A stretch of 64,000 nt of DNA from Candidatus Villigracilaceae bacterium (lineage in GTDB: Bacteria; Chloroflexota; Anaerolineae; Anaerolineales; Villigracilaceae). Under the pieces are notes generated by a model, which was not told where the DNA came from, searched no databases, and was given only the letters and a program-made list of their open reading frames with translations. The translations under genes were made by a program, and so were the position numbers. The DNA is taken from assembly GCA_026645935.1 (NCBI GenBank), contig JAPKMP010000006.1:62001-126000 (forward strand), read 5' to 3'. Shown in pieces: positions 1-64,000 of the stretch (positions are counted from its first letter, which is position 1; each line of letters starts with the position of its first letter).

Positions 1-609
1 TGCCAGGCTATGTTGAAAAATTCTGGCGGTGGATGCCTTGCCATGCGGGGTGACATGGCATTTAAAATCTTGCCAGGATAAGTTCTCTTTGTTATGCGCC
101 GCAAATTGATACATCATGCGAAAACCGAAAGAAGTCCCCGCCATGGAGCCAAATATCATATCTCCCAAGACGGGTATACCAGCGCTGCGAAGAGGCAAGG
201 GAATGGGTGTATCAGTAAAGAGATTGGTAGCGGAAATCATTAATTTGCGTACCTTCAGGGATGGGTGAAGGCGGAGAAGTGTCAGGGCAACTGGCCCACC
301 AAAATCGTGCGCGGCAAGATAAAGGTCCGAAATATTGAGGCGGCTGAGCAGATCTGCGATTGCCGAAGCCTGTCCCTCCATGTAAATCGAATCGTCGTCA
401 ACCGTCTCCGATTCCCCAAATCCCAATAGATCGGGGATAAGGAAGCTGAATTTCCCAGGGTATTTTTCAAGCATGGCAAGCGCCATGGCTTTCCAGGAAT
501 GAGAAGAGCCAGGGAATCCATGCAGGCAAAGTACAGGCACTCCTTCCCCTCCTTCAAGATAACTAATGCGCCCTGTTTTTTTGCGTAACAAAGATGTGCT
601 TATCATCAT
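1..609 (-). CDS. alpha/beta hydrolase, Asp-nucleophile type (partial, 3' end outside window)
   Basis: This is an alpha/beta-hydrolase-fold enzyme whose C-terminal part runs off the left edge, leaving about 203 residues. HGFPG (residues 30-34) is the oxyanion-hole motif. The nucleophile elbow reads AAHDFGGP with Asp about residue 102, instead of the usual Ser. Asp at this place is characteristic of haloalkane dehalogenases and epoxide hydrolases, so a hydrolase attacking a C-X or epoxide carbon is more likely than an esterase. The catalytic His and the cap end are outside the window, so the substrate cannot be inferred. Two consecutive ATG codons (609 and 606) follow a GGAGA stretch. The gene lies 62 bp downstream of a MarR regulator on the same strand and is probably co-transcribed and controlled by it. 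Confidence 0.85.
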   Translation of the reverse strand, partial: MMISTSLLRKKTGRISYLEGGEGVPVLCLHGFPGSSHSWKAMALAMLEKYPGKFSFLIPDLLGFGESETVDDDSIYMEGQASAIADLLSRLNISDLYLAAHDFGGPVALTLLRLHPSLKVRKLMISATNLFTDTPIPLPLRSAGIPVLGDMIFGSMAGTSFGFRMMYQFAAHNKENLSWQDFKCHVTPHGKASTARIFQHSLA

Positions 610-671
610 TTCTCCATTTACGTGCATATACATGTTTCGAAGTAAAAAAATAGTCGTGAAGTGCAAACCAC

Positions 672-1142
672 CTATGATGATACTTCTTCAACGATCATCG
701 AGATTTTATGAAGGTCTCCCATGATGCGATCCCAGTTAGAAATTCCAAGGCGGTCCATAATATGGAATTGAGCCTTTTCCCAAAAAGGACGAGCATTTTC
801 AAGAGCCAGTTTTCCTTTTGGCGTAATCTTGACGGGGCGTGAACGGCGGTCAATTCCGACAGATACCTTCACAAACCCTTTTTTTAGCAGGGGATTCAAA
901 TTTCGGGTGAGGGTCGTGCGATCCATGGCTAAGACAAGCGCCAGGTCTTGCATGAGGAATTCTTCCATCAGAGATAACACGCTGAGCAATGAATATTGTG
1001 TAGATCGAAGTCCAGTTGGGGCAAGCATCTTGTCATAATATTGCGTTACGAGGCGGGTGACACGGCGGGTGTTGAAGCCAACACAAGGAACCTGCTGACG
1101 GGCGAATTCGTAGAGGCTTTCGGGTGGTATGTTCTTGAACAC
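672..1142 (-). CDS. MarR family transcriptional regulator
   Basis: This is a dimeric winged-helix repressor of the MarR family of 156 residues. Visible features are the HTH core (around LAMDRTTLTRNLNPLLKKG) and the wing with DRRSRPVKITPKGK. A longer reading frame opens at GTG 1205, but a perfect promoter and a 22-bp palindrome lie inside that extension, so I place the start at GTG 1140-1142, about 10 nt after the -10 box. This gives an almost leaderless mRNA and a normal MarR length. The operator overlaps its own promoter, which indicates autoregulation. The downstream alpha/beta hydrolase is the likely target. MarR proteins usually respond to small phenolic or lipophilic ligands; none can be named here. 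Confidence 0.85.
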   Translation of the reverse strand: MFKNIPPESLYEFARQQVPCVGFNTRRVTRLVTQYYDKMLAPTGLRSTQYSLLSVLSLMEEFLMQDLALVLAMDRTTLTRNLNPLLKKGFVKVSVGIDRRSRPVKITPKGKLALENARPFWEKAQFHIMDRLGISNWDRIMGDLHKISMIVEEVSS

Positions 1143-1144
1143 AA

Positions 1145-1181
1145 TATAAGTGTATATACACTTATACTCGAGATTTGTCAA
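1145..1181 (-). promoter_or_regulatory. Promoter and palindromic operator of the MarR gene
   Basis: On the minus strand a consensus -35 TTGACA (1176-1181) is followed, after exactly 17 bp, by TATATA (1153-1158). A perfect 22-bp palindrome (1145-1166, core AAGTGTATATACACTT) covers the -10 box and the start site. Such an arrangement is typical of a MarR autorepressor site. It lies between the stop of the HxlR gene (1211) and the proposed GTG start at 1142. Confidence 0.8.
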
Positions 1182-1210
1182 GAGCGGATTTTCCAAAACG
1201 GACACGCATT

Positions 1211-1627
1211 TTAATAGGATTTCAATTCTTTAATGATCTTTGCAGTTAATCCATCCCTGTCATTGCGGATCTGTTCGACGAATTCCTTCGGCGCGCTGGT
1301 TTTGGAGTTGTGTTGTGCGCTCCAAAGGATTATTTCAAGCAGAACAGGAAGAAGGTCTATTCCTTTTTGTGTTAATCGAAAGGTAGCCTTCCGTCTATCG
1401 CTCTCATTCAATGACTTTGTTATGATCCCCTCCCTCTCTAATCTAACGAGACGGTCAGCTAAAACATTGGTCGCAATTCCTTCTTCAGATTTTTGGAACT
1501 CCCCGTAGGTACTTTTTCCATACATTAACATATCGCGCACGATCAACAGCGACCACAGGTCTCCAAATGTTTCAAGGGCAAAATTGATTGGGCAATTGGA
1601 ACGCCATTCCCTTTGAGTCAGTTTCAT
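1211..1627 (-). CDS. HxlR family transcriptional regulator
   Basis: This is a winged-helix regulator of the HxlR (DUF24) family of about 138 residues. It shows the family signature CPINFALETFGDLWSLLIVR with the N-terminal Cys that in relatives such as YodB and HypR senses electrophiles or oxidants, followed by the GEFQKSEEGIATNVLADRL recognition region. ATG 1660 is possible, but ATG 1627 has AAGG 9 nt upstream and follows the predicted transcription start, so it is preferred. The gene is divergent from the SRPBCC/TfoX pair, and a 31-bp palindrome lies between them. This points to autoregulation and control of the divergent pair, perhaps in redox or quinone stress. Confidence 0.88.
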   Translation of the reverse strand: MKLTQREWRSNCPINFALETFGDLWSLLIVRDMLMYGKSTYGEFQKSEEGIATNVLADRLVRLEREGIITKSLNESDRRKATFRLTQKGIDLLPVLLEIILWSAQHNSKTSAPKEFVEQIRNDRDGLTAKIIKELKSY

Positions 1628-1660
1628 AGTTTGAGACCTTGACTTAATTTTCATATTCAC

Positions 1661-1698
1661 AGTATACTAAACTTACTTGCAATTTGCAAGTAAGTTTA
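1661..1698 (-). promoter_or_regulatory. HxlR-type operator with divergent promoter region
   Basis: Bases 1668-1698 form a 31-bp palindrome with 15-bp arms around one central base; the half-site is AAACTTACTTGCAA. On the minus strand TTGCAA (1684-1689) and TATACT (1661-1666) are spaced by 17 bp, giving a promoter for the HxlR gene whose -35 and spacer lie under the palindrome. The TACTT/AAGTA core resembles known HxlR-family sites. The plus-strand gene starts 55 bp further on, so binding could also control it. Confidence 0.8.
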
Positions 1699-1752
1699 AG
1701 GAATCCTTACTACCTCATACCCTAATTACAGAAAAACGAAAAAGGAGCCGAA

Positions 1753-2166
1753 ATGATAAAAATTCAGGAAAGCCTCGAAATAAATGCTTTGCCAGATGAG
1801 GTGTGGTCCATCGTGGGTGACCTCTCCCGCGCACCGGAATTTACTCCCACAATAGTCAGCGCTCGGGTAGATGGGCTGAACCGATTATGTACGGACGAAT
1901 CCGGAAACGAAATCCATGAGGAAATGGGCGATTACTCAGTGGAATTACGCCGGTATTCCTGGCGGCATGTCAAATCACCTCTCCCGGTGAAGAGTTCTTC
2001 AGGTTGGTATTTTGTCAAGGAAAACGGCAAGACCTGTGAAATTCAGATGGTTTGGGAATTAGAATTTCTGGATCCTACGATGGAACTACAAATTACACCA
2101 AATCTTGAAGGGGCAGCGCGGCTGACCCTGGAAAACGTAAAGCGCCTGGCGGAAGGGAAAAGCTAA
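1753..2166 (+). CDS. SRPBCC family protein (START/polyketide cyclase-like)
   Basis: This 137-aa protein has the pattern of the SRPBCC ligand-binding fold. The N-terminal strand is MIKIQESLEINALPDEVWSI, followed by a helix with the FTPTIVSARV region, central strands, and a C-terminal amphipathic helix (LTLENVKRLAEG). Members bind or transform hydrophobic small molecules, and the ligand cannot be told from sequence. An AAAGGAG box lies 5 nt before the ATG. The stop codon overlaps the start of the following TfoX-like gene (TAATG), so the two are translationally coupled. Expression is probably governed by the divergent HxlR regulator. Confidence 0.75.
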   Translation: MIKIQESLEINALPDEVWSIVGDLSRAPEFTPTIVSARVDGLNRLCTDESGNEIHEEMGDYSVELRRYSWRHVKSPLPVKSSSGWYFVKENGKTCEIQMVWELEFLDPTMELQITPNLEGAARLTLENVKRLAEGKS

Positions 2167-2552
2167 TGGTAAAGAAACCAGATTCGAGTAGGGAAACAAG
2201 AAAATATACAACTTCAAACCAGAATCAAGCTGGGCAGCAGACTCTCAATCCTGTCATTGAGGAGCTATTGCGTGAAAAAGGTGTTACCCCGGCCAAAATG
2301 TTTGGTTCACACGGGTTAAAGGTTAACAGCAAGGTTTTCTTCATGCTGGTCAATGACCGCATGGTTGTCAAACTGCCAAGGGCGCGTGTTGTTGCACTGG
2401 TCGAGTCTGGTAAGGGGGAATTTTTCGATCCCGGGCATGGCAGAATTATGAAGGAGTGGATTGCCCTGGATTTGGATTCGAAGCGTTTTTGGAAAAAATT
2501 AGCCAGGGAGGCTTTGGTGTATGTTACTAAATTAACAATGACTCAGACATAA
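2166..2552 (+). CDS. TfoX/Sxy N-terminal domain protein
   Basis: This is a 128-aa protein. After a polar N-terminal tail of about 30 residues it shows the TfoX_N pattern: KMFGSHGLKVNSKVFFML, then the MVVKLP and GRIMKEWIAL segments. Stand-alone TfoX_N proteins are common in bacteria and mostly uncharacterised. The Sxy/TfoX competence activator of gammaproteobacteria carries this domain plus a second one that is absent here, so a competence role should not be assumed. It overlaps the SRPBCC gene by one base and forms a two-gene operon with it. Confidence 0.8.
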   Translation: MVKKPDSSRETRKYTTSNQNQAGQQTLNPVIEELLREKGVTPAKMFGSHGLKVNSKVFFMLVNDRMVVKLPRARVVALVESGKGEFFDPGHGRIMKEWIALDLDSKRFWKKLAREALVYVTKLTMTQT

Positions 2553-2612
2553 GAACCAACGAGAATCGTCAAGGGTTCCTTTGTGATTCTAGTGTTGATA
2601 AAATAAATGTGT

Positions 2613-2960
2613 TCAGATTACCCAGAATTTGTTAGAGAGCGGTTTGAAATTGTCATTTCTCGTAGCGCAAAGCGCCACGAGAAATCTTGGTTGCGCTCCG
2701 GGACCACATTCTCCCCGGAAATATGCCCATTCGTCACAAGAACTGCCATCTGGAAAAACACAGAGTCGGCATTGACTGCCGTCGGCGGCGGTGACAATTT
2801 CGAGCGTGTTGCCATCGTGTTCGCAGTAGACCGAGGCAGGATTTGGCATACCCACTTGGGACATTTCCGTTGCGGCAGATTCAGGCAACTCCTGAGTCTG
2901 GGGCGCTGCGCAGGCTGTCAGTGCCAGCAAAATGATTCTGGAAGTAAAGTACCTTTTCAT
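2613..2960 (-). CDS. DUF333 domain lipoprotein
   Basis: This is a small secreted lipoprotein of 115 aa. The signal sequence ends in a lipobox (LLALTAC, lipid-bearing Cys at about residue 17). The mature part holds the DUF333 signature GMPNPASVYCEHDG...GSQCRLCVFPDGSSCDEWAYFRGEC, rich in conserved Cys. Homologues are small periplasmic or surface lipoproteins sometimes labelled putative hemolysin without evidence. The last ~28 residues are not part of the domain and are encoded largely by an inverted repeat (2655-2685). This suggests the reading frame was extended when that element inserted at the 3' end. Confidence 0.8.
   Translation of the reverse strand: MKRYFTSRIILLALTACAAPQTQELPESAATEMSQVGMPNPASVYCEHDGNTLEIVTAADGSQCRLCVFPDGSSCDEWAYFRGECGPGAQPRFLVALCATRNDNFKPLSNKFWVI
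2655..2685. repeat. Inverted repeat, REP-like element
   Basis: ATTTCTCGT-A-GCGC and GCGC-C-ACGAGAAAT face each other across AAA, with one mismatch per arm. It shares GTCATT at its border and the GCGC core with a longer element at 9193-9230, so both may belong to one REP-like family. It lies inside the 3' end of the DUF333 gene. Confidence 0.6.
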
Positions 2961-3045
2961 TTCATCCTTCTTTCTTGCTTATGTGGTTCGAGGGTAATTG
3001 GTCAGGGATGAGATTGTTATAAACTAACGATTTCTGCAGTCTGAG

Positions 3046-3768
3046 CTACGTCATCCTGACAATAAACGCAATGCCTGTTACCACATTCACCATGTTACAC
3101 AGAATGTGAACGATTATTCCAATGTAGATATTCTTCTTTTTTACCCCAAAGAGTATTGGCAAAAATCCCAGGGTTCGCGTGATAATCATCCATGGTTCAA
3201 GGGCATGCTGAGCCGCAAACAGGAAACTATGGAACAATGGGGCATACTTCCCTTTCATTCTGGGCAACAGATAGCCCCGAAAATACAATTCTTCAACCAA
3301 AGGAGCCAAGATCGCCACAAATATAAAAACCAGCGAGTAGGTAAGGATCAAAGTTCCTCTGGAATAATTCCCATCCAATCCATTATTTATTCCTGGCACC
3401 CAGGAAAACAACCACTCTTGAAGGAAAGCATCAAAAGGCTTCAGCAAGGTAAAAATGGCTCCAACAGAAATAAATATGACGAGTACCCAGGCAGGATACT
3501 GCCACCACGGGATCGAATTCCGATAGCTGATGATCCCCTGCAAAGTAAATCGTCCCATCTGTTTCTTGCCCTGGTAAACCAGGACTCCGAGTTCGACCGG
3601 AATAAGGATAAAGGCGTATGCAAGGATCAAGGCAATAACCGAAGGATATCCCATATTAATTACTGGCTGTCGTGTGAGCAGGAAAAAACACCCGACCAGG
3701 ATCCCAGGGAGTAAATGCAAAATGACCGATTGTGTGGTTGGATGTTTCTCGATTTGATCCTGTTTCAT
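3046..3768 (-). CDS. CPBP family intramembrane glutamic endopeptidase (CAAX protease-like)
   Basis: This is a 240-aa polytopic membrane protein of the ABI/CPBP family. The catalytic motif EExxFRG is present as EELYFRG (Glu159-Glu160), followed by the conserved His of motif 2 (QHALEPW, His188) and His/Asn of motif 3 (HILCNMVN, His221). Hydrophobic segments fill most of the rest. Relatives cleave prenylated or membrane proteins, and in bacteria some are linked to bacteriocin self-immunity. The target is unknown. The gene stands alone, with no bacteriocin-like gene next to it. Confidence 0.88.
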   Translation of the reverse strand: MKQDQIEKHPTTQSVILHLLPGILVGCFFLLTRQPVINMGYPSVIALILAYAFILIPVELGVLVYQGKKQMGRFTLQGIISYRNSIPWWQYPAWVLVIFISVGAIFTLLKPFDAFLQEWLFSWVPGINNGLDGNYSRGTLILTYSLVFIFVAILAPLVEELYFRGYLLPRMKGKYAPLFHSFLFAAQHALEPWMIITRTLGFLPILFGVKKKNIYIGIIVHILCNMVNVVTGIAFIVRMT

Positions 3769-3923
3769 ATTGTTTATTTCCTTTTGCCATTTGTCGGATT
3801 TTGGCGAGATGATCCATGGTAATGATGACGTTGACCTTCTCGCTTGACGGTCTCAAGCCCGCAGCCAATTTTGTTTATACAATCGGATTCATGTCATCCT
3901 CCAGGCTTACTAATCACGTTGAG

Positions 3924-4454
3924 TTATATTTTCAATACGTATACATTATGAAGGTATATTTGACCTCGAAATTCGGCTTCCTCTTCACCTGCTTTAATAA
4001 ATCCTAGCCTTTCCAGGAGTTTTATGCAATTTTTATTTTCAACGGACACGATGGCTTTTATTCTTTCAACCTTCATTTTGTGTCTTGCAAATTCGATGAT
4101 CGCCTCGACAGCCTCCAGCATATAGCCCCTGCCATTGTATTGTTCCATTAACTCGAAACCGATCTCCGCTTCTTTATTTTCGGGATTCCACAAATGAAAG
4201 CTGCACGTTCCAAGTTTTGTATTTGTAGTTTTGTCAATTAAGACCCATCTATTTTGCTTTCTTGATTCAACCATGGTATAGAAATCAATTAATTCATCTG
4301 CTTGAGATATATCCGTCATGGGTTCTTCGTCATACAAATATCGGTTTATGAAATCATTCTGGAATTCTTCAAAAATTAAATCTCGATCACTATGATGGAT
4401 GCATTTTAGAACTAAACGATTGGTTTCAATGTTGGTGAACATAGGATCTTCCAT
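3924..4454 (-). CDS. GNAT family N-acetyltransferase (RimJ/RimL-like)
   Basis: This is an acetyl-CoA-dependent N-acyltransferase of 176 aa. The N-terminal ETNRLVLK segment is typical of the RimJ/RimL subgroup. The acetyl-CoA-binding motif A region is IGFELMEQYNGRGYMLEAV, and motif B is VSVENKNCIKLLERLGF. Members acetylate ribosomal protein N-termini, amino acids or antibiotics, and the substrate cannot be assigned. ATG 4454 is used here; ATG 4442 (MFTNIETNR) is an equally good start. It is monocistronic, flanked by short noncoding stretches with no other signal seen. Confidence 0.85.
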   Translation of the reverse strand: MEDPMFTNIETNRLVLKCIHHSDRDLIFEEFQNDFINRYLYDEEPMTDISQADELIDFYTMVESRKQNRWVLIDKTTNTKLGTCSFHLWNPENKEAEIGFELMEQYNGRGYMLEAVEAIIEFARHKMKVERIKAIVSVENKNCIKLLERLGFIKAGEEEAEFRGQIYLHNVYVLKI

Positions 4455-4590
4455 AATCTGTTAATAAACGCCGAAGATGTCAACCTAACTGTTTGATATC
4501 TGGCGCATCTGCCGAAATATCATCCTCTCCAATACTCCTACTTGTCGTTACGCCTGGAAGTTGAAAAGGTTGTTGTTCTGCGGCGGGTTT

Positions 4591-5268
4591 TTACGCCACC
4601 GAGACGGTGTTCCTGCGAAGCATAACGATCCCGAGCCAAGCGAACCAGATGATAAGACCCAATCCATAAACTACAGCCATCAGGTTAAGCGAGGTCAGGA
4701 GAACTCCGAGGATTCCAGCTACACCGACCACCAAGCCAAGGTAGTTCAATACTCTGGGAAGTTCCCTTGCCTGCAAGGCTACACAACTTAGAAGTAGAAT
4801 CCATAAGGCACTAACTACCGTTTCCCCACCGCCTCCACCCAAACCAGTTTCCACAGAGTCGAGCGTCAACCAGACCGTTGCTGCTTGAGCCGGATTTTCT
4901 CCATAGAGTTTGACGACTGTGCTCAAGCTGCTTATTGCGAGTGCGCCAACCACAATTACCAGGACAGCATAGATCAGTCCAAAAGTGGTCACTGCCTGTA
5001 CCAGCGCAGGTGCGCCAGCCTTCAATTGATCATAGAGCGCCAGGGACAGGAAAATCAGACTTATGCCGAAGACCAAATAGATGATTATGTCAAAAACGCG
5101 CACGAAAGCCTGGTTGTCCGCAAGAAAAGCCACGATCTTACCTAAATCACGGGGTTCGGAACCGAAACCATTGGGGACCAGTAAGGTTGCAAACATCACA
5201 AGGGCGAAGAGGTTTGTTGCTGCCCCAATCAGTGCGGCAATGCCGCCCATTTTCTGTAAATTCTTCAT
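4591..5268 (-). CDS. Multi-TM membrane protein, DUF4386-like
   Basis: This is a 225-aa membrane protein with about six hydrophobic segments. It opens with MKNLQKMGGIAALIGAATN, the N-terminal pattern of DUF4386-type proteins (short basic start, then Gly-rich first helix). It is paralogous to the gene at 8510-9169: both share LSLALYD, the NPAQA/DPAQA segment and the WLGIVMLR C-terminus. A third relative is at 7117-7824. No catalytic motif is seen. Function unknown. The start has a GGAGACAG ribosome-binding site. Confidence 0.65.
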   Translation of the reverse strand: MKNLQKMGGIAALIGAATNLFALVMFATLLVPNGFGSEPRDLGKIVAFLADNQAFVRVFDIIIYLVFGISLIFLSLALYDQLKAGAPALVQAVTTFGLIYAVLVIVVGALAISSLSTVVKLYGENPAQAATVWLTLDSVETGLGGGGGETVVSALWILLLSCVALQARELPRVLNYLGLVVGVAGILGVLLTSLNLMAVVYGLGLIIWFAWLGIVMLRRNTVSVA

Positions 5269-5337
5269 TTCTGTCTCCTTTTTTTGAGCGATATTTTGGA
5301 ATATCTATTTTTCTTTGGGTTCGCGGATTTGCCCGTG

Positions 5338-6006
5338 TCAAGCGCTGTGATGCGGCACGAACGCATCATCCTTCCATGCCTTCATTGCGACGATGAAACA
5401 TTCCCGCAACGGGCGGACGGATAAATCCTCCTGCTCGATAATTTGAAAACCCGCATTGGTAATTGCCGCCGTCAAACTGGAGCCGCTGAAAAATTTGATC
5501 GAGGGAATCAATCCCAGTCTGGATAAAACGAATATGGGGATGTTCATCAACACGCTGAGGAATGTCTTCTCTCCCAAACAGGGTGTCGCAGAGATGAAGA
5601 TGCCCCCAGGTTTCAATAATTGATTGATCCTGCCCATCACCTGCACGGAATCTTCCACCAAATGCAATATGCTCAGAGACAGGATCACATCAAACGATTC
5701 CTTCCTCAGACTTTCATCGAAAATTGCCGCTTTCGTGAAGGCTATATTTTTTATTCCGTGTTCTTCCGCCTTTGTTCTGGCAATCTCGATCATGTTCGAG
5801 GAAATGTCGATTCCGCGGACTTCCTTTACCTTGCTGGAGATTTCAAGAGCAATCGACCCTGTTGCGCATCCATAGTCCAGAACGACAGCATTGCCATCGA
5901 GATATTTCTTCGTCCAATCGATAATCTTGAGATCGTTCTCTCCAAGGCTCACGCCTGGTTTATCCCAATTCTTTGCCAACTGATTCCACATCGTTTCCGA
6001 TTTCAT
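5338..6006 (-). CDS. class I SAM-dependent methyltransferase
   Basis: This is a 222-aa Rossmann-fold methyltransferase. Motif I is VLDYGCATGSIALEI (about residues 39-53), the acidic motif II is EVRGIDISSNMIEIAR, and motif IV is FDVILSLSILHLVED. The C-terminal part is variable, with a hydrophobic stretch that may hold the acceptor. The family methylates small molecules, and the acceptor cannot be read from the sequence. The next gene on the strand ends 46 bp upstream, so co-transcription with the MDR oxidoreductase is plausible. Confidence 0.85.
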   Translation of the reverse strand: MKSETMWNQLAKNWDKPGVSLGENDLKIIDWTKKYLDGNAVVLDYGCATGSIALEISSKVKEVRGIDISSNMIEIARTKAEEHGIKNIAFTKAAIFDESLRKESFDVILSLSILHLVEDSVQVMGRINQLLKPGGIFISATPCLGEKTFLSVLMNIPIFVLSRLGLIPSIKFFSGSSLTAAITNAGFQIIEQEDLSVRPLRECFIVAMKAWKDDAFVPHHSA

Positions 6007-6052
6007 ATTTCACCTGTCAATGCCGAAGGACGGGATGACCCCGCCCCTGCAT

Positions 6053-7054
6053 TTATCCGCCGATTGCGATGACCACATTCCCCTGCTTGCGACCTTGCTC
6101 CACGTATCTGTGCGCCTCGGCGGCTCGCTCCATCGGAAAGGATTTATCGACGATGGCTTTGATCCTTCCTTCTTCCACCAGTTTTTTGACGAATGCCAGG
6201 CTTTCGAGTGTCTCATTCGCAAAGGCACAAATGACCTTTTGTTTACTGCCGGTGAGTGAGGTCCACAGCATGTCGAGCAGTGCCTTCATCTTGAAACTTG
6301 ATAACAGGTAAATTCCATTTGGCTTGAGTGAGCGCCTGACCCGGGAAAACGAACTCCTGCCAAGGATGTCGAAAATCAGGTCGTACGTCTCGCCGTTTTG
6401 GGTGAAGTCTTCCCTGGTGTAGTCAATAACCTTGTCCACACCGAGGGATTTGACGAATTCCAATCGCGGTGTGCTGCACACACCCGTCACTTCCGCTCCG
6501 TAATACTTGGCAAGTTGAACAGCCATCGAGCCGATTCCACCCGAGGCGCCATTGATGAGGACTCTCTGTCCGCGCTGGAGGTTTGCCTTCCCAAGCAGAC
6601 TCGTCGCCATGATCGCCCCGTATGGCAGGATAGCCGCTTCTTCATAACTGAGTTTGGACGGTTTGAGCGCCACAGACCCAGACTCGGGGATGCAGACATA
6701 CTCAGCATTGGCTCCCATGTTCATGCCAAGATACGCAAAGACCTGGTCGCCCGTTTTGAATTTCGTCACGTCCTTGCCGGTCGCTTCAACCTGCCCAGCC
6801 AATTCGCTGCCCAGAACAGTGATAATCGGTTTGCCAAGTCCAAAAGCGATCTTCGCAGGGAGCCAGAAGAAAAACGGCATGTTGAATTTGCGCGGGGAGA
6901 CTGCCTTGAAATTTCGCGCCATCAAATCTCCAAAGTTGACAGAGGTCGCATACACCCTGACCAAAATTTCATTGTCCTTTGGTGTGGGCTTTTCCACTTC
7001 TGTGAGATGTAAAACATCGGGTGTTCCATATTCCGTACGTACGATTGCTTTCAT
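6053..7054 (-). CDS. NAD(P)-dependent alcohol dehydrogenase / quinone oxidoreductase-like MDR protein
   Basis: This is a zinc-independent medium-chain dehydrogenase/reductase of 333 aa. The N-terminal GroES-like domain begins MKAIVRTEYGTPDVL. The Rossmann motif GASGGIGSMAVQLA (about residues 169-182) binds NAD(P)H. None of the catalytic or structural zinc Cys clusters of classical alcohol dehydrogenases is present, which places it with quinone oxidoreductase-like proteins reducing enones or quinones. The C-terminal pattern VDKSFPMERAAEAHRYVEQG is also seen in a broken gene at 12829-13008. Confidence 0.88.
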   Translation of the reverse strand: MKAIVRTEYGTPDVLHLTEVEKPTPKDNEILVRVYATSVNFGDLMARNFKAVSPRKFNMPFFFWLPAKIAFGLGKPIITVLGSELAGQVEATGKDVTKFKTGDQVFAYLGMNMGANAEYVCIPESGSVALKPSKLSYEEAAILPYGAIMATSLLGKANLQRGQRVLINGASGGIGSMAVQLAKYYGAEVTGVCSTPRLEFVKSLGVDKVIDYTREDFTQNGETYDLIFDILGRSSFSRVRRSLKPNGIYLLSSFKMKALLDMLWTSLTGSKQKVICAFANETLESLAFVKKLVEEGRIKAIVDKSFPMERAAEAHRYVEQGRKQGNVVIAIGG

Positions 7055-7116
7055 TATATTTTTTTCCTTTCGTCATTTTCATTTGGTATAGGTTTCGATC
7101 TCATCTGCCGGACGCA

Positions 7117-7824
7117 TTACGCCGCAGCGGGGATGAGTACATCTGACTTTACGGTTCTCACGCCGATCAGGAGCAGGTACAGCACCATCCAGAGTTCAAA
7201 GACCCAGATCGGAATGCTCACGTAGCCCTGGATTACTGTCCACAAGTTGGGAGCCAGGAATGCCGCGAGCAGTTTCGCATGATAGCAGGCGCAGACTATG
7301 ATGAGCGCCTCGCCCAACGACTTGGGGAACATGCCTGACTTGTAGACAAGATACCCCAGCGGGACCAGCCACAGTCCCATGAAAACCGAGGAGGCGAGAC
7401 CACCATAGCGCTGGGTGTTGAGCAGCATCTGCACCAGGGCATCCGTTCCCCCGGCGCCTAGAGCCGCCGCATAAGAACTATCGGTTGCAACCTGCATACC
7501 CTCGAATGCGAAGATGTCGTTGAGGCTGACGATTCCGGCGCCAATTGCGACGAAAATCACCATTGCGCTCGCAGCGCCTTGATGCACATGCTTGAGCAGT
7601 CGGTAGAGGGTAAAGGCAAGGAAGATCCAGGCTGTCACCATGACAAAGTCGGAGACAACAGCGATTCGGATAATCCCCGCCTTCGCGACGACGTTCGCAG
7701 CCGTGGTTGCCGCGTCGCCAGTAACGAACAACCCGTTGAACACACTGTAGGGAAATGCGGCGGAGATGGCGACGAGCAGGTAAAGCACGCCGGCAATTCT
7801 TGCAATGCTTTTTGGTGAATTCAT
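7117..7824 (-). CDS. DUF4386 domain-containing membrane protein
   Basis: This is a 235-aa protein with six or so transmembrane segments. It shows the DUF4386 pattern: the start MNSPKSIARIAGVLYLLVAI, a central QMLLNTQRYGGLASSVFMGLWLVPLGYL with its conserved WLxPLG-type turn, and the KSGMFPKSLG loop. The family occurs widely in Actinobacteria and Chloroflexota and has no assigned function. It is the clearest of three DUF4386-like genes in this 5-kb stretch. A ribosome-binding site GGAGAAAT precedes the ATG. Confidence 0.8.
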   Translation of the reverse strand: MNSPKSIARIAGVLYLLVAISAAFPYSVFNGLFVTGDAATTAANVVAKAGIIRIAVVSDFVMVTAWIFLAFTLYRLLKHVHQGAASAMVIFVAIGAGIVSLNDIFAFEGMQVATDSSYAAALGAGGTDALVQMLLNTQRYGGLASSVFMGLWLVPLGYLVYKSGMFPKSLGEALIIVCACYHAKLLAAFLAPNLWTVIQGYVSIPIWVFELWMVLYLLLIGVRTVKSDVLIPAAA

Positions 7825-7869
7825 GGCGATTTCTCCTTTTCTTGATCCATTTTGGATTAAGAGATTATT

Positions 7870-8472
7870 CTAGCGTTTTGAAAAACCAACGAGGTGGCTG
7901 ATTGTTGACCAAACAGCATATACAGCGAGACCGATTGAGATCAGGATGAATGACCAGATTGCGAAAGGTCCGACAATCTGTTGGAGTGCGTAGAAATCAT
8001 TTCTTTCACCAGAGAAAAAAGCAATCGGTTCAAACACAAAGTCCATTGCGGGCCGGAGGCAGAGAAGCATGAAAATAAGACCAATCAAAAAGGGATTTCT
8101 GGAAGAACTTTTTCTAAAGGCAAATATCGCTACGATAAAACAGACCACATCCAGCAGGTATGGAAAGGCAGTCGTCGTTAGTTGTTGCCACCATTGATCA
8201 ATTCCGCTTGGCGTGATCCGTGCACCAGCGAATTCGCCCAACCAAAACCTTGGAATGAGTTTGTACTCTATAACTTTACCTCCAACCAGATAAGCGCCAG
8301 CGGCATGACTCAATTCATGCAAGGGTGCATAAGTGAAATACCAAAGGATTGGGAGGATCACGAGAGGCGGAATAACCTTGTACAAGGGCCAGTTTCCTTT
8401 GATGTATAGGACAAGTAAAGGCATGACGAGGAAAAGTAGGATTTCGCACGTGTATAGCAGATAGTTTTGCAT
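7870..8472 (-). CDS. Membrane protein with HExxH-like motif (putative M50-type metallopeptidase)
   Basis: This is a 200-aa integral membrane protein. HELSHAAGAYLVGG (HELSH at residues 52-56) sits at the end of a hydrophobic segment, as in site-2-protease-like and DUF3267-type proteins. The second zinc ligand region of bona fide M50 peptidases is not obvious, so peptidase activity is only suggested. The frame is open upstream to 8586, but that part overlaps another gene. ATG 8472 has GAGGAGT seven bases upstream and is taken as the start. The neighbouring DUF4386-like gene ends about 40 bp upstream, so the two may form an operon. Confidence 0.65.
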   Translation of the reverse strand: MQNYLLYTCEILLFLVMPLLVLYIKGNWPLYKVIPPLVILPILWYFTYAPLHELSHAAGAYLVGGKVIEYKLIPRFWLGEFAGARITPSGIDQWWQQLTTTAFPYLLDVVCFIVAIFAFRKSSSRNPFLIGLIFMLLCLRPAMDFVFEPIAFFSGERNDFYALQQIVGPFAIWSFILISIGLAVYAVWSTISHLVGFSKR

Positions 8473-8509
8473 AGGTATTACTCCTCGTTTTGAATGAAAT
8501 GGATGAGTT

Positions 8510-9169
8510 TTATACCGCCGAGCCAGGACTCTTGCGCAGCATGACGATGCCGAGCCAGGCGAGCCAGACAATTTGCCCCAGCCCAAAGATGCCGGTGAAG
8601 TCGTTCAACGCAGGGATGATCGTGATGATGCCTACCGCGCCAACGAACAAGCCGAGAATGCTCTGCCCTTTGGGAAGTCCGCCGGATCGCAGTGCGACAA
8701 TGCTGACCAACAGTGTCCACACGCCGCCGAGGATTTCGCCGTTGGCATTACCCAGCCCATTTGCTACGGCTTCGATTCCCTGAAAGGTCAACACAGCCTG
8801 GGCAGGGTCTTTGGCATGGAGAGCTACAACGGTGGCAAGTCCGGCATTCGCGACCATGCCGCTGGCAATGAGTGAACCAGCCCAGATGATCCCGATCGCG
8901 GTTCCCACTTGTATGAGCGGTGACGCGCCGGATTTCATGCGGTCATACAGAGCTAGCGACAAGACGACCAACGCAAAGCCAAAGAACACATACATAAGCA
9001 GGTTGGTCGAAAAGATGATTGTTTGTTTTTCGACGTTCAGTGCGAGCTTTTGAGCCGGGTCGGTGATGCTGATGTAGTCCAGCACGACGAGGAAGATGAC
9101 GATTCCGATCAGGTGACTGATCGCCATGTACAGCGCGGCGATGCCGCCAGATTTTTGCAGGGTTTTCAT
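8510..9169 (-). CDS. Multi-TM membrane protein, DUF4386-like
   Basis: This is a 219-aa membrane protein with about six helices, paralogous along its whole length to the gene at 4591-5268. Shared marks are MKxLQKxGGIAAL at the start, LSLALYDxxKxGA in the middle and WLAWLGIVMLR at the end. No active-site signature is seen. Function unknown. It is followed, with a gap of about 40 bp, by the putative membrane metallopeptidase. A GGAGATAAAC ribosome-binding site precedes the start. Confidence 0.65.
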   Translation of the reverse strand: MKTLQKSGGIAALYMAISHLIGIVIFLVVLDYISITDPAQKLALNVEKQTIIFSTNLLMYVFFGFALVVLSLALYDRMKSGASPLIQVGTAIGIIWAGSLIASGMVANAGLATVVALHAKDPAQAVLTFQGIEAVANGLGNANGEILGGVWTLLVSIVALRSGGLPKGQSILGLFVGAVGIITIIPALNDFTGIFGLGQIVWLAWLGIVMLRKSPGSAV

Positions 9170-9192
9170 GTTTATCTCCTTTTTTTATCTCC

Positions 9193-9230
9193 GTCATTGC
9201 TTCGTGGCGCGAGGCGCCACTCGCAATGAC
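9193..9230. repeat. REP-like palindromic element
   Basis: GTCATTGC and GCAATGAC form the outer arms, GGCGC and GCGCC the inner arms around GAG, making a cloverleaf-like inverted repeat between two genes. GTCATTGC-bordered intergenic palindromes are a common repeat style in Chloroflexota genomes (recalled, not searched). It may also act as a terminator for the DUF6326 gene region or as a REP site. Confidence 0.65.
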
Positions 9231-9241
9231 GACTGGATAGG

Positions 9242-9883
9242 TTAGGCTTCAATGTTTCGCCACGTCCACGCGAACCCGATAATTAGCAATAGACACAGGG
9301 TTTCGACACTGGCGATGAAGATGTAGTGAGGATAGGACGACATTCCGCCCCAGATATAGGCAATAGTGATGATGCCCACGACGATATTCGCCCAGCGATT
9401 GATGCTGTATTTCAGCACGCGGGACAGGATGATCATGGCAATGGCGAGATTCCCCATTACCGCGCCGAACAACATCAGTTGGGGAATGGATGCGCCAGTG
9501 CTGGCTGAGAATTTCGCCAATTCATCTGTCGCGCCGGGGATGAAGAGCGAGAGGATGTCCGCTTTCAGCATGTTGATCATGACAATGACCCACAGGGTCG
9601 AGAGCAGGACTTTCGTATCGAACTTTTTGATGGAATTCATTTTTGTTTCTCCTTGTTTTGATCGAACTTGATTTACCGAGACCAATGGCATCCCGAGGTC
9701 GCGAACTTTTTTGAGGATTCCATGCAGGGCTGACTGATCCGCTACAGGTCCAGAAAGAAGCGTGTTGCCATCCTCTTCCAGCGTGATGGTCAGTCCTTCG
9801 AATCGATCCCCCCAGTGAGAGTCAAGGTATCCCTTGAGGCGGATCTCGTACTGCGGAACGGTCGGGGTCGGCTTATCGGTCAT
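9242..9883 (-). CDS. Apparent fusion: small soluble domain + DUF6326-like membrane protein
   Basis: The frame encodes 213 residues. Residues 1-~72 (MTDKPTPTVPQYEIRLKGYL...) form a soluble domain of a type usually found as a short stand-alone protein. From residue 82 (ATG 9640) the product is a DUF6326-like four-helix membrane protein (MNSIKKFDTKVLLSTLWVIV...). That internal ATG has its own AAGGAG box 8-9 nt upstream. No stop codon separates the parts, so either they are fused or the stop of the first gene was lost through a small indel while internal initiation persists. The frame is open upstream to 10087, but that stretch overlaps the next gene's 3' end; ATG 9883 has AAGG upstream and fits the domain start. 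Confidence 0.6.
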   Translation of the reverse strand: MTDKPTPTVPQYEIRLKGYLDSHWGDRFEGLTITLEEDGNTLLSGPVADQSALHGILKKVRDLGMPLVSVNQVRSKQGETKMNSIKKFDTKVLLSTLWVIVMINMLKADILSLFIPGATDELAKFSASTGASIPQLMLFGAVMGNLAIAMIILSRVLKYSINRWANIVVGIITIAYIWGGMSSYPHYIFIASVETLCLLLIIGFAWTWRNIEA

Positions 9884-10028
9884 TTGTTGCCTTGTGTTTG
9901 ATCTGCCCAAAGATACTTTGGGATGTGGTGAGACGTCATCACCACATGATGTGATTGAGATGGTGATTGCAGGAAACAAAAAACTCCAGCGGGTGAGGCT
10001 GGAGTTGGGTTGGGGGAGTTTCAGAGGT

Positions 10029-12761
10029 CTAGAATATTTCGAGTTCTTCGGCGCGGCGGACGGCTGCCCGGCGATTATTGACCCCAAGTTTGTTGAAAAT
10101 GCTTTTGGTGTGGGTGCGTAAGGTGTTGAGAGACACGATCAATCGTTCGGCGATCTCGGGTCCGCTCAATTCGCTGCGGAGCAGTTTGAGCACTTCCTTT
10201 TCGCGTTCGCTCAGAGGCTCTGCCATTTTCGATTTACGATTTACAATTTTGGATTGGGTGATGGCTTCCTGCGATTCGGGGAAAGTAGCAAGGAGTTTAT
10301 TTACAAATCCAAGCAGCTCAGGGTATTCTCGTTTTTCATTTGTCAGCTTGAAATCTGAAATCAACACTCTCATGGCTTCGCCTTCATCCACAAAGATGCG
10401 CGCGTAACCTTCTGGTCCTGCCAGAGATAGGGCGCGTTCAAGCGGGGCAAGGGCACACAGTTGATCGCCCTGGGCTTGATAAGCGAGCGCTTGCAGGATC
10501 AGGATTTCGATCACGCTTCCGTTCCGTCCCCCGGCCTCAGCGGCTTGCAGGAGGCGTTCCAGCAATCCCAATGCCGCGCGAAGATCGTCTTCCACCTGGT
10601 CGGCTTTGTAACGTGCAATAAGCGCCCGAGCCAGCGTGAGATGTTCGAACTCGCGTATGAAGCTCAACTCATCCTCTGGGGATAGTTTCTGTTCGCGCAC
10701 CCAGGAAAAAGCTTCGATCAATCGCCCCTGCCTGATCCATATCCGCGCTTTCAAGGCCGCAATCGGAGGATCGGGTAGCGGATTCTGGACATATTGCCGC
10801 TCCGCCTCTTCCAAACAAGCAAGGGCTTGTGTCAGATCGCCTTGCGAGGCTTTCAGGCGCGACTGCGCAGTACATAACCGCTGGGGCCAGCCGGTTGTCG
10901 CGCCTATTTCACCCATTTGCTGAGCTGTCAACAAAGATTGTTCCGCGGCTTCCAGGTCGTTTTGCTCACAGAGCAGTTCACTAAGACCTCGGTGCAGATC
11001 GGATACGCTAATAAAGAACGGCATACCGCGATTCGCAGCAAGTTGCAACGACTGCCGATAAGTGCTGACAGCCTCGCGAAGGTGGCCTTGGGCCAGTTTG
11101 ATGTTTGCCAGGACAAATGTTATGCCAATGGCGCTGGCGAGGTCGTTGACCTGCCACATCATCGCCTGAAACTTGAGGAGATCCCGTTCTGCCTCCTGCA
11201 AATCGCCGCTGGCGTATTCTGCCAGCGCCAGCAATGCAGTGGCTTGAGTGTGATAAGGTGTGGTTACATCAGGAGCGAGAGCCAGTGTTTGACGGGCATG
11301 CATTTTTGTGCTGGGGATATCGCCCAAAGCCAAAGCGCGATAGGTACGGGCGGCAGAGATCGAAGCGGGCAATGACCGAAATTCTTTTTCGTCCGCCACG
11401 ATTATTCCGGATGATGAATTCTCTGCGGATTCCAGCCAGCGTTCGGCATCCAGAAGACGGGACTCGCTCGCCTCTAATTCGCCGGTTCCTAACAGCGCCC
11501 AGGCATAACCAACGCTCATCACCGGATGGGCGTGGACGATTTCATCGGGCAAAGACCTCACCCACTTGAGCCAGGCGTCATATTGGTACGTGCTATCTTT
11601 CTCCCGCCAGATCCGTTCTATTAAGCCTGCCGCGCGTTCCAAATCATTGGCAGCCAGGGCATGCGGAATGGCATTGTCGGTCAGGTCATTCTGCTCGAAC
11701 CAAATGCTTGCCCGCCGATGCAGCGTGGACACCTGATCGGGCTGCTCTTGTCGCAAATAGGATTGCAGGACCTCCGCAAAAAGGTGATGATAGCGATACC
11801 ATTGGCGTTTGTCATCCAACGGAACGAGGAAAAGGTTGCTGTATTCCAGCGCGGAAAGCATGTCTTTGCCATCTTCCCGTTCTGTGATGGCATTACACAA
11901 CGGCGCGCAAAACCGCTCGAGAATCGCAGTTTGTAACAGGAAGTTACGAGCCGATTCGGGTTGGCGCTGAAGCACTTCTTCCGCCAGGTAATCCAACACG
12001 AAACGATTGCTGCCGGTAAAGGCGCGGATGAAGTTGGCGATATCCTCCCGCCCCTGCATGGAGAGCGCCGCCAATTGCAGACCAGCAATCCAACCTTCGG
12101 TGCGGGTTTCCAATGCGGCTACATCCCCATTGGAGAGGTTCAACCCCATCATCCGGTTCAGGAACTCAGCCGCTTCGGCAGGGGTAAACCGCAAGTCGGC
12201 TGCGCGCAACTCTGTAAGTTGACCCCGCACACGCAACCGCGCAAGCGGCAAGGACGGGTCCTCGCGCGTGGCGATGACCAGATGCATCTGCGGCGGCTGG
12301 TGCTCGATGAGGAACGCCAGCGCTTGATCAACTCCTTGAGAATCGATTGAGTGATAATCGTCAAGGACGAGCAGGAAATTTTCTGGGGTGGTTGAAATCT
12401 CGTTGAGCAGGGTGGTCAAAATGACTTCGATCTGCAACGGCTGGGGGGAGTGAAGCGCAGCCAACAGGCCCTCTCCAATTCCCGCCTTGATATTTTGTAA
12501 CGCCGCTATCAGGTACGAGATGAAACGCGCCGGGTCGTTATCCCCTTCGTCCAGCGAGAGCCACGCAACCGGGAGTCCGCTTTGGGCGACCCAGTCACTG
12601 ACGAGGGTGGTCTTGCCAAACCCGGCGGAGGCGGAGATGAGGGTCAACTTGTGACCTGAACGGAGACCTTTGTTTAGTTGCTCGATCAGGCGCGGACGGG
12701 GAACAGTGTCGGGCCGGGGTGGGGAGATGTATAACTTCGTTGCCAGGATCGGTGCGGGCAT
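10029..12761 (-). CDS. MalT-like LuxR family transcriptional regulator (STAND ATPase)
   Basis: This is a large signal-transduction ATPase regulator of about 910 aa. The N-terminus MPAPILATKLYISPPRP is typical of MalT-like proteins. Next come the Walker A SASAGFGKTTL (about residues 43-53), the sensor-like LLVLDDYHSID region, a long TPR-type helical repeat region, and a C-terminal LuxR HTH (LSEREKEVLKLL to the end). Such proteins oligomerise with ATP and a ligand to activate promoters. The frame is open to 12812, but ATG 12761 follows a TATAAT box by 6 nt and is preferred. A truncated paralogue lies at 32720-32917. It is monocistronic, and its target is unknown. Confidence 0.9.
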   Translation of the reverse strand: MPAPILATKLYISPPRPDTVPRPRLIEQLNKGLRSGHKLTLISASAGFGKTTLVSDWVAQSGLPVAWLSLDEGDNDPARFISYLIAALQNIKAGIGEGLLAALHSPQPLQIEVILTTLLNEISTTPENFLLVLDDYHSIDSQGVDQALAFLIEHQPPQMHLVIATREDPSLPLARLRVRGQLTELRAADLRFTPAEAAEFLNRMMGLNLSNGDVAALETRTEGWIAGLQLAALSMQGREDIANFIRAFTGSNRFVLDYLAEEVLQRQPESARNFLLQTAILERFCAPLCNAITEREDGKDMLSALEYSNLFLVPLDDKRQWYRYHHLFAEVLQSYLRQEQPDQVSTLHRRASIWFEQNDLTDNAIPHALAANDLERAAGLIERIWREKDSTYQYDAWLKWVRSLPDEIVHAHPVMSVGYAWALLGTGELEASESRLLDAERWLESAENSSSGIIVADEKEFRSLPASISAARTYRALALGDIPSTKMHARQTLALAPDVTTPYHTQATALLALAEYASGDLQEAERDLLKFQAMMWQVNDLASAIGITFVLANIKLAQGHLREAVSTYRQSLQLAANRGMPFFISVSDLHRGLSELLCEQNDLEAAEQSLLTAQQMGEIGATTGWPQRLCTAQSRLKASQGDLTQALACLEEAERQYVQNPLPDPPIAALKARIWIRQGRLIEAFSWVREQKLSPEDELSFIREFEHLTLARALIARYKADQVEDDLRAALGLLERLLQAAEAGGRNGSVIEILILQALAYQAQGDQLCALAPLERALSLAGPEGYARIFVDEGEAMRVLISDFKLTNEKREYPELLGFVNKLLATFPESQEAITQSKIVNRKSKMAEPLSEREKEVLKLLRSELSGPEIAERLIVSLNTLRTHTKSIFNKLGVNNRRAAVRRAEELEIF

Positions 12762-12773
12762 AGCTTGATTATA
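12762..12773 (-). promoter_or_regulatory. Leaderless -10 box of the MalT-like gene
   Basis: On the minus strand TATAAT (12768-12773) is separated from ATG 12761 by only CAAGCT, which places the transcription start at or next to the start codon. The same geometry, CATAAT-N6-GTG, is kept in the truncated copy at 32720-32929. Confidence 0.65.
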
Positions 12774-12828
12774 ATGCTGCAACCTCCACCTTCCGTTTTG
12801 CGATGATGCCACAGTGATAATAACATTT

Positions 12829-13008
12829 CCTTTTTAAACCCTTGTTTTACATAACGATATGCCTCGACGATTTGTCGAAGGGGTATATCCAGTCAATGAC
12901 CGGTTTGAGTTTGCTGATTTCGGTCAGGTCTTTGAACAGTAGCAGGTTTTCACGCTTCTGGCCGCCACTGACACATCGCAGCACGCTGAGTAAATGATTC
13001 CCCCATGA
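12829..13008 (-). pseudogene. Remnant of NAD(P)-dependent alcohol dehydrogenase C-terminus
   Basis: Reading the minus strand gives HLLSVLRCVSGGQ, then KRENLLLFKDLTEISKLKP and VIDWIYP. After a one-base shift it continues as PLRQIVEAYRYVKQGFKK. This is the C-terminal signature of MDR alcohol dehydrogenases of the quinone-oxidoreductase type, as in the intact gene at 6053-7054 (SFPMERAAEAHRYVEQG). The upstream two thirds of such a gene is missing and the frame is broken, so this is a decayed fragment. The rest of the 12774-13113 interval shows no gene. Confidence 0.7.
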
Positions 13009-13113
13009 GATGATGGCATGGCGGCATCATCCCGATATGAAAACAGCCACCGCCCGGGCGTTGCGAAATTGCATCACCTCCACGACGCGCATGACCGCGT
13101 TGCAGAGCTAACT

Positions 13114-13758
13114 CTACTTTCCCAGCAAATCATTCACCAAGTTGACCGCGCGACTGGCGTCGAGGGCGAAACCATCGGCTTCGATCTGTTGGGCATAGGT
13201 CTCAGTGACGGGTGCGCCGCCGACTATCACCTTGATATTCCTTCGCAAACCTGCAGCATCCAGTGCGTCAATGGTCGTTTTCATGGAGGGCATGGTGGTG
13301 GTTAACAATGCGGACATGCCGATCACGTCCGGCTTAAGTTCCATTGCCTTCTTCACAAATTCCTCAGCGGGGACGTCCACCCCAAGATCTATGATCTCGT
13401 AGCCTGCGCCTTCCAGCATCAGCCCGACCAGATTTTTCCCGATATCATGCAGGTCGCCTTTGACTGTGCCCATCACCACCCTGCCGCTCGATTTCTTCTC
13501 CGCCTGTTGTAAATGCGGTTTCAGGATTGCCATTCCGCTTTGCATGGCGCGCGCCGCGATCAACATCTCAGGCACGTAATATTCCCCCGCCTCAAAGCGA
13601 ACTCCCACTTCGCGCATTGCCGCGATCATGCCGTCGTTTAGGATGATGTTTGGGTCAAGCTCTGCATCCAACGCAGACTGCACGTTGGCTTTCACGCCTT
13701 CAAAATTTCCTTCTAACACCGCCTCGAATAAATTCTGTAAAACCTGTTCCATCTTCAT
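13114..13758 (-). CDS. Corrinoid (cobalamin-binding) protein for methyl transfer
   Basis: This is a 214-aa corrinoid protein of the MtaC/MtbC/MttC type. An N-terminal helical cap domain (residues 1-~90) is followed by the B12-binding Rossmann domain with DLHDIG at 102-107. His104 is the expected lower axial cobalt ligand. GVDVPAEEF, SALLTTTMPSM and VGGAPVT complete the signature. It carries a methyl group between a substrate-specific methyltransferase and an acceptor. It is the last gene of the long 25857-13114 operon. The likely partner is the URO-D-family methyltransferase, which is the first gene. No reductive activase (RamA-type) is encoded nearby. Confidence 0.9.
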   Translation of the reverse strand: MKMEQVLQNLFEAVLEGNFEGVKANVQSALDAELDPNIILNDGMIAAMREVGVRFEAGEYYVPEMLIAARAMQSGMAILKPHLQQAEKKSSGRVVMGTVKGDLHDIGKNLVGLMLEGAGYEIIDLGVDVPAEEFVKKAMELKPDVIGMSALLTTTMPSMKTTIDALDAAGLRRNIKVIVGGAPVTETYAQQIEADGFALDASRAVNLVNDLLGK

Positions 13759-13771
13759 TCTCCTTATCAGT

Positions 13772-15499
13772 TTAGTCCAATTCAGCCAGGACTGCCTTCA
13801 TGTATTTTTCGATTTCCGCGGCGGTGCCTAGGGACATGGCTTGACTGGCGATCTCCCGCGCTTTGTCGTCGGTCAATTTGCCAATCAGGTGTTTGGCTTC
13901 GGGGATGGCGCGCGGGTTCATGCTGAACTCGTCCAAGCCGAAGCCGAGCAGGATCGGGATGGCTTTGGTCATGCCCGCCAGTTCGCCGCACATGCCCACC
14001 CATTTCCCTTTGGCATGACCGGCTTCGATGGTCTGCCGGATGAGGCGCAGCACGGCGGGATGCAGCGGCTGGAACAGCGCAGCGACTTTCGCGTTGCCGC
14101 GGTCCACCGCCAGCGTATATTGCGTCAGGTCGTTGGTGCCGAGACTGAAAAAATCCGAGGCTTCGGCGAGCACATCCACCAGTACCGCGGCAGCGGGAGT
14201 CTCGACCATGATGCCCACGGGGATGTCCGCGGCAAATTCAACAGAGGCAGACTTGAGGTCCCGCTTGACCGCTTCAACTACATCGCGCGCGCGCCGTAGT
14301 TCGTCCAAATCCGAAACCATGGGGAACATGATGCGGGCGCGATGTCCTATGGCGGCGCGCAGAATGGCGCGGATCTGAGTCTTGAAAAGTTCCGGCTCAT
14401 CCAGGCTGATGCGGATGGCGCGCCAGCCTAGGAACGGATTCAACTCGTCGGGGAATGGCAGGTAGGAGGGCGGCTTGTCACCTCCTATATCCAGCGTGCG
14501 GACGATGACGGGGCGACCGGACATCACTTCAAAGATTTCGCGATAGATGCGGAATTGTTTTTCCTCGCTTGGAGGCTGGGTGTCTTCAAGGTAGAGAAAT
14601 TCCGTGCGGAGCAGACCGATACCCTCCGCGCCATATTCGATGGCATTAAGGGCGGAGGCGGTCTCTCCCACGTTCGCGGCAACTTCCACACGACGACCTT
14701 CCGCGGTGCGGGCATCTTTCAACGCGGCAGATTTGAGGATTTGCAACTGTGACTCGCGCTGCGCTTTGATCTGTTTGCAACGCGTGATTGTTTCCTGATT
14801 TGGCTCAAGGATCATTTCGCCCGAACGACCATCCATCACGATGAACGCGCCGTTGTAAACGTGATCGAGCAGGTTGATTCCCATGCCGACAATTGCGGGC
14901 AGACCCAGCGTGCGAGCCAGGATCGCGCTGTGGGAGGTGAGCCCGCCCTGGGCGGTGATAAAGCCGAGGGTCAATGAGGGATTGAGGCTGGCGGTGTCAG
15001 AGGGGGTGAGGTCCTCCGCCAGGATAATGGACGGTTCAGCAACTGCGCCCAGGGCTGTATCCGGCAACCCAAGCAGGATGCGCAGCACGCGGCGACCGAC
15101 GTCCTTCACGTCCAGAGCACGCGCCGCGAAAAGTTCGTCGTTGACGCTGGCGAGCAGGTCAGCGAGTTCGTCCGTGGCGTTGACCAATGCCTGCTCGGCG
15201 GTTTGACCGATCTCCACGAATTCACGGATTTTCCCCTCCAGTGCGGGATCGTAGAGCATCTCCTGGTGAGCCACGAAAATGGACGCTTCCTCTTTGCCTG
15301 CCCTTTTTTCGATGGAATCATACAAGCCCTGCAATTCGACGCGCGCGCGTTCACGCGCGGCATCGAAACGCGCCAACTCTTCCTCAGCACTTCCAGTGGC
15401 GCGGACCGGGACCGTCAATTCCGCCGGGATGTAACAAAAGACCGGACCGATGGCGATGCCGTCGCTGGCGGGGATGCCCTTGAAACTTTTTTCTGTCAT
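13772..15499 (-). CDS. ptsI: Phosphoenolpyruvate-protein phosphotransferase (PTS enzyme I)
   Basis: This is enzyme I of the PEP-dependent phosphotransferase system, 575 aa, the usual length. The N-terminal HPr-binding domain is followed by the phosphohistidine motif GGLTSHSAILARTLG (His190). The C-terminal PEP-binding TIM barrel carries LLRTEFLYL, RTLDIGGDKP, FFSLGTNDLTQY and the MCGELAG active-site Cys motif. It autophosphorylates from PEP and passes phosphate to HPr, the adjoining gene. Having ptsI and ptsH inside the same operon as the sugar-specific IIA, IIB and IIC genes makes this a self-contained PTS. Confidence 0.97.
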   Translation of the reverse strand: MTEKSFKGIPASDGIAIGPVFCYIPAELTVPVRATGSAEEELARFDAARERARVELQGLYDSIEKRAGKEEASIFVAHQEMLYDPALEGKIREFVEIGQTAEQALVNATDELADLLASVNDELFAARALDVKDVGRRVLRILLGLPDTALGAVAEPSIILAEDLTPSDTASLNPSLTLGFITAQGGLTSHSAILARTLGLPAIVGMGINLLDHVYNGAFIVMDGRSGEMILEPNQETITRCKQIKAQRESQLQILKSAALKDARTAEGRRVEVAANVGETASALNAIEYGAEGIGLLRTEFLYLEDTQPPSEEKQFRIYREIFEVMSGRPVIVRTLDIGGDKPPSYLPFPDELNPFLGWRAIRISLDEPELFKTQIRAILRAAIGHRARIMFPMVSDLDELRRARDVVEAVKRDLKSASVEFAADIPVGIMVETPAAAVLVDVLAEASDFFSLGTNDLTQYTLAVDRGNAKVAALFQPLHPAVLRLIRQTIEAGHAKGKWVGMCGELAGMTKAIPILLGFGLDEFSMNPRAIPEAKHLIGKLTDDKAREIASQAMSLGTAAEIEKYMKAVLAELD

Positions 15500-15525
15500 A
15501 AATACTTTTGTCTCTTCACACGAAA

Positions 15526-15801
15526 TTAAGTCTCGCCGAAATTGCCTTCGATGAGGGATTTCAACGCCTCCAGCGCGGATTCTGCATTTGCGCCCTCGGT
15601 CTGGATGAGGATTTCATGGTCCTTCATGACGCCGAGTGTCAACACCATGATGATGCTTTTTGCGTCCACAAATTTGCCATTCGTCGTCAGGTTTCTCACC
15701 TTGATGGTGGAGGAAAATTTGGAGGCGGTTTGCACAAATAACGCGGCGGGACGCGCGTGCAAGCCCACTTTGTGCTTTACTTGTATTGTAGCTTCAGGCA
15801 T
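15526..15801 (-). CDS. ptsH: HPr family phosphocarrier protein
   Basis: This is a 91-aa HPr protein. The phosphorylatable His is in GLHARPAAL (His15). The regulatory serine region reads DAKSIIMVLTLG, with Ser49 at the place of Ser46 of Bacillus HPr, so regulation by an HPr kinase is possible, although no hprK is in the window. It receives phosphate from enzyme I, encoded 26 bp downstream, and donates to the operon's IIA protein. The 80-bp gap to the E2 gene contains no visible terminator. Confidence 0.96.
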   Translation of the reverse strand: MPEATIQVKHKVGLHARPAALFVQTASKFSSTIKVRNLTTNGKFVDAKSIIMVLTLGVMKDHEILIQTEGANAESALEALKSLIEGNFGET

Positions 15802-15881
15802 GGTAAATCTATGCTCCTCAAAGGAATGATTGCGTAAAAATCTCTATCCGCTAATCTCCGCGAATGTAAGAAAATGAGCAC

Positions 15882-17228
15882 TCAATACAAAAGCATGGAC
15901 GGCGACTCAAGCCCGGTCACAAGGTCAGACAGGAAGCGCGCCGCGACGATGCCGTCAATCACGCGGTGGTCGGCGGAGAGGGTGAGCGACAGCACCGGAC
16001 GGACTTCGATGCGGTCGTTTTCGTCCACCACCATGGGTGTCCGCACGATGCTCCCGACGGCGAGGATGGCGCTTTCCGGGGGATTGATCACGGCGCGGAA
16101 TTGGCGGATGCCGAACATACCCAGGTTGGAAATGGTAAACGTGCCGCCATGCACATCCTCCAATTTCAGTTTGTTATCCCGCGCCCGGTCTGTAAGTTCG
16201 GTCAGACGCAGGTTGATCTCGCTGACGCCCAATTTGTCTGCGCTTTTGAGCACCGGCACGATCAAGCCTTGCGGCGCGGCGGTGGCGACGCCGATGTTCA
16301 CTTCTTTCCACAGGGAAATCGAATCGCCGTTGAATGAAGCGTTGAGGTATGGGTTGCGAACCAGCGCCCAGGCGACGACCTTGATGATTAGCGCAGTGAG
16401 GGTGATGCGCGGTTGCTCCAACTTTTCGGCTTGCGCATTGAATCGCTTGCGGACGTTTTCCGCTTCGGTCATGTCCACGTCCACGGTCAGGGCGATGTGC
16501 GGCGACTCTTGGAAACTCTGCTGCATCCGCTCGGCAATCGTGCGGCGGATGCCCGTCAACGGGATGACCTCCGCCTCGTGGATGCCGGGTGCAGGGATCG
16601 GTTTCGTCATCTCCGACACATCGGCGGATTGCACGCGTCCACGCGGACCCGAGCCTGCCACTGTTTCGAGGGCGATTCCACTCTCACGCGCGATGCGGCG
16701 GGCGGCGGGCGTGGCGGCGACGGTCACGCGCCCAACCGATTTTTTACTCGCGAGGAATCGTTCAACGTCTTCGCGTGTGATGCGCTCGCCTGACGACGTG
16801 ACTTTGGAGAGGTCCACGCCTTCCTCCTTTGCCATACGCATTGCGACAGGCGTGGCAATGATGGAAGCGGCTTGGGCGGCGGTTTCGGTTTGGGGAACTG
16901 GGACAGCCTTGCCCTGAGCACGGTCGAAGGGTTCCGGCTTGGGGGGAAGCGGAGTCGAATTCGCTGGAGGTAAATCCGCAAGCGTCTCCCCTTCCTTCAA
17001 GATGTAGGCTATGACCTTAGTCACTGGAACCATGTCGCCGTCCTTGAACAGGATGCGAGCGAGAGTCCCAGTGGCAGGCGCGGGGACATCAATCGCCACT
17101 TTTTCAGTTTCCACGGTCAGCACGGTTTCATCGAACTTGATGAAGTCACCCTCTTTTTTGGACCATGCGATGATGGTGGCTTTTTCCTGGTCCATGTCAA
17201 ACTTCGGCATGATGAATGGGATGGGCAT
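15882..17228 (-). CDS. Dihydrolipoamide acyltransferase (E2 of a 2-oxoacid dehydrogenase complex)
   Basis: This is an E2 component of 448 aa. The N-terminal lipoyl domain has Lys43 in ETEKVA as the lipoylation site. Next come two consecutive peripheral-subunit-binding-like segments (around ATPVAMRMAKEEGVDL and ATPAARRIARESGIAL). The catalytic acyltransferase domain ends with SADHRVIDG (HxxxDG). Most E2 proteins of this size have one such binding domain, so the doubling is notable. The Pro-rich linker carries FDRAQGK, encoded by a short repeat. The frame is open upstream to 17438, but that part overlaps E1beta; ATG 17228 follows the E1beta stop by one base. No E3 gene is present. Confidence 0.92.
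   Translation of the reverse strand: MPIPFIMPKFDMDQEKATIIAWSKKEGDFIKFDETVLTVETEKVAIDVPAPATGTLARILFKDGDMVPVTKVIAYILKEGETLADLPPANSTPLPPKPEPFDRAQGKAVPVPQTETAAQAASIIATPVAMRMAKEEGVDLSKVTSSGERITREDVERFLASKKSVGRVTVAATPAARRIARESGIALETVAGSGPRGRVQSADVSEMTKPIPAPGIHEAEVIPLTGIRRTIAERMQQSFQESPHIALTVDVDMTEAENVRKRFNAQAEKLEQPRITLTALIIKVVAWALVRNPYLNASFNGDSISLWKEVNIGVATAAPQGLIVPVLKSADKLGVSEINLRLTELTDRARDNKLKLEDVHGGTFTISNLGMFGIRQFRAVINPPESAILAVGSIVRTPMVVDENDRIEVRPVLSLTLSADHRVIDGIVAARFLSDLVTGLESPSMLLY
16907..16931. repeat. Short repeat element inserted in the E2 linker
   Basis: CCTTGCCCTGAGCACGGTCG plus AAGG encodes FDRAQGK in the Pro-rich linker between lipoyl and binding domains. The CCCTGAGC...GTCGAAGGG pattern is a frequent dispersed repeat in Anaerolineae-type genomes (recalled, not searched). 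It inserted in frame in a flexible, tolerant region. Confidence 0.5.
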
Positions 17229-17229
17229 G

Positions 17230-18216
17230 TTAGAGCGCGCCTCCCACCAGTGCTCGGATCTCGTTCTCGATATCGGCTTCCTGCGGAACAGCGAATTTTT
17301 CGAGACCGCGGTTGTAGGGGATGGGGATGTCCCTGCCGCCGAGCCGCCGCACCGGCGCGTCAATGTAATCGAAGGCGGGACTGCCGACGACCGACGCGAT
17401 GACTTCGCCCGCCCAGCCGCCCGTCTGGCAGGCTTCATGAACTACGAGCAGTCGCCCCGTTTTGACAACCGAATTGATGATGGTTTCGATATCGAGCGGA
17501 AGCAGTGTGCGCGGGTCAATGACTTCGATCTCGATGCCGTCCTGCGCAAGACGTTTGGCGACGTTGAGAGTCTTCATCACCATAATGTTGTTTGCAACGA
17601 CGGTGAGGTCGCGTCCCGCGCGTTTGACCTCCGCCACGCCAATGGGAATTATGTAATCGTCTTCTGGCACGTCGCCTTTCGTTTTGTACAGCGCTTTATG
17701 TTCGACAAAGCAGACAGGATTCGGGTCGCGGATGGAAGCGAGCATCAATCCTTTGGCGTCGTACGGCGTGGAGGGATTCACGACCTTTAGCCCTGGGAAG
17801 TGCATGAGAATGCTTTCGAGCGATTGCGAATGCTGAGACGCCGCGCCGGTGCCAGAACCGCCAGGCATTCGGACAACGATGGGGACGCTGGTGCGCCCGC
17901 CGAACATGAAGCGCATCTTGGCGGCTTGATTTGCGATCTGGTCGAGCGCGAGCAGGACAAAATCCATGAACATGATCTCGGCGACGGGACGCATTCCCAG
18001 CAGGGAGGCGCCAACCGCGGTGGCGACAATCGTCGCTTCGGAGATGGGCGTCTCGCGCACGCGTTCGGGACCGAATTCGTCCAACATGCCGTGCGTCAAC
18101 CCGAAGGCGCCGCCATATACACCGATGTCTTCGCCGATCAAGAAGACGGACTCGTCGCGTTTCATCTCTTGCCAGAGCGCCTGACGGATTGCTTCGAGAT
18201 AGGTCATTTCAGGCAT
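17230..18216 (-). CDS. 2-oxoacid dehydrogenase E1 component, beta subunit
   Basis: This is a 328-aa E1-beta subunit of the transketolase-like family. [29 protein letters not shown] is the typical start of the beta subunit. RMRETPISE-like [17 protein letters not shown] and the C-terminal [15 protein letters not shown] segment follow. With E1alpha it forms the thiamine-diphosphate heterotetramer that decarboxylates a 2-oxoacid (pyruvate), or cleaves acetoin in the related AcoAB enzymes. It overlaps the E1alpha gene by 8 bp and precedes E2 with one base between. Sequence alone does not separate pyruvate from acetoin or branched-chain use. Confidence 0.93.
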
Positions 18217-19234
18217 AGACGTATTCCATCAGAGTCGAGATGTCGGGATCGGGAGAGGCTTCGGCATATTCCACCGCTTTGAGTATGACCTGTTCCGCCT
18301 GCGCATTCACCTCCCGCGCCTGTTCTTCGCCAAGGATCTCGGATCGAAGCAGACATTTGGTGAAACGCATAATGGGATCGCGATTCTGTTTCCAATCTTC
18401 GATCTCTTCCTTCGGGCGGTACAAGTTGCGATCGCTCTTGGAATGACCGAAGTAACGATAAGTCATCGCCTCCACAAAATAGGGACCACTTCCCGCGCGG
18501 ACGTGTTCAGCGGCATTCTTCATGGTTTCGTATACCGCAATCACATCGTTGCCGTCCACGGTTGACCAGGGAATTCCGTACGCTTCGGCGCGCTGGGCGA
18601 TCGGCAATTTTGCCACGACGCGCTCCACGTCCATCGACATGCCGTATTTGTTGTTCTCGCAAATGTAAAGAACGGGTAATTTCCATAAACTCGCCATGTT
18701 CATGGCTTCGTGGAAGACGCCCTCATTGGATGCGCCATCGCCAAAGATGCAGACGCAAATCTCCTTGCGCCTCTGCATCTGGAGGGCGAGTCCCACGCCT
18801 ACCGCTTGTGGGATTCCGCCTCCGACGATTCCATTCGCGCCCAGGTTGTTGGATTGAAAGTCCGCGATATGCATTGAACCGCCGCGTCCGTGGTTGTAGC
18901 CCGTGTCCTTGCCCAGGAACTCTGCCATCATCATGTTGACATCCGCGCCCTTGGCGATGAAGTGACCGTGCCCGCGATGATGGTTGATCAGGTAATCGTC
19001 GGTTTGCAAGGCCAGACGCGTGCCCGCCGCCACCGCCTCCTGCCCAGCCGAGAGATGCATCGTGCCGTGGACTTTTCCCTCCGCGTAGAGTCGATCAGCT
19101 GTATATTCGAAGTGGCGGACGGTACACATTGTCCGATACAAACCGATCAACGTTTCATCGGATAACCCCAGCCGTCTTACGCGCTCGTTAAAATCATCCT
19201 GTATAATATTTTCCTTCACCTTTGGTTTCGCCAT
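18209..19234 (-). CDS. 2-oxoacid dehydrogenase E1 component, alpha subunit
   Basis: This is a 341-aa E1-alpha subunit. The thiamine-diphosphate motif GDGASNEG...ENN is intact (GDG followed 27 residues later by NN). [14 protein letters not shown] and [10 protein letters not shown] are the usual substrate-side loops, and the phosphorylation-loop region [16 protein letters not shown] is present. The length fits PdhA/AcoA. It is encoded between a SorC-type regulator and E1beta and overlaps the latter. Together with E2 it would convert the C2 or C3 product of the sugar pathway to an acyl-CoA, with an E3 supplied from elsewhere. Confidence 0.93.
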
Positions 19235-19245
19235 GAAAGCCTCGA

Positions 19246-20214
19246 TTATTTTTCATCCGCCATGTCGAGCACTTTTCTGGCGGTTGGAGTATCCGTCACC
19301 AGCACGTTGACATACCCGCCACGCAACGCGCCGAGAATTGCCTCCACTTTACCTTCGCCGCCCGCCACACCCAAACGGATCGGGATGGACAGCAAATCCC
19401 TGCGGCGGATCGTCATCAGGCGGCGCGTAAATTCCTCGCAGGCAGGCTGACCGTGGATGTCGAAATGCAATCCACAAACATCGCCGATGCCGCCTTCGCG
19501 CCGCAAATCCTTCAACTCCTGAAGTGAAACATAACCCGCCAGATAAAAGCTGGAAAATTCGGGCAATGTTGTACCGACCCCCACCAGCGCCACGTCCGTT
19601 TTTCTGCCCGCCTTGACCGTCTCTTGGATGCTCTTTGTTTCCAACAGGGAAGCCACCATTTGGTCGTCCTTACAAACGTATGGCGCGTTCAGGTAATACG
19701 CGTCCCCGCCCACTTTTTCCGAAAGGCGCGATACCAGATCGTGGCCGTCATATTCCATGTTGCGAACGCCCATTGCGCCGACCAATTGCACAACGCGCAT
19801 CGGAATCGATTCGGAGGTTTCGAAGGCGTCCACGGTTGCACTGATGGACGTGCCCCATGCCAGACCGAGGGTTATATCCGATGCGACGAAGCGTTTCAAC
19901 AGTTGCGCCCCTGCGTTTCCCAGCGCGCGTACGAGACGCTCGCCCTCTGCTGGAGCCGTCACTGCAAAGGCGTCCTTCAAATCAAAACGTTCGATCAACG
20001 CTCGTTCCAGGTCAGGGTCCGATTTTGCGGCGCGCCGAATGCGGATCTCCACGATGCCACCCTGCCGCGCCTCCGTCAACATCCGCGAGATCATCGAACG
20101 CGTCACACCCACGGCTTTGGCGATCTCGGACTGGTTCTTATCTTCCAGGTAATACATCTCTGCGACATCCGCCAGCAGACTGGCGCGGTCCTGGGTGGCT
20201 CGTTTATCCTTCAT
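19246..20214 (-). CDS. SorC/DeoR-like sugar-binding transcriptional regulator
   Basis: This is a 322-aa regulator of the SorC family. The N-terminal HTH reads LEDKNQSEIAKAVGVTRSM, followed by the effector domain with GLAWGTSISATVDAF (the phosphosugar-binding segment), CGLHFDIHG and LGVAGGEGKVEAILGALRGGYVN near the C-terminus. SorC proteins bind a sugar phosphate and control polyol or sugar PTS operons. Its place inside this operon suggests it senses the phosphorylated PTS substrate and acts at the tandem operator-like sites near 25872-25904. Lies 12 bp before E1alpha. Confidence 0.92.
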   Translation of the reverse strand: MKDKRATQDRASLLADVAEMYYLEDKNQSEIAKAVGVTRSMISRMLTEARQGGIVEIRIRRAAKSDPDLERALIERFDLKDAFAVTAPAEGERLVRALGNAGAQLLKRFVASDITLGLAWGTSISATVDAFETSESIPMRVVQLVGAMGVRNMEYDGHDLVSRLSEKVGGDAYYLNAPYVCKDDQMVASLLETKSIQETVKAGRKTDVALVGVGTTLPEFSSFYLAGYVSLQELKDLRREGGIGDVCGLHFDIHGQPACEEFTRRLMTIRRRDLLSIPIRLGVAGGEGKVEAILGALRGGYVNVLVTDTPTARKVLDMADEK

Positions 20215-20234
20215 ACATTCCTTCCAATAAATAT

Positions 20235-21377
20235 TTATACTGCTACGCGAGGCAGAACGCGGACCAACACATTCATGAACACATCCATCTCGGCTTCCGT
20301 GGTGAACATGCCCAGCGAGATGCGCAATGTCGCTTCGATCTGTTCGCGCGACAGCCCCATTGCGGTCAGCACGTGCGAAGGCTCGATGGATTTCGAGTTG
20401 CAGGCGGATCCCAGTGAGACGGCAACGCCTTCATTGCTCAGGCGTATTTGCAGCATCTCCGCGTCTGTGCCAGGGAAACTAACGGAGATGACGTGCGGCG
20501 AGGTCGTATCTTCCAATCCATTCACGGTCACATCCAGACCGGGAGCCTGTAACCCATCCACCAGGTATTTTCTCAGCCCTGTGAGCCGCGCGTGCTCCCC
20601 GGCGCGATGTTCTCGGATGAGTTTCATCGCTGCACCCAAGCCCACAATGCCGGGCACATTTTCGGTTCCTGCGCGGCGCGCACGTTCGTGAGATCCGCCA
20701 AAGAGCATCGGGAATAATTCAATTCCCGAACGGACGTACAATGCGCCAACGCCTTTCGGTCCATAGATTTTGTGCGCCGAGAGCGAGAGCAAATCCGCGT
20801 TTAACTCGTCCACATCCACATCGAACAAACCGACCGCCTGGACGGCATCGGTGTGAAAGAGGATGTTGTGTTCGCGGGCAATCTTCCCGATCTCAGAGAC
20901 CGGCTGGATTGAGCCAACCTCGTTGTTTATGGACATGATTGAGATCAGTTTGGTTTGGGGACGGATCGCCTTTTGAACATCTTCAGAATTCACCAAGCCG
21001 TGTTTATCCACCGGCAGATATGTCACGGCATATCCCTCCTGCTCGAGGCGATGCGCGGCGTGCAGGACGGCATGATGCTCAATGGCTGAGGTGATGAGAT
21101 GAGCTTCTTTGGATGGGAACAGTTTGAGGATTCCGAAGAGAGCGAGGTTATCCGCCTCGGTCGCCCCGCTGGTGAAGATGATCTCGTCCTGGCGACATCC
21201 GATCCCGCCAGCAACGTCCGCCCGCGCCTGATCCACAAGTCTCTGGGCATCCTTCCCCGCCCAGTGCAGGCTGGAGGGGTTGCCAAAGTTGGCATCCAAA
21301 GCCTCCAGCATCCGGTTCCGCACGTTCGGGTGGACCGGGGTTGTTGCACAGTAATCCAGGTAAATTCGATGACTCAT
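20235..21377 (-). CDS. Cysteine desulfurase family protein (NifS/IscS-like)
   Basis: This is a pyridoxal-phosphate enzyme of 380 aa. Key motifs are IEHHAV (His over the cofactor), FHTDAVQAVG (Asp), LSAHKIYGPKG (Schiff-base Lys) and SLGSACNS (catalytic Cys), and the C-terminal RISLG end. These are complete, so it should release sulfur from cysteine as an enzyme-bound persulfide. MSHRIYLDYCATTP at ATG 21377 is the natural start; the frame is open a little further. No IscU-like scaffold is beside it. Its presence in a sugar operon could serve lipoate or Fe-S demand of the 2-oxoacid dehydrogenase, which is inference. Confidence 0.92.
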   Translation of the reverse strand: MSHRIYLDYCATTPVHPNVRNRMLEALDANFGNPSSLHWAGKDAQRLVDQARADVAGGIGCRQDEIIFTSGATEADNLALFGILKLFPSKEAHLITSAIEHHAVLHAAHRLEQEGYAVTYLPVDKHGLVNSEDVQKAIRPQTKLISIMSINNEVGSIQPVSEIGKIAREHNILFHTDAVQAVGLFDVDVDELNADLLSLSAHKIYGPKGVGALYVRSGIELFPMLFGGSHERARRAGTENVPGIVGLGAAMKLIREHRAGEHARLTGLRKYLVDGLQAPGLDVTVNGLEDTTSPHVISVSFPGTDAEMLQIRLSNEGVAVSLGSACNSKSIEPSHVLTAMGLSREQIEATLRISLGMFTTEAEMDVFMNVLVRVLPRVAV

Positions 21378-21416
21378 ACAATCTCCGATAAAGTCACTGA
21401 GGCACATACTGAATGG

Positions 21417-21716
21417 TTACATGATGTAATCAGCCCGTATCTGTTTCAGTATTTTTTCGAGGGTGGCTGGGTGCATGGGGTCGCCGATCAACGGCTTGAT
21501 GTTGATGACCGGACAGCCCGCCTCCGCTTCGGCGAAGGCTGGCAGCAGTTGCAGGATCAGATTCGAGCGCGGAGGAAAGCTGTATTCACCCGCCGCAAGG
21601 TGCGTGACGACCTGACAATCGAGTCCATGCTTCTCGAAGAATTCGGTGAGTTGTTCTGCCACAATCATCACCCGGTTGGAGCAATGTCCGCCGACCACAC
21701 AAACTTTATATTTCAT
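21417..21716 (-). CDS. PTS IIB-like protein lacking the canonical Cys P-loop
   Basis: This is a 99-aa protein that starts MKYKVCVVGGHCSNRVMIVA. Length, beta-alpha order and the C-terminal ILKQI helix match lactose/galactitol-type IIB proteins, but at the expected CGxGxxTS phosphocysteine loop it has GGHCSNR. The Cys is displaced by about three positions, so the usual phosphotransfer cysteine is lost or relocated. It directly follows the IIC gene, so it may be a regulatory or alternative IIB. The frame is open to 21782; ATG 21716 is chosen as the domain start. Annotation as IIB-like is tentative. Confidence 0.55.
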   Translation of the reverse strand: MKYKVCVVGGHCSNRVMIVAEQLTEFFEKHGLDCQVVTHLAAGEYSFPPRSNLILQLLPAFAEAEAGCPVINIKPLIGDPMHPATLEKILKQIRADYIM

Positions 21717-21802
21717 GTCTGCTTCTCGATCTTTCCTGGAAGGGTGGGTGGCTTCCGCCCAGTTTAGTAAAGCGGAAGCCACCTCTCTATTTAGTTGTAG
21801 GT

Positions 21803-23071
21803 TTAGCTGAACAATCCGAACAGCCTCTGGATGAAGAAGCCGAGGATGTCGCCGCCCATATCCCAGCTAGCCAATTTCAAGCCTTGTGAAATCTGCTCGC
21901 CGTACTGCCCCATCATTTCGAAGGCGGCAGTGTGTGAATCCACGGTCAGCGTGGAGAAGTACATGAACGGGATCGAGTAGAGCAGGATTACAATCACGGT
22001 CTTGATGACGTTACCCTTGGTATAAGGCACCACTGCGCCCGCCCAGAACGGAATGACCGCCAGCGAGGCGATGGGGAGCATTTGCACGCCAGGCAATACC
22101 GCTGCCAGCAGAACACACAGCGGGAACAGGATGACGGAGGATGCCATCACCGCCGGGTGACCGAGGAGGACGGCGCAGTCCACCGCGACGAAGATCTCGC
22201 GATCCTTGAAGCGTTCGCGCATGTACTGGACGATGGACATGGTGATCGGCACGATGCCTTCAGCGATGATCGAGACCATGCGGGGCAGGACGACCATCAT
22301 GGTTGCCACTTGCATTCCCAAGCCGAGCCACTGCTGGACGTTATAACCCGCGGCGATACCAATGATAAAGCCCAGAATGAGACCCAGGATTGCGGGTTCA
22401 CCGATCAGCCCGAAGCGTTTCTTGATGCCTTCGGGGGAGGCGTCCCAATCCTTGAGACCGGGAATGCGGTCCAGCACCCAGACCACGGGCATGGCGAAGA
22501 GGCTGGCTTGCACCGTCGTACCGCAAGGCACGCCGATGCCCGGCATGTCGTTGAACTCTTGATATTTCTTGGCGGTCAAGTCGCTCATGAGACTGCCCAA
22601 CACCAGGTAGAGCACACCTGCCGCGATACCCAACACCACGTTCCCGCCGGTGAGAGCCCAGACGAAGCCTGCCAATGCAGAGCCGTGCCAGTAGGACCAC
22701 ACATCCGTCCACAAGGTCTTGGTGAGTTTCAACACCACCATAAGCACGTTGATCACCAGGATCGAAACCACCAGTCCTGCGACACCTGGCCAGCCCCAGG
22801 CGATGCCTGCGTCGGCCCAGTTGACGTCCACATAGGATTTCTCGATGCCCATATTGGTCGCCAGTGCCTGAACGGCCGGCTGCAGGGCAGAGATGATCAG
22901 GTTCACCACCAGGAACAAGCCCGCCAGACCGACACCCGTGGTGACACCACCGCGCACGGCTTTGGCAAATCCAACGCGGAAGATGAGACCCAGAATGATC
23001 AGGACAATCGGCACGATCACGGTGGAGCCCAGTCCCAGGAACCAGGCAACAGCGTTTTGTAGAATTTCCAT
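21803..23071 (-). CDS. PTS transporter subunit IIC, galactitol type (GatC-like)
   Basis: This is a 422-aa membrane permease of the PTS_GatC family with about ten hydrophobic segments. Typical marks are FRVGFAKAVRGGVTTGVGLAGL near the N-terminus, WPGVAGL, FGLIGEPAILGLILGFIIG in the middle and FWAGAVVPYTKGNVIKT near the end. It binds and translocates the sugar while IIB phosphorylates it. The galactitol family also transports arabitol and related polyols, so a polyol is likelier than a hexose. It lies between the IIB and IIB-like genes. Confidence 0.93.
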   Translation of the reverse strand: MEILQNAVAWFLGLGSTVIVPIVLIILGLIFRVGFAKAVRGGVTTGVGLAGLFLVVNLIISALQPAVQALATNMGIEKSYVDVNWADAGIAWGWPGVAGLVVSILVINVLMVVLKLTKTLWTDVWSYWHGSALAGFVWALTGGNVVLGIAAGVLYLVLGSLMSDLTAKKYQEFNDMPGIGVPCGTTVQASLFAMPVVWVLDRIPGLKDWDASPEGIKKRFGLIGEPAILGLILGFIIGIAAGYNVQQWLGLGMQVATMMVVLPRMVSIIAEGIVPITMSIVQYMRERFKDREIFVAVDCAVLLGHPAVMASSVILFPLCVLLAAVLPGVQMLPIASLAVIPFWAGAVVPYTKGNVIKTVIVILLYSIPFMYFSTLTVDSHTAAFEMMGQYGEQISQGLKLASWDMGGDILGFFIQRLFGLFS

Positions 23072-23116
23072 TTTGTATTCTCCTTGAGATCTTATTTGTG
23101 GCCGGAAAACCTCCGG

Positions 23117-23416
23117 CTACTTGCTTTTGACTATGTCGACGATCTTTTCCAGTAGTACGTTCTTTTCTTCCTGCGAGCCGATCAGGAAGGGCATGCCTTG
23201 GATGACCGGAACATCGAAGGTACGGAAGATCTTCATCATCGAAACGATTAAGACCAGGTCGCTGCGCGTCAGATAGCCTTCGATGTCAGCCATCAGAATT
23301 CGCTTGACCTCCACGTCTGCAAACCCCTCCTTCGCCATGCGCTCACGAATCGTATCCTCCGCAATCGTGGAGGTGTTGATGCCCGCGCCGCAGGCTACGA
23401 CGATCAATTTACCCAT
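23117..23416 (-). CDS. PTS sugar transporter subunit IIB (galactitol type)
   Basis: This is a 99-aa IIB protein. MGKLIVVACGAGINTSTIAE contains the phosphocysteine loop CGAGINTST, with Cys at residue 9. The C-terminus has the typical GMPFLIGSQEEKNVLLEKI segment. It takes phosphate from the adjacent IIA and transfers it to the sugar bound by IIC. The open frame runs further upstream to 23506 through a 63-bp tandem repeat, but ATG 23416 is the domain start and has an AGGAGGCAGAAGG region upstream that comes from the repeat. Confidence 0.93.
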   Translation of the reverse strand: MGKLIVVACGAGINTSTIAEDTIRERMAKEGFADVEVKRILMADIEGYLTRSDLVLIVSMMKIFRTFDVPVIQGMPFLIGSQEEKNVLLEKIVDIVKSK

Positions 23417-23425
23417 ATCTTCCTT

Positions 23426-23566
23426 CTGCCTCCTTTCATACAAAATTCGCGACCATCGGAATGAATCAGTTGAAACATCTCCAGCGACCTGCCTCCTTTC
23501 ATACAAAATTCGCGACCATCGGAATGATTCAGTAGAAACATCTCAAGCGACCTGCCTCCTTCTCGA
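23426..23566. repeat. 63-bp tandem repeat (2.2 copies) carrying the IIB ribosome-binding site
   Basis: Copies begin at 23426, 23489 and (partial) 23552, a period of exactly 63 bp with only a few mismatches. Each copy on the minus strand contains GAAAGGAGGCAG, a strong ribosome-binding sequence, near an ATG (ATGAAAGGAGG). The unit can be read as 21 codons, giving the repeated peptide GGRSLEMF.LxHSDGREFCM. It fills the gap between IIA and IIB. A recent duplication of the translation-initiation region is the simplest reading. Confidence 0.85.
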
Positions 23567-23588
23567 AAACAAACCATTGCCTGATTCC

Positions 23589-24053
23589 TCAACCCAGGCG
23601 GAGTTCACGCCTGAGCCAGGTTTCGACCCCCTGCAGATTGGCTTGTTCCCGTAATTCAACTAATTTTTCAGGCTGACCGAACAACTCGGCCAGATTTCTC
23701 AACGTTTGGATCTGCTCCTCCGGATCACGGTTCGCCAGCATGAAGACAACGCTCACCTCCAGGCCTTCATCCGGATCCGCCATATTTTGGAATATCACCG
23801 GCTGACGCATCATCGCCACCCCTAAAGTGGATCGGTGGACTCCTTCGGAATCCGCGTGGGGAAAGGCGATACAGAACGGCTTTGTCGGCAGCCCAGTGGG
23901 ATGATGCAGTTCCCGTTCCCAGGTCTGCGCGCCGTACTCTGCGGTGACAAGTCCCTGCGCATGCATCCTCATAGCCAACAGGTCAATGACTTCACGGGCG
24001 TTCTGCGCCTGTACATCGAATGCGATCAAGGCTTCGTTGAATTCCAGCGTCAT
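23589..24053 (-). CDS. PTS sugar transporter subunit IIA (fructose/galactitol type)
   Basis: This is a 154-aa PTS_EIIA_2 domain protein. The active-site segment FCIAFPHADSEGVHRSTLGV holds the phosphorylatable His (about residue 62) in the IAxPH pattern. The C-terminal half shows the VVFMLANRDPEEQIQTLRNLAEL region typical of the family. It accepts phosphate from HPr and passes it to IIB. It overlaps the aldolase gene by 4 bp (ATGA), indicating translational coupling. Confidence 0.92.
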   Translation of the reverse strand: MTLEFNEALIAFDVQAQNAREVIDLLAMRMHAQGLVTAEYGAQTWERELHHPTGLPTKPFCIAFPHADSEGVHRSTLGVAMMRQPVIFQNMADPDEGLEVSVVFMLANRDPEEQIQTLRNLAELFGQPEKLVELREQANLQGVETWLRRELRLG

Positions 24054-24706
24054 GGTTTCTTTTGTCCGTAACGGTTGTGGTAATAATCAAAGGAAGCAGT
24101 CGCCTGTTCTTTGGATAATATGACAGGCTTGCCTATCGCACATGCAATGAAATAGGTGCGCGCTGCTTCTTCCAGCGTCACCGCGCGTTCGAGGGCATGT
24201 TCGAGCGTCCCGCCGACGGTGATTGGTCCGTGGTTGCCGAGCAGGACGGCGTATCCGTTCCGCATCGTCTCGACAGGCAGGATGGAGAATTCGGGATCTT
24301 CCACGCTCAAATAACGCGTCACCGGCACGGGCTGACCGAACCAGTCCGCCATCGTCTCGGTGATGACCGGTATGGGTTGGTGCACAACTGAAAAAGCGGT
24401 TGCATGTGGAGAATGGGTGTGGACCACCGCGTAAATCTCATCCGGTCGGGCGCGCATGAAACCGGTCCACAGGTTGAGCGCTACGGATGGGCGAAATTTG
24501 CCCTCGACAAGATTCATATCCATATCGGTGACGATCATGTCGTCCGGGGTGAGGCGTTCGTAGTCCAATCCGCTGGGGGTGACGACCACGTATCCTGTCT
24601 CAGGGTCGCCCGCGCAGACTGTCCCTCCCGCCATCCACACGAGGTTGTACTTCGGCAGAAGCAGGGCAGTCCGCAGAACCTGAGCGCGCAATTCTTCGAG
24701 GATCAT
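24050..24706 (-). CDS. Class II aldolase/adducin family protein
   Basis: This is a 218-aa zinc-dependent aldolase-fold protein of the L-fuculose-phosphate aldolase/ribulose-5-phosphate epimerase family. The zinc ligands are visible in VVHTHSPHATAF (His-x-His) and a further His in the NHGPITVG region, and WMAGGTVCAGDPETGYVVVTPSG matches the phosphate-binding loop region. It probably cleaves or epimerises the oxidised phosphosugar made by the PTS and the upstream dehydrogenase. It overlaps both neighbours by 4 bp. Confidence 0.88.
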   Translation of the reverse strand: MILEELRAQVLRTALLLPKYNLVWMAGGTVCAGDPETGYVVVTPSGLDYERLTPDDMIVTDMDMNLVEGKFRPSVALNLWTGFMRARPDEIYAVVHTHSPHATAFSVVHQPIPVITETMADWFGQPVPVTRYLSVEDPEFSILPVETMRNGYAVLLGNHGPITVGGTLEHALERAVTLEEAARTYFIACAIGKPVILSKEQATASFDYYHNRYGQKKP

Positions 24707-25857
24707 TTCAATGGATACTTTCCAAGTTCGTGCCCGGCTTCGAAAAAAGCGAGCATGTTCTCGAGCGGGATGTCGTTGCTGAAATTGTGGGCAGGCGCTA
24801 GAATGTAACCGCCGCCCTCGCCCATCTGCTCGATGCGCAGACGCACCTCCCGGCGCACGTCTTCAACTTTCCCGTTGTTGAGAACCGTCTTCACATCCAC
24901 GCCGCCCTGGAAGGTGAGGTCTTTGCCAAAGTCGCGTTTCAACTCGACCGGGTCCATGCCGCGCAGATGCCCCTCGATGGGATTGAGGATCTCGAAGCCC
25001 GTCTCGATCAGGTCAGGGATGAACTTTCGGATCGCGCCGTCGTTGTGCAGCAGCACCTTCGCGTTGGGCGCTTTCTTCTTGATCATATCGATGGATTTTT
25101 TATATCGCGGCTTGAAGTATTTGGCATACACCGTCGGGTTGAACATGGGACCGGCGTTCGTGCCGTAATCATCCGCCATTTCAACGACCTGCACATACGG
25201 TCCGACCACGTTGAGAAAGGCATCATAGAAACCGTCCAGCACCTCCGCAAGTTTGCCGAGCAGATAATCGAAAATGTGCGTATCCATCACGGTGAGGAGC
25301 AGGGCATTTTCCATGCCGACCAGCGCGCGGGTCATTTCCCACAGGTTGCCGTAGACCGGGCGGTGCGCGACAAGGGCGAAATTGGTGTTGTAATATAGGT
25401 GTTCCACTTCTTCCTTTACCCCCTCCAAGCGAACTGGGTCGTACGGATCGGGCCATGGATAATTCTCGATCTTTTCGATGGACAAATCCTTGCCCAATGG
25501 CGCGCCATGCAGGTCGTAGTAACCGGAGACCAACCGGTGGGTGATACCCCACTCGTCCACAAACTCCTGGAATTCCCCGATCATCGAATTGGCGACGTAA
25601 TTCTTCGGCGGGCGGATGTGGATGAAGCGGAAGTCGGTCCCGAGTTTGTCGAGGATGGGGTTGTAATCCGGCGTGGTGTAGAAGCCCACCAGCGTGCGCC
25701 GCGGCACATCCTGCACCCCGAAGTGATCCCGAAGCAGAACGTATCTCTGCTCCGTCAGGTGATTGGCTGACCCTCCCAGGGTGATCGGAACGCGGTCCGG
25801 TTCCTTGTGGTTCAAGGCAGCCGTGACGCGCTCACGCGGCGTCAATGATCCAGACAT
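24703..25857 (-). CDS. Uroporphyrinogen decarboxylase (URO-D) family corrinoid methyltransferase
   Basis: This is a 384-aa protein of the URO-D superfamily, starting with LTPRERVTAALNHKEPDRVP, the usual entry of MtaA/MtbA-type and O-demethylase-type methyltransferases. Zinc-binding-like residues occur in LLHNDGAIRKFIPDLI and FQGGVDV; the C-terminus GGGYILAPAHNFSNDIPLEN is typical. True haem-pathway HemE differs in these places. It is the first gene of the operon, and a corrinoid protein is the last. I infer transfer of a methyl group between an O-methylated substrate or another acceptor and that corrinoid protein. Confidence 0.85.
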   Translation of the reverse strand: MSGSLTPRERVTAALNHKEPDRVPITLGGSANHLTEQRYVLLRDHFGVQDVPRRTLVGFYTTPDYNPILDKLGTDFRFIHIRPPKNYVANSMIGEFQEFVDEWGITHRLVSGYYDLHGAPLGKDLSIEKIENYPWPDPYDPVRLEGVKEEVEHLYYNTNFALVAHRPVYGNLWEMTRALVGMENALLLTVMDTHIFDYLLGKLAEVLDGFYDAFLNVVGPYVQVVEMADDYGTNAGPMFNPTVYAKYFKPRYKKSIDMIKKKAPNAKVLLHNDGAIRKFIPDLIETGFEILNPIEGHLRGMDPVELKRDFGKDLTFQGGVDVKTVLNNGKVEDVRREVRLRIEQMGEGGGYILAPAHNFSNDIPLENMLAFFEAGHELGKYPLK

Positions 25858-25871
25858 GAAAATCTCCTACA

Positions 25872-25934
25872 TTCACACTTATGAATTGATAATCACATAT
25901 GTGAATTATAGGGTATTTGGATGGCGCCTGTCAA
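25872..25934 (-). promoter_or_regulatory. Operon promoter with two operator-like sites
   Basis: On the minus strand a consensus TTGACA (25929-25934) is followed 18 bp later by a consensus TATAAT (25905-25910). Directly downstream lies the palindrome TCACATATGTGA (25893-25904), and 20 bp further the related TTCACACTTATGAA (25872-25885). The repeated half-site TTCACA spaced by two helical turns over the start site suggests repressor control, most likely by the operon's SorC regulator. Confidence 0.75.
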
Positions 25935-25970
25935 CAGGTTTCACAAAGTCATGACAAATGTCATACGATT

Positions 25971-27011
25971 TCACAAATCGGGATTGACGACCATTTTGAC
26001 CACCTCACCCGCCATCATACGCTTCAGCGCCTGCTCCACCTGATCCAGCGAAACCTCCCCGCTCAACAGCGGAGCGACATTGACCGACCCGGAGACAATC
26101 AGGTCGAACGCCTCGCGCGCCTCTGCCGCCGTCCCGCCATGCATGTTGAGCAGGTCAATCTCACCGTAGTGGACGCGAGCTGCGTCCACCGCGACCTTTG
26201 TTCCGCTTGGCAAGCCGCCAAACCACAGCACCCGTCCGCCCCGCCGGACTGCCTCCACTGAAGTTTCCCACGTGGACTTGGTTCCGGCGCACTCGATGAC
26301 CAGATCCGCGCCGAAACCGTGCGTCAGCTCGCGGACTGTTGTCAATGCATCCTGTTCCTTCGCATTCACCAAATGCGTGGCACCAAGTTCTTTCGCCACC
26401 GACAGCCGCGCCGGACTGTGACCGATGGCGATCACCTGACCTGCCCCGGAGCGCAACAACAACTGGATGAATATCAAACTGATCGGTCCGCCCGCGCCAA
26501 GGATTGCCACTGTTTCTCCCGGCTGTACCGCCACCTTGTGCCAGCCATGCACCACCGTGACCAGCGGCTCCAGCAACGCTGCATGAGCATACGGGATGTG
26601 AGCGGGGATCTCGAACGTTGTTTTGCGCACTATAGAAGCCGGGATGATCATGCACTCTGCGAATGCGCCGAAGTTGTATACCAGGTTCTCGCACAAGTTT
26701 CCCTGTCCGCGCTGGCAGTAATAACATTCCCCACACTCGGCAAAGACGTTTGCCGTGACGCGCATTCCTTCATAGAATTGCGTCACCCCTTTCCCAACCT
26801 TCACCACATCCCCTCCGAACTCGTGACCAAATACGAACGGCGGCGGGAATTTGGGATGCCCGCGCCGGTAGGTTTTCACGTCCGTACCGCAAGTGGTCGC
26901 CGCTCGAACTTTGACCAGAAGCTCCCCCTCCTTCGGCTCGGGAATGGGAAGACTCTGCAACTCGATTTGCTCTGGTCCGAGATAGACCGCCGCACGCATT
27001 TCTTTTCTCAT
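25971..27011 (-). CDS. Zinc-dependent alcohol/polyol dehydrogenase (MDR superfamily)
   Basis: This is a 346-aa dehydrogenase of the sorbitol/threonine dehydrogenase type. Catalytic zinc ligands are Cys41 (TTCGTD) and His63-Glu64 (FGHEFGG). The structural zinc site is CGECYYCQRGQGNLC (Cys93, 96, 99, 107). The NAD-binding motif appears as AILGAGGPISL. It should oxidise a polyol or polyol phosphate such as galactitol-1-phosphate to a ketose. It lies upstream of the operon promoter on the same strand, so it belongs to the same regulon but has its own transcript or reads into the operon. A GGAGGAAAC box precedes the start. Confidence 0.92.
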   Translation of the reverse strand: MRKEMRAAVYLGPEQIELQSLPIPEPKEGELLVKVRAATTCGTDVKTYRRGHPKFPPPFVFGHEFGGDVVKVGKGVTQFYEGMRVTANVFAECGECYYCQRGQGNLCENLVYNFGAFAECMIIPASIVRKTTFEIPAHIPYAHAALLEPLVTVVHGWHKVAVQPGETVAILGAGGPISLIFIQLLLRSGAGQVIAIGHSPARLSVAKELGATHLVNAKEQDALTTVRELTHGFGADLVIECAGTKSTWETSVEAVRRGGRVLWFGGLPSGTKVAVDAARVHYGEIDLLNMHGGTAAEAREAFDLIVSGSVNVAPLLSGEVSLDQVEQALKRMMAGEVVKMVVNPDL

Positions 27012-27051
27012 GTTTCCTCCGCCTTGAATGACTGGTGTTGCATATTGCGTA

Positions 27052-27867
27052 TCAAGGCATGATCCGAATCCAGACCGCCCCGCTCACAGTTCGGATCTGC
27101 AATGCGCCGTCGCCTGCCCCAAATTTTCCGTCGCACCAGCGCGTGGATGAATTGATGCCAGATAACATGCAAGCCATGTCGCCGCTGGTGGATTGCGCGG
27201 AAAGCGTCAGCGTGGAATCCGCTTCGAGAGTCACATCCACAGGTCCATGGTCGGTTTCGAGGCGGACATTGTCGCCCGCATGAATCAAGCCGGTGAAGTT
27301 AATCGTTCCCATGATCGTCGAGACGCCAATATCCCCATTCACGCCATCGAAAGTCAACAAGCCGTAATTTCCAACGACGCTGATAATTCCCGCGCTGTTC
27401 TTCGCGGTCACACCCCCGCGGTTGGAACGCGCCGTCACCATCCCTTGAACATCTTCGATCAAAATGTCGCCCGAAACCGAAGCTGCTTCCACCTCACCCG
27501 TGTAATCACGCACTATTATGGAGGCAGAGTCGGTCTTGATTGTCAACGCGACATTATTTGGAATGCCAATCTCCAAATGAATCGGTGGATTCGAAGATCG
27601 CTTTCCTGTGTATTTGATAACATACTGGATTTGATCGTTCACCGTCGTCACGTTATATTCGGTTTGATCGGGGGAGAGTGTTTGACCAGCAACGCTCACA
27701 TGCCCCTCTTCGCCGCCGTGAACGGTCACCAAGCCCATGTTGAGGTGTATTAACACAGATTGACCTTCAGCTATTTGCGAAACGCGAACTGGCAGTTGAA
27801 TGGGCGGGTTCCCAGACGCGCAGGCGAAGAGAAACAGGCACAGGGGGACGGAAACGATTTTTTTCAC
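27052..27867 (-). CDS. DUF4097-type beta-helical lipoprotein
   Basis: This is a 271-aa predicted lipoprotein with signal peptide and lipobox (CLFLFAC, Cys about 16). The mature protein is built from short beta-strand repeats of the DUF4097 kind, for example ASVSGDILIEDVQGMVTARS followed by GVTAKNSAGIISV, a putative adhesin-like right-handed beta fold. The function of the family is unknown; members are often next to membrane-stress regulators, but none is here. It ends 40 bp upstream of the dehydrogenase gene. Confidence 0.75.
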   Translation of the reverse strand: MKKIVSVPLCLFLFACASGNPPIQLPVRVSQIAEGQSVLIHLNMGLVTVHGGEEGHVSVAGQTLSPDQTEYNVTTVNDQIQYVIKYTGKRSSNPPIHLEIGIPNNVALTIKTDSASIIVRDYTGEVEAASVSGDILIEDVQGMVTARSNRGGVTAKNSAGIISVVGNYGLLTFDGVNGDIGVSTIMGTINFTGLIHAGDNVRLETDHGPVDVTLEADSTLTLSAQSTSGDMACMLSGINSSTRWCDGKFGAGDGALQIRTVSGAVWIRIMP

Positions 27868-27891
27868 GACTGGATGATGATGAGACTAAGT

Positions 27892-28057
27892 TTACCTCAT
27901 CATCATCTTCGGTCTGTATTGCAGCGCATCCGCCAGGTGCGGTGATTCAATATCCTCTCCCTGTCATATCCGCAATCGTTCGCGATAAATCCAGGATGCG
28001 ATGATAGTCGCGCACCGACAATTTGAGTTGACCCTTGTACAGCACAATGCTGTCACC
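27892..28057 (-). pseudogene. C-terminal remnant of YifB/ComM-like Mg-chelatase-family ATPase
   Basis: The minus strand reads LKLSVRDYHRILDLSRTIAD and, after a one-base shift, DIESPHLADALQYRPKMM before a stop codon at 27892-27894. This is the C-terminal helical end of YifB/ComM proteins (SARAYHRVLKLARTIADL...PHLAEAIQYR in intact members). The ATPase core is missing and the frame is broken, so it is a decayed fragment. It abuts a GH1 fragment on the opposite strand. Confidence 0.78.
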
Positions 28058-28063
28058 CGCATC

Positions 28064-28253
28064 AGGCCTTGATATGCGCGGGCATAAGATCTGGTCGCTG
28101 GTGGATGACTTCGAATGGGAATATGGCTTTTCCAAACGCTTCGGCCTGACCCATACCGACTATGTCACCCAGAAGTGTGTCGCCAAGAATTCAGGGGAGT
28201 TGTATGCAGATGTCACTCGGAAAAAGGGGGGGCTGAACGAACCAAGCGAATAA
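28064..28253 (+). pseudogene. C-terminal remnant of a GH1 beta-glucosidase
   Basis: The plus strand encodes GLDMRGHKIWSLVDDFEWEY followed by GFSKRFGLTHTDYVTQK. These match the last conserved block of glycoside hydrolase family 1 (GVDVRGYFVWSLLDNFEW and the KRFGI.YVDY segment), including the substrate-contacting W and E/W residues. The catalytic glutamates and the first ~380 residues are absent. The fragment ends at the native C-terminus followed by unrelated residues. It is fused end to end with the YifB remnant. Confidence 0.82.
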
Positions 28254-28261
28254 AAAGGCTC

Positions 28262-28415
28262 TTCGTGATAAACTTTCTAAATGACCACCGTGACCGCCCA
28301 AGCGTTTTCTAATATCGCCTTCACTAAATATCGATTGGCAAGACTCCATTGAACTAACCGCAAGGTTTGTTTTGGGGAAAACTTGTCTCAAGTTGATATG
28401 TTTTTTTCAGCCAAA
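28262..28415 (+). repeat. Dispersed repeat copy 1 (mvaD-N-terminus-like)
   Basis: ATG 28281 opens a 23-codon ORF, MTTVTAQAFSNIAFTKYRLA and three more residues, ending with TGA at 28352 and followed by AACTAACCGCAAGG. The peptide resembles the start of mevalonate (di)phosphate decarboxylases (TAxAHPNIAxIKYWG), but diverges after the Lys-Tyr. Similarity to copy 2 continues to about 28415. The upstream GGTATCATC box of the other copies is not conserved here. The rest of 28416-28548 shows nothing. Confidence 0.7.
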
Positions 28416-28548
28416 CAAAATAAACAACCGTCATGAGACCCAGAGCGGGGCAGGCTTTACAGTTTACCCTGTTTTTTTACCTAAGTGCCTATCGTGCTGA
28501 TTGGGAATCTTCGGTTGCCTAATGAAATCGATATTGATCAGGAGGCAT

Positions 28549-30912
28549 TTATTCCTCTAACGCCAAAGCGATAGCCTGTTCGGGTGACATCGCGTAGCCC
28601 TCCGACCATGCGGAGGCATAAACTTCCTCTACAAGTTGAGTACGCGCCTGGGTGATCGAGGCAGCATAGTCCCTCTGATAGGTCGGCGGGAGAGGCTCGT
28701 TGATCGCTTCACGCCAAGACGCCGCCGCGCCCCAAAGACGCGCTGCTCGCTTCGCATCCCCCAGCGCCGCGGCAACCAATGCCAGAGCTTCCAGCGAGAA
28801 CGGTGGGCCGAACTTATTTCCTGAATTCAGATAAAGGGACAGGGATTCTTTAAACATTCCTGTTGCACGCTTGTAATCAGCGCGCAGACGCACCACATCT
28901 GCCAGACCGCCAAGCGACCAACCCCTCAGGTAATCATCCCCCAACTCCTGGGTAAGGTGCAGACTCTCTTCCCAGCTTGTGGCAGCGCGCTCCATATCTC
29001 CCATCCTGAACCACGTATCGCCCAACCAGAGGAGTGCGTAGGCGATCTCCCAACGCTCGCCAGTTGCCCGAAGCAGGCGCAAACTCTCTTCGAGCGACTC
29101 TATTGCCTCCTCTTCCTTGCCGCCCCAGTGAAGGCTTGCGCCCAGGTCAGCAAGTACTAGGCCTGCGCCTCGGTCGTCTCCAATTTCTCGATATAACTTA
29201 ATGCTTGATTCTGCAAAGGCTTTGGCTCGAATGTAATCGCCTGAACCGGTTGCCAGGATGGAGGATGCGCGCAGCGCTTTGGCCCGCTCTTTGCCATGGG
29301 TGCCGATGCCAGAGGCAAGGATCTTCTCCAGCCATAGATTGCCTTCACTTAGATGACCCTTATTGTGCCAGAACCATGCCAGCGCCCCTGCCATTTTCAG
29401 TCCCGCTTCGATTTGATTGCTTTCCAGCGACCATGCCAACGCGACCCGCAAGTTATCATGGTCCAACTCCAATCGATTCTTCCAGTCCTGCTGCCCGACA
29501 CCAAATAAGTAAGGCTCTGTCTCTTCCGCGACGCGCAGGTAGTGATTAAGATGACGATCCTGGATCAAGTTCGATTCTCCGGTCTCATTCAGTTTATCTC
29601 TGGCATACTGACGGATTGGCTCAAGAAACCGGTAACGAGGTTGATCCTGCTGTTCGACGAGCAGCAGTGATTTGTCCACGAGGCGTGAAAGCGCATCGAG
29701 GATCGATTGATTGGAATCCAGAAGCGCCACGGATTCGAGCGCCTCTAATGTAAAACCACCAGCAAAGACTGAAAGTTGTCGAAAAAGTTCTCTTTCCGTT
29801 TCTGTCAGCAGCTCATAGCTCCAATCCAGGGCCGCGCGCAATGTTTGTTGTCGTGAGGCCGCGATCCGGCTACCGCTGGTTAACAAGGCAAAACGGTCAT
29901 CGAGCCGTGCGGCGATTTGCTCTATGGATAACGTCTTGACGCGCGCGGCAATCAATTCGATGGCTAATGGCAATCCATCGAGTTGTGAGCAGATGGATAC
30001 GACAGCCCGGATGTTTTCGGGGTTCAATGCGAAATCGGAACGAGCTGCGCGGGCACGCTCGGCAAACAGGGCCAGCGCTGGAAACTCCGAAACGGTTTCT
30101 ACGTCAATAATGGAGTATTCTTTTGGCATATCCAGTGCAGGGACCGAATAAAGCCATTCACCCGGGATTCCCAGCGCTTCGCGGCTGGTAGTGAGAATTT
30201 TTAAGCGGGAGCAGGCCGATAGGAGGGATGAGGCGAGCCGAGCCACATCCTCGATCAGGTGCTCGCAATTATCCAACACAAGCAGCATGCGTTTGTTCCC
30301 AATGCCCTCGATGAGATGTTCCTCGGGAGACAGGTTATTCTTTTCAATATATCCAAGCGCTTGTGAAATGGCAGAAGGTATCAAAGATGGTTGATCCAGC
30401 GGGGACAGCACGACGAAGAAAACGCCATCGGAGAATTCATCCAGTGACCTGCTTGCCGAAGCGATACTCAGGCGCGTCTTCCCGATTCCCGGCGCGCCAA
30501 TCAAGGTAACCAGGCGGATATCTGGATTGGTCAAATAGTCGTGGATCGCTGTAATATCCTTATCCCGTCCAATCAAGGAGGTAAAGGTTGCCGGTACATT
30601 CGAACGGGAACGCTGGGCTATTGCAGTGTGTGTTGAGATGCGCCAGGGGGCCTCTTCATCCCCCAGGCTAGGGGTAGAACTCCAGTCGCCACGCGCGAAC
30701 CGCAAAAAGGCTGTTCTTTCAGTTAGGGGGATCTTGAAGATTTCAGCCAGCAGCCCGGCAATTTGCGCTGAGGGACGCCGTTCCTCTTCTTCAAGTTTCC
30801 GGATCATTGACACGGAACACCCGACGCGGTCAGCCAGGGCTTCGCGAGTGAGATCGAATGCTTTTCTCTTGAGCCTGAGCCAAGAGCCGAAAGAGTGTTG
30901 TTCCTGCATCAA
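28549..30912 (-). CDS. XRE-type HTH / NB-ARC STAND ATPase with TPR region
   Basis: This is a 787-aa regulator. It has an N-terminal XRE helix-turn-helix (LTREALADRVGCSVSMIRKL, residues ~19-40), an NB-ARC ATPase with Walker A GAPGIGKTRLS and Walker B RMLLVLDNCEHL, a GLPLAIE motif, and tetratricopeptide-like repeats from about residue 480. The architecture is shared with AfsR-like and SARP-associated STAND regulators of Actinobacteria and Chloroflexota. It probably binds the GTGGCACT sites in its own upstream region. It is divergent from a small secreted protein gene, which is a likely target. The ligand is unknown. Confidence 0.9.
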   Translation of the reverse strand: MMQEQHSFGSWLRLKRKAFDLTREALADRVGCSVSMIRKLEEEERRPSAQIAGLLAEIFKIPLTERTAFLRFARGDWSSTPSLGDEEAPWRISTHTAIAQRSRSNVPATFTSLIGRDKDITAIHDYLTNPDIRLVTLIGAPGIGKTRLSIASASRSLDEFSDGVFFVVLSPLDQPSLIPSAISQALGYIEKNNLSPEEHLIEGIGNKRMLLVLDNCEHLIEDVARLASSLLSACSRLKILTTSREALGIPGEWLYSVPALDMPKEYSIIDVETVSEFPALALFAERARAARSDFALNPENIRAVVSICSQLDGLPLAIELIAARVKTLSIEQIAARLDDRFALLTSGSRIAASRQQTLRAALDWSYELLTETERELFRQLSVFAGGFTLEALESVALLDSNQSILDALSRLVDKSLLLVEQQDQPRYRFLEPIRQYARDKLNETGESNLIQDRHLNHYLRVAEETEPYLFGVGQQDWKNRLELDHDNLRVALAWSLESNQIEAGLKMAGALAWFWHNKGHLSEGNLWLEKILASGIGTHGKERAKALRASSILATGSGDYIRAKAFAESSIKLYREIGDDRGAGLVLADLGASLHWGGKEEEAIESLEESLRLLRATGERWEIAYALLWLGDTWFRMGDMERAATSWEESLHLTQELGDDYLRGWSLGGLADVVRLRADYKRATGMFKESLSLYLNSGNKFGPPFSLEALALVAAALGDAKRAARLWGAAASWREAINEPLPPTYQRDYAASITQARTQLVEEVYASAWSEGYAMSPEQAIALALEE

Positions 30913-30946
30913 TTTCTAAATAAATAGATTCGCTTTAGATTAAAAA

Positions 30947-30975
30947 GTGGCACTTTTTGTGGCACTTAGTGCCAC
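30947..30975. promoter_or_regulatory. Operator array GTGGCACT between divergent genes
   Basis: GTGGCACT occurs at 30947-30954 and 30959-30966 as a direct repeat with 12-bp period, and inverted at 30968-30975, so that 30959-30975 is a perfect 17-bp palindrome around one T. The site lies between the XRE-STAND gene (-) and the small secreted protein gene (+) and is a good candidate for binding by the XRE domain. Confidence 0.75.
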
Positions 30976-31071
30976 CAAACCGGAGAGCCGATTTGCTAAA
31001 GTATGGACATCGTAGAGACCGACTCAGGTTTCTGAAACATTATAACTGGTTGAACCAAAAAGGAGATCAAA

Positions 31072-31404
31072 ATGTTCAAAAATAGTTTTCTTGTTGTCCT
31101 TGGAGCTCTATCCCTGTTATTGGTCGCGATGGCGGTTTCGTTCCCGCTCTCCAACTCATCAACATTGGTTGAGCGCGGCCGAACTGCTGACGCGGCGCGC
31201 TGGACCGCGATGGGAGAGTACTACGGGGAGTTGGAAGAATCCCCGCTTCAACGCAGCCGGGCTGCCGATGCCGCGCGCTGGATGGCGATGACGGAACGCT
31301 ATCAAAGCACGGAAGGAGCGGAGAACCTTTCACGCGGTCAAGCCGCCGATGCATCCCGCTGGACGGCAATGGCCAACTATTACCAGCAAGTGTTTGGAAA
31401 GTAG
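31072..31404 (+). CDS. Small secreted protein with three ADAARW repeats
   Basis: This is a 110-aa protein with an N-terminal hydrophobic signal or anchor (residues 5-26). Three copies of a ~24-29 residue unit follow: GRTADAARWTAMGEYY, SRAADAARWMAMTERY and GQAADASRWTAMANYY. No catalytic motif. I do not recognise a characterised family; the amphipathic repeats suggest helical, surface-exposed or self-associating segments. A consensus AAAGGAG site precedes the ATG. It is divergent from the XRE-STAND regulator and probably controlled by it. Confidence 0.7.
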   Translation: MFKNSFLVVLGALSLLLVAMAVSFPLSNSSTLVERGRTADAARWTAMGEYYGELEESPLQRSRAADAARWMAMTERYQSTEGAENLSRGQAADASRWTAMANYYQQVFGK

Positions 31405-31479
31405 ACATGGTTCGGACCATTCAGGTTCTCTGATGGGTAAGTGCCTCTTCTCCTCAACTTCTTCCCAAACATATGTCGG

Positions 31480-31514
31480 CGGTCCTGCACTGGTATCTAA
31501 CCAGTGCAGGACCG
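31480..31514 (+). terminator. Hairpin after the ADAARW protein gene
   Basis: Perfect 15-bp arms CGGTCCTGCACTGGT / ACCAGTGCAGGACCG with a 5-nt loop, followed by GAAAAAGTTTT. It lacks a clean U tract, so it may be a terminator or an mRNA-stabilising hairpin between the two small genes. Confidence 0.6.
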
Positions 31515-31543
31515 GAAAAAGTTTTCCATGAACGGAGATTAAA

Positions 31544-32047
31544 ATGTATACCAATCATTTATTCAATTTTTGGGTCGCCACAACGTTGTTCTTGGCAGCA
31601 GGTTGCGCGCCGAGGACTGAACCGACACTGGCGAGTGACCCGGGTGCTGCGCCGGGCGCGTCGCCGACATTCATTTCCACTGAGGAGCCCACGCTTGTGC
31701 CAACTGTCACGCCACAACCCGCGCCAACAGTGCCCGCAATCGACCCTGAATCCAATTTCCCCACCGGGAAATTTCTATGGCCCGATGGCAAAACGTATTT
31801 CTTGTTTACTCAGGATGGAAGATGGACCCATACGGATGGAAAGGATCCTCTTAATATGGGTAGATTCAAAGTGGAAGGCGACACTTATATCCAGATATCC
31901 AATCTCCATTGCCCGGGTCCAATGAGTTTTAAATTCACGTTTGACGGCGCGAATCTTACCTTTAACCTTACCGAGCAGAGCCGGAACGATCCCTGTGGCG
32001 ACAGGAAAAGCTTCTACGACAATGTAACTTACACGCTTATACCGTAA
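31544..32047 (+). CDS. Hypothetical lipoprotein with Pro/Thr-rich linker
   Basis: This is a 167-aa predicted lipoprotein. The signal peptide ends in LFLAAGC (lipobox, Cys about 21), followed by a Thr/Pro-rich spacer to residue ~70, and a small beta-rich domain (TGKFLWPDGKTYFLFTQDG...GRFKVEGDTYIQI...TLIP). The C-terminal domain resembles lipocalin-like, META-type domains in pattern only. The function is unknown. It is preceded by a hairpin and ends at a strong terminator-like hairpin. Confidence 0.65.
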   Translation: MYTNHLFNFWVATTLFLAAGCAPRTEPTLASDPGAAPGASPTFISTEEPTLVPTVTPQPAPTVPAIDPESNFPTGKFLWPDGKTYFLFTQDGRWTHTDGKDPLNMGRFKVEGDTYIQISNLHCPGPMSFKFTFDGANLTFNLTEQSRNDPCGDRKSFYDNVTYTLIP

Positions 32048-32052
32048 TACAT

Positions 32053-32099
32053 TTGAAGAGAAAGCCTCGCGAATTCTCATCGCGAGGCTTTCTCTTCAA
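32053..32099 (+). terminator. Strong hairpin terminator after the lipoprotein gene
   Basis: Perfect 20-bp arms (TTGAAGAGAAAGCCTCGCGA at 32053-32072 and its complement at 32080-32099) with a 7-nt loop, starting 5 nt after the stop codon. There is no U tract beyond the stem, but the location and stability suit a terminator. Confidence 0.75.
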
Positions 32100-32203
32100 T
32101 CGACATCCCCGCCCGCATCATGTAAACTCCCTACATGGACATTGACCCTTGACCTCTACCGTCACGAAGTCTGCGTTTCGACCAATGACTGATCGGGTAA
32201 TGC

Positions 32204-32383
32204 GAGGTTATTGAACTCATGGCACAAGGCGCAGGTAATAAGGATATTGCCGATAAACTGGTGATAAGCGGCAAGACGGTCAGCAACTATATCACCAATA
32301 TCTTTAGCAAATTACAGGTAGCAGACCGGGCTCAGGCTGTTCTTCGCGCTCGCGATGCGGGTCTTGGAAATAAACGCAATTGA
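32204..32383 (+). pseudogene. Remnant of a LuxR/NarL-type HTH domain
   Basis: The plus strand reads EVIELMAQGAGNKDIADKLV, ISGKTVSNYITNIFSKLQVA, DRAQAVLRARDAG and stops at 32381. This is the classic four-helix LuxR HTH at the end of NarL-family regulators. The preceding TDR residues are in another frame (MTDR at about 32186), so a one-base indel has broken the gene, and no receiver domain is found upstream. It is a fragment in a decayed region. Confidence 0.8.
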
Positions 32384-32429
32384 ATGTATTTGACTGGTTG
32401 AATTGGTACTTTTCATGCGTTGCAAACCC

Positions 32430-32592
32430 AGGAGTGGTATCATCACTCCATGACGATAGCAACTGCCCAAGCGTTTTCTAATATCGCTTTCATCAAATTT
32501 ACATTGGCAAAACTCGATTGAACTAACTGCCAGGTTCATTGTGGCGAAAAAATCATCTTTATTTGGTACGCTTTCTTTCCAGGCAACCAAGC
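32430..32592 (+). repeat. Dispersed repeat copy 2 (mvaD-N-terminus-like)
   Basis: TGGTATCATCACTCC precedes ATG 32450, which opens the 23-codon ORF MTIATAQAFSNIAFIKFTLA plus KLD and stop (32519-32521), followed by AACTAACTGCCAGG. The box TATCAT lies 6-7 nt before the ATG, as in a leaderless promoter. It matches copy 4 in almost every base of the last 60 nt. Confidence 0.75.
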
Positions 32593-32719
32593 AAAACACA
32601 CTATAAATGAGTCTAAGTTTATAAATTCATGAATTTCTTGTATAAATTGCTTGCAAACATATGGAACATGAGGATATTCACTCGAAAGTTAGATTACCTC
32701 CAATAATAGACTGTTCAAA

Positions 32720-32917
32720 CTAGCACGGGAGTCCGCTCTGGGCGACCCATTCGCTGACGAGGATGGTCTTGCCAAAGCCGGCGGAGGCGGAGATGAGCGT
32801 TAGTCTGCTCCCTTTTGCCAACCCCTCATTCAACCGCTCGATCAGGCGCGGGCGCGGGACAACACCGGGCCGGGGCGATGGGATATATAGTTTCGTGGGT
32901 AGAATCGGAGCAGACAC
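32720..32917 (-). pseudogene. 5' fragment of a MalT-like LuxR regulator gene
   Basis: GTG 32917 starts SAPILPTKLYIPSPRPGVVP, continues through the complete Walker A SASAGFGKTILVSEW and ends at QSGLPC with a stop. The intact gene at 10029-12761 continues QSGLPVAWLSL at the same place, so the fragment stops abruptly after about 65 codons. The leaderless promoter geometry (CATAAT, 6 nt, start codon) is preserved. Only the promoter and 5' end remain. Confidence 0.82.
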
Positions 32918-33057
32918 AGACCCATTATGATTCCGCACCATTTACCACACATGACTGTTCTGCAAGTTGGCAATTACACTTTCTTGGCAAAAAAGCCATG
33001 AGCGTCTACTTCTTGACCATGCAGTCGGCTTTTGTGGCTAGATCTGAGCAAACGTCT

Positions 33058-33180
33058 TTACAGGCAATACGGGCTGAGCTTGTTCATCTCATGCACGGGG
33101 TTGTACCAACTAAACTCTTCGTTATTGCTGAAGTAGTAGCAGGTTGCGCCGTTCGGAGCCATGGCAACGGTGATGCCGCC
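33058..33180 (-). pseudogene. Unidentified C-terminal gene fragment
   Basis: Between two stop codons the minus strand encodes 40 residues beginning GGITVAMAPNGATCYYFSNN and ending KLSPYCL. Its compositional character is protein-like (Cys, Tyr, Asn rich), but there is no start codon with a signal and no family I recognise. It lies in the same decayed interval (32100-33247) as the LuxR and MalT fragments. Confidence 0.4.
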
Positions 33181-33247
33181 TTACTCTGAGATATCATGTT
33201 CTTTCCCTTTATTGTGATTGAATACCAACCCTCTCCGCTGACCTCCT

Positions 33248-34150
33248 TTATTGATTGTTGATGTGATGGAATTGCAATTTTCCCAGCTGATCAAAACCGC
33301 CTTTAGCAGTGCCCTGATTTTCATAGATCGGGAACTTATGCCCCGAGTCGCGTAGTTGTTTGAGGGTTTGCGCAAGACCCAGCGTGCCAAATTCACGCGT
33401 ACGCGTGGTGTGATCGAGATCGAGCATTTCCGTCATAAAAGTTTGATTCGTGCCAGCCTGCTGCAGGATGCGCCCATCAGGATCAATGATCGTGGAGCGC
33501 CCGCCGCCCCAGGTGCCGATGCCGTTCACACTGACAAAATAGCATTGATTGAACAATGCATTCGCGCGCGCCATCACCAATTCCAATTCGCGATCAGAGG
33601 TGGGAGTTAACGTCGGTTGAATGATGACTTCCGCGCCCATCCATGCCAGCGTGCGCGAGACTTCGGGGAACCACATGTCGTAGCAGATGCATAAACCGAA
33701 TCGCCCCACATTCGGAATATCGAAGACACAAAACTGATCGCCCGGCGCAGTCCCAGCTTCATAAGGCAGCCACGGAAACATCTTGCGATATTTCGCTACG
33801 ATGTCGCCATCAGGCGAGATCACCACCGAGGTGTTGTACATCTTGCCTTCATGCATCTCCCACATCGAGCCGGGCACGAGCCATTGCCTGGTCTTGTGCG
33901 CCAGCTCACAGAGCCGGTCTGTTTGCGGTCCGGGAACGGGTCCGCTATTTTTCTTCCACCAGTCCACATCCACAGGCGTTTTAAATTGTACCAACCCCGG
34001 CACCACCAGTTCGTGATACACCACCATGTTGATCCACGGCATCTGTTTACGGATGTTCAACGCCACGTCTGCCATCTTCTCGAACGTGCCGTCCATATCC
34101 CAAGCTTCCACAGACATTTGCACACCGGCGATTCCGAATAAACGAGTCAT
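33248..34150 (-). CDS. Carbon-nitrogen hydrolase (nitrilase superfamily amidohydrolase)
   Basis: This is a 300-aa enzyme with the nitrilase catalytic triad: Glu47 (VVYHELVVPG), Lys123 (KYRKMFPW) and Cys156 (CICYDMWFPEV). It therefore hydrolyses an amide, carbamoyl or nitrile bond. It resembles aliphatic-amidase or N-carbamoyl hydrolase branches more than NadE-type domains. It is the last gene of an operon with an oligopeptide-type ABC transporter (33248-39792), so it probably acts on the imported compound or on its breakdown product. Confidence 0.92.
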   Translation of the reverse strand: MTRLFGIAGVQMSVEAWDMDGTFEKMADVALNIRKQMPWINMVVYHELVVPGLVQFKTPVDVDWWKKNSGPVPGPQTDRLCELAHKTRQWLVPGSMWEMHEGKMYNTSVVISPDGDIVAKYRKMFPWLPYEAGTAPGDQFCVFDIPNVGRFGLCICYDMWFPEVSRTLAWMGAEVIIQPTLTPTSDRELELVMARANALFNQCYFVSVNGIGTWGGGRSTIIDPDGRILQQAGTNQTFMTEMLDLDHTTRTREFGTLGLAQTLKQLRDSGHKFPIYENQGTAKGGFDQLGKLQFHHINNQ

Positions 34151-34165
34151 AATCTTCTCCGACGA

Positions 34166-35161
34166 TTAAGTTGTTTCCACAAAATGACAGGCGACGAAAT
34201 GCCCTGTGTTGAGTGACTGCGAAGTGCCGCTTCGGACTTCCCGTAAAACTGGTTCGGTTTCCTGACACTTTTTCTGTGCAATCGGGCAACGCGTGTGAAA
34301 GCGGCATCCGCTCGGCGGACTGATAGGGCTGGGCACATTGCCATCCAAGACCTTCAACTCGCGCTGCTCTCCAACCACTGGCATGGGGATCGCTCCAAAC
34401 AACGCTTGTGTGTACGGATGCAGGGGCTTGTTATAGATCCCTTCCGCCGAACCGACTTCCACCAACTTTCCCAGATACATCACGCCAATGCGGTCACTAA
34501 TGTGTTGGACGACGTTCAGGTCGTGCGAAATGAAAAGATAGGTCAGCCCCAACGATTTCTTGAGATCATCCAACAGGTTGATGATCTGTGCTTGTACCGA
34601 AACATCCAGCGCAGACGTGGGTTCATCCAACACGATCAACTTCGGATTCAACGCCAATGCCCTCGCCACCGCCACGCGCTGACACTGCCCTCCAGACATT
34701 TCATGCGGAAAGCGGTCCAAATGTTGCTCACCCAAGCCGACTTGCTTGAGCAACTCGATCACCCGCGGACGAATTTCATCTTTTGTCAGTACATTGTGTG
34801 TGGTCAGTGGTTCAGCCACGATTTGCTCCACCTTCATGCGTGGACTAAGTGACGAAAGCGGATTCTGGAACACGATCTGCATTTCACGGCGAACCGGCTT
34901 CAAATTCTGTTTGCCAACTGCGGTGATGTCTTTGCCATCGAACAGGATACTGCCAGAAGTTGGCTCAATCAACCGCAGGATCATTCGCCCCAATGTTGTC
35001 TTCCCGCAGCCAGATTCACCGACCAAGCCAAAGGTCTCGCCAGAGTCGATGGTCAGGTCAACACCATCCACGGCGTAGACATGTTTGGTCTGCCCGGAGA
35101 GCCAATCGCCGGGTAATCGGAAATGTTTTTTGAGGGAGTGAACTTCGATAAGAGCAGTCAT
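34166..35161 (-). CDS. Oligopeptide/dipeptide-type ABC transporter ATP-binding protein (OppF/DppF-like)
   Basis: This is a 331-aa ATPase. Walker [12 protein letters not shown], signature [15 protein letters not shown] and Walker [13 protein letters not shown] are all intact, followed by the C-terminal oligopeptide-transporter domain with the Cys-rich [15 protein letters not shown] segment that often binds an Fe-S cluster or zinc. It couples ATP hydrolysis to uptake with the second ATPase encoded upstream. It ends 15 bp before the nitrilase-type gene. Confidence 0.94.
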
Positions 35162-35173
35162 GAATGAATAGTT

Positions 35174-36145
35174 TTATGCAGTGTGGTCTGCCAAAAAGCA
35201 TGAAGCGAGATGCCCATCGACTATGGTTAATAAGGAAGGTGTTTTCGTGATGCAGCGTTCAAATACGAATTCGCAGCGCGGCGCGAAAGGACATCCCTGC
35301 ACCGCACCAGGGTTGGATGGAACGGTGCCTGCAATGGCTTGCATCCTTTTGCCGCGAGAACCGGGCTTGGGAATGGCGTTCATCAGCCCGCGTGTGTATG
35401 GATGTTGCGGATCGTTGAAAATGTTGTCCGTTGAGCCGATCTCTGCCACGCGCCCGGCATAGAGCACGGCAAGGCGGTCACATGTTTGGGCAACGACGCC
35501 AAGGTTGTGCGTGATGAGAATGACCGAGAAATCGAATTGCGTTTGTAACTCACGCAATAACTTTAAAATTTGCGCTTGAATGGTCACATCCAATGCGGTA
35601 GTGGGCTCATCGGCAATGAGCAGGCGTGGCTCGCAAGATAAAGCCATTGCGATCATCACGCGCTGCTGCTGCCCGCCCGAAAGTTGATGCGAATATGCCG
35701 CCAGCATGCGTTTGACATCGGGTAAACCGACCGCATTCAACATTTGTGCAGCGCGTTCGTTGGCGGCTTTACTGTTCATGCCTTTATGCCGACGCAACAC
35801 CCGTTCCATTTGTGAGCCGATGGTGAAGACCGGGTTGAGCGATGAGGATGGATCCTGAAAGATCATCGCAATATCGCCACCGCGGATCGTTTCCATTTCT
35901 TTAGCTGGAAGTTCAAGCAGGTTCCTGTCCCAAAATATGATACTGCCATTTGTTATGCGCGCCGAGCGCGGAAGCAAGCGCAAGATCGAAAGCCCTGTTA
36001 CAGTCTTTCCGCAACCGGTCTCACCGACCAAACCGAATATTTCACGCGTGCGCACATCAAAGGAAATGCCATTCAAGGCTTCGAGCATGCCGCGCTCAGT
36101 TTTGAACTCAAGCGAAAGGTCTTTGACTTCGAGAAGGGTGCTCAT
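35174..36145 (-). CDS. Oligopeptide/dipeptide-type ABC transporter ATP-binding protein (OppD/DppD-like)
   Basis: This is a 323-aa ATPase with Walker [12 protein letters not shown], signature [15 protein letters not shown], Walker [13 protein letters not shown], and the C-terminal [12 protein letters not shown] motif of the Opp/Dpp group. It pairs with the 34166-35161 protein. It overlaps the upstream permease gene by 4 bp (ATGA), so its synthesis is coupled to the permease. Confidence 0.94.
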
Positions 36146-37029
36146 TTGTATTGCCTCGGGTCAAAGATATCGCGCAGGGTGTCGCCCAATAAATTGAACG
36201 CCAGAACCACGATAAAGATCGCCATGCCGGGGAAGGTCGCGATCCACCATTGGTCGAGAATGTACGTCCTGCCTTCGCTGACCATCAAACCCCAGTCGGG
36301 CGCGGGCGGCTGAGTGCCCAACCCAAGAAATGCGAGTCCGCCCATGGCAAGGATGACCGTACCCATGTCCACGGTGGCTTGCACGAGGATGGGAGAGATG
36401 GTGTTCGGTAAAATATGACGGAAGATAACGACCGCATCACTCACACCGATGGCTTGCGCTGCCTCTACGAAATATCTCTCCCTCAAGCCGACTGCCACCC
36501 CGCGCGCGATGCGCGTGTACCAGGGCCACCACGATACAACCAACGCGATGGCGGCTTTGTCCAATCCGCGCCCGAGTGCGGAGGCGATCGCCATTGCCAA
36601 TAGCAACGATGGGAAGGCAAGGAACAAGTCTGTGATGCGCATGATGACCTCATCGAGCCAACCGCCTTTGTACCCAGCCAACGCCCCAAGCGGAGCGCCA
36701 AGCAACACGGCGAATAGCACCACCCCGATGGGAACGATCAACGCTGAACGCGACCCCATGATGATGCGGCTGAGAATATCGCGCCCAAGTTTATCGGTGC
36801 CAAATACATGTTCAGCGGAGGGAGCCATGAGCGTGTTGGGTGCATTGGTCTTGCCTTTGCCTTCTTCTGGATAAGGCGCTACTTGTTCGGCAAAGATCGC
36901 CATGAATAAGACGAGGATGATAATGAACGTGCCAGTCAACGAGAGCGGGTCACGCAAAATGACCGACAACACATGCCGCGCTGTGCGTGTGGAATCAGTG
37001 GAAGTGGTGGAGGCGATGGATGCGGTCAT
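36142..37029 (-). CDS. ABC transporter permease (OppC/DppC-like)
   Basis: This is a 295-aa inner-membrane permease. The N-terminal OppC_N segment and six or so helices are visible, with the ABC-docking EAA loop around EAAQAIGVSDAVVIFRHILPN. The late FGTDKLGRDILSRIIMGSR segment is diagnostic of the DppC/OppC group. It forms the translocation channel with the adjoining OppB-like subunit, 4 bp upstream. Confidence 0.94.
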   Translation of the reverse strand: MTASIASTTSTDSTRTARHVLSVILRDPLSLTGTFIIILVLFMAIFAEQVAPYPEEGKGKTNAPNTLMAPSAEHVFGTDKLGRDILSRIIMGSRSALIVPIGVVLFAVLLGAPLGALAGYKGGWLDEVIMRITDLFLAFPSLLLAMAIASALGRGLDKAAIALVVSWWPWYTRIARGVAVGLRERYFVEAAQAIGVSDAVVIFRHILPNTISPILVQATVDMGTVILAMGGLAFLGLGTQPPAPDWGLMVSEGRTYILDQWWIATFPGMAIFIVVLAFNLLGDTLRDIFDPRQYK

Positions 37030-37033
37030 GTCC

Positions 37034-38056
37034 TTATCTCAAACTGATGCGCGGATCGACCCACGCTTGTAGCAAGTCAACCATGAGATTGATCAATACG
37101 TAACCCGTTGCGCCAAACAAGGTCATACCCATAATAGCGGGATAATCCAAATTTAACAACGAGCGGACGGTGAACAGTCCCAGCCCGGGCCAGTTGAAGA
37201 GCACTTCAACGAAAAAGGTGCCGGTCAACGCGAAGGCGAAGGTCAAGCCGATGACGGTCAACGCGGGGCTGATGGCGTTCTTGAGTGCATAAAAATAAAT
37301 GATGAAGTACTGGCGAATGCCATATGCCTTTGCCGTTCGGATGTAGTCCTGCTCCAGCACTTCGAGCATGGCGGCGCGGGTCATGCGGGCAATGAGCCCG
37401 ATGGGGTAGGCGGCAAGGGTAAAGGCGGGAAGGACAAGGTGTAGAAATGCATCCTTGAGGGTGACCCAGTTTGAGGTCAAGAGAGAATCGAGCAGGATAA
37501 AGTTGGTAATTTCTGTCAGCGGATGTGAAAATCGCAGGTCACTATCCACCCGCCCGGCAAGCGGAAGTAATTCGAGATTGCGGAAAAATACGATCTGTAA
37601 AATAAGTCCGAGAAAAAAGGCGGGCATCGAAACGCCCACGATCGAAATGACGCGTACCATCCAATCGAAAGGTTTGCCCTGCCAGCGCGCGCTCAACACG
37701 CCGAGCGGCACGCCAAAAAGGATGGCGATGAACATGCCGGAGAAAAGCAATTCCATTGTGGCAGGGATGCGGCCGGCAAGTTCTTCGGTGATCGGGCGTT
37801 TGGTGGAAATGGAAGTGCCCAAGTCGCCGCGCAAAAGTTCTTGCATGTACACCGCATATTGAACCGGGAGCGGCTTGTCGAGACCCAGTTGCTTGGTCAC
37901 ACGTTCGATGTCTTCCTGCCGTGCTTTGGGACCGATGTACAATGCCGCCGGGTTGGCAGGCACGACGCGTGCAATGAAGAACGTAATGATCGAAACACCG
38001 ATCAAAACGAAAAGCGATGTACCCAAACGACGTAGAAGGAATTCGAGTTTTTGCAT
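37034..38056 (-). CDS. ABC transporter permease (OppB/DppB-like)
   Basis: This is a 340-aa permease with an N-terminal LLRRLGTSLFVLIGVSIITF helix, the periplasmic region with DPRISLR-type C-terminus, and the EAA loop in the RTAKAYGIRQYFIIYFYALKN area, typical of DppB/OppB. It is the first permease gene after the binding protein, separated from it by a stable hairpin. Confidence 0.94.
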   Translation of the reverse strand: MQKLEFLLRRLGTSLFVLIGVSIITFFIARVVPANPAALYIGPKARQEDIERVTKQLGLDKPLPVQYAVYMQELLRGDLGTSISTKRPITEELAGRIPATMELLFSGMFIAILFGVPLGVLSARWQGKPFDWMVRVISIVGVSMPAFFLGLILQIVFFRNLELLPLAGRVDSDLRFSHPLTEITNFILLDSLLTSNWVTLKDAFLHLVLPAFTLAAYPIGLIARMTRAAMLEVLEQDYIRTAKAYGIRQYFIIYFYALKNAISPALTVIGLTFAFALTGTFFVEVLFNWPGLGLFTVRSLLNLDYPAIMGMTLFGATGYVLINLMVDLLQAWVDPRISLR

Positions 38057-38071
38057 GGAGGGTATTTTATA

Positions 38072-38106
38072 AGACCTGACAGGTTTTCACAAAACCTGTC
38101 AGGTCT
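38072..38106 (-). terminator. Intra-operon hairpin between binding protein and permease genes
   Basis: Perfect 16-bp arms AGACCTGACAGGTTTT / AAAACCTGTCAGGTCT with loop CAC, between the stop of the binding-protein gene (38131) and the start of the OppB-like gene (38056). On the minus strand it is followed by TATAAAATACC. It probably terminates part of the transcripts or protects the upstream mRNA, so that the binding protein is made in excess. Confidence 0.75.
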
Positions 38107-38130
38107 GTCTTATCTTGGAGATGTTACCCC

Positions 38131-39792
38131 TTAGTTCGCCGGGCGCAGGTCGTAGAACCAGAAGCGCACATCCGGGTAGTTCAAATTGTATTGGAAACCG
38201 CTCACATGATTCGGGATGACAAAGGCAACCATCGTATCGAAGAGGAAGGCGGCGGGTGCCTCGTTCACGAGCAGAGTTTGGGCTTCAGCGTACTTGGCGC
38301 GTGAGGCTTCAACATCGGTGCCGCTCAACGTGCTGGCTTCATCCATAAGGGCGTTGTAATCTTCGTTCATCCAATAGGAAAGGTTGAACTTGGTGGCGTT
38401 GAGGTTGCCGGGATTTGCTGGGTTGCCATAGAACATGCTCCACATGTTATCTGCACCCGCATCCGAGTAGGTGGGCCAGTAAAGGAGCAGGAAAATGTCC
38501 TGCGCGTTGGCGGGGTCGCTCTTGGCAAGTTCCCATTGCTGGGTGAACTCGAGCGCTTCGATGGTGACATCCACGCCGACCTGCGCGAAGGAGTCTTTGA
38601 TGAGCGGGGCAAAGGCTTCTTCCGTCGAGTTCTCGGAGGCATAGGTCAGTTTGAGGCTGAAACCGCCGCCTTCATGACCGGCTTCTTTCAGAAGTTCTTT
38701 GGCTTTTTCAATGTCATAGGTGTACTGCGGAACATCTTCCGAGTAAGGGAACACACCGGCAGGAACAGGTCCGCGGGATTGCATGCCGCGTCCGCTCGCG
38801 CCGATGGCGATGATGTCTTCGTACGGTATCGCGTACGACAACGCCACGCGCACTTTCGGGTCATCCAATGGCGCTTTCAAGGTGTTGAAGAAGGCGGTGT
38901 AGTTGAACAACGCCGGTTCAAGCGAAGTAAAGTAATCGGGGTTTGATTGGAACGAAGCGAAAGAATCCGCAGGGACGGTAGTCACCAAATCCACTTCGCC
39001 GCCTTCGAGCAATTGCTGGCGAGTGGTGGCTTCAGGCACGAAGGTCACCAACACTTTTTCATATTGACCCGCTTCCCAACCACCCCAATAATCAGGGAAC
39101 TGGGTCAGGACGAGTTCCTGATCTGGCGTGTAGGACTCGATCATGTACGGACCGGTTCCTGCCGAAACGCCGGAGGTCCAGAAGTTTTCATCGGCTGCGG
39201 CGGCATCCAATGCCTTGGGGCTGATGATGTACGCGGCGTATTCCGAGCCGAGAATTAATTCCAACGGCTGAGCCCACGCCAGCGTAAATTTCACTGTCAG
39301 GTCATCCACGGCTTCCACGTTTTCAAGCGGCAGCCAGATGAATGATGCGCCAGCCTTCTCTTTGGCAAGCATAATGGATTTGACCACCGCGTCGGCGTTC
39401 ATCGTTTCACCGTCGTGGAATTTCACACCGGGGCGCAGTTTGAACGTCCACACCAGACCGTCGTCGCTCTTTGTCCAACTCTCAGCCAGCAACGGGGTAA
39501 ACGGTTCGGCGCTTCCGGGCGGATTCACTCGCACCAACTGCTCGTACATGTTCGCCATGTACGCCGCTTCGGTCGAGAAGGAAGCGATTGGATCCCAGGT
39601 GGTGATGTTGGCCGAACTGGCGTACTTCAACACAACGGGTCCGGCAGGCGCTTCTTCCGTTACGGGCGCTTCCGTGACGGATTCGGTTGCTTCCGCAGGC
39701 GCTTCGGTTTCGGCGGACGTCCCCCCGCCGCACGCACTCAACGCCAGCGACAATGCAACCAACAGGGACAGGAACAAGGTTATTCGTTTCAT
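38131..39792 (-). CDS. ABC transporter substrate-binding lipoprotein (family 5, OppA/DppA-like)
   Basis: This is a 553-aa solute-binding protein. The signal peptide ends in the lipobox LSACGGG (Cys about 21), followed by an acidic Glu/Ala/Thr-rich linker, then the SBP_bac_5 domain (DPIASFSTEAAYMANMYEQL... and VWTFKLRPGVKFHDGE, the family signature). It captures a peptide or similar compound outside the membrane. The frame is open to 39909, but ATG 39792 has a GGAGAAG box and the signal peptide. It is the first gene of the ABC/nitrilase operon and divergent from a BTAD regulator. Confidence 0.93.
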   Translation of the reverse strand: MKRITLFLSLLVALSLALSACGGGTSAETEAPAEATESVTEAPVTEEAPAGPVVLKYASSANITTWDPIASFSTEAAYMANMYEQLVRVNPPGSAEPFTPLLAESWTKSDDGLVWTFKLRPGVKFHDGETMNADAVVKSIMLAKEKAGASFIWLPLENVEAVDDLTVKFTLAWAQPLELILGSEYAAYIISPKALDAAAADENFWTSGVSAGTGPYMIESYTPDQELVLTQFPDYWGGWEAGQYEKVLVTFVPEATTRQQLLEGGEVDLVTTVPADSFASFQSNPDYFTSLEPALFNYTAFFNTLKAPLDDPKVRVALSYAIPYEDIIAIGASGRGMQSRGPVPAGVFPYSEDVPQYTYDIEKAKELLKEAGHEGGGFSLKLTYASENSTEEAFAPLIKDSFAQVGVDVTIEALEFTQQWELAKSDPANAQDIFLLLYWPTYSDAGADNMWSMFYGNPANPGNLNATKFNLSYWMNEDYNALMDEASTLSGTDVEASRAKYAEAQTLLVNEAPAAFLFDTMVAFVIPNHVSGFQYNLNYPDVRFWFYDLRPAN

Positions 39793-39840
39793 TTCTTCTC
39801 CTCTATTGACATGGGTGATATTCAATGCTACCACGCCCCG

Positions 39841-39873
39841 TTTGCAAAAAGTTTGCAAAATCCCCGCTATAAT
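39841..39873 (+). promoter_or_regulatory. Promoter of the BTAD regulator with tandem 11-bp repeat
   Basis: TATAAT (39868-39873) ends 8 nt before ATG 39882, implying a leaderless transcript. Just upstream, TTTGCAAAA is repeated at 39841-39849 and 39852-39860 with an 11-bp period, on one face of the helix. In the 89-bp divergent gap it may be the binding site of the regulator itself, controlling both directions. Confidence 0.65.
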
Positions 39874-39881
39874 CCCACCCA

Positions 39882-42800
39882 ATGAAGCCATCCATCCTCC
39901 TGCGGACAAAATTTCTCATCCCCCGTCCGCGCCCCGAACTGCTCCCGCGCCCGCGTTTGGTGGATTGGCTGGATTCGACCTCAGATAAAAGACTGACTCT
40001 GATCTCCGCCCCAGCCGGATACGGCAAAACGACCCTGCTTGCAGATTTTATCCACGCCTCTACCCAACCCTTTGCCTGGTACACCCTGGACGCAGGGGAT
40101 TCCGACCCGACCGTTTTCCTCACCTACCTTATAGAAGCGCTTCGCAATATGAAGCGTTCCCCCGAGCCGCTGACTCGTGCCATCGGTCAGACGGCTCAGT
40201 CCCTGCTCGATAGCGCCGAAGCGACGATCTCCCCCCAGCGTGTGCTGGCCGTGCTCGTCAACGAACTTGCCGAACAGATCCAAACCTCGTGGTTGATCGT
40301 CCTCGAAGACTATCACTACGTCACTAGCCCCGTCGTCCACCAACTCGTGGACTTTTTGCTCGAGAACGCGCCCAATGGTTTGCGTCTCATCATCTCGACC
40401 CGCATGGACCCGCCGCTGGCATTGGCGCGTCTGCGGGCGAGAGGCCAGCTGGCGGAGTTGCGCGCCTCATCCCTGCGCTTTCGCGATGACGAAGTATCGA
40501 GTTGGATGCAGACCAATCTGCCCGATATTTCTTCTGAAAACCTCAACCTATTAAGTGAAAAGACCGAAGGCTGGGTGGCGGCATTGCAGATCATTCGCTC
40601 CTCGCTCAGCGGACGCGACGCACAGGATGTCAACGCCATGCTCTCCGGGTTGAGCGGCTCGCAACAATTCATCTTCGAGTATCTTGCCGATGAAGTCTTC
40701 AAACGTCTCTCCGATGACCTGCAGGAATTTTTATTGCGCACATCCATTCTCCAGCAAATGGATGCGTCCGCGTGCAATGCAGTGGCGGGGATCCAAAATT
40801 CGCAGTCCATTCTTGAGGGGTTGGAAAAACAAAACCTGTTCCTCACCAGCCTTGACCCGCAGAAGAAATGGTATCGCTATCATTATTTGTTCCGTGAGTT
40901 TCTCATCAACCGCCTCGGGCGGGAGGGGGCAGAATTAACCATCGCTGTGGAGAAAAGAGCGGGAGCGCACTACGAGTCACAGGGCGAATTGGAGGCGTCG
41001 CTTTCGCACTATCTCACGGCGAAGGATTTCGAATCAGCCGCGAGAGTCGTATCCATCTTCGCCGCTGATTATGTCGAACGTGGGCGTGTGGAAGTGCTTC
41101 ACCGTTATCTCAGCGCATTGCCCAATGATGTGATGAAAGCCAACCCCGAATTGATCCTGCAACATGGCAATACGCATTGGCGTTTGGGGCAAACTGGTGC
41201 AGCCATCGCCGCATTTGAAGATGCTCGTTCATCCTTCGCGACACAAAAGAATTCCAGTGGTGTCTGCCGCGCGCTCACGCGCCTTGCCGAAGTGAACCGC
41301 GCCCAGGGCAATTACCGTCAGGCAGAGACGTTATCCAAAGAAGCTTTATCGTTTGCAGACGAAGACCACGCCGCACGCGCTGAAGCCCTGATGTCGCTGG
41401 CAAAGAGTGCAGGATTTTTGACAGGCATGGACAACGGACGTCAACTTGCTGAAGAAGCCGTGGAAGAAGCGCGGCTGGCAGAAAAGCACATCAGCGCATT
41501 GGCGCGCGCAAACTTTTTGCAATCGCTTGGTCAGATCTGTTGGTGGCATGGCGACCCGCAAGCCACGGTGCGATATTGTCAGGAGGCCTTGCAGATCGCG
41601 CCAGAAGAATTTTCGCCTATCGGTGCGCAAGCCTATATTTCATTGGTCACGCCCTATTTGTATTGGCGCGAGTTCGATAAAGCCTTGCAATATGCCGAGC
41701 GCGGATTGCAGATCGCGCAGACGCTTCATTTAAAAGAATTATTGCCGAGCGCATACACAGCCTTGGGCAACGCACTCACCCGTTTGGGTGAAACCGCCCG
41801 CGCCGAAGCGAGTCTGTGGCAGGGTATGGAGATCGGTCAGCAGTTGGGCTTGGCTTCGTATGAACAGTTGATGGCAACGGGCTATCTTGCCTACAACCTC
41901 TGCGGACAGGGTCGCGTGGATGAAGCTCGTCAACTGGCGGAAGGTGCCTTATGGGCATACACGGGCAACCCCGATACGTACGAAGCGTACGTCTGCCGCA
42001 GCGTGTTGGCAGATGTGGCGTTGGAGAATCGTCAACTCGATAAAGCCGAGCGACTGTACGGTGAATTGGTGGAAGTCGGCGAGCGGCGTCAATTCCGCAT
42101 TCCGTTGGCGATGGTGTATTTTGGTTTGGCATACATCTACCTAGAAACGAAGCGCACTGCAAGCGGAATCGAATTTGCCCGTAAAGCCTTGCGTCTCATC
42201 GAAGCCTCACGTACGTTCCAACTCTTTCTCGATCAGGGCATTCGTTCGCAGGTCGTGAGCGAGGCGTTGATCCGCGCTGGTGAAAAGAGTCCGTTTCTGG
42301 AACGGGTGTTGGAGAATCTACCGGAGAGGGCAGCGCAGGTCACGGTGCAAGATCGACATTCCATTCGCGTGCAATGCTTTGGAAATTTCCACGTGTGGTT
42401 GAATGGGGAAGAGGTCTCGCAAGAACGCTGGGTCTCTGCCAAAGCGCGCGACCTGCTTGCATACTTCGTCACCATGCGCGGCGAAAAAAGCCCGGCGGAT
42501 AAAGTCTTCGATGCCATCTGGGGCGAAAAAGAGCGGACAAGCCGCACAGCCTTTCACACCGCCCTCTCCCGCCTCCGCAACGCGCTCAGGGCTGGGGACG
42601 ACAGCCCAAGATTGATCCTCGTCGAAGTCGGCGAATATTGGCTTGACTCCGCCCGCTTCAGCATCGATGTGGACGAATTCGACCTGTCCATTGCCAAGGC
42701 GCGATCTGCTTCGTCCAGCGAGTCCGCTGTCGAGTGGTATGAGCGAGCCGTAACGTTATATCAAGGCGAATATCTGCAAAACCTGTATTACGAATGGGTT

Positions 42801-43100
42801 TTCCCCGAACGCCGCAGATTGACACAAGTCTGTCTGAACGCATTGCAAGAACTGGCAATGTACCACCTCGCGATCCGTTCATCTAAACTAGCCATAACCT
42901 ACGTAGAAAAAGCCCTTGTCCTCGACCGGCTAAATGAAGACCTGTACTGCCTGTCCATGCGGACATATGCCGAACTGGGCGACCGCGCCAGCGTGGCAAA
43001 AGTCTACGCTGAGTTACAGTCTAGATTGAAGGTGGAATTGAATGCCAAACCCATGTCTGAAACGACAAGGCTTTATGATGAATTGATGAGGGAAATGTAG
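39882..43100 (+). CDS. MalT-type STAND ATPase regulator with C-terminal BTAD/SARP-type domain
   Basis: This is a 1072-aa regulator. The N-terminus LLRTKFLIPRPRPELLPRPR and Walker A SAPAGYGKTTLL are MalT-like; LIVLEDYHYV is the Walker B region. A TPR superhelix follows. Instead of a LuxR HTH, the C-terminus has an OmpR-like winged helix (VQCFGNFHVWLNGEEV...SAKARDLLAYF) plus a bacterial transcriptional activation domain (BTAD, from IDVDEFDLSIA). The layout is common in Chloroflexota. It is divergent from the ABC/nitrilase operon and most likely controls it in response to the transported compound. Confidence 0.92.
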   Translation: MKPSILLRTKFLIPRPRPELLPRPRLVDWLDSTSDKRLTLISAPAGYGKTTLLADFIHASTQPFAWYTLDAGDSDPTVFLTYLIEALRNMKRSPEPLTRAIGQTAQSLLDSAEATISPQRVLAVLVNELAEQIQTSWLIVLEDYHYVTSPVVHQLVDFLLENAPNGLRLIISTRMDPPLALARLRARGQLAELRASSLRFRDDEVSSWMQTNLPDISSENLNLLSEKTEGWVAALQIIRSSLSGRDAQDVNAMLSGLSGSQQFIFEYLADEVFKRLSDDLQEFLLRTSILQQMDASACNAVAGIQNSQSILEGLEKQNLFLTSLDPQKKWYRYHYLFREFLINRLGREGAELTIAVEKRAGAHYESQGELEASLSHYLTAKDFESAARVVSIFAADYVERGRVEVLHRYLSALPNDVMKANPELILQHGNTHWRLGQTGAAIAAFEDARSSFATQKNSSGVCRALTRLAEVNRAQGNYRQAETLSKEALSFADEDHAARAEALMSLAKSAGFLTGMDNGRQLAEEAVEEARLAEKHISALARANFLQSLGQICWWHGDPQATVRYCQEALQIAPEEFSPIGAQAYISLVTPYLYWREFDKALQYAERGLQIAQTLHLKELLPSAYTALGNALTRLGETARAEASLWQGMEIGQQLGLASYEQLMATGYLAYNLCGQGRVDEARQLAEGALWAYTGNPDTYEAYVCRSVLADVALENRQLDKAERLYGELVEVGERRQFRIPLAMVYFGLAYIYLETKRTASGIEFARKALRLIEASRTFQLFLDQGIRSQVVSEALIRAGEKSPFLERVLENLPERAAQVTVQDRHSIRVQCFGNFHVWLNGEEVSQERWVSAKARDLLAYFVTMRGEKSPADKVFDAIWGEKERTSRTAFHTALSRLRNALRAGDDSPRLILVEVGEYWLDSARFSIDVDEFDLSIAKARSASSSESAVEWYERAVTLYQGEYLQNLYYEWVFPERRRLTQVCLNALQELAMYHLAIRSSKLAITYVEKALVLDRLNEDLYCLSMRTYAELGDRASVAKVYAELQSRLKVELNAKPMSETTRLYDELMREM

Positions 43101-43115
43101 TTGCTTGTGAAACAA

Positions 43116-43145
43116 ATCGCCCTGCCCATTTATGGGCAGGGCGAT
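43116..43145 (+). terminator. Hairpin after the BTAD regulator gene
   Basis: Arms ATCGCCCTGCCCAT / ATGGGCAGGGCGAT (14 bp, perfect) around TT, starting 16 nt after the stop codon. Stable GC-rich stem without a clear U tract; a terminator for the regulator gene. Confidence 0.7.
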
Positions 43146-43419
43146 CAGGATCAAATAGAAGTTAGACTAGAACTGCAGGCCTATTTTTATACCCGTATAC
43201 ATGATGTATGCCACGCAGGACAACTGTTCATACAACTTTAAAAAAGCCAATATTAATAAGACACATAGCTCATAAATAGCTCTCTGTCTCGCTTATAGTA
43301 AATGTAGTTAGCATAAAATCCAATTAATTTGAGACAAATTTGTATATTTCTTTCAGCTGATGCGATTATTTTTTCGTCTCCCCGACTTAATTAGCAATCC
43401 CCATGTAGGATACTTGAAG

Positions 43420-43520
43420 AATGGTATCATCGCTCCATGACTAAAGCCACCGCCCAAGCGTTTTCTAATATCGCTTTCATCAAGTAGTCACACTCGATAC
43501 ATCATTAAACTAACTGTTAG
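43420..43520 (+). repeat. Dispersed repeat copy 3 (mvaD-N-terminus-like)
   Basis: TGGTATCATCGCTCC precedes ATG 43437, which opens MTKATAQAFSNIAFIK and a stop after 16 codons (TAG 43485-43487). The tail is diverged but keeps AAACTAACTG. The sequence up to the Lys codon is the same as in copy 2. The rest of the 43146-43652 interval, AT-rich, contains no gene that I can see. Confidence 0.75.
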
Positions 43521-43652
43521 ATGTGCCATTACTTCATATATTGCAAAATCAAGGAAGCCAGACTCAAAAGTTATCAGATAGAATTGCGTCAACAAATCAA
43601 AATATCTATTGTGCTGTGCGCACAGAGCACTAGTTTGGGTGATTTATTTATA

Positions 43653-44648
43653 TCACCCGCCGATCTGACTCATGCCGCGTTGTGAACCGGCGGGCCCGGT
43701 TGCGAGCATCTTGTGGTGCTGTGGTTTGTTGAGAATGGCTTGGCGATAATGATCGTCCAGGGGTTGCCCTAAGCGTACAGCCTCGCGTAACGAGATTTCA
43801 TTGGAATTATCGAGGCACGGTCGTAATTTCCCGTCCGCTGTAAGGCGAAGGCGGTTGCAGGTATCACAAAAATGTTCGCCAAGCGGTGAAATAAAACCCA
43901 CCGTGCCCAAAGCACCCGGAATACGAAACGTCCTTGCCGGACCGTTACCAATGACGGTTTGTACCGGTTGTATGTCGAACGCTGAAATCTGCGCGCGCAT
44001 CTCTTGTACAGAAACATATCGCTCGGAGGGAGTTGGAAAACCATCTCCCCAATCTTGTGTATTCCCGACCGGCATCAGTTCGATAAAGCGTACGTGCCAT
44101 TCATGTACAATGGTCAACCTGGCGAGGGCGGGTAATTCGTCGTCGTTGAGTCCGCGCACGATCACGGTATTCAACTTGATGGGCGCGAGATGCGCCCGTT
44201 CAGCAGCGGCAATCCCCTCCCAAACCTGGTCAATGTCTCCGCCGCGGGTGATGCGCGTGAACTTCTCACGGTCGAGCGTATCCAGACTGATATTGACACG
44301 GCTCAAACGCGCATCGGCGAGCGGCTGCGCCAGCCGTCCGAGCAGCATTGCATTGGTTGTTAGGCTTACTTCTTCGATATTTGGGATGGAGGCGATGCGG
44401 CGCACGATCTCAACGATGAGTGGATGCACCAACGGTTCGCCACCTGTCAATCTCACGCGCCTCACTCCCCACCTTGAAGCTGTTTCGACGACCCGCAGAA
44501 TTTCATCCGCTGAAAGTTGTTCCGCCCTCGGCTGCCATTGCAGACCGTCCCTCGGCATGCAATAAACACAACGCAGGTTGCAGCGGTCTGTGAGAGAGAT
44601 ACGCAGGTATGTGATCGAACGCCCGAATGGATCGATGAAGTCTTTCAT
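43653..44648 (-). CDS. moaA: GTP 3',8-cyclase MoaA (molybdenum cofactor biosynthesis)
   Basis: This is a 331-aa radical SAM enzyme catalysing the first step of molybdopterin synthesis, conversion of GTP to 3',8-cyclo-GTP. The N-terminal radical SAM motif is CNLRCVYC (Cys23, 27, 30), and the C-terminal second cluster is HFCDTCNRLRLTADGKLRPCL. The protein ends in GG, required in this family. The frame is open upstream to 45032 but runs inside the TauE/SafE gene; ATG 44648 overlaps the TauE stop (ATGA). It is the last gene of the FmdE-TauE-MoaA unit, which begins behind a structured leader. Confidence 0.95.
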   Translation of the reverse strand: MKDFIDPFGRSITYLRISLTDRCNLRCVYCMPRDGLQWQPRAEQLSADEILRVVETASRWGVRRVRLTGGEPLVHPLIVEIVRRIASIPNIEEVSLTTNAMLLGRLAQPLADARLSRVNISLDTLDREKFTRITRGGDIDQVWEGIAAAERAHLAPIKLNTVIVRGLNDDELPALARLTIVHEWHVRFIELMPVGNTQDWGDGFPTPSERYVSVQEMRAQISAFDIQPVQTVIGNGPARTFRIPGALGTVGFISPLGEHFCDTCNRLRLTADGKLRPCLDNSNEISLREAVRLGQPLDDHYRQAILNKPQHHKMLATGPAGSQRGMSQIGG

Positions 44649-45397
44649 GCGAATAAGGTGGTTAACCAATAGGTACCGACTGCAATCGACAGGATGGTGC
44701 CCAATGCGCGGCGCACACCTGAAATCGAGAACCGGATCGCCCCCAACCGACTGCCGATCAACGCGCCAGCCAGACCGAAGATCAGAAGCGAAACGCCGAA
44801 CTCGCCAAAATCCAGGGTTCCGTTTGCGACGCGGCCGAACAACCCGCTCAACGAATTGACGGCGATGAATCCTCCCGCAGATGCAGCGGCTTCCTTGGCA
44901 TTTCCCCATTGCATGAGAATGATAAGCGGTGAGAGAAAGATACCGCCACCGATGCCTATCATTCCCGAGAGCAGGCCAATGGCGGCTCCACTGATCAATG
45001 CGAGCCATAACGGGACCGGACGATGTTTCCAATTCGGTGCTTCGCTGATCACGGGGGCTAGAACCATGCGCAATGCAAGATAGGTCAACACCACATACAA
45101 TAAAGTTGTATATGTCTTATCGGTGAGCTTTATCGTGGCGCCCAGAAATGCCGCCGGGATCGAAGCCACAAGGAACGGAAGTAGCAACCGCAGGCGAAAA
45201 TGACCGGCGCGCATGTAATTCACAAACGATATGGACGAAACAAAGATGTTCAATACCAGGGCTGTGCTCGCCATGACCGCCACCGGAATGCCAAAAAAGC
45301 TCATGGCAACCAGGTACCCCGACGCGCCGCCAAAACCTGCGCTGGAATACAATAAGGCGATCACGAAAACAAGAAACGAGATCAGGATGTCTGTCAC
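44645..45397 (-). CDS. TauE/SafE family sulfite/anion exporter-like permease
   Basis: This is a 250-aa membrane protein with about eight helices in two repeats. ALLYSSAGFGGASGYLVAMS and SGMIGIGGGIFLSPLIIL are the two repeated Gly-rich signature loops of TauE/SafE permeases, which move sulfite, sulfonates or other anions. I choose GTG 45397, which overlaps the upstream stop codon as GTGA, over a longer start that would overlap the FmdE gene. Location between FmdE and MoaA suggests an anion (sulfur or oxyanion) role in cofactor supply, which is inference. Confidence 0.85.
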   Translation of the reverse strand: MTDILISFLVFVIALLYSSAGFGGASGYLVAMSFFGIPVAVMASTALVLNIFVSSISFVNYMRAGHFRLRLLLPFLVASIPAAFLGATIKLTDKTYTTLLYVVLTYLALRMVLAPVISEAPNWKHRPVPLWLALISGAAIGLLSGMIGIGGGIFLSPLIILMQWGNAKEAAASAGGFIAVNSLSGLFGRVANGTLDFGEFGVSLLIFGLAGALIGSRLGAIRFSISGVRRALGTILSIAVGTYWLTTLFA

Positions 45398-45999
45398 GGT
45401 TGTGAGTTCTCGAGGATGGGGAGTGAGACCGGGATTTGATAATAAGAATATCCGGCGCAGGGGCGACAAATGAAGATCCCTTCGTGGATGATCTCGCGTT
45501 CATTCATGATCTCTTCGCCGCACACTTCACACCGGACCCGGATGCCGGGCCTGGACACGATGGACTCTATTGTCGCTTTAAGTTGGACTTCCGTCACAGT
45601 AAGCATTTCGTCGTCCGGCATGATCTGGTAGGTTTTCATTTGAGCGAAATAATGGCGGGATTCATCCACGGCATATTTGCGGGCTTTCTCGCGGATGTCC
45701 AATGCGGGGGCTACACGGAAGGCGCGATGCGTTTCTGTATCGATGAATGTTGCGGCGGCTTTGCCATAGTCTTCGATCCGCAGGGTGCGATGACCGACAG
45801 TGCAATCTGTTGCAGCCGAAAGCCCGTCTACAAAGCAACCGTCGGTTTCGGCAATGGTCAGAATCCGTTTTGAGCGAAGGTTCGGACCGAGTTGCAATGA
45901 GCCAAGTCCCCTGAGTCCGATGCGAACGCCGAGAATCTGGCGCGGACATAGATGGGAATGAAGTTTCAAAGATTTTTCGAGCAGGGATTGAATATCCAT
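45394..45999 (-). CDS. FmdE family protein with C-terminal zinc ribbon
   Basis: This is a 201-aa protein of the FmdE (formylmethanofuran dehydrogenase subunit E) family. The N-terminal HSHLCPRQILGVRIG and the central ETDGCFVDGLSAATDCTVGHRTL motifs hold conserved His and Cys. The C-terminus has a four-Cys zinc ribbon (CEVCGEEI...CRPC). In non-methanogens its function is not firmly established, but it is repeatedly found with molybdenum or tungsten enzyme genes. It is the first gene behind the candidate riboswitch and couples to the permease gene. Confidence 0.88.
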   Translation of the reverse strand: MDIQSLLEKSLKLHSHLCPRQILGVRIGLRGLGSLQLGPNLRSKRILTIAETDGCFVDGLSAATDCTVGHRTLRIEDYGKAAATFIDTETHRAFRVAPALDIREKARKYAVDESRHYFAQMKTYQIMPDDEMLTVTEVQLKATIESIVSRPGIRVRCEVCGEEIMNEREIIHEGIFICRPCAGYSYYQIPVSLPILENSQP

Positions 46000-46044
46000 G
46001 GTCTTCCTCGTACCTGTTTGTTATGGAACGTCATGCGGGCGGGT

Positions 46045-46200
46045 AAAAAAACACCGCCTCGCGAAAGGAGACGGCACGGTATAATCACGCGTTCTCCTTT
46101 CCAAGTCCACCCCATTTGCATTAATGGGATTTCGGGAAGGCTGTTCCGTTTCCGGTTCAGCCCTTGCGCCTCGGGGGCGCCTGCCCGTTCCGTCATGACA
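46045..46200 (-). promoter_or_regulatory. Structured leader with terminator/antiterminator (candidate Moco-type riboswitch)
   Basis: On the minus strand, stems are visible in order: GCGCC-CCCGA-GGCGC, GGCTG-AA-CCG-GAAA-CGG-AA-CAGCC with a GNRA tetraloop, and CCCATT/AATGGG. The last part contains GGAGA (46093-46097) that can pair with TCTCC, and a terminator CCGTCTC-loop-GAGGCGG (46054-46074) followed by TGTTTTTTT. The two pairings exclude each other. The terminator lies 46 nt before the FmdE start, and moaA is downstream. A molybdenum-cofactor riboswitch is my best guess, not verified. Confidence 0.55.
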
Positions 46201-46344
46201 TTCGTTTTAGACCGAACAGATCGGAGCGTTGTTAATGGAATGAATTTCATCAATTCATTCTTTTGTATCATAGTGGATTTCCCCTCTTCTTACATCATCA
46301 ATCCGGGGTATTTTCGCCGTCACTCCAACGGGTGATGACGAAAA

Positions 46345-46560
46345 TCATTTAGTCAGGTCTTTGGTGGTCTTCTGAATTTCGTCGAGCATATCCAGTTCGG
46401 CTTTCAACTCGCTGGAAAGCGACGAGAAGTAGGACCTCAAATTGCGGACAAATTTACCGATCTCGCGCGCCGAACGCGCCAGTCGTTCCGGTCCGAGGAC
46501 GATGGCTGCCAGCAGGATGATGACGATCAGTTCATTGCCGCCAATTCCGAAAATATCCAT
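46345..46560 (-). CDS. tatB: Twin-arginine translocase TatA/TatB family subunit
   Basis: This is a 71-aa TatA/B protein: an N-terminal membrane helix (FGIGGNELIVIILLAAIVLG, with the FG-x-P/E hinge as LGPERL), an amphipathic helix (ARSAREIGKFVRNLR) and an acidic tail. The longer amphipathic helix and the Glu after the FG-like N-terminus favour TatB, but the TatA/TatB distinction is not safe by eye. It is the last tat gene, one base after the TatC stop region. Confidence 0.8.
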   Translation of the reverse strand: MDIFGIGGNELIVIILLAAIVLGPERLARSAREIGKFVRNLRSYFSSLSSELKAELDMLDEIQKTTKDLTK

Positions 46561-46561
46561 A

Positions 46562-47365
46562 TCAACCTCTGCCGACGATGGCGGCTAACAAGATGCTGAT
46601 CAGGTAAAGTCCCATCAGTGGAGCCATCACCAGCCCCATGTTGACCGGATCCACCGTGGGCGTGACCGCCGCGGCGACGAAAGCCATGCCTACGATGGCA
46701 TAGCGCCAGCCGCTTGCGAGTTGTTTTGCGGTGACGAATTTCATCTTTGCCAGGAACATGACGATCAAAGGCATTTCGAAGCAAACGCCGATCCAGAACA
46801 TCAGCCGGGTGATGAATTCGAAATAATTCTCAGGCCGCACCTGGGTGGTGATGCCCATGAAGCCGGTCAGGAAGGGAATGGCAGCCGGGAGCATAATGAA
46901 CCAGGTGAACGCGACTCCGCCTGCAAAGAGCAGGGTGGCAAGCGGGACCATGATAAGCAGCCAGAGACGTTCCTGACCCTTCAAGCCGGGCAGGATGAAT
47001 GCCATCACCTGGTAGACGATGAAAGGCATTGCAAGCACAAAGCCGCCCAGGAGCGAGACCTTCATGAAGATCGCGATATTTTCGGTCAACTCGATGGAGA
47101 CGAGATTCGATATGCCGCCGATGGGCGCCGCAAGATAGGAGATGATCTGCTCGGAGAAGGCGAAGCTGATGCCGGTGGCGACGATCAACGCAAGGAACGC
47201 CTTGAAGGTGCGGGAGCGCAACTCGTTGAGATGGGCAAGGAGTGGCGCCGAGCTCTCCATCTGGACGCTGGCTTTTTTGTGAGCGCGTCCGAGCGCGCGA
47301 AATATGCCGCGCCAGTTGCGTTTTTCCTTTTTCAGCGTGTTTACCTGCGCGTTCACGTGCGGCAT
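46562..47365 (-). CDS. tatC: Sec-independent protein translocase TatC
   Basis: This is a 267-aa six-helix membrane protein of the TatC family. LLAHLNELRSRTFKA is the conserved N-terminal cytoplasmic motif for Tat signal recognition, and SLLGGFVLAMPFIVYQVMAFILPGLKGQERL matches the central conserved block. A ~35-residue N-terminal extension precedes it. The ATG overlaps the tatA stop by one base (TAATG). It exports the folded Tat substrate DmsA encoded in the same island. Confidence 0.95.
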   Translation of the reverse strand: MPHVNAQVNTLKKEKRNWRGIFRALGRAHKKASVQMESSAPLLAHLNELRSRTFKAFLALIVATGISFAFSEQIISYLAAPIGGISNLVSIELTENIAIFMKVSLLGGFVLAMPFIVYQVMAFILPGLKGQERLWLLIMVPLATLLFAGGVAFTWFIMLPAAIPFLTGFMGITTQVRPENYFEFITRLMFWIGVCFEMPLIVMFLAKMKFVTAKQLASGWRYAIVGMAFVAAAVTPTVDPVNMGLVMAPLMGLYLISILLAAIVGRG

Positions 47366-47538
47366 TATCCGTTCTTATCGCCGGTTTCCGCCGGTTCCTC
47401 GTCGTCTTTCAAGCCCTTGCGAAAACTGGTGACGCCCTTGCCGATCTCACCGGCAATTTTACTAATACGCCCCACTCCGAAAAGCAGGAGGAGGATGACC
47501 AGTAGGATGATCAATTCGGGGGTGCCTAAATGAAACAT
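47365..47538 (-). CDS. tatA: Twin-arginine translocase subunit TatA
   Basis: This is a 57-aa TatA protein: MFHLGTPELIILLVILLLLFG with the FG motif before the amphipathic helix (GRISKIAGEIGKGVTSFRKGL) and a short acidic tail. It forms the pore of the Tat pathway. The frame is open to 47625, but the start at 47538 has an AGGAGAAAAGA box. It is followed directly by tatC. Confidence 0.92.
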   Translation of the reverse strand: MFHLGTPELIILLVILLLLFGVGRISKIAGEIGKGVTSFRKGLKDDEEPAETGDKNG

Positions 47539-47551
47539 CTTCTTTTCTCCT

Positions 47552-48877
47552 TTATATATCCTTCGATAGCCGAAATGCCTGCGGTGTGGTGACATCCACC
47601 TTGAGTTCCCGCAGGACCTGTTCATTATCGCGGGTTTCGATTACGTGACTGGCAATGCCCACGTCCACGTTCAACTTCTTCAAGCTGGTGATCTTATCGA
47701 CATGGAACTCCAGGCTGTTTTGTTTTTCATTGAATAAGTATTCGCGGTAACCCGATTTGTCGAATACCCGGCGAACGGATGGAATGTCTGCACCGAAGAC
47801 CTTGGCGGTCTTGAGGAAGTAATCGCGCTGTGAAAAATGGATGCGCAAGGGCAGGCGTTTTCTGCTGTTTTGTTTATAGAGCTGACCCGTGTGCTTGTTC
47901 TCCAGCGAACAATAATGCACGCCGAGCTTCAACCCTTTTTCGAGCGCAAAGTCGAGCAGTTCGAGGCAGACCACTTCGCTTCCCGCAATAGGGAGCCCGC
48001 CCGCGTACCAATAATCGTAGAGCACTTTGAAAGGCCTGGCTTTGACCTTGTATCCCTTTTCGCGGTAGGTTTCCACGTTATTGAGAGGGAAACAGAATTC
48101 CAACAAGTTGATGCCGAAGATCCCCAGTTCCTCGAGCCGCAAGAGAACATCCTTCATTTCTTCCAGCGTATCCGGCAGGACGGGCATTTCGACCATCACA
48201 TTCGGGATGTACTCGCGCGAAAGGGCGATGCTGTCGTAGGTATGAGTGTGACCTTTGGCGAGATCGTGCATGCGAATGCTGAAACGAATCTCAGTCAACC
48301 CGGATTGCTGCAGGGATTCGAGAATGGCACGGTCGATGTGATCTCCGCTCGTGTAGAGGCGGGTATGCGAATTTGGGTAAAGTTTGCGGGCTTGTTCGAA
48401 GAAACTGTACGTCTCTTCCTTGTGGAGGAGGGGCTCGCCGCCCGTTAACGCGATATGACCAAGCGCGGATTTGCCCGCCCGAGTCTCCTCAAGCTCCTTC
48501 ACCACATCGCGGGTGTGCTCGCGGAAGTATTCGTAATCTTCCTGGTTGGGGTTGAAGCAGTAAAAACAATCGCGGTGGCACTTCAAAGAGACGAAGAAAG
48601 TCGCGCTGCCTGTGCCGGTCTGGCAGGCGACGCAGGAAGGCGAGATGCGGTTGGTGTAGATGCTTTTATCGCTGTTGCGGATGGTCGCGCCTTTTTTTCT
48701 GAGGGTCTCCAATTTTTGAGCGACCAGTTCCGACGTGTCTTCAACGTCCACTTCCAGACCCATCGCACGCACCTGGTCCATGAAATCCTGATAGATCTGC
48801 ACGTAGATGTTTGCGTAATCGCGTAGTGCGGGGTTTTGGATCCGAGGAAGGGTAGTCTGGGTCACATCAATGATCAT
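47552..48877 (-). CDS. Radical SAM protein of the molybdoenzyme island
   Basis: This is a 441-aa radical SAM enzyme. The cluster motif is CHRDCFYC (Cys100, 104, 107), preceded by an additional SCVAC pair (Cys82, 85). ALTGGEPLLHKEE matches the SAM-binding GGEP motif. The second half has a conserved GVHYCSLENKHTGQ segment with one Cys, and no SPASM cluster is obvious. Its substrate is unknown. ATG 48877 overlaps the ferredoxin gene stop (ATGA). Position between polyferredoxin and Tat genes suggests a role in maturation of the reductase. Confidence 0.85.
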   Translation of the reverse strand: MIIDVTQTTLPRIQNPALRDYANIYVQIYQDFMDQVRAMGLEVDVEDTSELVAQKLETLRKKGATIRNSDKSIYTNRISPSCVACQTGTGSATFFVSLKCHRDCFYCFNPNQEDYEYFREHTRDVVKELEETRAGKSALGHIALTGGEPLLHKEETYSFFEQARKLYPNSHTRLYTSGDHIDRAILESLQQSGLTEIRFSIRMHDLAKGHTHTYDSIALSREYIPNVMVEMPVLPDTLEEMKDVLLRLEELGIFGINLLEFCFPLNNVETYREKGYKVKARPFKVLYDYWYAGGLPIAGSEVVCLELLDFALEKGLKLGVHYCSLENKHTGQLYKQNSRKRLPLRIHFSQRDYFLKTAKVFGADIPSVRRVFDKSGYREYLFNEKQNSLEFHVDKITSLKKLNVDVGIASHVIETRDNEQVLRELKVDVTTPQAFRLSKDI

Positions 48878-50049
48878 TGGCGCAACCCCTTTACGATTTT
48901 CTTCGGCAGCAAAGACCCAAACGGATGAGTGCGCCGATATGCGCACAGCGGGCATAACTTCACGCCCTCCCGCGCTGCCATCCATGACTTGCATCGCTCA
49001 CACTGGACCAGGGAGCCGGATGCAACGACCTGCGACTCTTCTTCGCCGAAGACTTGTTGAAAAGCGGGCTCATGATCGAGCGTGATCGCACCTGGCTGGC
49101 AGACATGATCGCAAAGATCGCACCCGATACAATTCTTCGGCGAGAAAGTGAGGGAGAATATCGCATTTTCATTGTTCTTTTCGAACCTTAATGCGCCGGT
49201 GGGGCAGGCACGCCCGCATGCGCCGCATGCAGTACATGCTTCTGAGATTGTGAGAGCGGCGAAGCCAAATCCAGTGAGGTTGACGGTTGATGAACTTTCG
49301 ATTCGATTTGATAACGCGGAGTTCATTCGCAATCGATCACGACCTGGCTGGCGTCCCGAAGCGACAACTCCCTTTTCCATGGCGCGCGCAAGGGCGATCT
49401 GCCCCTGCTTTGCCATCATGCGGAAGAGGTCGCGGCGGGAGAGCGGCGGGTTCTTTGCGTTCCAGAGAGTGCGCTCCACCGGCGATTGAATCTCGTCCAC
49501 GCATTCGACTGAAGAATCATTTTTCCATGCGGAGGTGAAGCGGGCGGCGCGCCGGGCTTGGGAGTGAATCTCAGGGTGAAGCGAATGCCACTTGCAGTCC
49601 GCACAGGTATCGGCGCGGAGAGTGAGGCGTCTGATCCCAAGGTTCGAGAGGGTCAACAATGCGCCGGTTCCCAAGCCTGCAAGACATCCGCGAATTTGAA
49701 TCCCAATGGCTTCGGGGTTTGTCGCGGTTTCAGGGTGCGGATGGAGTCCGCAAAACAGTTCGACCGGTTGGTCTTCGACATGCGCGGCGCAGGTCAACAG
49801 GTCTGCCACATCATCGTCCGCGTGGAAAGCGCCCACAGGGCAGACGGGCAGGCATGCCATGCAGGATTCGCAAATTTTAGAATTGAGTGTGGGGGGCTTG
49901 CCGGTTGTGATCGCCTGAACGGGACAAATATCGAAACACGCCGCGCAATCCGAATGCCGATCCTGAGTGTGCAGGCAGCGTTTCGATTCGAGGGTGATCT
50001 CTGAGCGGTCGATTGCAGCAAACCGTTCAGCGGCGTTCAGCAGACTCAC
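48874..50049 (-). CDS. Polyferredoxin-like 4Fe-4S protein with C-terminal zinc-ribbon-like end
   Basis: This is a 391-aa protein with an N-terminal ferredoxin pair (CAACFDICPV and CESCMACLPVCPVGA), a central region with Cys/His (CADCKWH), and a second pair near the C-terminus (CTACGACGRACPTGA and CIGCDLCDHVCQPGA), then CERCKSW...CPLC. Four clusters and a metal-binding tail are expected. GTG 50049 overlaps the TorD stop (GTGA). No Tat or Sec signal is seen, so it probably serves as a cytoplasmic electron carrier for maturation or for the radical SAM enzyme. Confidence 0.87.
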   Translation of the reverse strand: MSLLNAAERFAAIDRSEITLESKRCLHTQDRHSDCAACFDICPVQAITTGKPPTLNSKICESCMACLPVCPVGAFHADDDVADLLTCAAHVEDQPVELFCGLHPHPETATNPEAIGIQIRGCLAGLGTGALLTLSNLGIRRLTLRADTCADCKWHSLHPEIHSQARRAARFTSAWKNDSSVECVDEIQSPVERTLWNAKNPPLSRRDLFRMMAKQGQIALARAMEKGVVASGRQPGRDRLRMNSALSNRIESSSTVNLTGFGFAALTISEACTACGACGRACPTGALRFEKNNENAIFSLTFSPKNCIGCDLCDHVCQPGAITLDHEPAFQQVFGEEESQVVASGSLVQCERCKSWMAAREGVKLCPLCAYRRTHPFGSLLPKKIVKGLRQ

Positions 50050-50744
50050 AATGAAACTTCCTTTGGCATTTTGATCCGCAATGCTTCGGCGGCAGCGAAC
50101 AATGCGCCGTGGGTGAGGTGGGCAATGCCGCGGTAAAAATCGGTGGCGGCGTGTTTCTTGACAAGTTTCGCCCAGGCGGGTCCCCAGCATAAAAGGTGAT
50201 TGAAAAGAAAATCGCGTTGGGCTTGCAGGAGTTCGTTCAATTTCATTTCATCACCCTGTTCAGCCGCTTGGAATGCGAGCGAGGCAAGGTGGGCGACGAA
50301 AGATAGTTCCAGCCCGATATGATCGTCCGGCTCGTTGTTGATCCGCTCTGCCTGTAAGCCGAAGCGGGCATACCACTCGCGGATCTTCAGGGTCTGTTCC
50401 TGAAAAAGCAATCTTTTTTCGCTGGTGTAAACAGACTCCCACATTGGCGCGGGAACCTTGTTCAGCCCGATGAATAGATTCAAGTGATCGTCTTTTACCG
50501 CTTTGAATTGGGCGGAGTCCAACCCCTCTTTGTTTTCTTTTGTCCAGCGTAGCAGCAGTTCGACGCCGTGCAACGTTTCGTTTTGTTCCGCCGCAAAGGG
50601 GACTTCGATGAACACATCGTCGCGGATGAGCGACTCGAGCCAGGCTTTATCCGGCTCGGTGTAAATGATCTTCCCCAGCAGCCCGAACAGCAGTGATTCT
50701 CCGAAGAGGGTGGTTTTCAACTCATTCATCACGATTGCCTGCAT
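50046..50744 (-). CDS. TorD/DmsD family chaperone for molybdoenzyme maturation
   Basis: This is a 232-aa helical protein with the TorD signature EPDDHIGLELSFVAHLA (E-P-x-D-H...E). These chaperones bind the Tat signal peptide of a molybdoenzyme and delay export until cofactor insertion. The target is most probably the DmsA-like protein at 55303-57768. A GGAG box lies 7 nt before ATG 50744, inside the end of the WD40-haem gene, so translation is coupled. Confidence 0.9.
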   Translation of the reverse strand: MQAIVMNELKTTLFGESLLFGLLGKIIYTEPDKAWLESLIRDDVFIEVPFAAEQNETLHGVELLLRWTKENKEGLDSAQFKAVKDDHLNLFIGLNKVPAPMWESVYTSEKRLLFQEQTLKIREWYARFGLQAERINNEPDDHIGLELSFVAHLASLAFQAAEQGDEMKLNELLQAQRDFLFNHLLCWGPAWAKLVKKHAATDFYRGIAHLTHGALFAAAEALRIKMPKEVSL

Positions 50745-53709
50745 GGGGTTTCTCCTTGACGGATGGCTGTCTTCTATTTAAGAATAAACTGCGAATGACG
50801 ATTATGAACAGGGTCGCAAGTGAGAGAACATAGGTGATGAATGTAATCACTTGCAGGGCGCCAATTCCCGCTTTTGTGATCCAGGCGCGGACCTTCGCCG
50901 TGAGGGTCGGCTCGATGATTTCAGCAACAGGCGGGTTTGCAAGCGCAGGATGAAGCGCATGGATGACTGAAGCCACCACTGGGATGGGATTTGCGTCACC
51001 TGTGAGAGCGATCATCTCCCCGGCTCTTACTTGGACCTGGGCCTGATCGGCAAGACCTGTGACCTTTGCCTCCCCTTCGCGGATGTACAACCAACCTGTC
51101 CCTGTAGCGGGAACTTCTAACGCGAAACTACCGTTGGTAATTTCGATATCCATGTTAGGTAGATGAACATTCAACGTGTCGATGGATGTCTCGCTTTTCC
51201 CCCACAACCATCCGTAATCCATATTGAATTCGAGCCCGGCAACTGTGGCATTCGTCTCGGGCGGCAGGATGACCCAGCCGTCGTTCCAATCAATGAACTG
51301 TGTCTCGGGGCGGGGTTTGAGTTGAAAATCCAAAAGCGAAGGGTCGTCGGAGATGCTTTTAGGCATGGCGTAATACCCTGGGGCAAAGGCGGTGACGTAA
51401 CCGACTCCAGATGGGAGGTTTGAGATCAGAAACTTGCCGGAAGACGGGTCCGCGGCTTGGATGATTTCCCCATCACCCACATCCACCCACGCGAACGGCA
51501 GAAAGTCGTTCTCTTCGCTTGTAATCGTGCCTGATAAAGGTTTGGATTCGATTGGTGAGAACTCGACATTTGCTTTTGGATTCTCAAACAGATCGACGTA
51601 TTCAGAAGGCAAAGATAGGTTTTGATCCGTCAGAGCGATGACATCGGCGGTCAGCAGGTATTGCCCAACCGGAACATCTCCGAATGTAAATTTGCCCTGT
51701 GTCGATGAAACCTGGTACAGCGGACCCGCGGGCAGTTGTAATGCCCAAAGCTTCATTACATCGGTCGATTCGATCCCGCCTTCGATCCGTCCTTTGACAG
51801 CATGGGCGGTTAAAGTAACGGCAGGCACTTGTCCCGCGTGCGGGTCGAGAGTCAACTGTGTTGTTCCCGGGCTGACGTATAAAACTCCATTCAGAATCTG
51901 CGGCGGCAGGGTCAGGTCATAGACTGTAGGCGCTTGCGAGAGTTGTTCCAGCTCCAGGGTCGCAATCCCATTTGTGCTCGATACACCGCCGCTGAATCGA
52001 TCACGCCATTCATAAAGGATGGTCGAAGCTTCGACTGTCAGCCCAGCCAGGGGTTCGTTCGTTGTATCGTCCAGCACCTTTACAGGAATTTCCACATTTT
52101 GGCTGGCATCCACACGCGCCCAGCGCGAATCTGTGGCGGTTTGCCCGCCCGGCGATATGGCGGTGACAACGAAGTTCACCGTTCCGATGGGTATGCCCGC
52201 CTGCGCAAGAGAATCATCGTGGCATTGCGTGCATTGCCGGGTGGCAGGTTTGGATGAATACGCCGGGGGAGCGTCGATATTAATGGCGACGTTGAATGTA
52301 AAATCGCCGTTCGCCGTTGGGCTGGTTTCGAGAGATTGAGTGACTTCACCGTTCGAAATAATATCGAGCCGGACTTTGACATTTGTGATTCCTGCCGGGT
52401 CTTTGGAATATACCCTGCCGCTGATGATCTCTGGCGCCAGCGAGTAGCCTATCACGTAGAATGTTTCGCCGTTACCGGGTGAGGCAAGTACGATGGCAAT
52501 GTTGTCGTTGTTGACGGGAACGCCAGAGACATCATATACCGCGTTGTATGTGATCGGCGTGCTTTCCACAAGCGAGGACCGCGGAAAAGCCGTACACCAT
52601 GAGAGACCGATCCCGCCTGTATGACAGGCTTCGCAACTCAAGTCGATGACGCGAGCCGGTTCGTTCTGTCCGCGCCGGTGGTGGCATTGGCGGCAATCCG
52701 ATTGCACGTCGGGGACGGGTGAATCGGGGAAAACTGTCAAGTCGTTCAAATCCCACAAGCGCACGGTATTGTCCCCTCCGCCCGAGGCGAGGGTCTTTCC
52801 ATCCGGCGAGAAGGCAACCGCGTAAACAAAATCTTCATGCCCTTGTAAGGCTTTCAACTCGCTTCCATCGCGGACGTTCCACAACCGCACCGTCTGGTCA
52901 ACCGAACCAGTTGCGATGGTCTGACCGTCCGGCGAGAAGGCGATACCAAGTATGCTGGATTTGTGTCCTTCTAACACGCGAGACAGACTCCCGTCCGAGA
53001 CCTCCCACAAGTGGATGGTTCTGTCGAAGCCGCATGAAGCGAGGATTTCTCCATCGGGTGAAAAGGCGAGACAGCGGGGCCAGTCGGTGTGCCCGGCAAG
53101 CGTGTAAAGCAATTCACCGTTCGAGACCCTCCACACGCGGATGCTGTTATCTGAAAGCCCGCCCGCGACCAGGGAGCCATTGGGGGAGAGCGCCGTTATA
53201 CGGATACCCGTTGCTTCGTTGATGGCGAGCGTCAATTCGCCGGTGTTGACATTCCAAATGCGGATCGTATCGTCGTCGGAGGCGGCAGATAGCAGGGAGC
53301 CATCGCGCGAGAGGGAGAGGCTCCGTACCCAGCCGTTTGGTTCTGTAAATGAGTCTGAAATTCGAAGCGTTGAAATGTCCCAGAACTTTATTGTATTATC
53401 GAATAGCCCTGCCGCTAGCAGGTTCGTTTGGGGCAGGAAGAGCAGGCTACGCGCCCAAACGCCGGTTTGAATAAATTCCGGCTGTGAAAATTGCACGGTA
53501 TCGAAGAGATAGATTCCGGAAGTCCCCCCGACTGCAAGATGTTTCCCGTCTGATGAAAATGCGAGGGTGTGGGCTCGTTCGTATCCGCTGGGAGAAAGCT
53601 CCAGAACCCGAACCAGATTCCTGGTCTGCGCGGAAGCAGGGCTGAAAGCCGTCAAAAGGATGGTGGAGAACAATAAGATAAGAAGCAGCAGGTTGTTTTT
53701 TGATTTCAT
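50722..53709 (-). CDS. Secreted WD40 beta-propeller protein with three CxxCH haem motifs
   Basis: This is a 995-aa protein. A signal peptide (residues 1-27) is followed by seven WD40 repeats (about 42-320), one complete beta-propeller. CRQCH (339-343), CEACH (359-363) and CTQCH (493-497) are covalent haem sites. Three carboxypeptidase-regulatory-like beta domains follow (~430-850), then a FecR-like segment (YIREGEAKVTGLA), and a C-terminal membrane helix (~945-975) with a short basic tail. It is predicted to be anchored outside the membrane. It may pass electrons or scaffold the reductase. I know no characterised protein with this combination. Confidence 0.85.
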   Translation of the reverse strand: MKSKNNLLLLILLFSTILLTAFSPASAQTRNLVRVLELSPSGYERAHTLAFSSDGKHLAVGGTSGIYLFDTVQFSQPEFIQTGVWARSLLFLPQTNLLAAGLFDNTIKFWDISTLRISDSFTEPNGWVRSLSLSRDGSLLSAASDDDTIRIWNVNTGELTLAINEATGIRITALSPNGSLVAGGLSDNSIRVWRVSNGELLYTLAGHTDWPRCLAFSPDGEILASCGFDRTIHLWEVSDGSLSRVLEGHKSSILGIAFSPDGQTIATGSVDQTVRLWNVRDGSELKALQGHEDFVYAVAFSPDGKTLASGGGDNTVRLWDLNDLTVFPDSPVPDVQSDCRQCHHRRGQNEPARVIDLSCEACHTGGIGLSWCTAFPRSSLVESTPITYNAVYDVSGVPVNNDNIAIVLASPGNGETFYVIGYSLAPEIISGRVYSKDPAGITNVKVRLDIISNGEVTQSLETSPTANGDFTFNVAINIDAPPAYSSKPATRQCTQCHDDSLAQAGIPIGTVNFVVTAISPGGQTATDSRWARVDASQNVEIPVKVLDDTTNEPLAGLTVEASTILYEWRDRFSGGVSSTNGIATLELEQLSQAPTVYDLTLPPQILNGVLYVSPGTTQLTLDPHAGQVPAVTLTAHAVKGRIEGGIESTDVMKLWALQLPAGPLYQVSSTQGKFTFGDVPVGQYLLTADVIALTDQNLSLPSEYVDLFENPKANVEFSPIESKPLSGTITSEENDFLPFAWVDVGDGEIIQAADPSSGKFLISNLPSGVGYVTAFAPGYYAMPKSISDDPSLLDFQLKPRPETQFIDWNDGWVILPPETNATVAGLEFNMDYGWLWGKSETSIDTLNVHLPNMDIEITNGSFALEVPATGTGWLYIREGEAKVTGLADQAQVQVRAGEMIALTGDANPIPVVASVIHALHPALANPPVAEIIEPTLTAKVRAWITKAGIGALQVITFITYVLSLATLFIIVIRSLFLNRRQPSVKEKPHAGNRDE

Positions 53710-53714
53710 GTATT

Positions 53715-53748
53715 GAATAAAATGGGGGTGAGCTTTCGCCCACCCCCA
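53715..53748 (-). terminator. Intrinsic terminator-like hairpin between DmsC-like and WD40-haem genes
   Basis: On the minus strand TGGGGGTGGGC-GAAA-GCTCACCCCCA (one G-T pair) is followed by TTTTATT. It lies between the stop of the anchor gene (53772) and the start of the WD40-haem gene (53709). It likely reduces read-through so that the accessory genes are expressed below the reductase genes. Confidence 0.75.
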
Positions 53749-53771
53749 AAAAGAGGCGTTCCTATGCCGGT

Positions 53772-54668
53772 TCAGAGACCGATGCGATAGTGCGTGGCAT
53801 AGAAGATGAAACGTCCCATCGCTTCGCCGATCAGCGCAAGAGCGAAGGCGCTGTAGGCGAGGGTCGCCAGGGTTTGCTCCTTATCAGCGACGGCTGCGTT
53901 GCGGTAGAGGTACGCCGCCAGCACACCGGCGCCAACAAAGAGAGTCAACAGGCGCAGGAAGAACACGAAACCATAGAGGCCGATCATCATGTTCAGGGAT
54001 TGCAGTGCCGCGCCACCCTGTGTGGCAAGATATGCCAGATAGAGCGGAAGGACGACAAACTCGATGCCCAGAAGCACGATGGCACTGATGGCGAGTCCTT
54101 GAAGGACGTTGTTGACGATAGGCGTCTCCGTTTTCTTGAGCCCGGCATGTCCCATGACGAGCGCGGCGGCCATTCCGAGCGAACCGATCAGCAAACTGCC
54201 AACGATGAAGGTGACGGGTGTGGCAAGCGTGTTCCATGCCGGCTGGGTGGCGATCATGTACACCATGCCCATGGCGTAGATGTAGGCGAGGGCGAGCAGG
54301 GCGGTGATCCAGCCAATGGCGGTGCGCAGGCTTTCGCTTCCAACTTTGCGCCATTGCAGGTAGGTGTATAGCGCGGCGAAGATCACGAATGCCACGGCAA
54401 TGACCACTTCACGGCTCAGCCAGGAATAACCGATGTTTGGCACGGCGCGGGCGATGTTCAATGGGCTGCCGAGATGGAAGAGAGAGGCAAGCAAAGCCAG
54501 AGCCATGAGCGGCACGACGAGGAAGAGCGGACGATTGGTAAGGCGGTCTGCAAGATCGCCTCCCGCCCGGGCAAGATAAGCGCGCACGATCATCAACACG
54601 ATCATCAAACCGGCGGCAGTCTGCCCGAGGATAGTGAAGGCTAGCAAAGCCCATTCGCGAGTGTCCAT
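53772..54668 (-). CDS. DMSO reductase membrane anchor subunit (DmsC-like)
   Basis: This is a 298-aa membrane protein with eight helices of the DmsC family. It starts MDTREWALLAFTILGQTAAG, and carries SLFHLGSPLNIARAVPNIGYSWLSREV, the conserved quinol-site region, and the C-terminal IGEAMGRFIFYATHYRIGL. It should oxidise menaquinol and pass electrons to the Fe-S subunit. It is encoded directly after that subunit. A second anchor lies at 59458-60378. Confidence 0.92.
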   Translation of the reverse strand: MDTREWALLAFTILGQTAAGLMIVLMIVRAYLARAGGDLADRLTNRPLFLVVPLMALALLASLFHLGSPLNIARAVPNIGYSWLSREVVIAVAFVIFAALYTYLQWRKVGSESLRTAIGWITALLALAYIYAMGMVYMIATQPAWNTLATPVTFIVGSLLIGSLGMAAALVMGHAGLKKTETPIVNNVLQGLAISAIVLLGIEFVVLPLYLAYLATQGGAALQSLNMMIGLYGFVFFLRLLTLFVGAGVLAAYLYRNAAVADKEQTLATLAYSAFALALIGEAMGRFIFYATHYRIGL

Positions 54669-54669
54669 T

Positions 54670-55290
54670 TTAGAGCTCCTCCAGGTTCATCAGACGTCCA
54701 TCGCCGGAGCGGGACGACTTGGTGATCTTGTTTGGTTTGTAGACCACGGCGGGCTCGGTAATGGCTGGGTCGGGCAGGGGGGCCGGGTCTGCAAACGTGC
54801 CGTATTTTTCCCTGATCTCGTCCAATGGACCAAAGTCCATGGCGCGGTAGGGGCAGGATTCCACGCAGGCAGGGCGTTCGCCCTTGTCTACGAGGTCTTG
54901 GCACATGTCGCACTTGGTCATCACGTTCAGTTCTTCGTTGAATTGCGGGGCGCCGTAGGGGCATGCCCATGAGCAGTAGCGGCAGCCGATGCACATATCG
55001 GCGTTGATGAGGACGATGCCGTCATTCCGTTTCGAGATTGCGCTCGTCGGGCAGACGTCCATGCAGATCGGTTTTTTGCAGTGCATGCATGCCGAAGACA
55101 CGGAATAGGTGTATACGCTGCTGGGGATCATTTGTCCATTCTGATCGACCCACTCACCGCCTTCATATTGGAAAACCTTGCGCCAGCGGACTCCCACGGG
55201 CAGGTTGCTCCTGTCTTTGCAGGCGATCTGGCAGGCTTTGCAGCCGGAACACTTGTTTATATCGACATAAAAAGCAAGTTGTTTAGCCAT
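54670..55290 (-). CDS. 4Fe-4S dicluster electron-transfer subunit (DmsB-like)
   Basis: This is a 206-aa four-cluster ferredoxin subunit. Cys groups occur in order: CSGCKACQIAC, CMHCKKPICMDVCP, CIGCRYCSWACPYGAP, CDMCQDLVDKGERPACVESCP. It relays electrons between the anchor and the molybdenum subunit. No signal peptide is present, as usual, because the protein is co-exported with its Tat partner. Confidence 0.95.
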   Translation of the reverse strand: MAKQLAFYVDINKCSGCKACQIACKDRSNLPVGVRWRKVFQYEGGEWVDQNGQMIPSSVYTYSVSSACMHCKKPICMDVCPTSAISKRNDGIVLINADMCIGCRYCSWACPYGAPQFNEELNVMTKCDMCQDLVDKGERPACVESCPYRAMDFGPLDEIREKYGTFADPAPLPDPAITEPAVVYKPNKITKSSRSGDGRLMNLEEL

Positions 55291-55302
55291 GGTTCATTCT
55301 CC

Positions 55303-57768
55303 TTATAACTTCTCGACCTGAACCAGGTTGGTGTGCGCCGTGAAGCCCTTTGCCATCGGGGTCGGGCGGTAGTTCGTGAGCGTGTTGCCACACCCGCGGG
55401 TATCCACACCATCGGCGTTCGGCGTGTAATGAGCGCCTTGAGGAATATTGGTCGTACCCGGGCGGATGCGGTTTGTCACGTAGGCGGGGATGTGAACGAC
55501 GCCGCGGTCGTTGTAGACCTTGACCATGTCACCGTTCTTGACGCCGCGTGCCTCCGCATCGAGCGTGTTGATCCAGATACATTGCGGATGCGCCTCGCGC
55601 AGGATGTCCACATTTTCGAAGGTCGAATGTGAACGCGCGACCCAGTGAGTCGTCATCATCATCAGCGGGTACTTTTCACGCAGCGGGTCGCTGACACCCT
55701 CCCATTCGGGGATGTAGGTCGGGATGGGCGGGATTTCCTCGTTCTTCAGGTTTGCCAGAACAGGGGAGTAGATTTCGATCTTGCCTGTTGCGGTGCCGAG
55801 GGGATTTGCCACTGGATCTGCCCGGAATGCTTCAAAACCAACGAAGGGTTTGCCGCCTTTGGTTTTATAGATCCCTTTTTCCTTGAACTCTTCCAAAGAT
55901 GGGAAGTCAGGCAGGCTGCTTTGCGCGCCGGCTACCATGTCCTTCATCCAATCATCACGGGTCAGGTGCCCATCACGGAAATCCTCCCCAAATCCAAGCC
56001 GGTCCGCAAGTTGTTCTGCAATCCAGACATCGTCTTTGGCTTCGAACATCGGCTCGATCACCTTGTGGTTGTACATCGCCCAGGCATGATTGCCCTTGAT
56101 GCCGTGGCCTTCGCCGGTGATGATGTTATCCACTTCGAAGCCAGTGGTGCCGGGCAGGATGATATCCGAGTACATGGTACTTGGGGTCATGCCCACTTCC
56201 ACCGTGACGATCATTTCCAGTTTGGAGTCGTCCTCGAGCACCTTGCGGGTGTAGTTAACGTCTGCATGCTGATTGATGATGCAGTTGCCACCGTGATTCC
56301 ACATGAACTTCATGTTGGATTTCAGGCGCAGATTTTTATTTTCCTGTGCGGTTGTCGTGTCACCGGCGGTCGCGCTCCAACCGGTGCTCGCTCCGCGGAT
56401 GTAGTCCTTCTCAACGGTCATATCCGTGCCGCGCGTGACGAAATCGGGCCACATAAAGCACGGGATGGAGACCTGAACCGGGTTCGGGGGAACCGGAATC
56501 CCGCCCATCGGGCAGTATCCGCCGCCGGGGAGTTGTCCCGTATTGCCGCCGGGGATGCCAAAGTTGCCGGTCATTGCGGCGAGGATCGGAACAGCGCGGA
56601 CGAATTGTTCGCCGTAGGCGCGCCTTTGCGGACCCCAGCACTGGATGATTGCGCAAGGTTTGATGGACGCGATTTCCCGCGCCAGATTCGCGATGCGTTC
56701 GGCAGGTATGCCGGTAATGACAGCTGCCCATTCGGGGGTCTTTTCAACCTTGTCGTATCCTTTGCCCATGATGTATGCCATATAAGACGAGTTGCGCGGC
56801 GCGCCTTCAGGCAGGGTGTTTTCATCGAAACCGGCAGTGTGGGTGGCCATGAATTCCTTGTCGTACAGGTTTTCCTTGACCATTACATACGCCATGGCGG
56901 CGATGAGAGCCACATCGGTTCCGGGGTTGATCGGGATCCATTCCGCCTGTGTCGCAGCGACTGTTTCCGTCATGATCGGGTCTACGACGATGAATTTAGT
57001 ACCCTGTTCGGCTGCTTTCATATACCAGTACCCGCCGTTATCACCACCAGCGCGAGTAACAAGCGAGTTGTCACCAAGTAGAAGTACCAGTTTAGAGTTG
57101 ACGATGTCGTCGGCTGAATTTCCAACGTAACCCCCTGTGATATAAGGCATGGCAACACCGTAAGCGGCTTCGCTGTAGGTTCCATAGTAGCCGACGTAAC
57201 CGCCGAACATGCTTAACATTCGCTGGATGATGGAAGAACCATCGGGACCATTCCAGGTAACACCCCACGCATAATTGAAGTAGAATGCCTCATTTCCGTA
57301 GGTATCCTTGATGCGTTTCATTTCACTGGCAATGGTATCCAGGGCTTCTTCCCAACTAATGCGTTCGAATTTGCCTTCGCCTCGTTTGCCCACTCTCTTC
57401 AGGGGGTATTTGAGTCTGTCAGGAGCGTACACGCGCCTGATCTGCGCGCGCCCGCGCAAGCAGGGGATCGCGCGTGGAGATTCAGGCGTCTCTTCCTCCA
57501 CCGGCGTGGGGTCGGGGACGATGCGTAGGAGTGTGCCATCCTTGACCTTGGTGGCCAGAATACAACGGCCGCCGCAGTTGTGATAGCACCCTACTGTCAG
57601 GGTTTGTTCCTCACCAGCCGCCGCAGCGCCCTCAATAGCCTTGAGGCCGTAATCGACACCGCCCGCAAGCGCGGCTGTCCCGCCGATGGCGGCGCTCCAT
57701 TTAAGGAAACTGCGCCGGGTCATCACAGTGTCGTTCAGGGCTTTGGTGAGGAAATTATTTTGTGTCAT
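55303..57768 (-). CDS. Molybdopterin oxidoreductase, DMSO reductase family catalytic subunit (DmsA-like)
   Basis: This is an 821-aa catalytic subunit with a twin-arginine signal (TRRSFLKW, Arg18-19). The FS0 cluster motif is Cys61-x3-Cys65-x3-Cys69-x33-Cys103, and the molybdenum ligand region YYGTYS (Ser199) indicates serine coordination as in DmsA and TorA. The pterin-binding segments, including WNHGGNCIINQHADVN and the C-terminal NRIRPGTTNIPQGAHY, are present. It reduces an oxygen-atom donor, such as an S- or N-oxide or an oxyanion. The substrate cannot be fixed by eye. It is encoded with DmsB and DmsC homologues, cytochrome, TorD and Tat genes. Confidence 0.93.
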   Translation of the reverse strand: MTQNNFLTKALNDTVMTRRSFLKWSAAIGGTAALAGGVDYGLKAIEGAAAAGEEQTLTVGCYHNCGGRCILATKVKDGTLLRIVPDPTPVEEETPESPRAIPCLRGRAQIRRVYAPDRLKYPLKRVGKRGEGKFERISWEEALDTIASEMKRIKDTYGNEAFYFNYAWGVTWNGPDGSSIIQRMLSMFGGYVGYYGTYSEAAYGVAMPYITGGYVGNSADDIVNSKLVLLLGDNSLVTRAGGDNGGYWYMKAAEQGTKFIVVDPIMTETVAATQAEWIPINPGTDVALIAAMAYVMVKENLYDKEFMATHTAGFDENTLPEGAPRNSSYMAYIMGKGYDKVEKTPEWAAVITGIPAERIANLAREIASIKPCAIIQCWGPQRRAYGEQFVRAVPILAAMTGNFGIPGGNTGQLPGGGYCPMGGIPVPPNPVQVSIPCFMWPDFVTRGTDMTVEKDYIRGASTGWSATAGDTTTAQENKNLRLKSNMKFMWNHGGNCIINQHADVNYTRKVLEDDSKLEMIVTVEVGMTPSTMYSDIILPGTTGFEVDNIITGEGHGIKGNHAWAMYNHKVIEPMFEAKDDVWIAEQLADRLGFGEDFRDGHLTRDDWMKDMVAGAQSSLPDFPSLEEFKEKGIYKTKGGKPFVGFEAFRADPVANPLGTATGKIEIYSPVLANLKNEEIPPIPTYIPEWEGVSDPLREKYPLMMMTTHWVARSHSTFENVDILREAHPQCIWINTLDAEARGVKNGDMVKVYNDRGVVHIPAYVTNRIRPGTTNIPQGAHYTPNADGVDTRGCGNTLTNYRPTPMAKGFTAHTNLVQVEKL

Positions 57769-57974
57769 TGCTTTCCTCCGTTACAAATTGAAAGGTCGAT
57801 ATGGGTTGGAAATGGGACACGCCCGAAATATGGGCGCAAGGGAAATTGAATTTTTCAATATGCACACTCCTGATGATGGGATATATGGCGTCGAATGCCG
57901 GTTTTGTGTCTTCATCCATCATCAGGATACCATCCTGGTTTTTTGTCATCATCCCACCTTTGAGCGCTCTTTAC

Positions 57975-57990
57975 TCACCCTTAAGGGTGA
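57975..57990. promoter_or_regulatory. Palindrome TCACCCTTAAGGGTGA upstream of the DmsA-like gene
   Basis: A perfect 16-bp palindrome arranged 7-2-7 (TCACCCT-TA-AGGGTGA). It overlaps the stop codon of the cytochrome gene and lies 207 bp upstream of the DmsA-like start. NarL-type regulators bind two inverted heptamers (TACYYMT-like) spaced by 2 bp. It is a candidate site for the response regulator encoded next door, although the heptamer is not a perfect match. Confidence 0.45.
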
Positions 57991-58772
57991 TTCGGTAATT
58001 GGTCGAATTCAAGCCCGCTGACCTGGCTCAACCCCCAGGGATTGTTTTCGAAATGACAGCGGGAACAATCGACCTCGCTTTGCAGGTCGTGCGAAAAAGG
58101 CAATTCGCTGCCATCTTCGTGCAAGAGAACCCAGCGGCCGTTTTCCAAAGAGGGACCCGCTTTCACCGGGCTGCCACCATGACAGGCTTCGCAAGCTACA
58201 AACGCGTGGGCAGGTCCATGGATTGAACGGGTGGTTTGCGCCACCGCTGTTGCCATCGAATGACAATTCCCACCGCCGCAAAAGGATGAACCGTTCGTAG
58301 GGTGACCGTTGGTAGGAGTGGCGGGCAAATCGTAAAATACAGTGGGGATGTTCGAATGACAACCTGAATCTGTGCAGGAAACTTTGGCGACATGGGGATC
58401 GTGACAATCGCCGCAGGAAAAATCGGGATGGGCGCTTCCAAAGGATGGAACTTGGTGGCACCGACTGCAAATGGGATCTTCGCCCAAGCCTGCCTCATTC
58501 TGACCTTTTTGCGGTTTGCCGTGCTGAAGCTCATCCATCACGATCCCATTCTCCACCGAATGGCAATTCTCGCAACCAACAGGGTCCGCTGCCAAAGCAT
58601 GAGGACTTTTCTCCCAGATATCGGTGATTTCATATTGCCGCTCAGGGATCTGCGGAGTGGACGTTGGAGTGGGTCGAGGTGTATCGGTTGGGCTGGGCGT
58701 TGGAATTGGCTGAACATTCCAGCAGGACACAATGAACACCAAGTTCAAGTAAATTGGCAGATATTTCTTCAT
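57981..58772 (-). CDS. Multihaem c-type cytochrome lipoprotein
   Basis: This is a 263-aa secreted protein. It has a short signal and probable lipobox (LVFIVSC, Cys17), a Pro/Thr-rich linker to residue 40, then haem motifs CENCH, CSRCH, CGDCH, CEACH and CSRCH, plus unusual CTDSGCH (CX3CH) and CGGGNCH (CX4CH). Seven haems are possible, with several extra His as distal ligands. It would transfer electrons at the outer face of the membrane. It precedes the DmsA-like gene and follows the response regulator gene. Confidence 0.87.
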   Translation of the reverse strand: MKKYLPIYLNLVFIVSCWNVQPIPTPSPTDTPRPTPTSTPQIPERQYEITDIWEKSPHALAADPVGCENCHSVENGIVMDELQHGKPQKGQNEAGLGEDPICSRCHQVPSFGSAHPDFSCGDCHDPHVAKVSCTDSGCHSNIPTVFYDLPATPTNGHPTNGSSFCGGGNCHSMATAVAQTTRSIHGPAHAFVACEACHGGSPVKAGPSLENGRWVLLHEDGSELPFSHDLQSEVDCSRCHFENNPWGLSQVSGLEFDQLPNHP

Positions 58773-58783
58773 TTGTATCGATG

Positions 58784-59440
58784 CTAACTGTCGCGCGGCG
58801 AGACCAACCCATGCTTCAAAGCATAGGTGGCAGCCTGGGTGCGGTTTTCCAAATGTAATTTCTCGAGAATATTCTTGATATGACTCTTGACCGTATTGAC
58901 GGAGATCGTCAGTTTGTCGGCGATCTCCTGGTTGCTGGCGCCGCTTGCCACCAGACGCAGGACGAATAACTCCCGCTCGGTAAGGGATTGCTCGCCCTTG
59001 TCTTCATCTGCCATCCGGTTCGCCACGCTTTTGAGCAATTTCGACGCCATGGCGCGAGTCATGGCTGGCTCGCCGTGAGTTACGCCGTGCAGGAGGTCGA
59101 ACAATTCGTTCGCATCGAGGCTTTTCAATAAATATCCCGCCACGCCGATCTGAGCCGCTTCATATAAGTGTCCGTCCCGTTCGGAGGATGTAAGCATCAC
59201 CACGGCAATATGCGGGAAACGCTGTCGAATCTCCTTTGCCGCCTGAAGTCCGTCGGTCTGTGGCATGTAAATATCGAGAAGGATCACATCCGGGTTGAGT
59301 TTTTCAGCCAACAGAATGGCTTCCTCACCCGTTTCAGCCTCGCCGATGACCTCGACCAGGTCCTCCCGGGTTTTCATCAAGCCGATCAACCCCTGGCGGA
59401 ACAGTTTGTGGTCGTCTGCTATCAAAACTTTGATCGTCAT
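58784..59440 (-). CDS. NarL/FixJ family response regulator
   Basis: This is a 218-aa response regulator. The receiver domain has DD (residues 9-10), the phosphoacceptor Asp56 (VILLDIYMP), a Thr/Ser in MLTSS and the Lys in YLLKSLD. The C-terminal LuxR HTH is LTERELFVLRLVASGASNQE and following. The cognate kinase is encoded by the gene at 60375-62426, separated by the anchor gene. It probably activates the reductase operon in response to the electron acceptor or redox state. Confidence 0.95.
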   Translation of the reverse strand: MTIKVLIADDHKLFRQGLIGLMKTREDLVEVIGEAETGEEAILLAEKLNPDVILLDIYMPQTDGLQAAKEIRQRFPHIAVVMLTSSERDGHLYEAAQIGVAGYLLKSLDANELFDLLHGVTHGEPAMTRAMASKLLKSVANRMADEDKGEQSLTERELFVLRLVASGASNQEIADKLTISVNTVKSHIKNILEKLHLENRTQAATYALKHGLVSPRDS

Positions 59441-59457
59441 CCTTTCACCATATCTTT

Positions 59458-60378
59458 CTATATTCCCACGCGGATGTGCGTGGCATAAAACAGGAACCGC
59501 CCAATGATCTCTCCCACCAGTATCATCAGGCAGGAAAGATAGACCGGGTTCATTAAATTTTGCGGCGCGGATTGTTTTTTATACATCTTGACTACAGCCA
59601 AGGCAAGCGCGAGGGGGGCATAGGTCAGGCATGCCAGCCGCAAAAGCAGGAGTGGCAGATAAAGCTCCACCAGTAGCTTCAAGCTTGTGCGGGCGATTTG
59701 ATCTCCCTGAGAAAGGAGACGGATTTGCGTGAAAAGAATTCCCAGGCTGAACACAGCAAGGACAACCGTCAAAACTGTCAATCCGCCGGAGGAATGGCGG
59801 ATGACCTGGGCGCGCAGGTCCACATCATCGGCTTTTTGGATCTCCGCGAACTTCAGATCCAGCATCATCAGGCAGGCGATTGCCATGCCACCAAGCATCA
59901 GCGCTGTGGTGAAAAATGAAAGGATCACCGTTGTGGAATTCCATGCCACCTGGGTGGGGATGAGGTAGATGAGCGCCATGCAATAGATCAAAATGAACCC
60001 AAAAACAATCGCCAACCAACCCAGCCCGCTGACAAGAGTGCGCCGATGGGGCTGGAAATATACAAGATACAACACGATCATTGTTGTCAGAAAGAACAAG
60101 ACCGTGAAGATGATTTCCCTGCTAAGCCAGGATGTTTTGAAATTCAGCACGGCGAGGAAGGAATGAAACGGCTTGCTCAAATGGAAATGTGCACCGCCCA
60201 TGGCGACGATGATCGTAAAGGCGATCACAAGGATCGGATTGAAAATGATGCGGTCGATCTCCTGCGGACTGAACTTCGAACCTGCCAGATGCCGAATCAA
60301 CCAAATGATGAAGAAAGCCCCGACCGCCAGTTGCATCAGGATCGTATAAACCGGTAATGCCCATTCCCGGACGTTCAT
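59458..60378 (-). CDS. Second DmsC-like membrane anchor subunit
   Basis: This is a 306-aa polytopic protein of the DmsC type, starting MNVREWALPVYTILMQLAVG and ending RFLFYATHIRVGI, the same ends as the 53772-54668 anchor. It is sandwiched between the sensor kinase and the response regulator genes, not next to an Fe-S subunit. It may be an alternative quinol docking protein or an input module for the sensor. The frame is open upstream to 60684, but ATG 60378 overlaps the kinase stop (ATGA). Confidence 0.87.
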   Translation of the reverse strand: MNVREWALPVYTILMQLAVGAFFIIWLIRHLAGSKFSPQEIDRIIFNPILVIAFTIIVAMGGAHFHLSKPFHSFLAVLNFKTSWLSREIIFTVLFFLTTMIVLYLVYFQPHRRTLVSGLGWLAIVFGFILIYCMALIYLIPTQVAWNSTTVILSFFTTALMLGGMAIACLMMLDLKFAEIQKADDVDLRAQVIRHSSGGLTVLTVVLAVFSLGILFTQIRLLSQGDQIARTSLKLLVELYLPLLLLRLACLTYAPLALALAVVKMYKKQSAPQNLMNPVYLSCLMILVGEIIGRFLFYATHIRVGI

Positions 60379-62426
60379 TGGATCACCACGCTTTGTTTTT
60401 GAAGTCTTTCCCTTTGCAGGCAGGGCAGGCGGCATTCGATATGCGTTCCACGCCCGACCACTGATTGAATGTTCAAGCTGCCGCCTGAACCCTCGGCGCG
60501 TTCCCGCATCGTCTGCAATCCGAAACTTCGCTTTGAACCCGCCGTTTGAAAACCGATCCCGTCGTCGTCGACGTGCATGTGGATGTATTCGCCTTCCTCC
60601 CCCTTTTCCTTCCAGATGGCAACGTCCACTCGTCCGGCTTGCGCATGTTTGCGGATGTTCGTCAGCGCTTCCTGCAAAATACAAGCCAGTTGCACCTCGG
60701 CAACCGATGAAAGGTTCAACTCGCCGTCCACGCGATAATCAAAATTCGTATCGACCCCCATTTGAATGCCGAACTCGGTCAGGTACTCATCTGCCGCGGT
60801 TTCGAGTCCCTTCTCCTGGGCGAGCGTGGTGCGCAGGCTCAGGATGTTTTCGCGCACATCCGCATGGGCAGTCTGGATCGCCTGCCGCATCTTCGATAAT
60901 TCCTCCTGTAATTTATCGATCCTGCCCTGACTCAGGAACGACCCCAACGTTTGTGTTTGGAGGTTCAAATACCCAAGAACTTGCGCCAATCCGTCGTGCA
61001 TTTCGCGTGCGATGCGGCTGCGTTCCTGAACAATGGACAGCGACTGTAATTGTGATGTCATCAAGCCGTGCTGGATGGCAATCGCCACCTGGTCTGCCAT
61101 GCTTTCCAGCCAGATCATGTCGGTATCGGAGAAGGGATCGTCCCCGAAGCGCGCGCTCCATAATGCGCCGATGGTCGTGTTCTCAAGTTTGAACGGCACA
61201 ATCACCGCCGACTTCGCTGTTTTATCGGTGAAGAAACAAATTCCCTCCGGGGGTTCGATATCTTCGGCACATTTCGAGGAGAATGGAGTCGAGCTTTTTA
61301 CCACGCTTTTGATGAGCGGATTCGTCACGATGACCGGTGATTCATTGACGAGTCGGCTCTCACCGCCCTGGGAGCGGCACTTCAACTCAAGAAATTCGTT
61401 CCACTGATTCAATATTGCCAGGCCGACGAAATCTGCGCGCAACAGACCGCGCACATTCTCCACGATGTAAACGAGGATATCGTCCACATGCTCGAGCTCG
61501 GCAATGCGGCGGCTGATGTTCACCAGCGCATCCGTCCACTTCTCGGCGTTTCTTCGCGCCAGGATTTGAGAATCGAACGCCTCTTGTTGGGCGCGGTCTC
61601 TTTCTTCTTGAAGGGCTACGATCTGTCTCTTTCGTATTGCCTCGAAAACATCCAATGCTCTCGCCACAAAGTACGTCACTATCACAGCGGAAAGCATGCG
61701 CCAGATCTCGATGGGCATGCCTGTCGTGTTCAATACGCTTTGATAATCGAGCCAGGCAGATAGCCCATATGGCTGGCTGCCCTCCAGGATTTCCCCGCTA
61801 AAGGCATTGTGGATCACCCTGTCATAGTTATAGTAGGAGGCGGGTCCGTAAGGGGCGGCTGGAACGATCAGCCCCATCATGATTGCCTCGAAGAGAAACG
61901 CCAACCCCGCCCCAAGCATCAAGTTCGAGACATCGTAAAAACCGCGTCGTCGCTGGGAATACCATTGGCGCAGGAACCCGACCCCTGCAAGAAGACTGCC
62001 CGGCAGGTAAAGCAGGTAGCGCGTCCAGATCTCAATTGGAATTTCCAGGGGGGACGGCGTAATGAACGTTGTCGCCGCATAGGTTATGACAAATGCAATG
62101 GGTACGATGAGAATCCCCGGGACGAATATGCTCCAGGGGGGCAGGGGGTCGAGGTTGTTGAACATCCCCCAGCCGAAGCGCAAAATAAGCAAACCCGTCA
62201 GCAGGTGGAGACAGACCCGCAAAATGCTCAAACCATATGCCAGTTCGCCAAGCGACCCGCTGACAAGGAACATCTCCGTCCAGCCAGCTGCACCTCCCAC
62301 AATGCCGAAAGAAGCCAGCCAGGGCAGTTCCTTCTTCAAAGGAAAGTCTCCCTCCCTCCTAAATTGCAAATACGCAGCCAGCCCCAAACCTTCGAAAGCC
62401 AAACCGTAGAAGAAGAGAAGAATCAC
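60375..62426 (-). CDS. Sensor histidine kinase (NarX/LiaS-type HisKA_3) with TM sensor and GAF domain
   Basis: This is a 683-aa kinase. Residues 1-~260 contain seven or eight predicted transmembrane helices, residues ~265-300 a coiled linker, and ~310-455 a GAF domain. The dimerisation domain has the phosphoacceptor His477 in REMHDGLAQVLGYL. The ATPase domain shows the N box EALTNIRKHA and DDDGIGF. The start is GTG 62426. It phosphorylates the NarL-type regulator. The sensory input is unknown; the TM region could bind quinones or small molecules. Confidence 0.92.
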   Translation of the reverse strand: MILLFFYGLAFEGLGLAAYLQFRREGDFPLKKELPWLASFGIVGGAAGWTEMFLVSGSLGELAYGLSILRVCLHLLTGLLILRFGWGMFNNLDPLPPWSIFVPGILIVPIAFVITYAATTFITPSPLEIPIEIWTRYLLYLPGSLLAGVGFLRQWYSQRRRGFYDVSNLMLGAGLAFLFEAIMMGLIVPAAPYGPASYYNYDRVIHNAFSGEILEGSQPYGLSAWLDYQSVLNTTGMPIEIWRMLSAVIVTYFVARALDVFEAIRKRQIVALQEERDRAQQEAFDSQILARRNAEKWTDALVNISRRIAELEHVDDILVYIVENVRGLLRADFVGLAILNQWNEFLELKCRSQGGESRLVNESPVIVTNPLIKSVVKSSTPFSSKCAEDIEPPEGICFFTDKTAKSAVIVPFKLENTTIGALWSARFGDDPFSDTDMIWLESMADQVAIAIQHGLMTSQLQSLSIVQERSRIAREMHDGLAQVLGYLNLQTQTLGSFLSQGRIDKLQEELSKMRQAIQTAHADVRENILSLRTTLAQEKGLETAADEYLTEFGIQMGVDTNFDYRVDGELNLSSVAEVQLACILQEALTNIRKHAQAGRVDVAIWKEKGEEGEYIHMHVDDDGIGFQTAGSKRSFGLQTMRERAEGSGGSLNIQSVVGRGTHIECRLPCLQRERLQKQSVVIQ

Positions 62427-62478
62427 CGCTTTACTTGTCTATGACAATGAACCTTTGTTTGTGAAATATATCTCAATC

Positions 62479-62507
62479 ATTTTAGCCCCTCTTCTGACAT
62501 CTTGCAA
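62479..62507 (-). promoter_or_regulatory. Promoter of the sensor kinase / reductase island
   Basis: On the minus strand TTGCAA (62502-62507) and TAAAAT (62479-62484) are spaced by 17 bp, about 50 bp before the GTG start at 62426. It is the first promoter of the island; a separate promoter for the reductase genes probably exists in the gap 57769-57980. Confidence 0.6.
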
Positions 62508-62569
62508 TTGACCAAACATAAAAAATCAGGTTATTTTTGTCACATGTGTCGCAGATTACATGTGGGCCA

Positions 62570-62675
62570 ATAATGGTATCATCGCCCTATGACCACCTCC
62601 ACCGCCCAAGCTCATCCTAATATCGCCTTCATCAAGTTTACATTGGCAAAACTCGATTGAACTAACCGCAACGTT
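62570..62675 (+). repeat. Dispersed repeat copy 4 (mvaD-N-terminus-like)
   Basis: ATGGTATCATCGCCCT precedes ATG 62589, which opens MTTSTAQAHPNIAFIKFTLA plus KLD and a stop at 62658-62660, followed by AACTAACCGCAACG. This copy is closest to real mevalonate (di)phosphate decarboxylases, having AHPNIA. It diverges at the FTLAKLD tail, which is shared with copy 2. Confidence 0.75.
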
Positions 62676-63022
62676 TCTTATTCAAGGCTTTAAGTTATCC
62701 ACCTCTAACCTAAAATTACCCAAAGGCGGCTTGGGGGCAAACCTGATGGGTAAATTTGACTCGCATCACAGAGTCGACAAATAAACAACATGCGGATAAC
62801 AGAAAATCGTGCTTTGAGGTGAATCCAAATCTTTAAGAGGACACCTATAGCAATAAAGCTTGGATTAAGGTTTCTTTTCAATCGATAAAGACGCAATATT
62901 AATATTCGAAAAGCTTTTGAAAGAAGTTGCTGCTCCGCGGGACATCAAATCGGGTGGGATAGGAATAGATAGCTGCTGCTCCCGTTAAGTACGGCTTGTT
63001 TTCCGTGTGAATTTTCCCTGGG
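62676..63022. other. Intergenic region without recognised gene
   Basis: This AT-rich stretch holds only short open frames. A 34-codon plus-strand frame around 62887-62988 (DKDAILIFEKLLKEV...) has no start signal and no family I recognise. No stable hairpin or tRNA-like structure was noticed. Confidence 0.5.
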
Positions 63023-63442
63023 CTAGACTGCAATCTCTTGCAACGCCATAATGCAGAGAGAAATCATGTAACATAAAGTTATGATGATAAATGCCGCCAA
63101 CATCCCGTATTGGAGGAATGGATTAATAGAACCCTGAGGATAAACAAGCTGAAAAAACAGCCTTGTCAGCCACAGGATAGATGTTGCTGTCAGCATGACG
63201 TTAATCGAATAGCGATTGGGCTTGTTTCCATATGCAAACAGCAAATTCACCATACCAAACAAAACCAGCGATAACGAAAGGAACACGTTGATCGCCCGGA
63301 CAGCGACAACCAACTCTGTCGCTCTTGAATCTATGTACGAGTACCAGTTCCACATCCGGGGGACAAAAAAGTGCCAAACACCAAAACCAATCGAAGCGCT
63401 GCTGCCGATTGTCACCAAAACCCTGAGGAGCGAATCTGTCAC
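63023..63442 (-). CDS. Small four-TM membrane protein of unknown function
   Basis: This is a 139-aa protein with four hydrophobic segments (about residues 8-27, 45-70, 82-100 and 110-135). VWHFFVPRMWNWYSYI is a conspicuous aromatic segment between helices 1 and 2. I do not recognise a named family. It is flanked by the decayed region on one side and a TldD/PmbA gene on the other, both at distance, so it is probably monocistronic. Confidence 0.65.
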   Translation of the reverse strand: MTDSLLRVLVTIGSSASIGFGVWHFFVPRMWNWYSYIDSRATELVVAVRAINVFLSLSLVLFGMVNLLFAYGNKPNRYSINVMLTATSILWLTRLFFQLVYPQGSINPFLQYGMLAAFIIITLCYMISLCIMALQEIAV

Positions 63443-63585
63443 TTAGGAAAAACTTCGGCCGTTCACGTCACAATCATTTCCCTTCAACCACGATGCGATC
63501 CACCAATATCCGCGAGCCGTTGTAGTCAGGCACATTACTAAATACTGTACCATAGAGATGAACAAACAGGCATTTCGTTTGGTTG

Positions 63586-64000
63586 CTAACTCTTTCCGGC
63601 CACGTTCATCTCGGGGATCAAAACATATGGGGCACAGACGTACGGGGCGTAGAAGAAGTTGTAATTCCACTGCGTTTCCTGGCTGACCGCGGCTACATCT
63701 TTTAGAAGATCGTAGATATTGCCGGCGATGGACAGGTCTTTGACGCGCCCGACGATCTTGCCCCTCTCGATCTTGAAGGCCAGGTCGAGCGGGTTGGAGA
63801 AAGCGCCAGAGATGGTATTGCCCATCCCCAACCCGAGCAGGGACTCGACCAGGATGCCTTCATCAATGGATGCGATGATGTCTTTCAATGGTGTCTGGCC
63901 GGGTTGGAGGAGGACGTTACCGAACGAGACATCGGGCTGCGTGAACAGGCTGCGCGCGGCATTGCCTGTCGATTCGATCCCGGCCTGGGCTGCTGTCTTC
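63586..64000 (-). CDS. TldD/PmbA family metalloprotease-like protein (C-terminal part)
   Basis: The C-terminal ~137 residues of a TldD/PmbA protein; the 5' part lies beyond the right edge. Typical segments are VSFGNVLLQPGQTPLKDII, SLLGLGMGNTISGAFSNPLD and KIERGKIVGRVKDLSIAGN, followed by the short C-terminal tail. TldD/PmbA proteins form heterodimers that mature or degrade modified peptides (microcin B17, antitoxins). The zinc motif lies in the missing part. The partner gene is probably outside the window. Confidence 0.88.
   Translation of the reverse strand, partial: KTAAQAGIESTGNAARSLFTQPDVSFGNVLLQPGQTPLKDIIASIDEGILVESLLGLGMGNTISGAFSNPLDLAFKIERGKIVGRVKDLSIAGNIYDLLKDVAAVSQETQWNYNFFYAPYVCAPYVLIPEMNVAGKS

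Follow-up and report, generated by a model that had tools for sequence, protein, structure and literature searches.

A DmsABC-type island of a Chloroflexota bacterium with its own Tat genes, a Moco riboswitch and a radical SAM protein of predicted maturation role

Introduction

Maturation of enzymes of the DMSO-reductase family is commonly viewed as insertion of the molybdenum cofactor (Moco), combined with a chaperone and Tat export. The closest described systems are E. coli DmsABC and YnfEFGH-DmsD, reductases of the DMSO and selenate family. With the island described here they share the A, B and C subunits, a Ser at the Mo-ligand position, a Tat signal and a chaperone of the NarJ/DmsD superfamily. 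However, the annotated dms and ynf stretches of E. coli K-12 lack adjoining genes for a radical SAM protein (rSAM), polyferredoxin, Tat components, haem proteins or Moco supply, all of which are present in the island. Among rSAM enzymes, NifB and HydE build metal cofactors, and the families TIGR04317 (tungsten cofactor oxidoreductase) and TIGR04311 comprise predicted metalloenzyme maturases, whose names refer to a tungsten enzyme or other metalloenzyme as partner. In a literature search confined to titles and abstract openings of open-access journal papers, no description of an rSAM acting with Dms enzymes was found, nor was there one in the available portions of PMC2408646, PMC11574389, PMC4464133 and PMC3306737.

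Results

Pfam and NCBIfam profile searches of the window, the whole 64-kb stretch of Chloroflexota DNA analysed, revealed a minus-strand block of 17 genes at 43653-62426 (Table 1). All the parts named by the sequence-only reading of this DNA are present and co-oriented, with two adjustments: its TatABC genes run in the order tatA-tatC-tatB, and its second anchor is located between the kinase and the regulator. Neighbouring genes overlap or are separated by at most about 60 bases, except for 212 bases before dmsA and 345 bases between tatB and fmdE. The gene neighbourhood is conserved, indicating that the grouping is more than chance. Neither a GC shift at the island borders nor a tRNA in the window was found, so a recent insertion of this island is unmarked, and that explanation was dropped.

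Table 1 Features of the island in the 64-kb window
Feature	Coordinates	Strand	Evidence
Sensor histidine kinase (GAF, HisKA_3, HATPase)	60375..62426	-	Pfam; 70% identical in G005
Second DmsC-like membrane protein, probable sensor partner	59458..60378	-	Pfam DmsC 70.9 bits
LuxR-type response regulator	58784..59440	-	Pfam
Multihaem cytochrome, apparent lipoprotein, 5 CxxCH + 2 CX4CH	57981..58772	-	Cytochrome_C7
DmsA/YnfE-family catalytic molybdopterin subunit, Tat signal, Ser at Mo-ligand position (GTYS)	55303..57768	-	TIGR02166 883.7 bits; Pfam Molybdopterin/Molydop_binding
DmsB iron-sulphur subunit (Fer4)	54670..55290	-	TIGR02951 238.7 bits
DmsC membrane anchor	53772..54668	-	Pfam PF04976 93 bits
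WD40 propeller protein with an apparent signal peptide, 3 CxxCH, a middle rich in beta structure and a C-terminal membrane helix	50722..53709	-	Pfam
TorD/DmsD-type chaperone (Nitrate_red_del)	50046..50744	-	PF02613
Polyferredoxin, a middle part flanked on each side by 2x[4Fe-4S], Cys pairs at the C-terminus; approximate start	48874..50049	-	Pfam
rSAM, 441 aa, 7 invariant Cys (C82, C85, C100, C104, C107, C262, C323)	47552..48877	-	PF04055
TatA	47365..47538	-	PF02416
TatC, one of two genome copies	46562..47365	-	Pfam TatC
TatB-like	46345..46560	-	PF02416 28.5 bits
Moco riboswitch	46078..46238 (46238-46078)	-	RF01055 62.1 bits, gathering cut-off 36
FmdE-domain protein, zinc-finger-like tail	45394..45999	-	PF02663 95.3 bits vs 22.9
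TauE/SafE membrane protein	44645..45400	-	PF01925 107.5 bits
MoaA, one of two genome copies	43653..44648	-	Pfam

The catalytic subunit scores above the cut-off of TIGR02166 (777.7), which describes the A subunit of DMSO and selenate reductases, and DmsB passes that of TIGR02951 (214.1). In the tree, a 17-row clade unites the window DmsA with E. coli DmsA, YnfE and YnfF. The same subunit scored far below the cut-offs for the arsenate reductase ArrA (98 vs 1600), the tetrathionate reductase TtrA (71 vs 1750) and the nitrate reductases NapA (71 vs 904) and NarG (80 vs 1084). The chaperone satisfies PF02613 and falls below the cut-off of the DmsD equivalog PRK11621 (88.1 vs 162). Most rSAM loci carry a DmsA of a distinct clade, designated type 2, which differs widely from type 1 in the tree. 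In the alignment, Ser occupies the Mo-ligand position in 16/16 type-1 rows, 37/39 type-2 rows (the other two being gaps) and 14/14 rows from DmsA not linked to rSAM; we take this conserved Ser to be the Mo ligand. The rSAM also occurs in gut Eggerthellaceae, one genome of which contains a dozen type-2 enzymes. The dmsABC operon of D. hafniense, according to the available portions of PMC3306737, is induced by selenate; it is not tied here to type 2.

Both haem proteins of the operon retain their motifs in relatives, with 5-8 CxxCH and 1-2 CX4CH kept in the multihaem cytochromes and invariant haem motifs across 12 aligned rows of the WD40-haem protein, whose predicted structure has a pLDDT of 76.5 that falls below 50 in the haem segment (336-397). 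Their presence is what would be expected if the enzyme oxidised a substrate such as a thioether and passed electrons through the haem proteins to an outside acceptor. Known oxidases of the thioether-oxidising kind occur among the type II enzymes of the DMSO-reductase family, and the window DmsA scores far below the type II cut-off (TIGR03479, 228.5 vs 984.75). The DmsC-type anchor, the DmsA/YnfE family score and the occurrence elsewhere of the core without haem proteins also argue for a reductase, making an oxidase unlikely. The kinase, DmsC-like protein and regulator form a trio in the window and in four other loci (G005, L029, L033 and L039); this recurrence suggests that the second DmsC-like protein is part of a sensor. 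Five further loci have the kinase and regulator without the second anchor.

The rSAM belongs to the radical SAM superfamily (PF04055, 58 bits vs 29.5), and its CX3CX2C motif, formed by C100, C104 and C107, is invariant in 54/54 members. It is not an oddity of this island: a relative of dmsA or dmsB (>50 bits to the window DmsA or DmsB) lies within 10 kb of the rSAM gene in 46 of 47 well-flanked loci (>6 kb on both sides) from five phyla, many of the 47 being close kin. Type-1 or type-2 DmsA is present in 43 of these, only more distant relatives in three, and none in one. When all loci with any flank were counted, a dmsA or dmsB relative was seen at 63/80. In ten rSAM genomes the locus showed neither a type-1 nor a type-2 dmsA; all ten contain a DmsA match in the genome, full-length type 2 in seven, whereas in G401, G405 and G408 the DmsA scores are type-1-like only. 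The family of Providencia (119 genomes) has DmsA-like genes in 66 genomes, type 2 in five and rSAM in four, all four within the five (hypergeometric 6e-7, ignoring kinship). Similarly, 16 of 400 Chloroflexota genomes match DmsA at 1e-80, and the six rSAM carriers are all among them (hypergeometric 1.5e-9, ignoring kinship). The rSAM was not detected in two genomes with type-2 DmsA (G089 and G434). Since it accompanies one enzyme family in several phyla, the rSAM probably helps to finish that enzyme, a maturation role predicted from sequence. The suggested co-occurrence of rSAM with the WD40-haem protein did not hold generally; the latter is present at 20/80 rSAM loci and, above 60 bits, at none outside Chloroflexota. 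The polyferredoxin gene is directly upstream of the rSAM gene in 30/80 loci, and the polyferredoxin of E. coli CT02 has the layout of that in the window; none was found at 8/8 Morganellaceae rSAM loci.

Among NCBIfam families, the window rSAM scores highest with HxsC (43 bits; cut-off 268), and TIGR04317 is not one of the 16 listed at E 0.001. Of the 54 rSAM members, only 7 match TIGR04317 and 16 match TIGR04311, in both cases weakly. The core fold is shared with NifB (Z 16.5 over 209 residues) and HydE (Z 14.4); viperin and others match too, and the core fold is therefore not diagnostic. VIA-align ranges stop at residue 358 or earlier, leaving the last 80-100 residues barely covered. A known fold beyond the core was sought with Foldseek and dropped, with TMq of 0.26-0.40 among the 50 matches listed.

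A peptide target of the rSAM in DmsA or DmsB was likewise sought and dropped. Comparison of 16 type-1 and 39 type-2 rSAM-linked DmsA rows with 14 unlinked rows, four of which (three Morganella and G377 C29) come from genomes with rSAM elsewhere, yielded only the Phe of the Tat motif as a separating residue at the thresholds used. Relatives of 676-689 aa and rows that were TorA-like, 955-988 aa long, on long branches or duplicated had been removed beforehand, as had L044 and the type-2 row that G089 carries without an rSAM. No separating residue was found in DmsB (63 linked vs only 6 unlinked rows). This absence of a target residue, together with matches to known rSAM enzymes in the core alone, would fit a metabolic enzyme acting on the reduced product or an acceptor precursor. 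We regard such a metabolic role as improbable, given that the rSAM accompanies two widely different DmsA types, that chaperone genes often adjoin it, as do Tat genes in Chloroflexota, and that no export signal was noticed on the rSAM, whereas the reductase has one.

All six Chloroflexota rSAM carriers have two TatC copies, compared with one in nine and none in one of ten hand-picked kin. The 25 island TatC sequences form one clade apart from housekeeping TatC (SH-aLRT 96, the sole support measure of these quick trees). The extra TatC belongs to this clade in 5/6 carriers; in G028 it is divergent, falls outside the clade and is encoded on a different contig. This co-inheritance of rSAM and TatC with the island bears out the earlier description of a self-contained unit whose genes behave together. 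The sequence-only reading had also named two findings that together would count against such an island: a catalytic subunit in a well-known clade, which was found in that DmsA adjoins the Dms/Ynf clade, and independent histories of the extra genes, which was not, rSAM and TatC being co-inherited.

A Moco riboswitch, overlooked by that reading, sits between tatB and fmdE and is the sole RF01055 match in the genome. Matches were obtained in 18/25 rSAM loci scanned; L040, L045, L049 and L055 have fmdE and gave no match in the scan. A hairpin taken as P3 points to the Moco rather than the tungsten type. The island RNA resembles the Moco riboswitch of Regulski 2008 (PMC2408646), as seen in the available portions, in passing the RF01055 gathering score and in its P3-like hairpin; it differs in preceding fmdE-led operons, fwdE and fmdE being unmentioned in the main text of that paper. 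The riboswitch before fmdE backs the earlier proposal that FmdE is linked to a cofactor. The FmdE zinc finger scores slightly below its Pfam cut-off.

The whole 19-kb island was seen only on Chloroflexota contigs, with part of it in SAR324, as might be expected if an ordinary DmsABC lay in a gene-dense region and its neighbours were passengers linked by recent descent only. Against this, the same six-gene core is present in five phyla including E. coli, where it occurs in 3/5,426 genomes amid IS26, IS5 and Tn3 pieces. Furthermore, the linked catalytic subunit switches type at least eight times on the rSAM tree, the accessory genes being retained. For this count, 55/82 tree rows were labelled from the DmsA of the locus, including partial DmsA in L027 and L072 labelled by identity; no label was given to L060, which has both types, or to 26 further rows. 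We consider the passenger explanation very unlikely. The notion of a transferable module thus holds for the six-gene core, found in several phyla and among insertion sequences in E. coli, and not for the whole 19 kb. A plasmid origin of the rSAM was considered and dropped, as no match was found among 72,556 plasmid records (two queries, E 1e-30 and 1e-20).

Discussion

On balance, we favour a self-sufficient respiratory island, encoding a reductase that acts on an S-oxide, N-oxide or oxyanion and is served by export and Moco-supply genes of the island itself, in which the rSAM-polyferredoxin pair carries out an enzyme-specific maturation. By analogy with its family, DmsABC would reduce the acceptor outside the membrane using quinol as the electron source. 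TorD would hold the apo catalytic subunit during cytoplasmic maturation, followed by export through the island's own TatABC. Prior to export, the polyferredoxin may feed electrons to the rSAM for action on the cofactor or the polypeptide. The riboswitch, assigned by homology, would switch FmdE, TauE and MoaA, which may secure the Moco supply. The kinase-DmsC-like-regulator trio would sense the acceptor or redox state, and the multihaem lipoprotein and WD40-haem protein may serve as electron carriers on the outer side.

More tentatively, the rSAM-polyferredoxin pair could represent an undescribed, horizontally moving maturation system of the DMSO-reductase family, making a radical change to the Mo cofactor or a nearby residue before Tat export. 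Such a system would be absent from the E. coli DmsABC paradigm and would serve different catalytic subunits. That an rSAM tracks one family branch across phyla, often together with a polyferredoxin, points to a chemical step so far unseen. Swapping of catalytic subunits on one conserved chassis illustrates how respiratory range may change.

Organization of the island

The sequence-only reading had described a self-contained, co-oriented molybdoenzyme island, and this was borne out, with all parts lying on the minus strand. Adjacent genes overlap or are separated by at most ~60 bases, with two exceptions: 212 bases upstream of dmsA, and 345 bases holding a match to the molybdenum cofactor (Moco) riboswitch. 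TatC and MoaA each have one further copy elsewhere in the 4.33 Mb genome, which also encodes a ModA-like protein outside the island. Among the loci returned (80 of 97 relatives), Chloroflexota MAGs, titled Anaerolineales for the most part, hold the nearest named relatives of the island.

Locations of features in the window and in a comparison locus
Feature	Location	Strand	Description
Molybdoenzyme island	window 43653-62426	minus	Order of transcription: kinase, DmsC-like protein, regulator, multihaem protein, DmsA, DmsB, DmsC, WD40-haem protein, TorD, polyferredoxin, radical SAM protein, TatA, TatC, TatB, Moco riboswitch, FmdE, TauE, MoaA
Trio with second DmsC-like protein	window 59458-62426	minus	DmsC-like protein between kinase and regulator
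Moco riboswitch	window 46238-46078	minus	RF01055 match between tatB and fmdE
Large regulators	window 39882-43100 and 28549-30912		BTAD/TPR and NB-ARC/TPR regulators flanking an oligopeptide ABC transporter set
Importer set of L018	L018:12630-17832		Moco riboswitch upstream of ECF-type importer and FmdE

Identity of the reductase

The window DmsA scored 883.7 bits against the DMSO/selenate reductase A subunit model TIGR02166 (cut-off 777.7), and DmsB 238.7 bits against TIGR02951 (cut-off 214.1). In a quick tree of 99 DmsA-like rows, with support by SH-aLRT only, DmsA lies inside a 13-row Chloroflexota/SAR324 clade, nested in a 17-row clade with E. coli DmsA, YnfE and YnfF. DmsA fell far under the cut-offs of the arsenate, tetrathionate, nitrate and type II enzyme models, the first two being among the comparisons that the earlier reading had proposed. 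Judged by kinship, from family scores and tree placement, the window reductase appears to be of the S-/N-oxide or selenate kind.

Most catalytic subunits linked to the radical SAM protein (rSAM) fall instead into a separate 46-row clade on a long branch, here termed type 2, the window-like DmsA being type 1. Full-length type-2 proteins have ~840-975 aa, and the five examined scored 465-589 against TIGR02166, under its cut-off.

Linkage of the radical SAM protein to DmsA

The rSAM has 441 residues, and none of the NCBIfam models listed for it reached its own cut-off. Its predicted structure (pLDDT 94.3) agrees with the rSAM core of solved structures. Seven cysteines are invariant in 54/54 aligned members, drawn from the window and 53 of the 80 loci. 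Three belong to the rSAM motif; the other four, C82, C85, C262 and C323, could be ligands of an additional cluster.

A single scan across GTDB contigs gave 97 relatives. The 80 loci examined among them come predominantly from MAGs with short contigs and belong to Chloroflexota, SAR324, Bacillota, Pseudomonadota (Morganellaceae, Achromobacter) and Eggerthellaceae. At 63 of these 80 loci there is a dmsA or dmsB relative (>50 bits), the other 17 being short contigs for the most part. With >6 kb on each side, the count is 46 of 47 loci, many of them close kin: 43 carry type-1 or type-2 DmsA, three (L044, L053 and L095) have more distant relatives only, and L083 showed no relative above 50 bits. 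Ten genomes picked because no type-1 or type-2 dmsA was seen at the rSAM locus all gave a DmsA match at 1e-100, and seven had a full-length type-2 DmsA (>1100 bits).

Eight Bacillota loci (L047, L050, L051, L053, L057, L059, L073, L074) encode a 676-688-aa molybdoenzyme and an iron-sulphur subunit on the strand opposite rSAM, mostly adjoining it. A regulator family recurs in them, one member matching PucR.

Among 119 genomes of Providencia's family, including reduced genomes <1 Mb, type-2 DmsA occurs in five (>1290 bits; next match, 411). The rSAM was found in four of these five. A search at E 1e-60 gave no rSAM in the remaining 114, despite some DmsA-like match in 66 of the 119, so that rSAM tracks type 2 rather than DmsA in general. 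Type 2 is present in four and rSAM in six of 400 Chloroflexota genomes; three of the six have type 2 and three the type 1 of the window. In the type-2 Chloroflexota genome G089, rSAM was searched for and not found.

The Eggerthellaceae genome of L092 (G407) has 12 type-2 DmsA matches >700 bits; one of them contains an internal stop. Broken type-2 frames were also seen in L153 (G433; a stop) and L072 (Providencia rettgeri RB151; two pieces).

Mobility of the core and cofactor supply

A six-gene core, polyferredoxin-rSAM-TorD-DmsA(type 2)-DmsB-DmsC, occurs in G413 and G433 of Providencia's family and in 3/5,426 E. coli genomes, CT02 (L158), N9 (L179) and BKQWHE (L180), where rSAM is annotated merely as 'radical SAM protein'. 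The E. coli copies lie amid pieces of IS26, IS5 and Tn3 and are accompanied by a LysR gene. This distribution and setting indicate that the core is transferred between bacteria. The haem proteins, TatABC and the FmdE block were seen beside the core in Chloroflexota, and the NTPase-ECF part also in L054.

The Moco riboswitch was matched in 18 of 25 rSAM loci, hand-picked from the 80 with L013 representing L041. It lies upstream of fmdE in the window, L013, L017, L025, L027, L028, L042, L046, L048 and probably L037, and upstream of Moco genes on the opposite strand in L052; scanned loci L029, L040, L045, L047, L049, L055 and L063 gave no match. RNAs with P3 associate with Moco, not tungsten, according to PMC2408646.

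In L018, L019, L020, L022, L031, L032, L038 and Bacillota L054, the riboswitch precedes an operon whose first genes encode an NTPase_1 protein and an ECF-type ATPase. Where the contig continues (L018-L020, L022, L038), a methyltransferase-like, S-component-like, PF00174-type and/or CbiQ-like gene follows, with FmdE; the set seen in L018 likewise occurs in L019, L020, L022 and L038, and is cut or partial in L031, L032 and L054. The PF00174-type protein of this set is an apparent lipoprotein with the molybdopterin-binding oxidoreductase fold, its match exceeding the cut-off in L020 and L022; the S-component match is under its own cut-off. We regard the ECF-type system as a candidate for the import of molybdopterin or Moco.

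Accessory proteins and a proposed maturation step

The island TatC sequences (25 rows) group together in a single clade (96*), to the exclusion of 16 other TatC. Two TatC copies are present in 6/6 rSAM genomes; among ten picked kin, nine have one and one has none. The extra TatC of G028 is divergent and on another contig, so that the island clade holds for 5/6.

In five loci the second DmsC-like protein is encoded between the kinase and the regulator, and because of this company it may be a membrane sensor part, perhaps for quinone or redox sensing. The WD40-haem protein combines a propeller with an apparent signal peptide and a C-terminal helix. Its three haem motifs are invariant in 12 rows, and some relatives at the same gene position are without them; it would act as an outer electron carrier.

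Given the linkage of rSAM with genes for a chaperone, a ferredoxin and export, and the Tat signal of the reductase, we judge a maturation step on the reductase to be the likeliest role of rSAM, and hold this reading as a whole with moderate confidence. That the step would create a new cofactor or active-site modification is more tentative, the balance tipping slightly against it.

Exchange of the catalytic subunit

Between G005 and the window, 77% of rSAM, 80% of TatC and 70% of the kinase are shared, but just 36% of DmsA; for G248 the figures are 57% of rSAM but 68% of DmsA. On the rSAM tree (55 labelled rows), the linked DmsA type switches at least 8 times, with starred branches forcing six of the switches; within the 21 Chloroflexota and SAR324 rows it switches 6 times. 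These uncoupled identities and type switches indicate that one conserved chassis has acquired different catalytic subunits. The exchange also limits guesses on the target of rSAM. If DmsA is the target, both types have to be acted on, yet a search of DmsA for a residue marking the rSAM-DmsA partnership found none.
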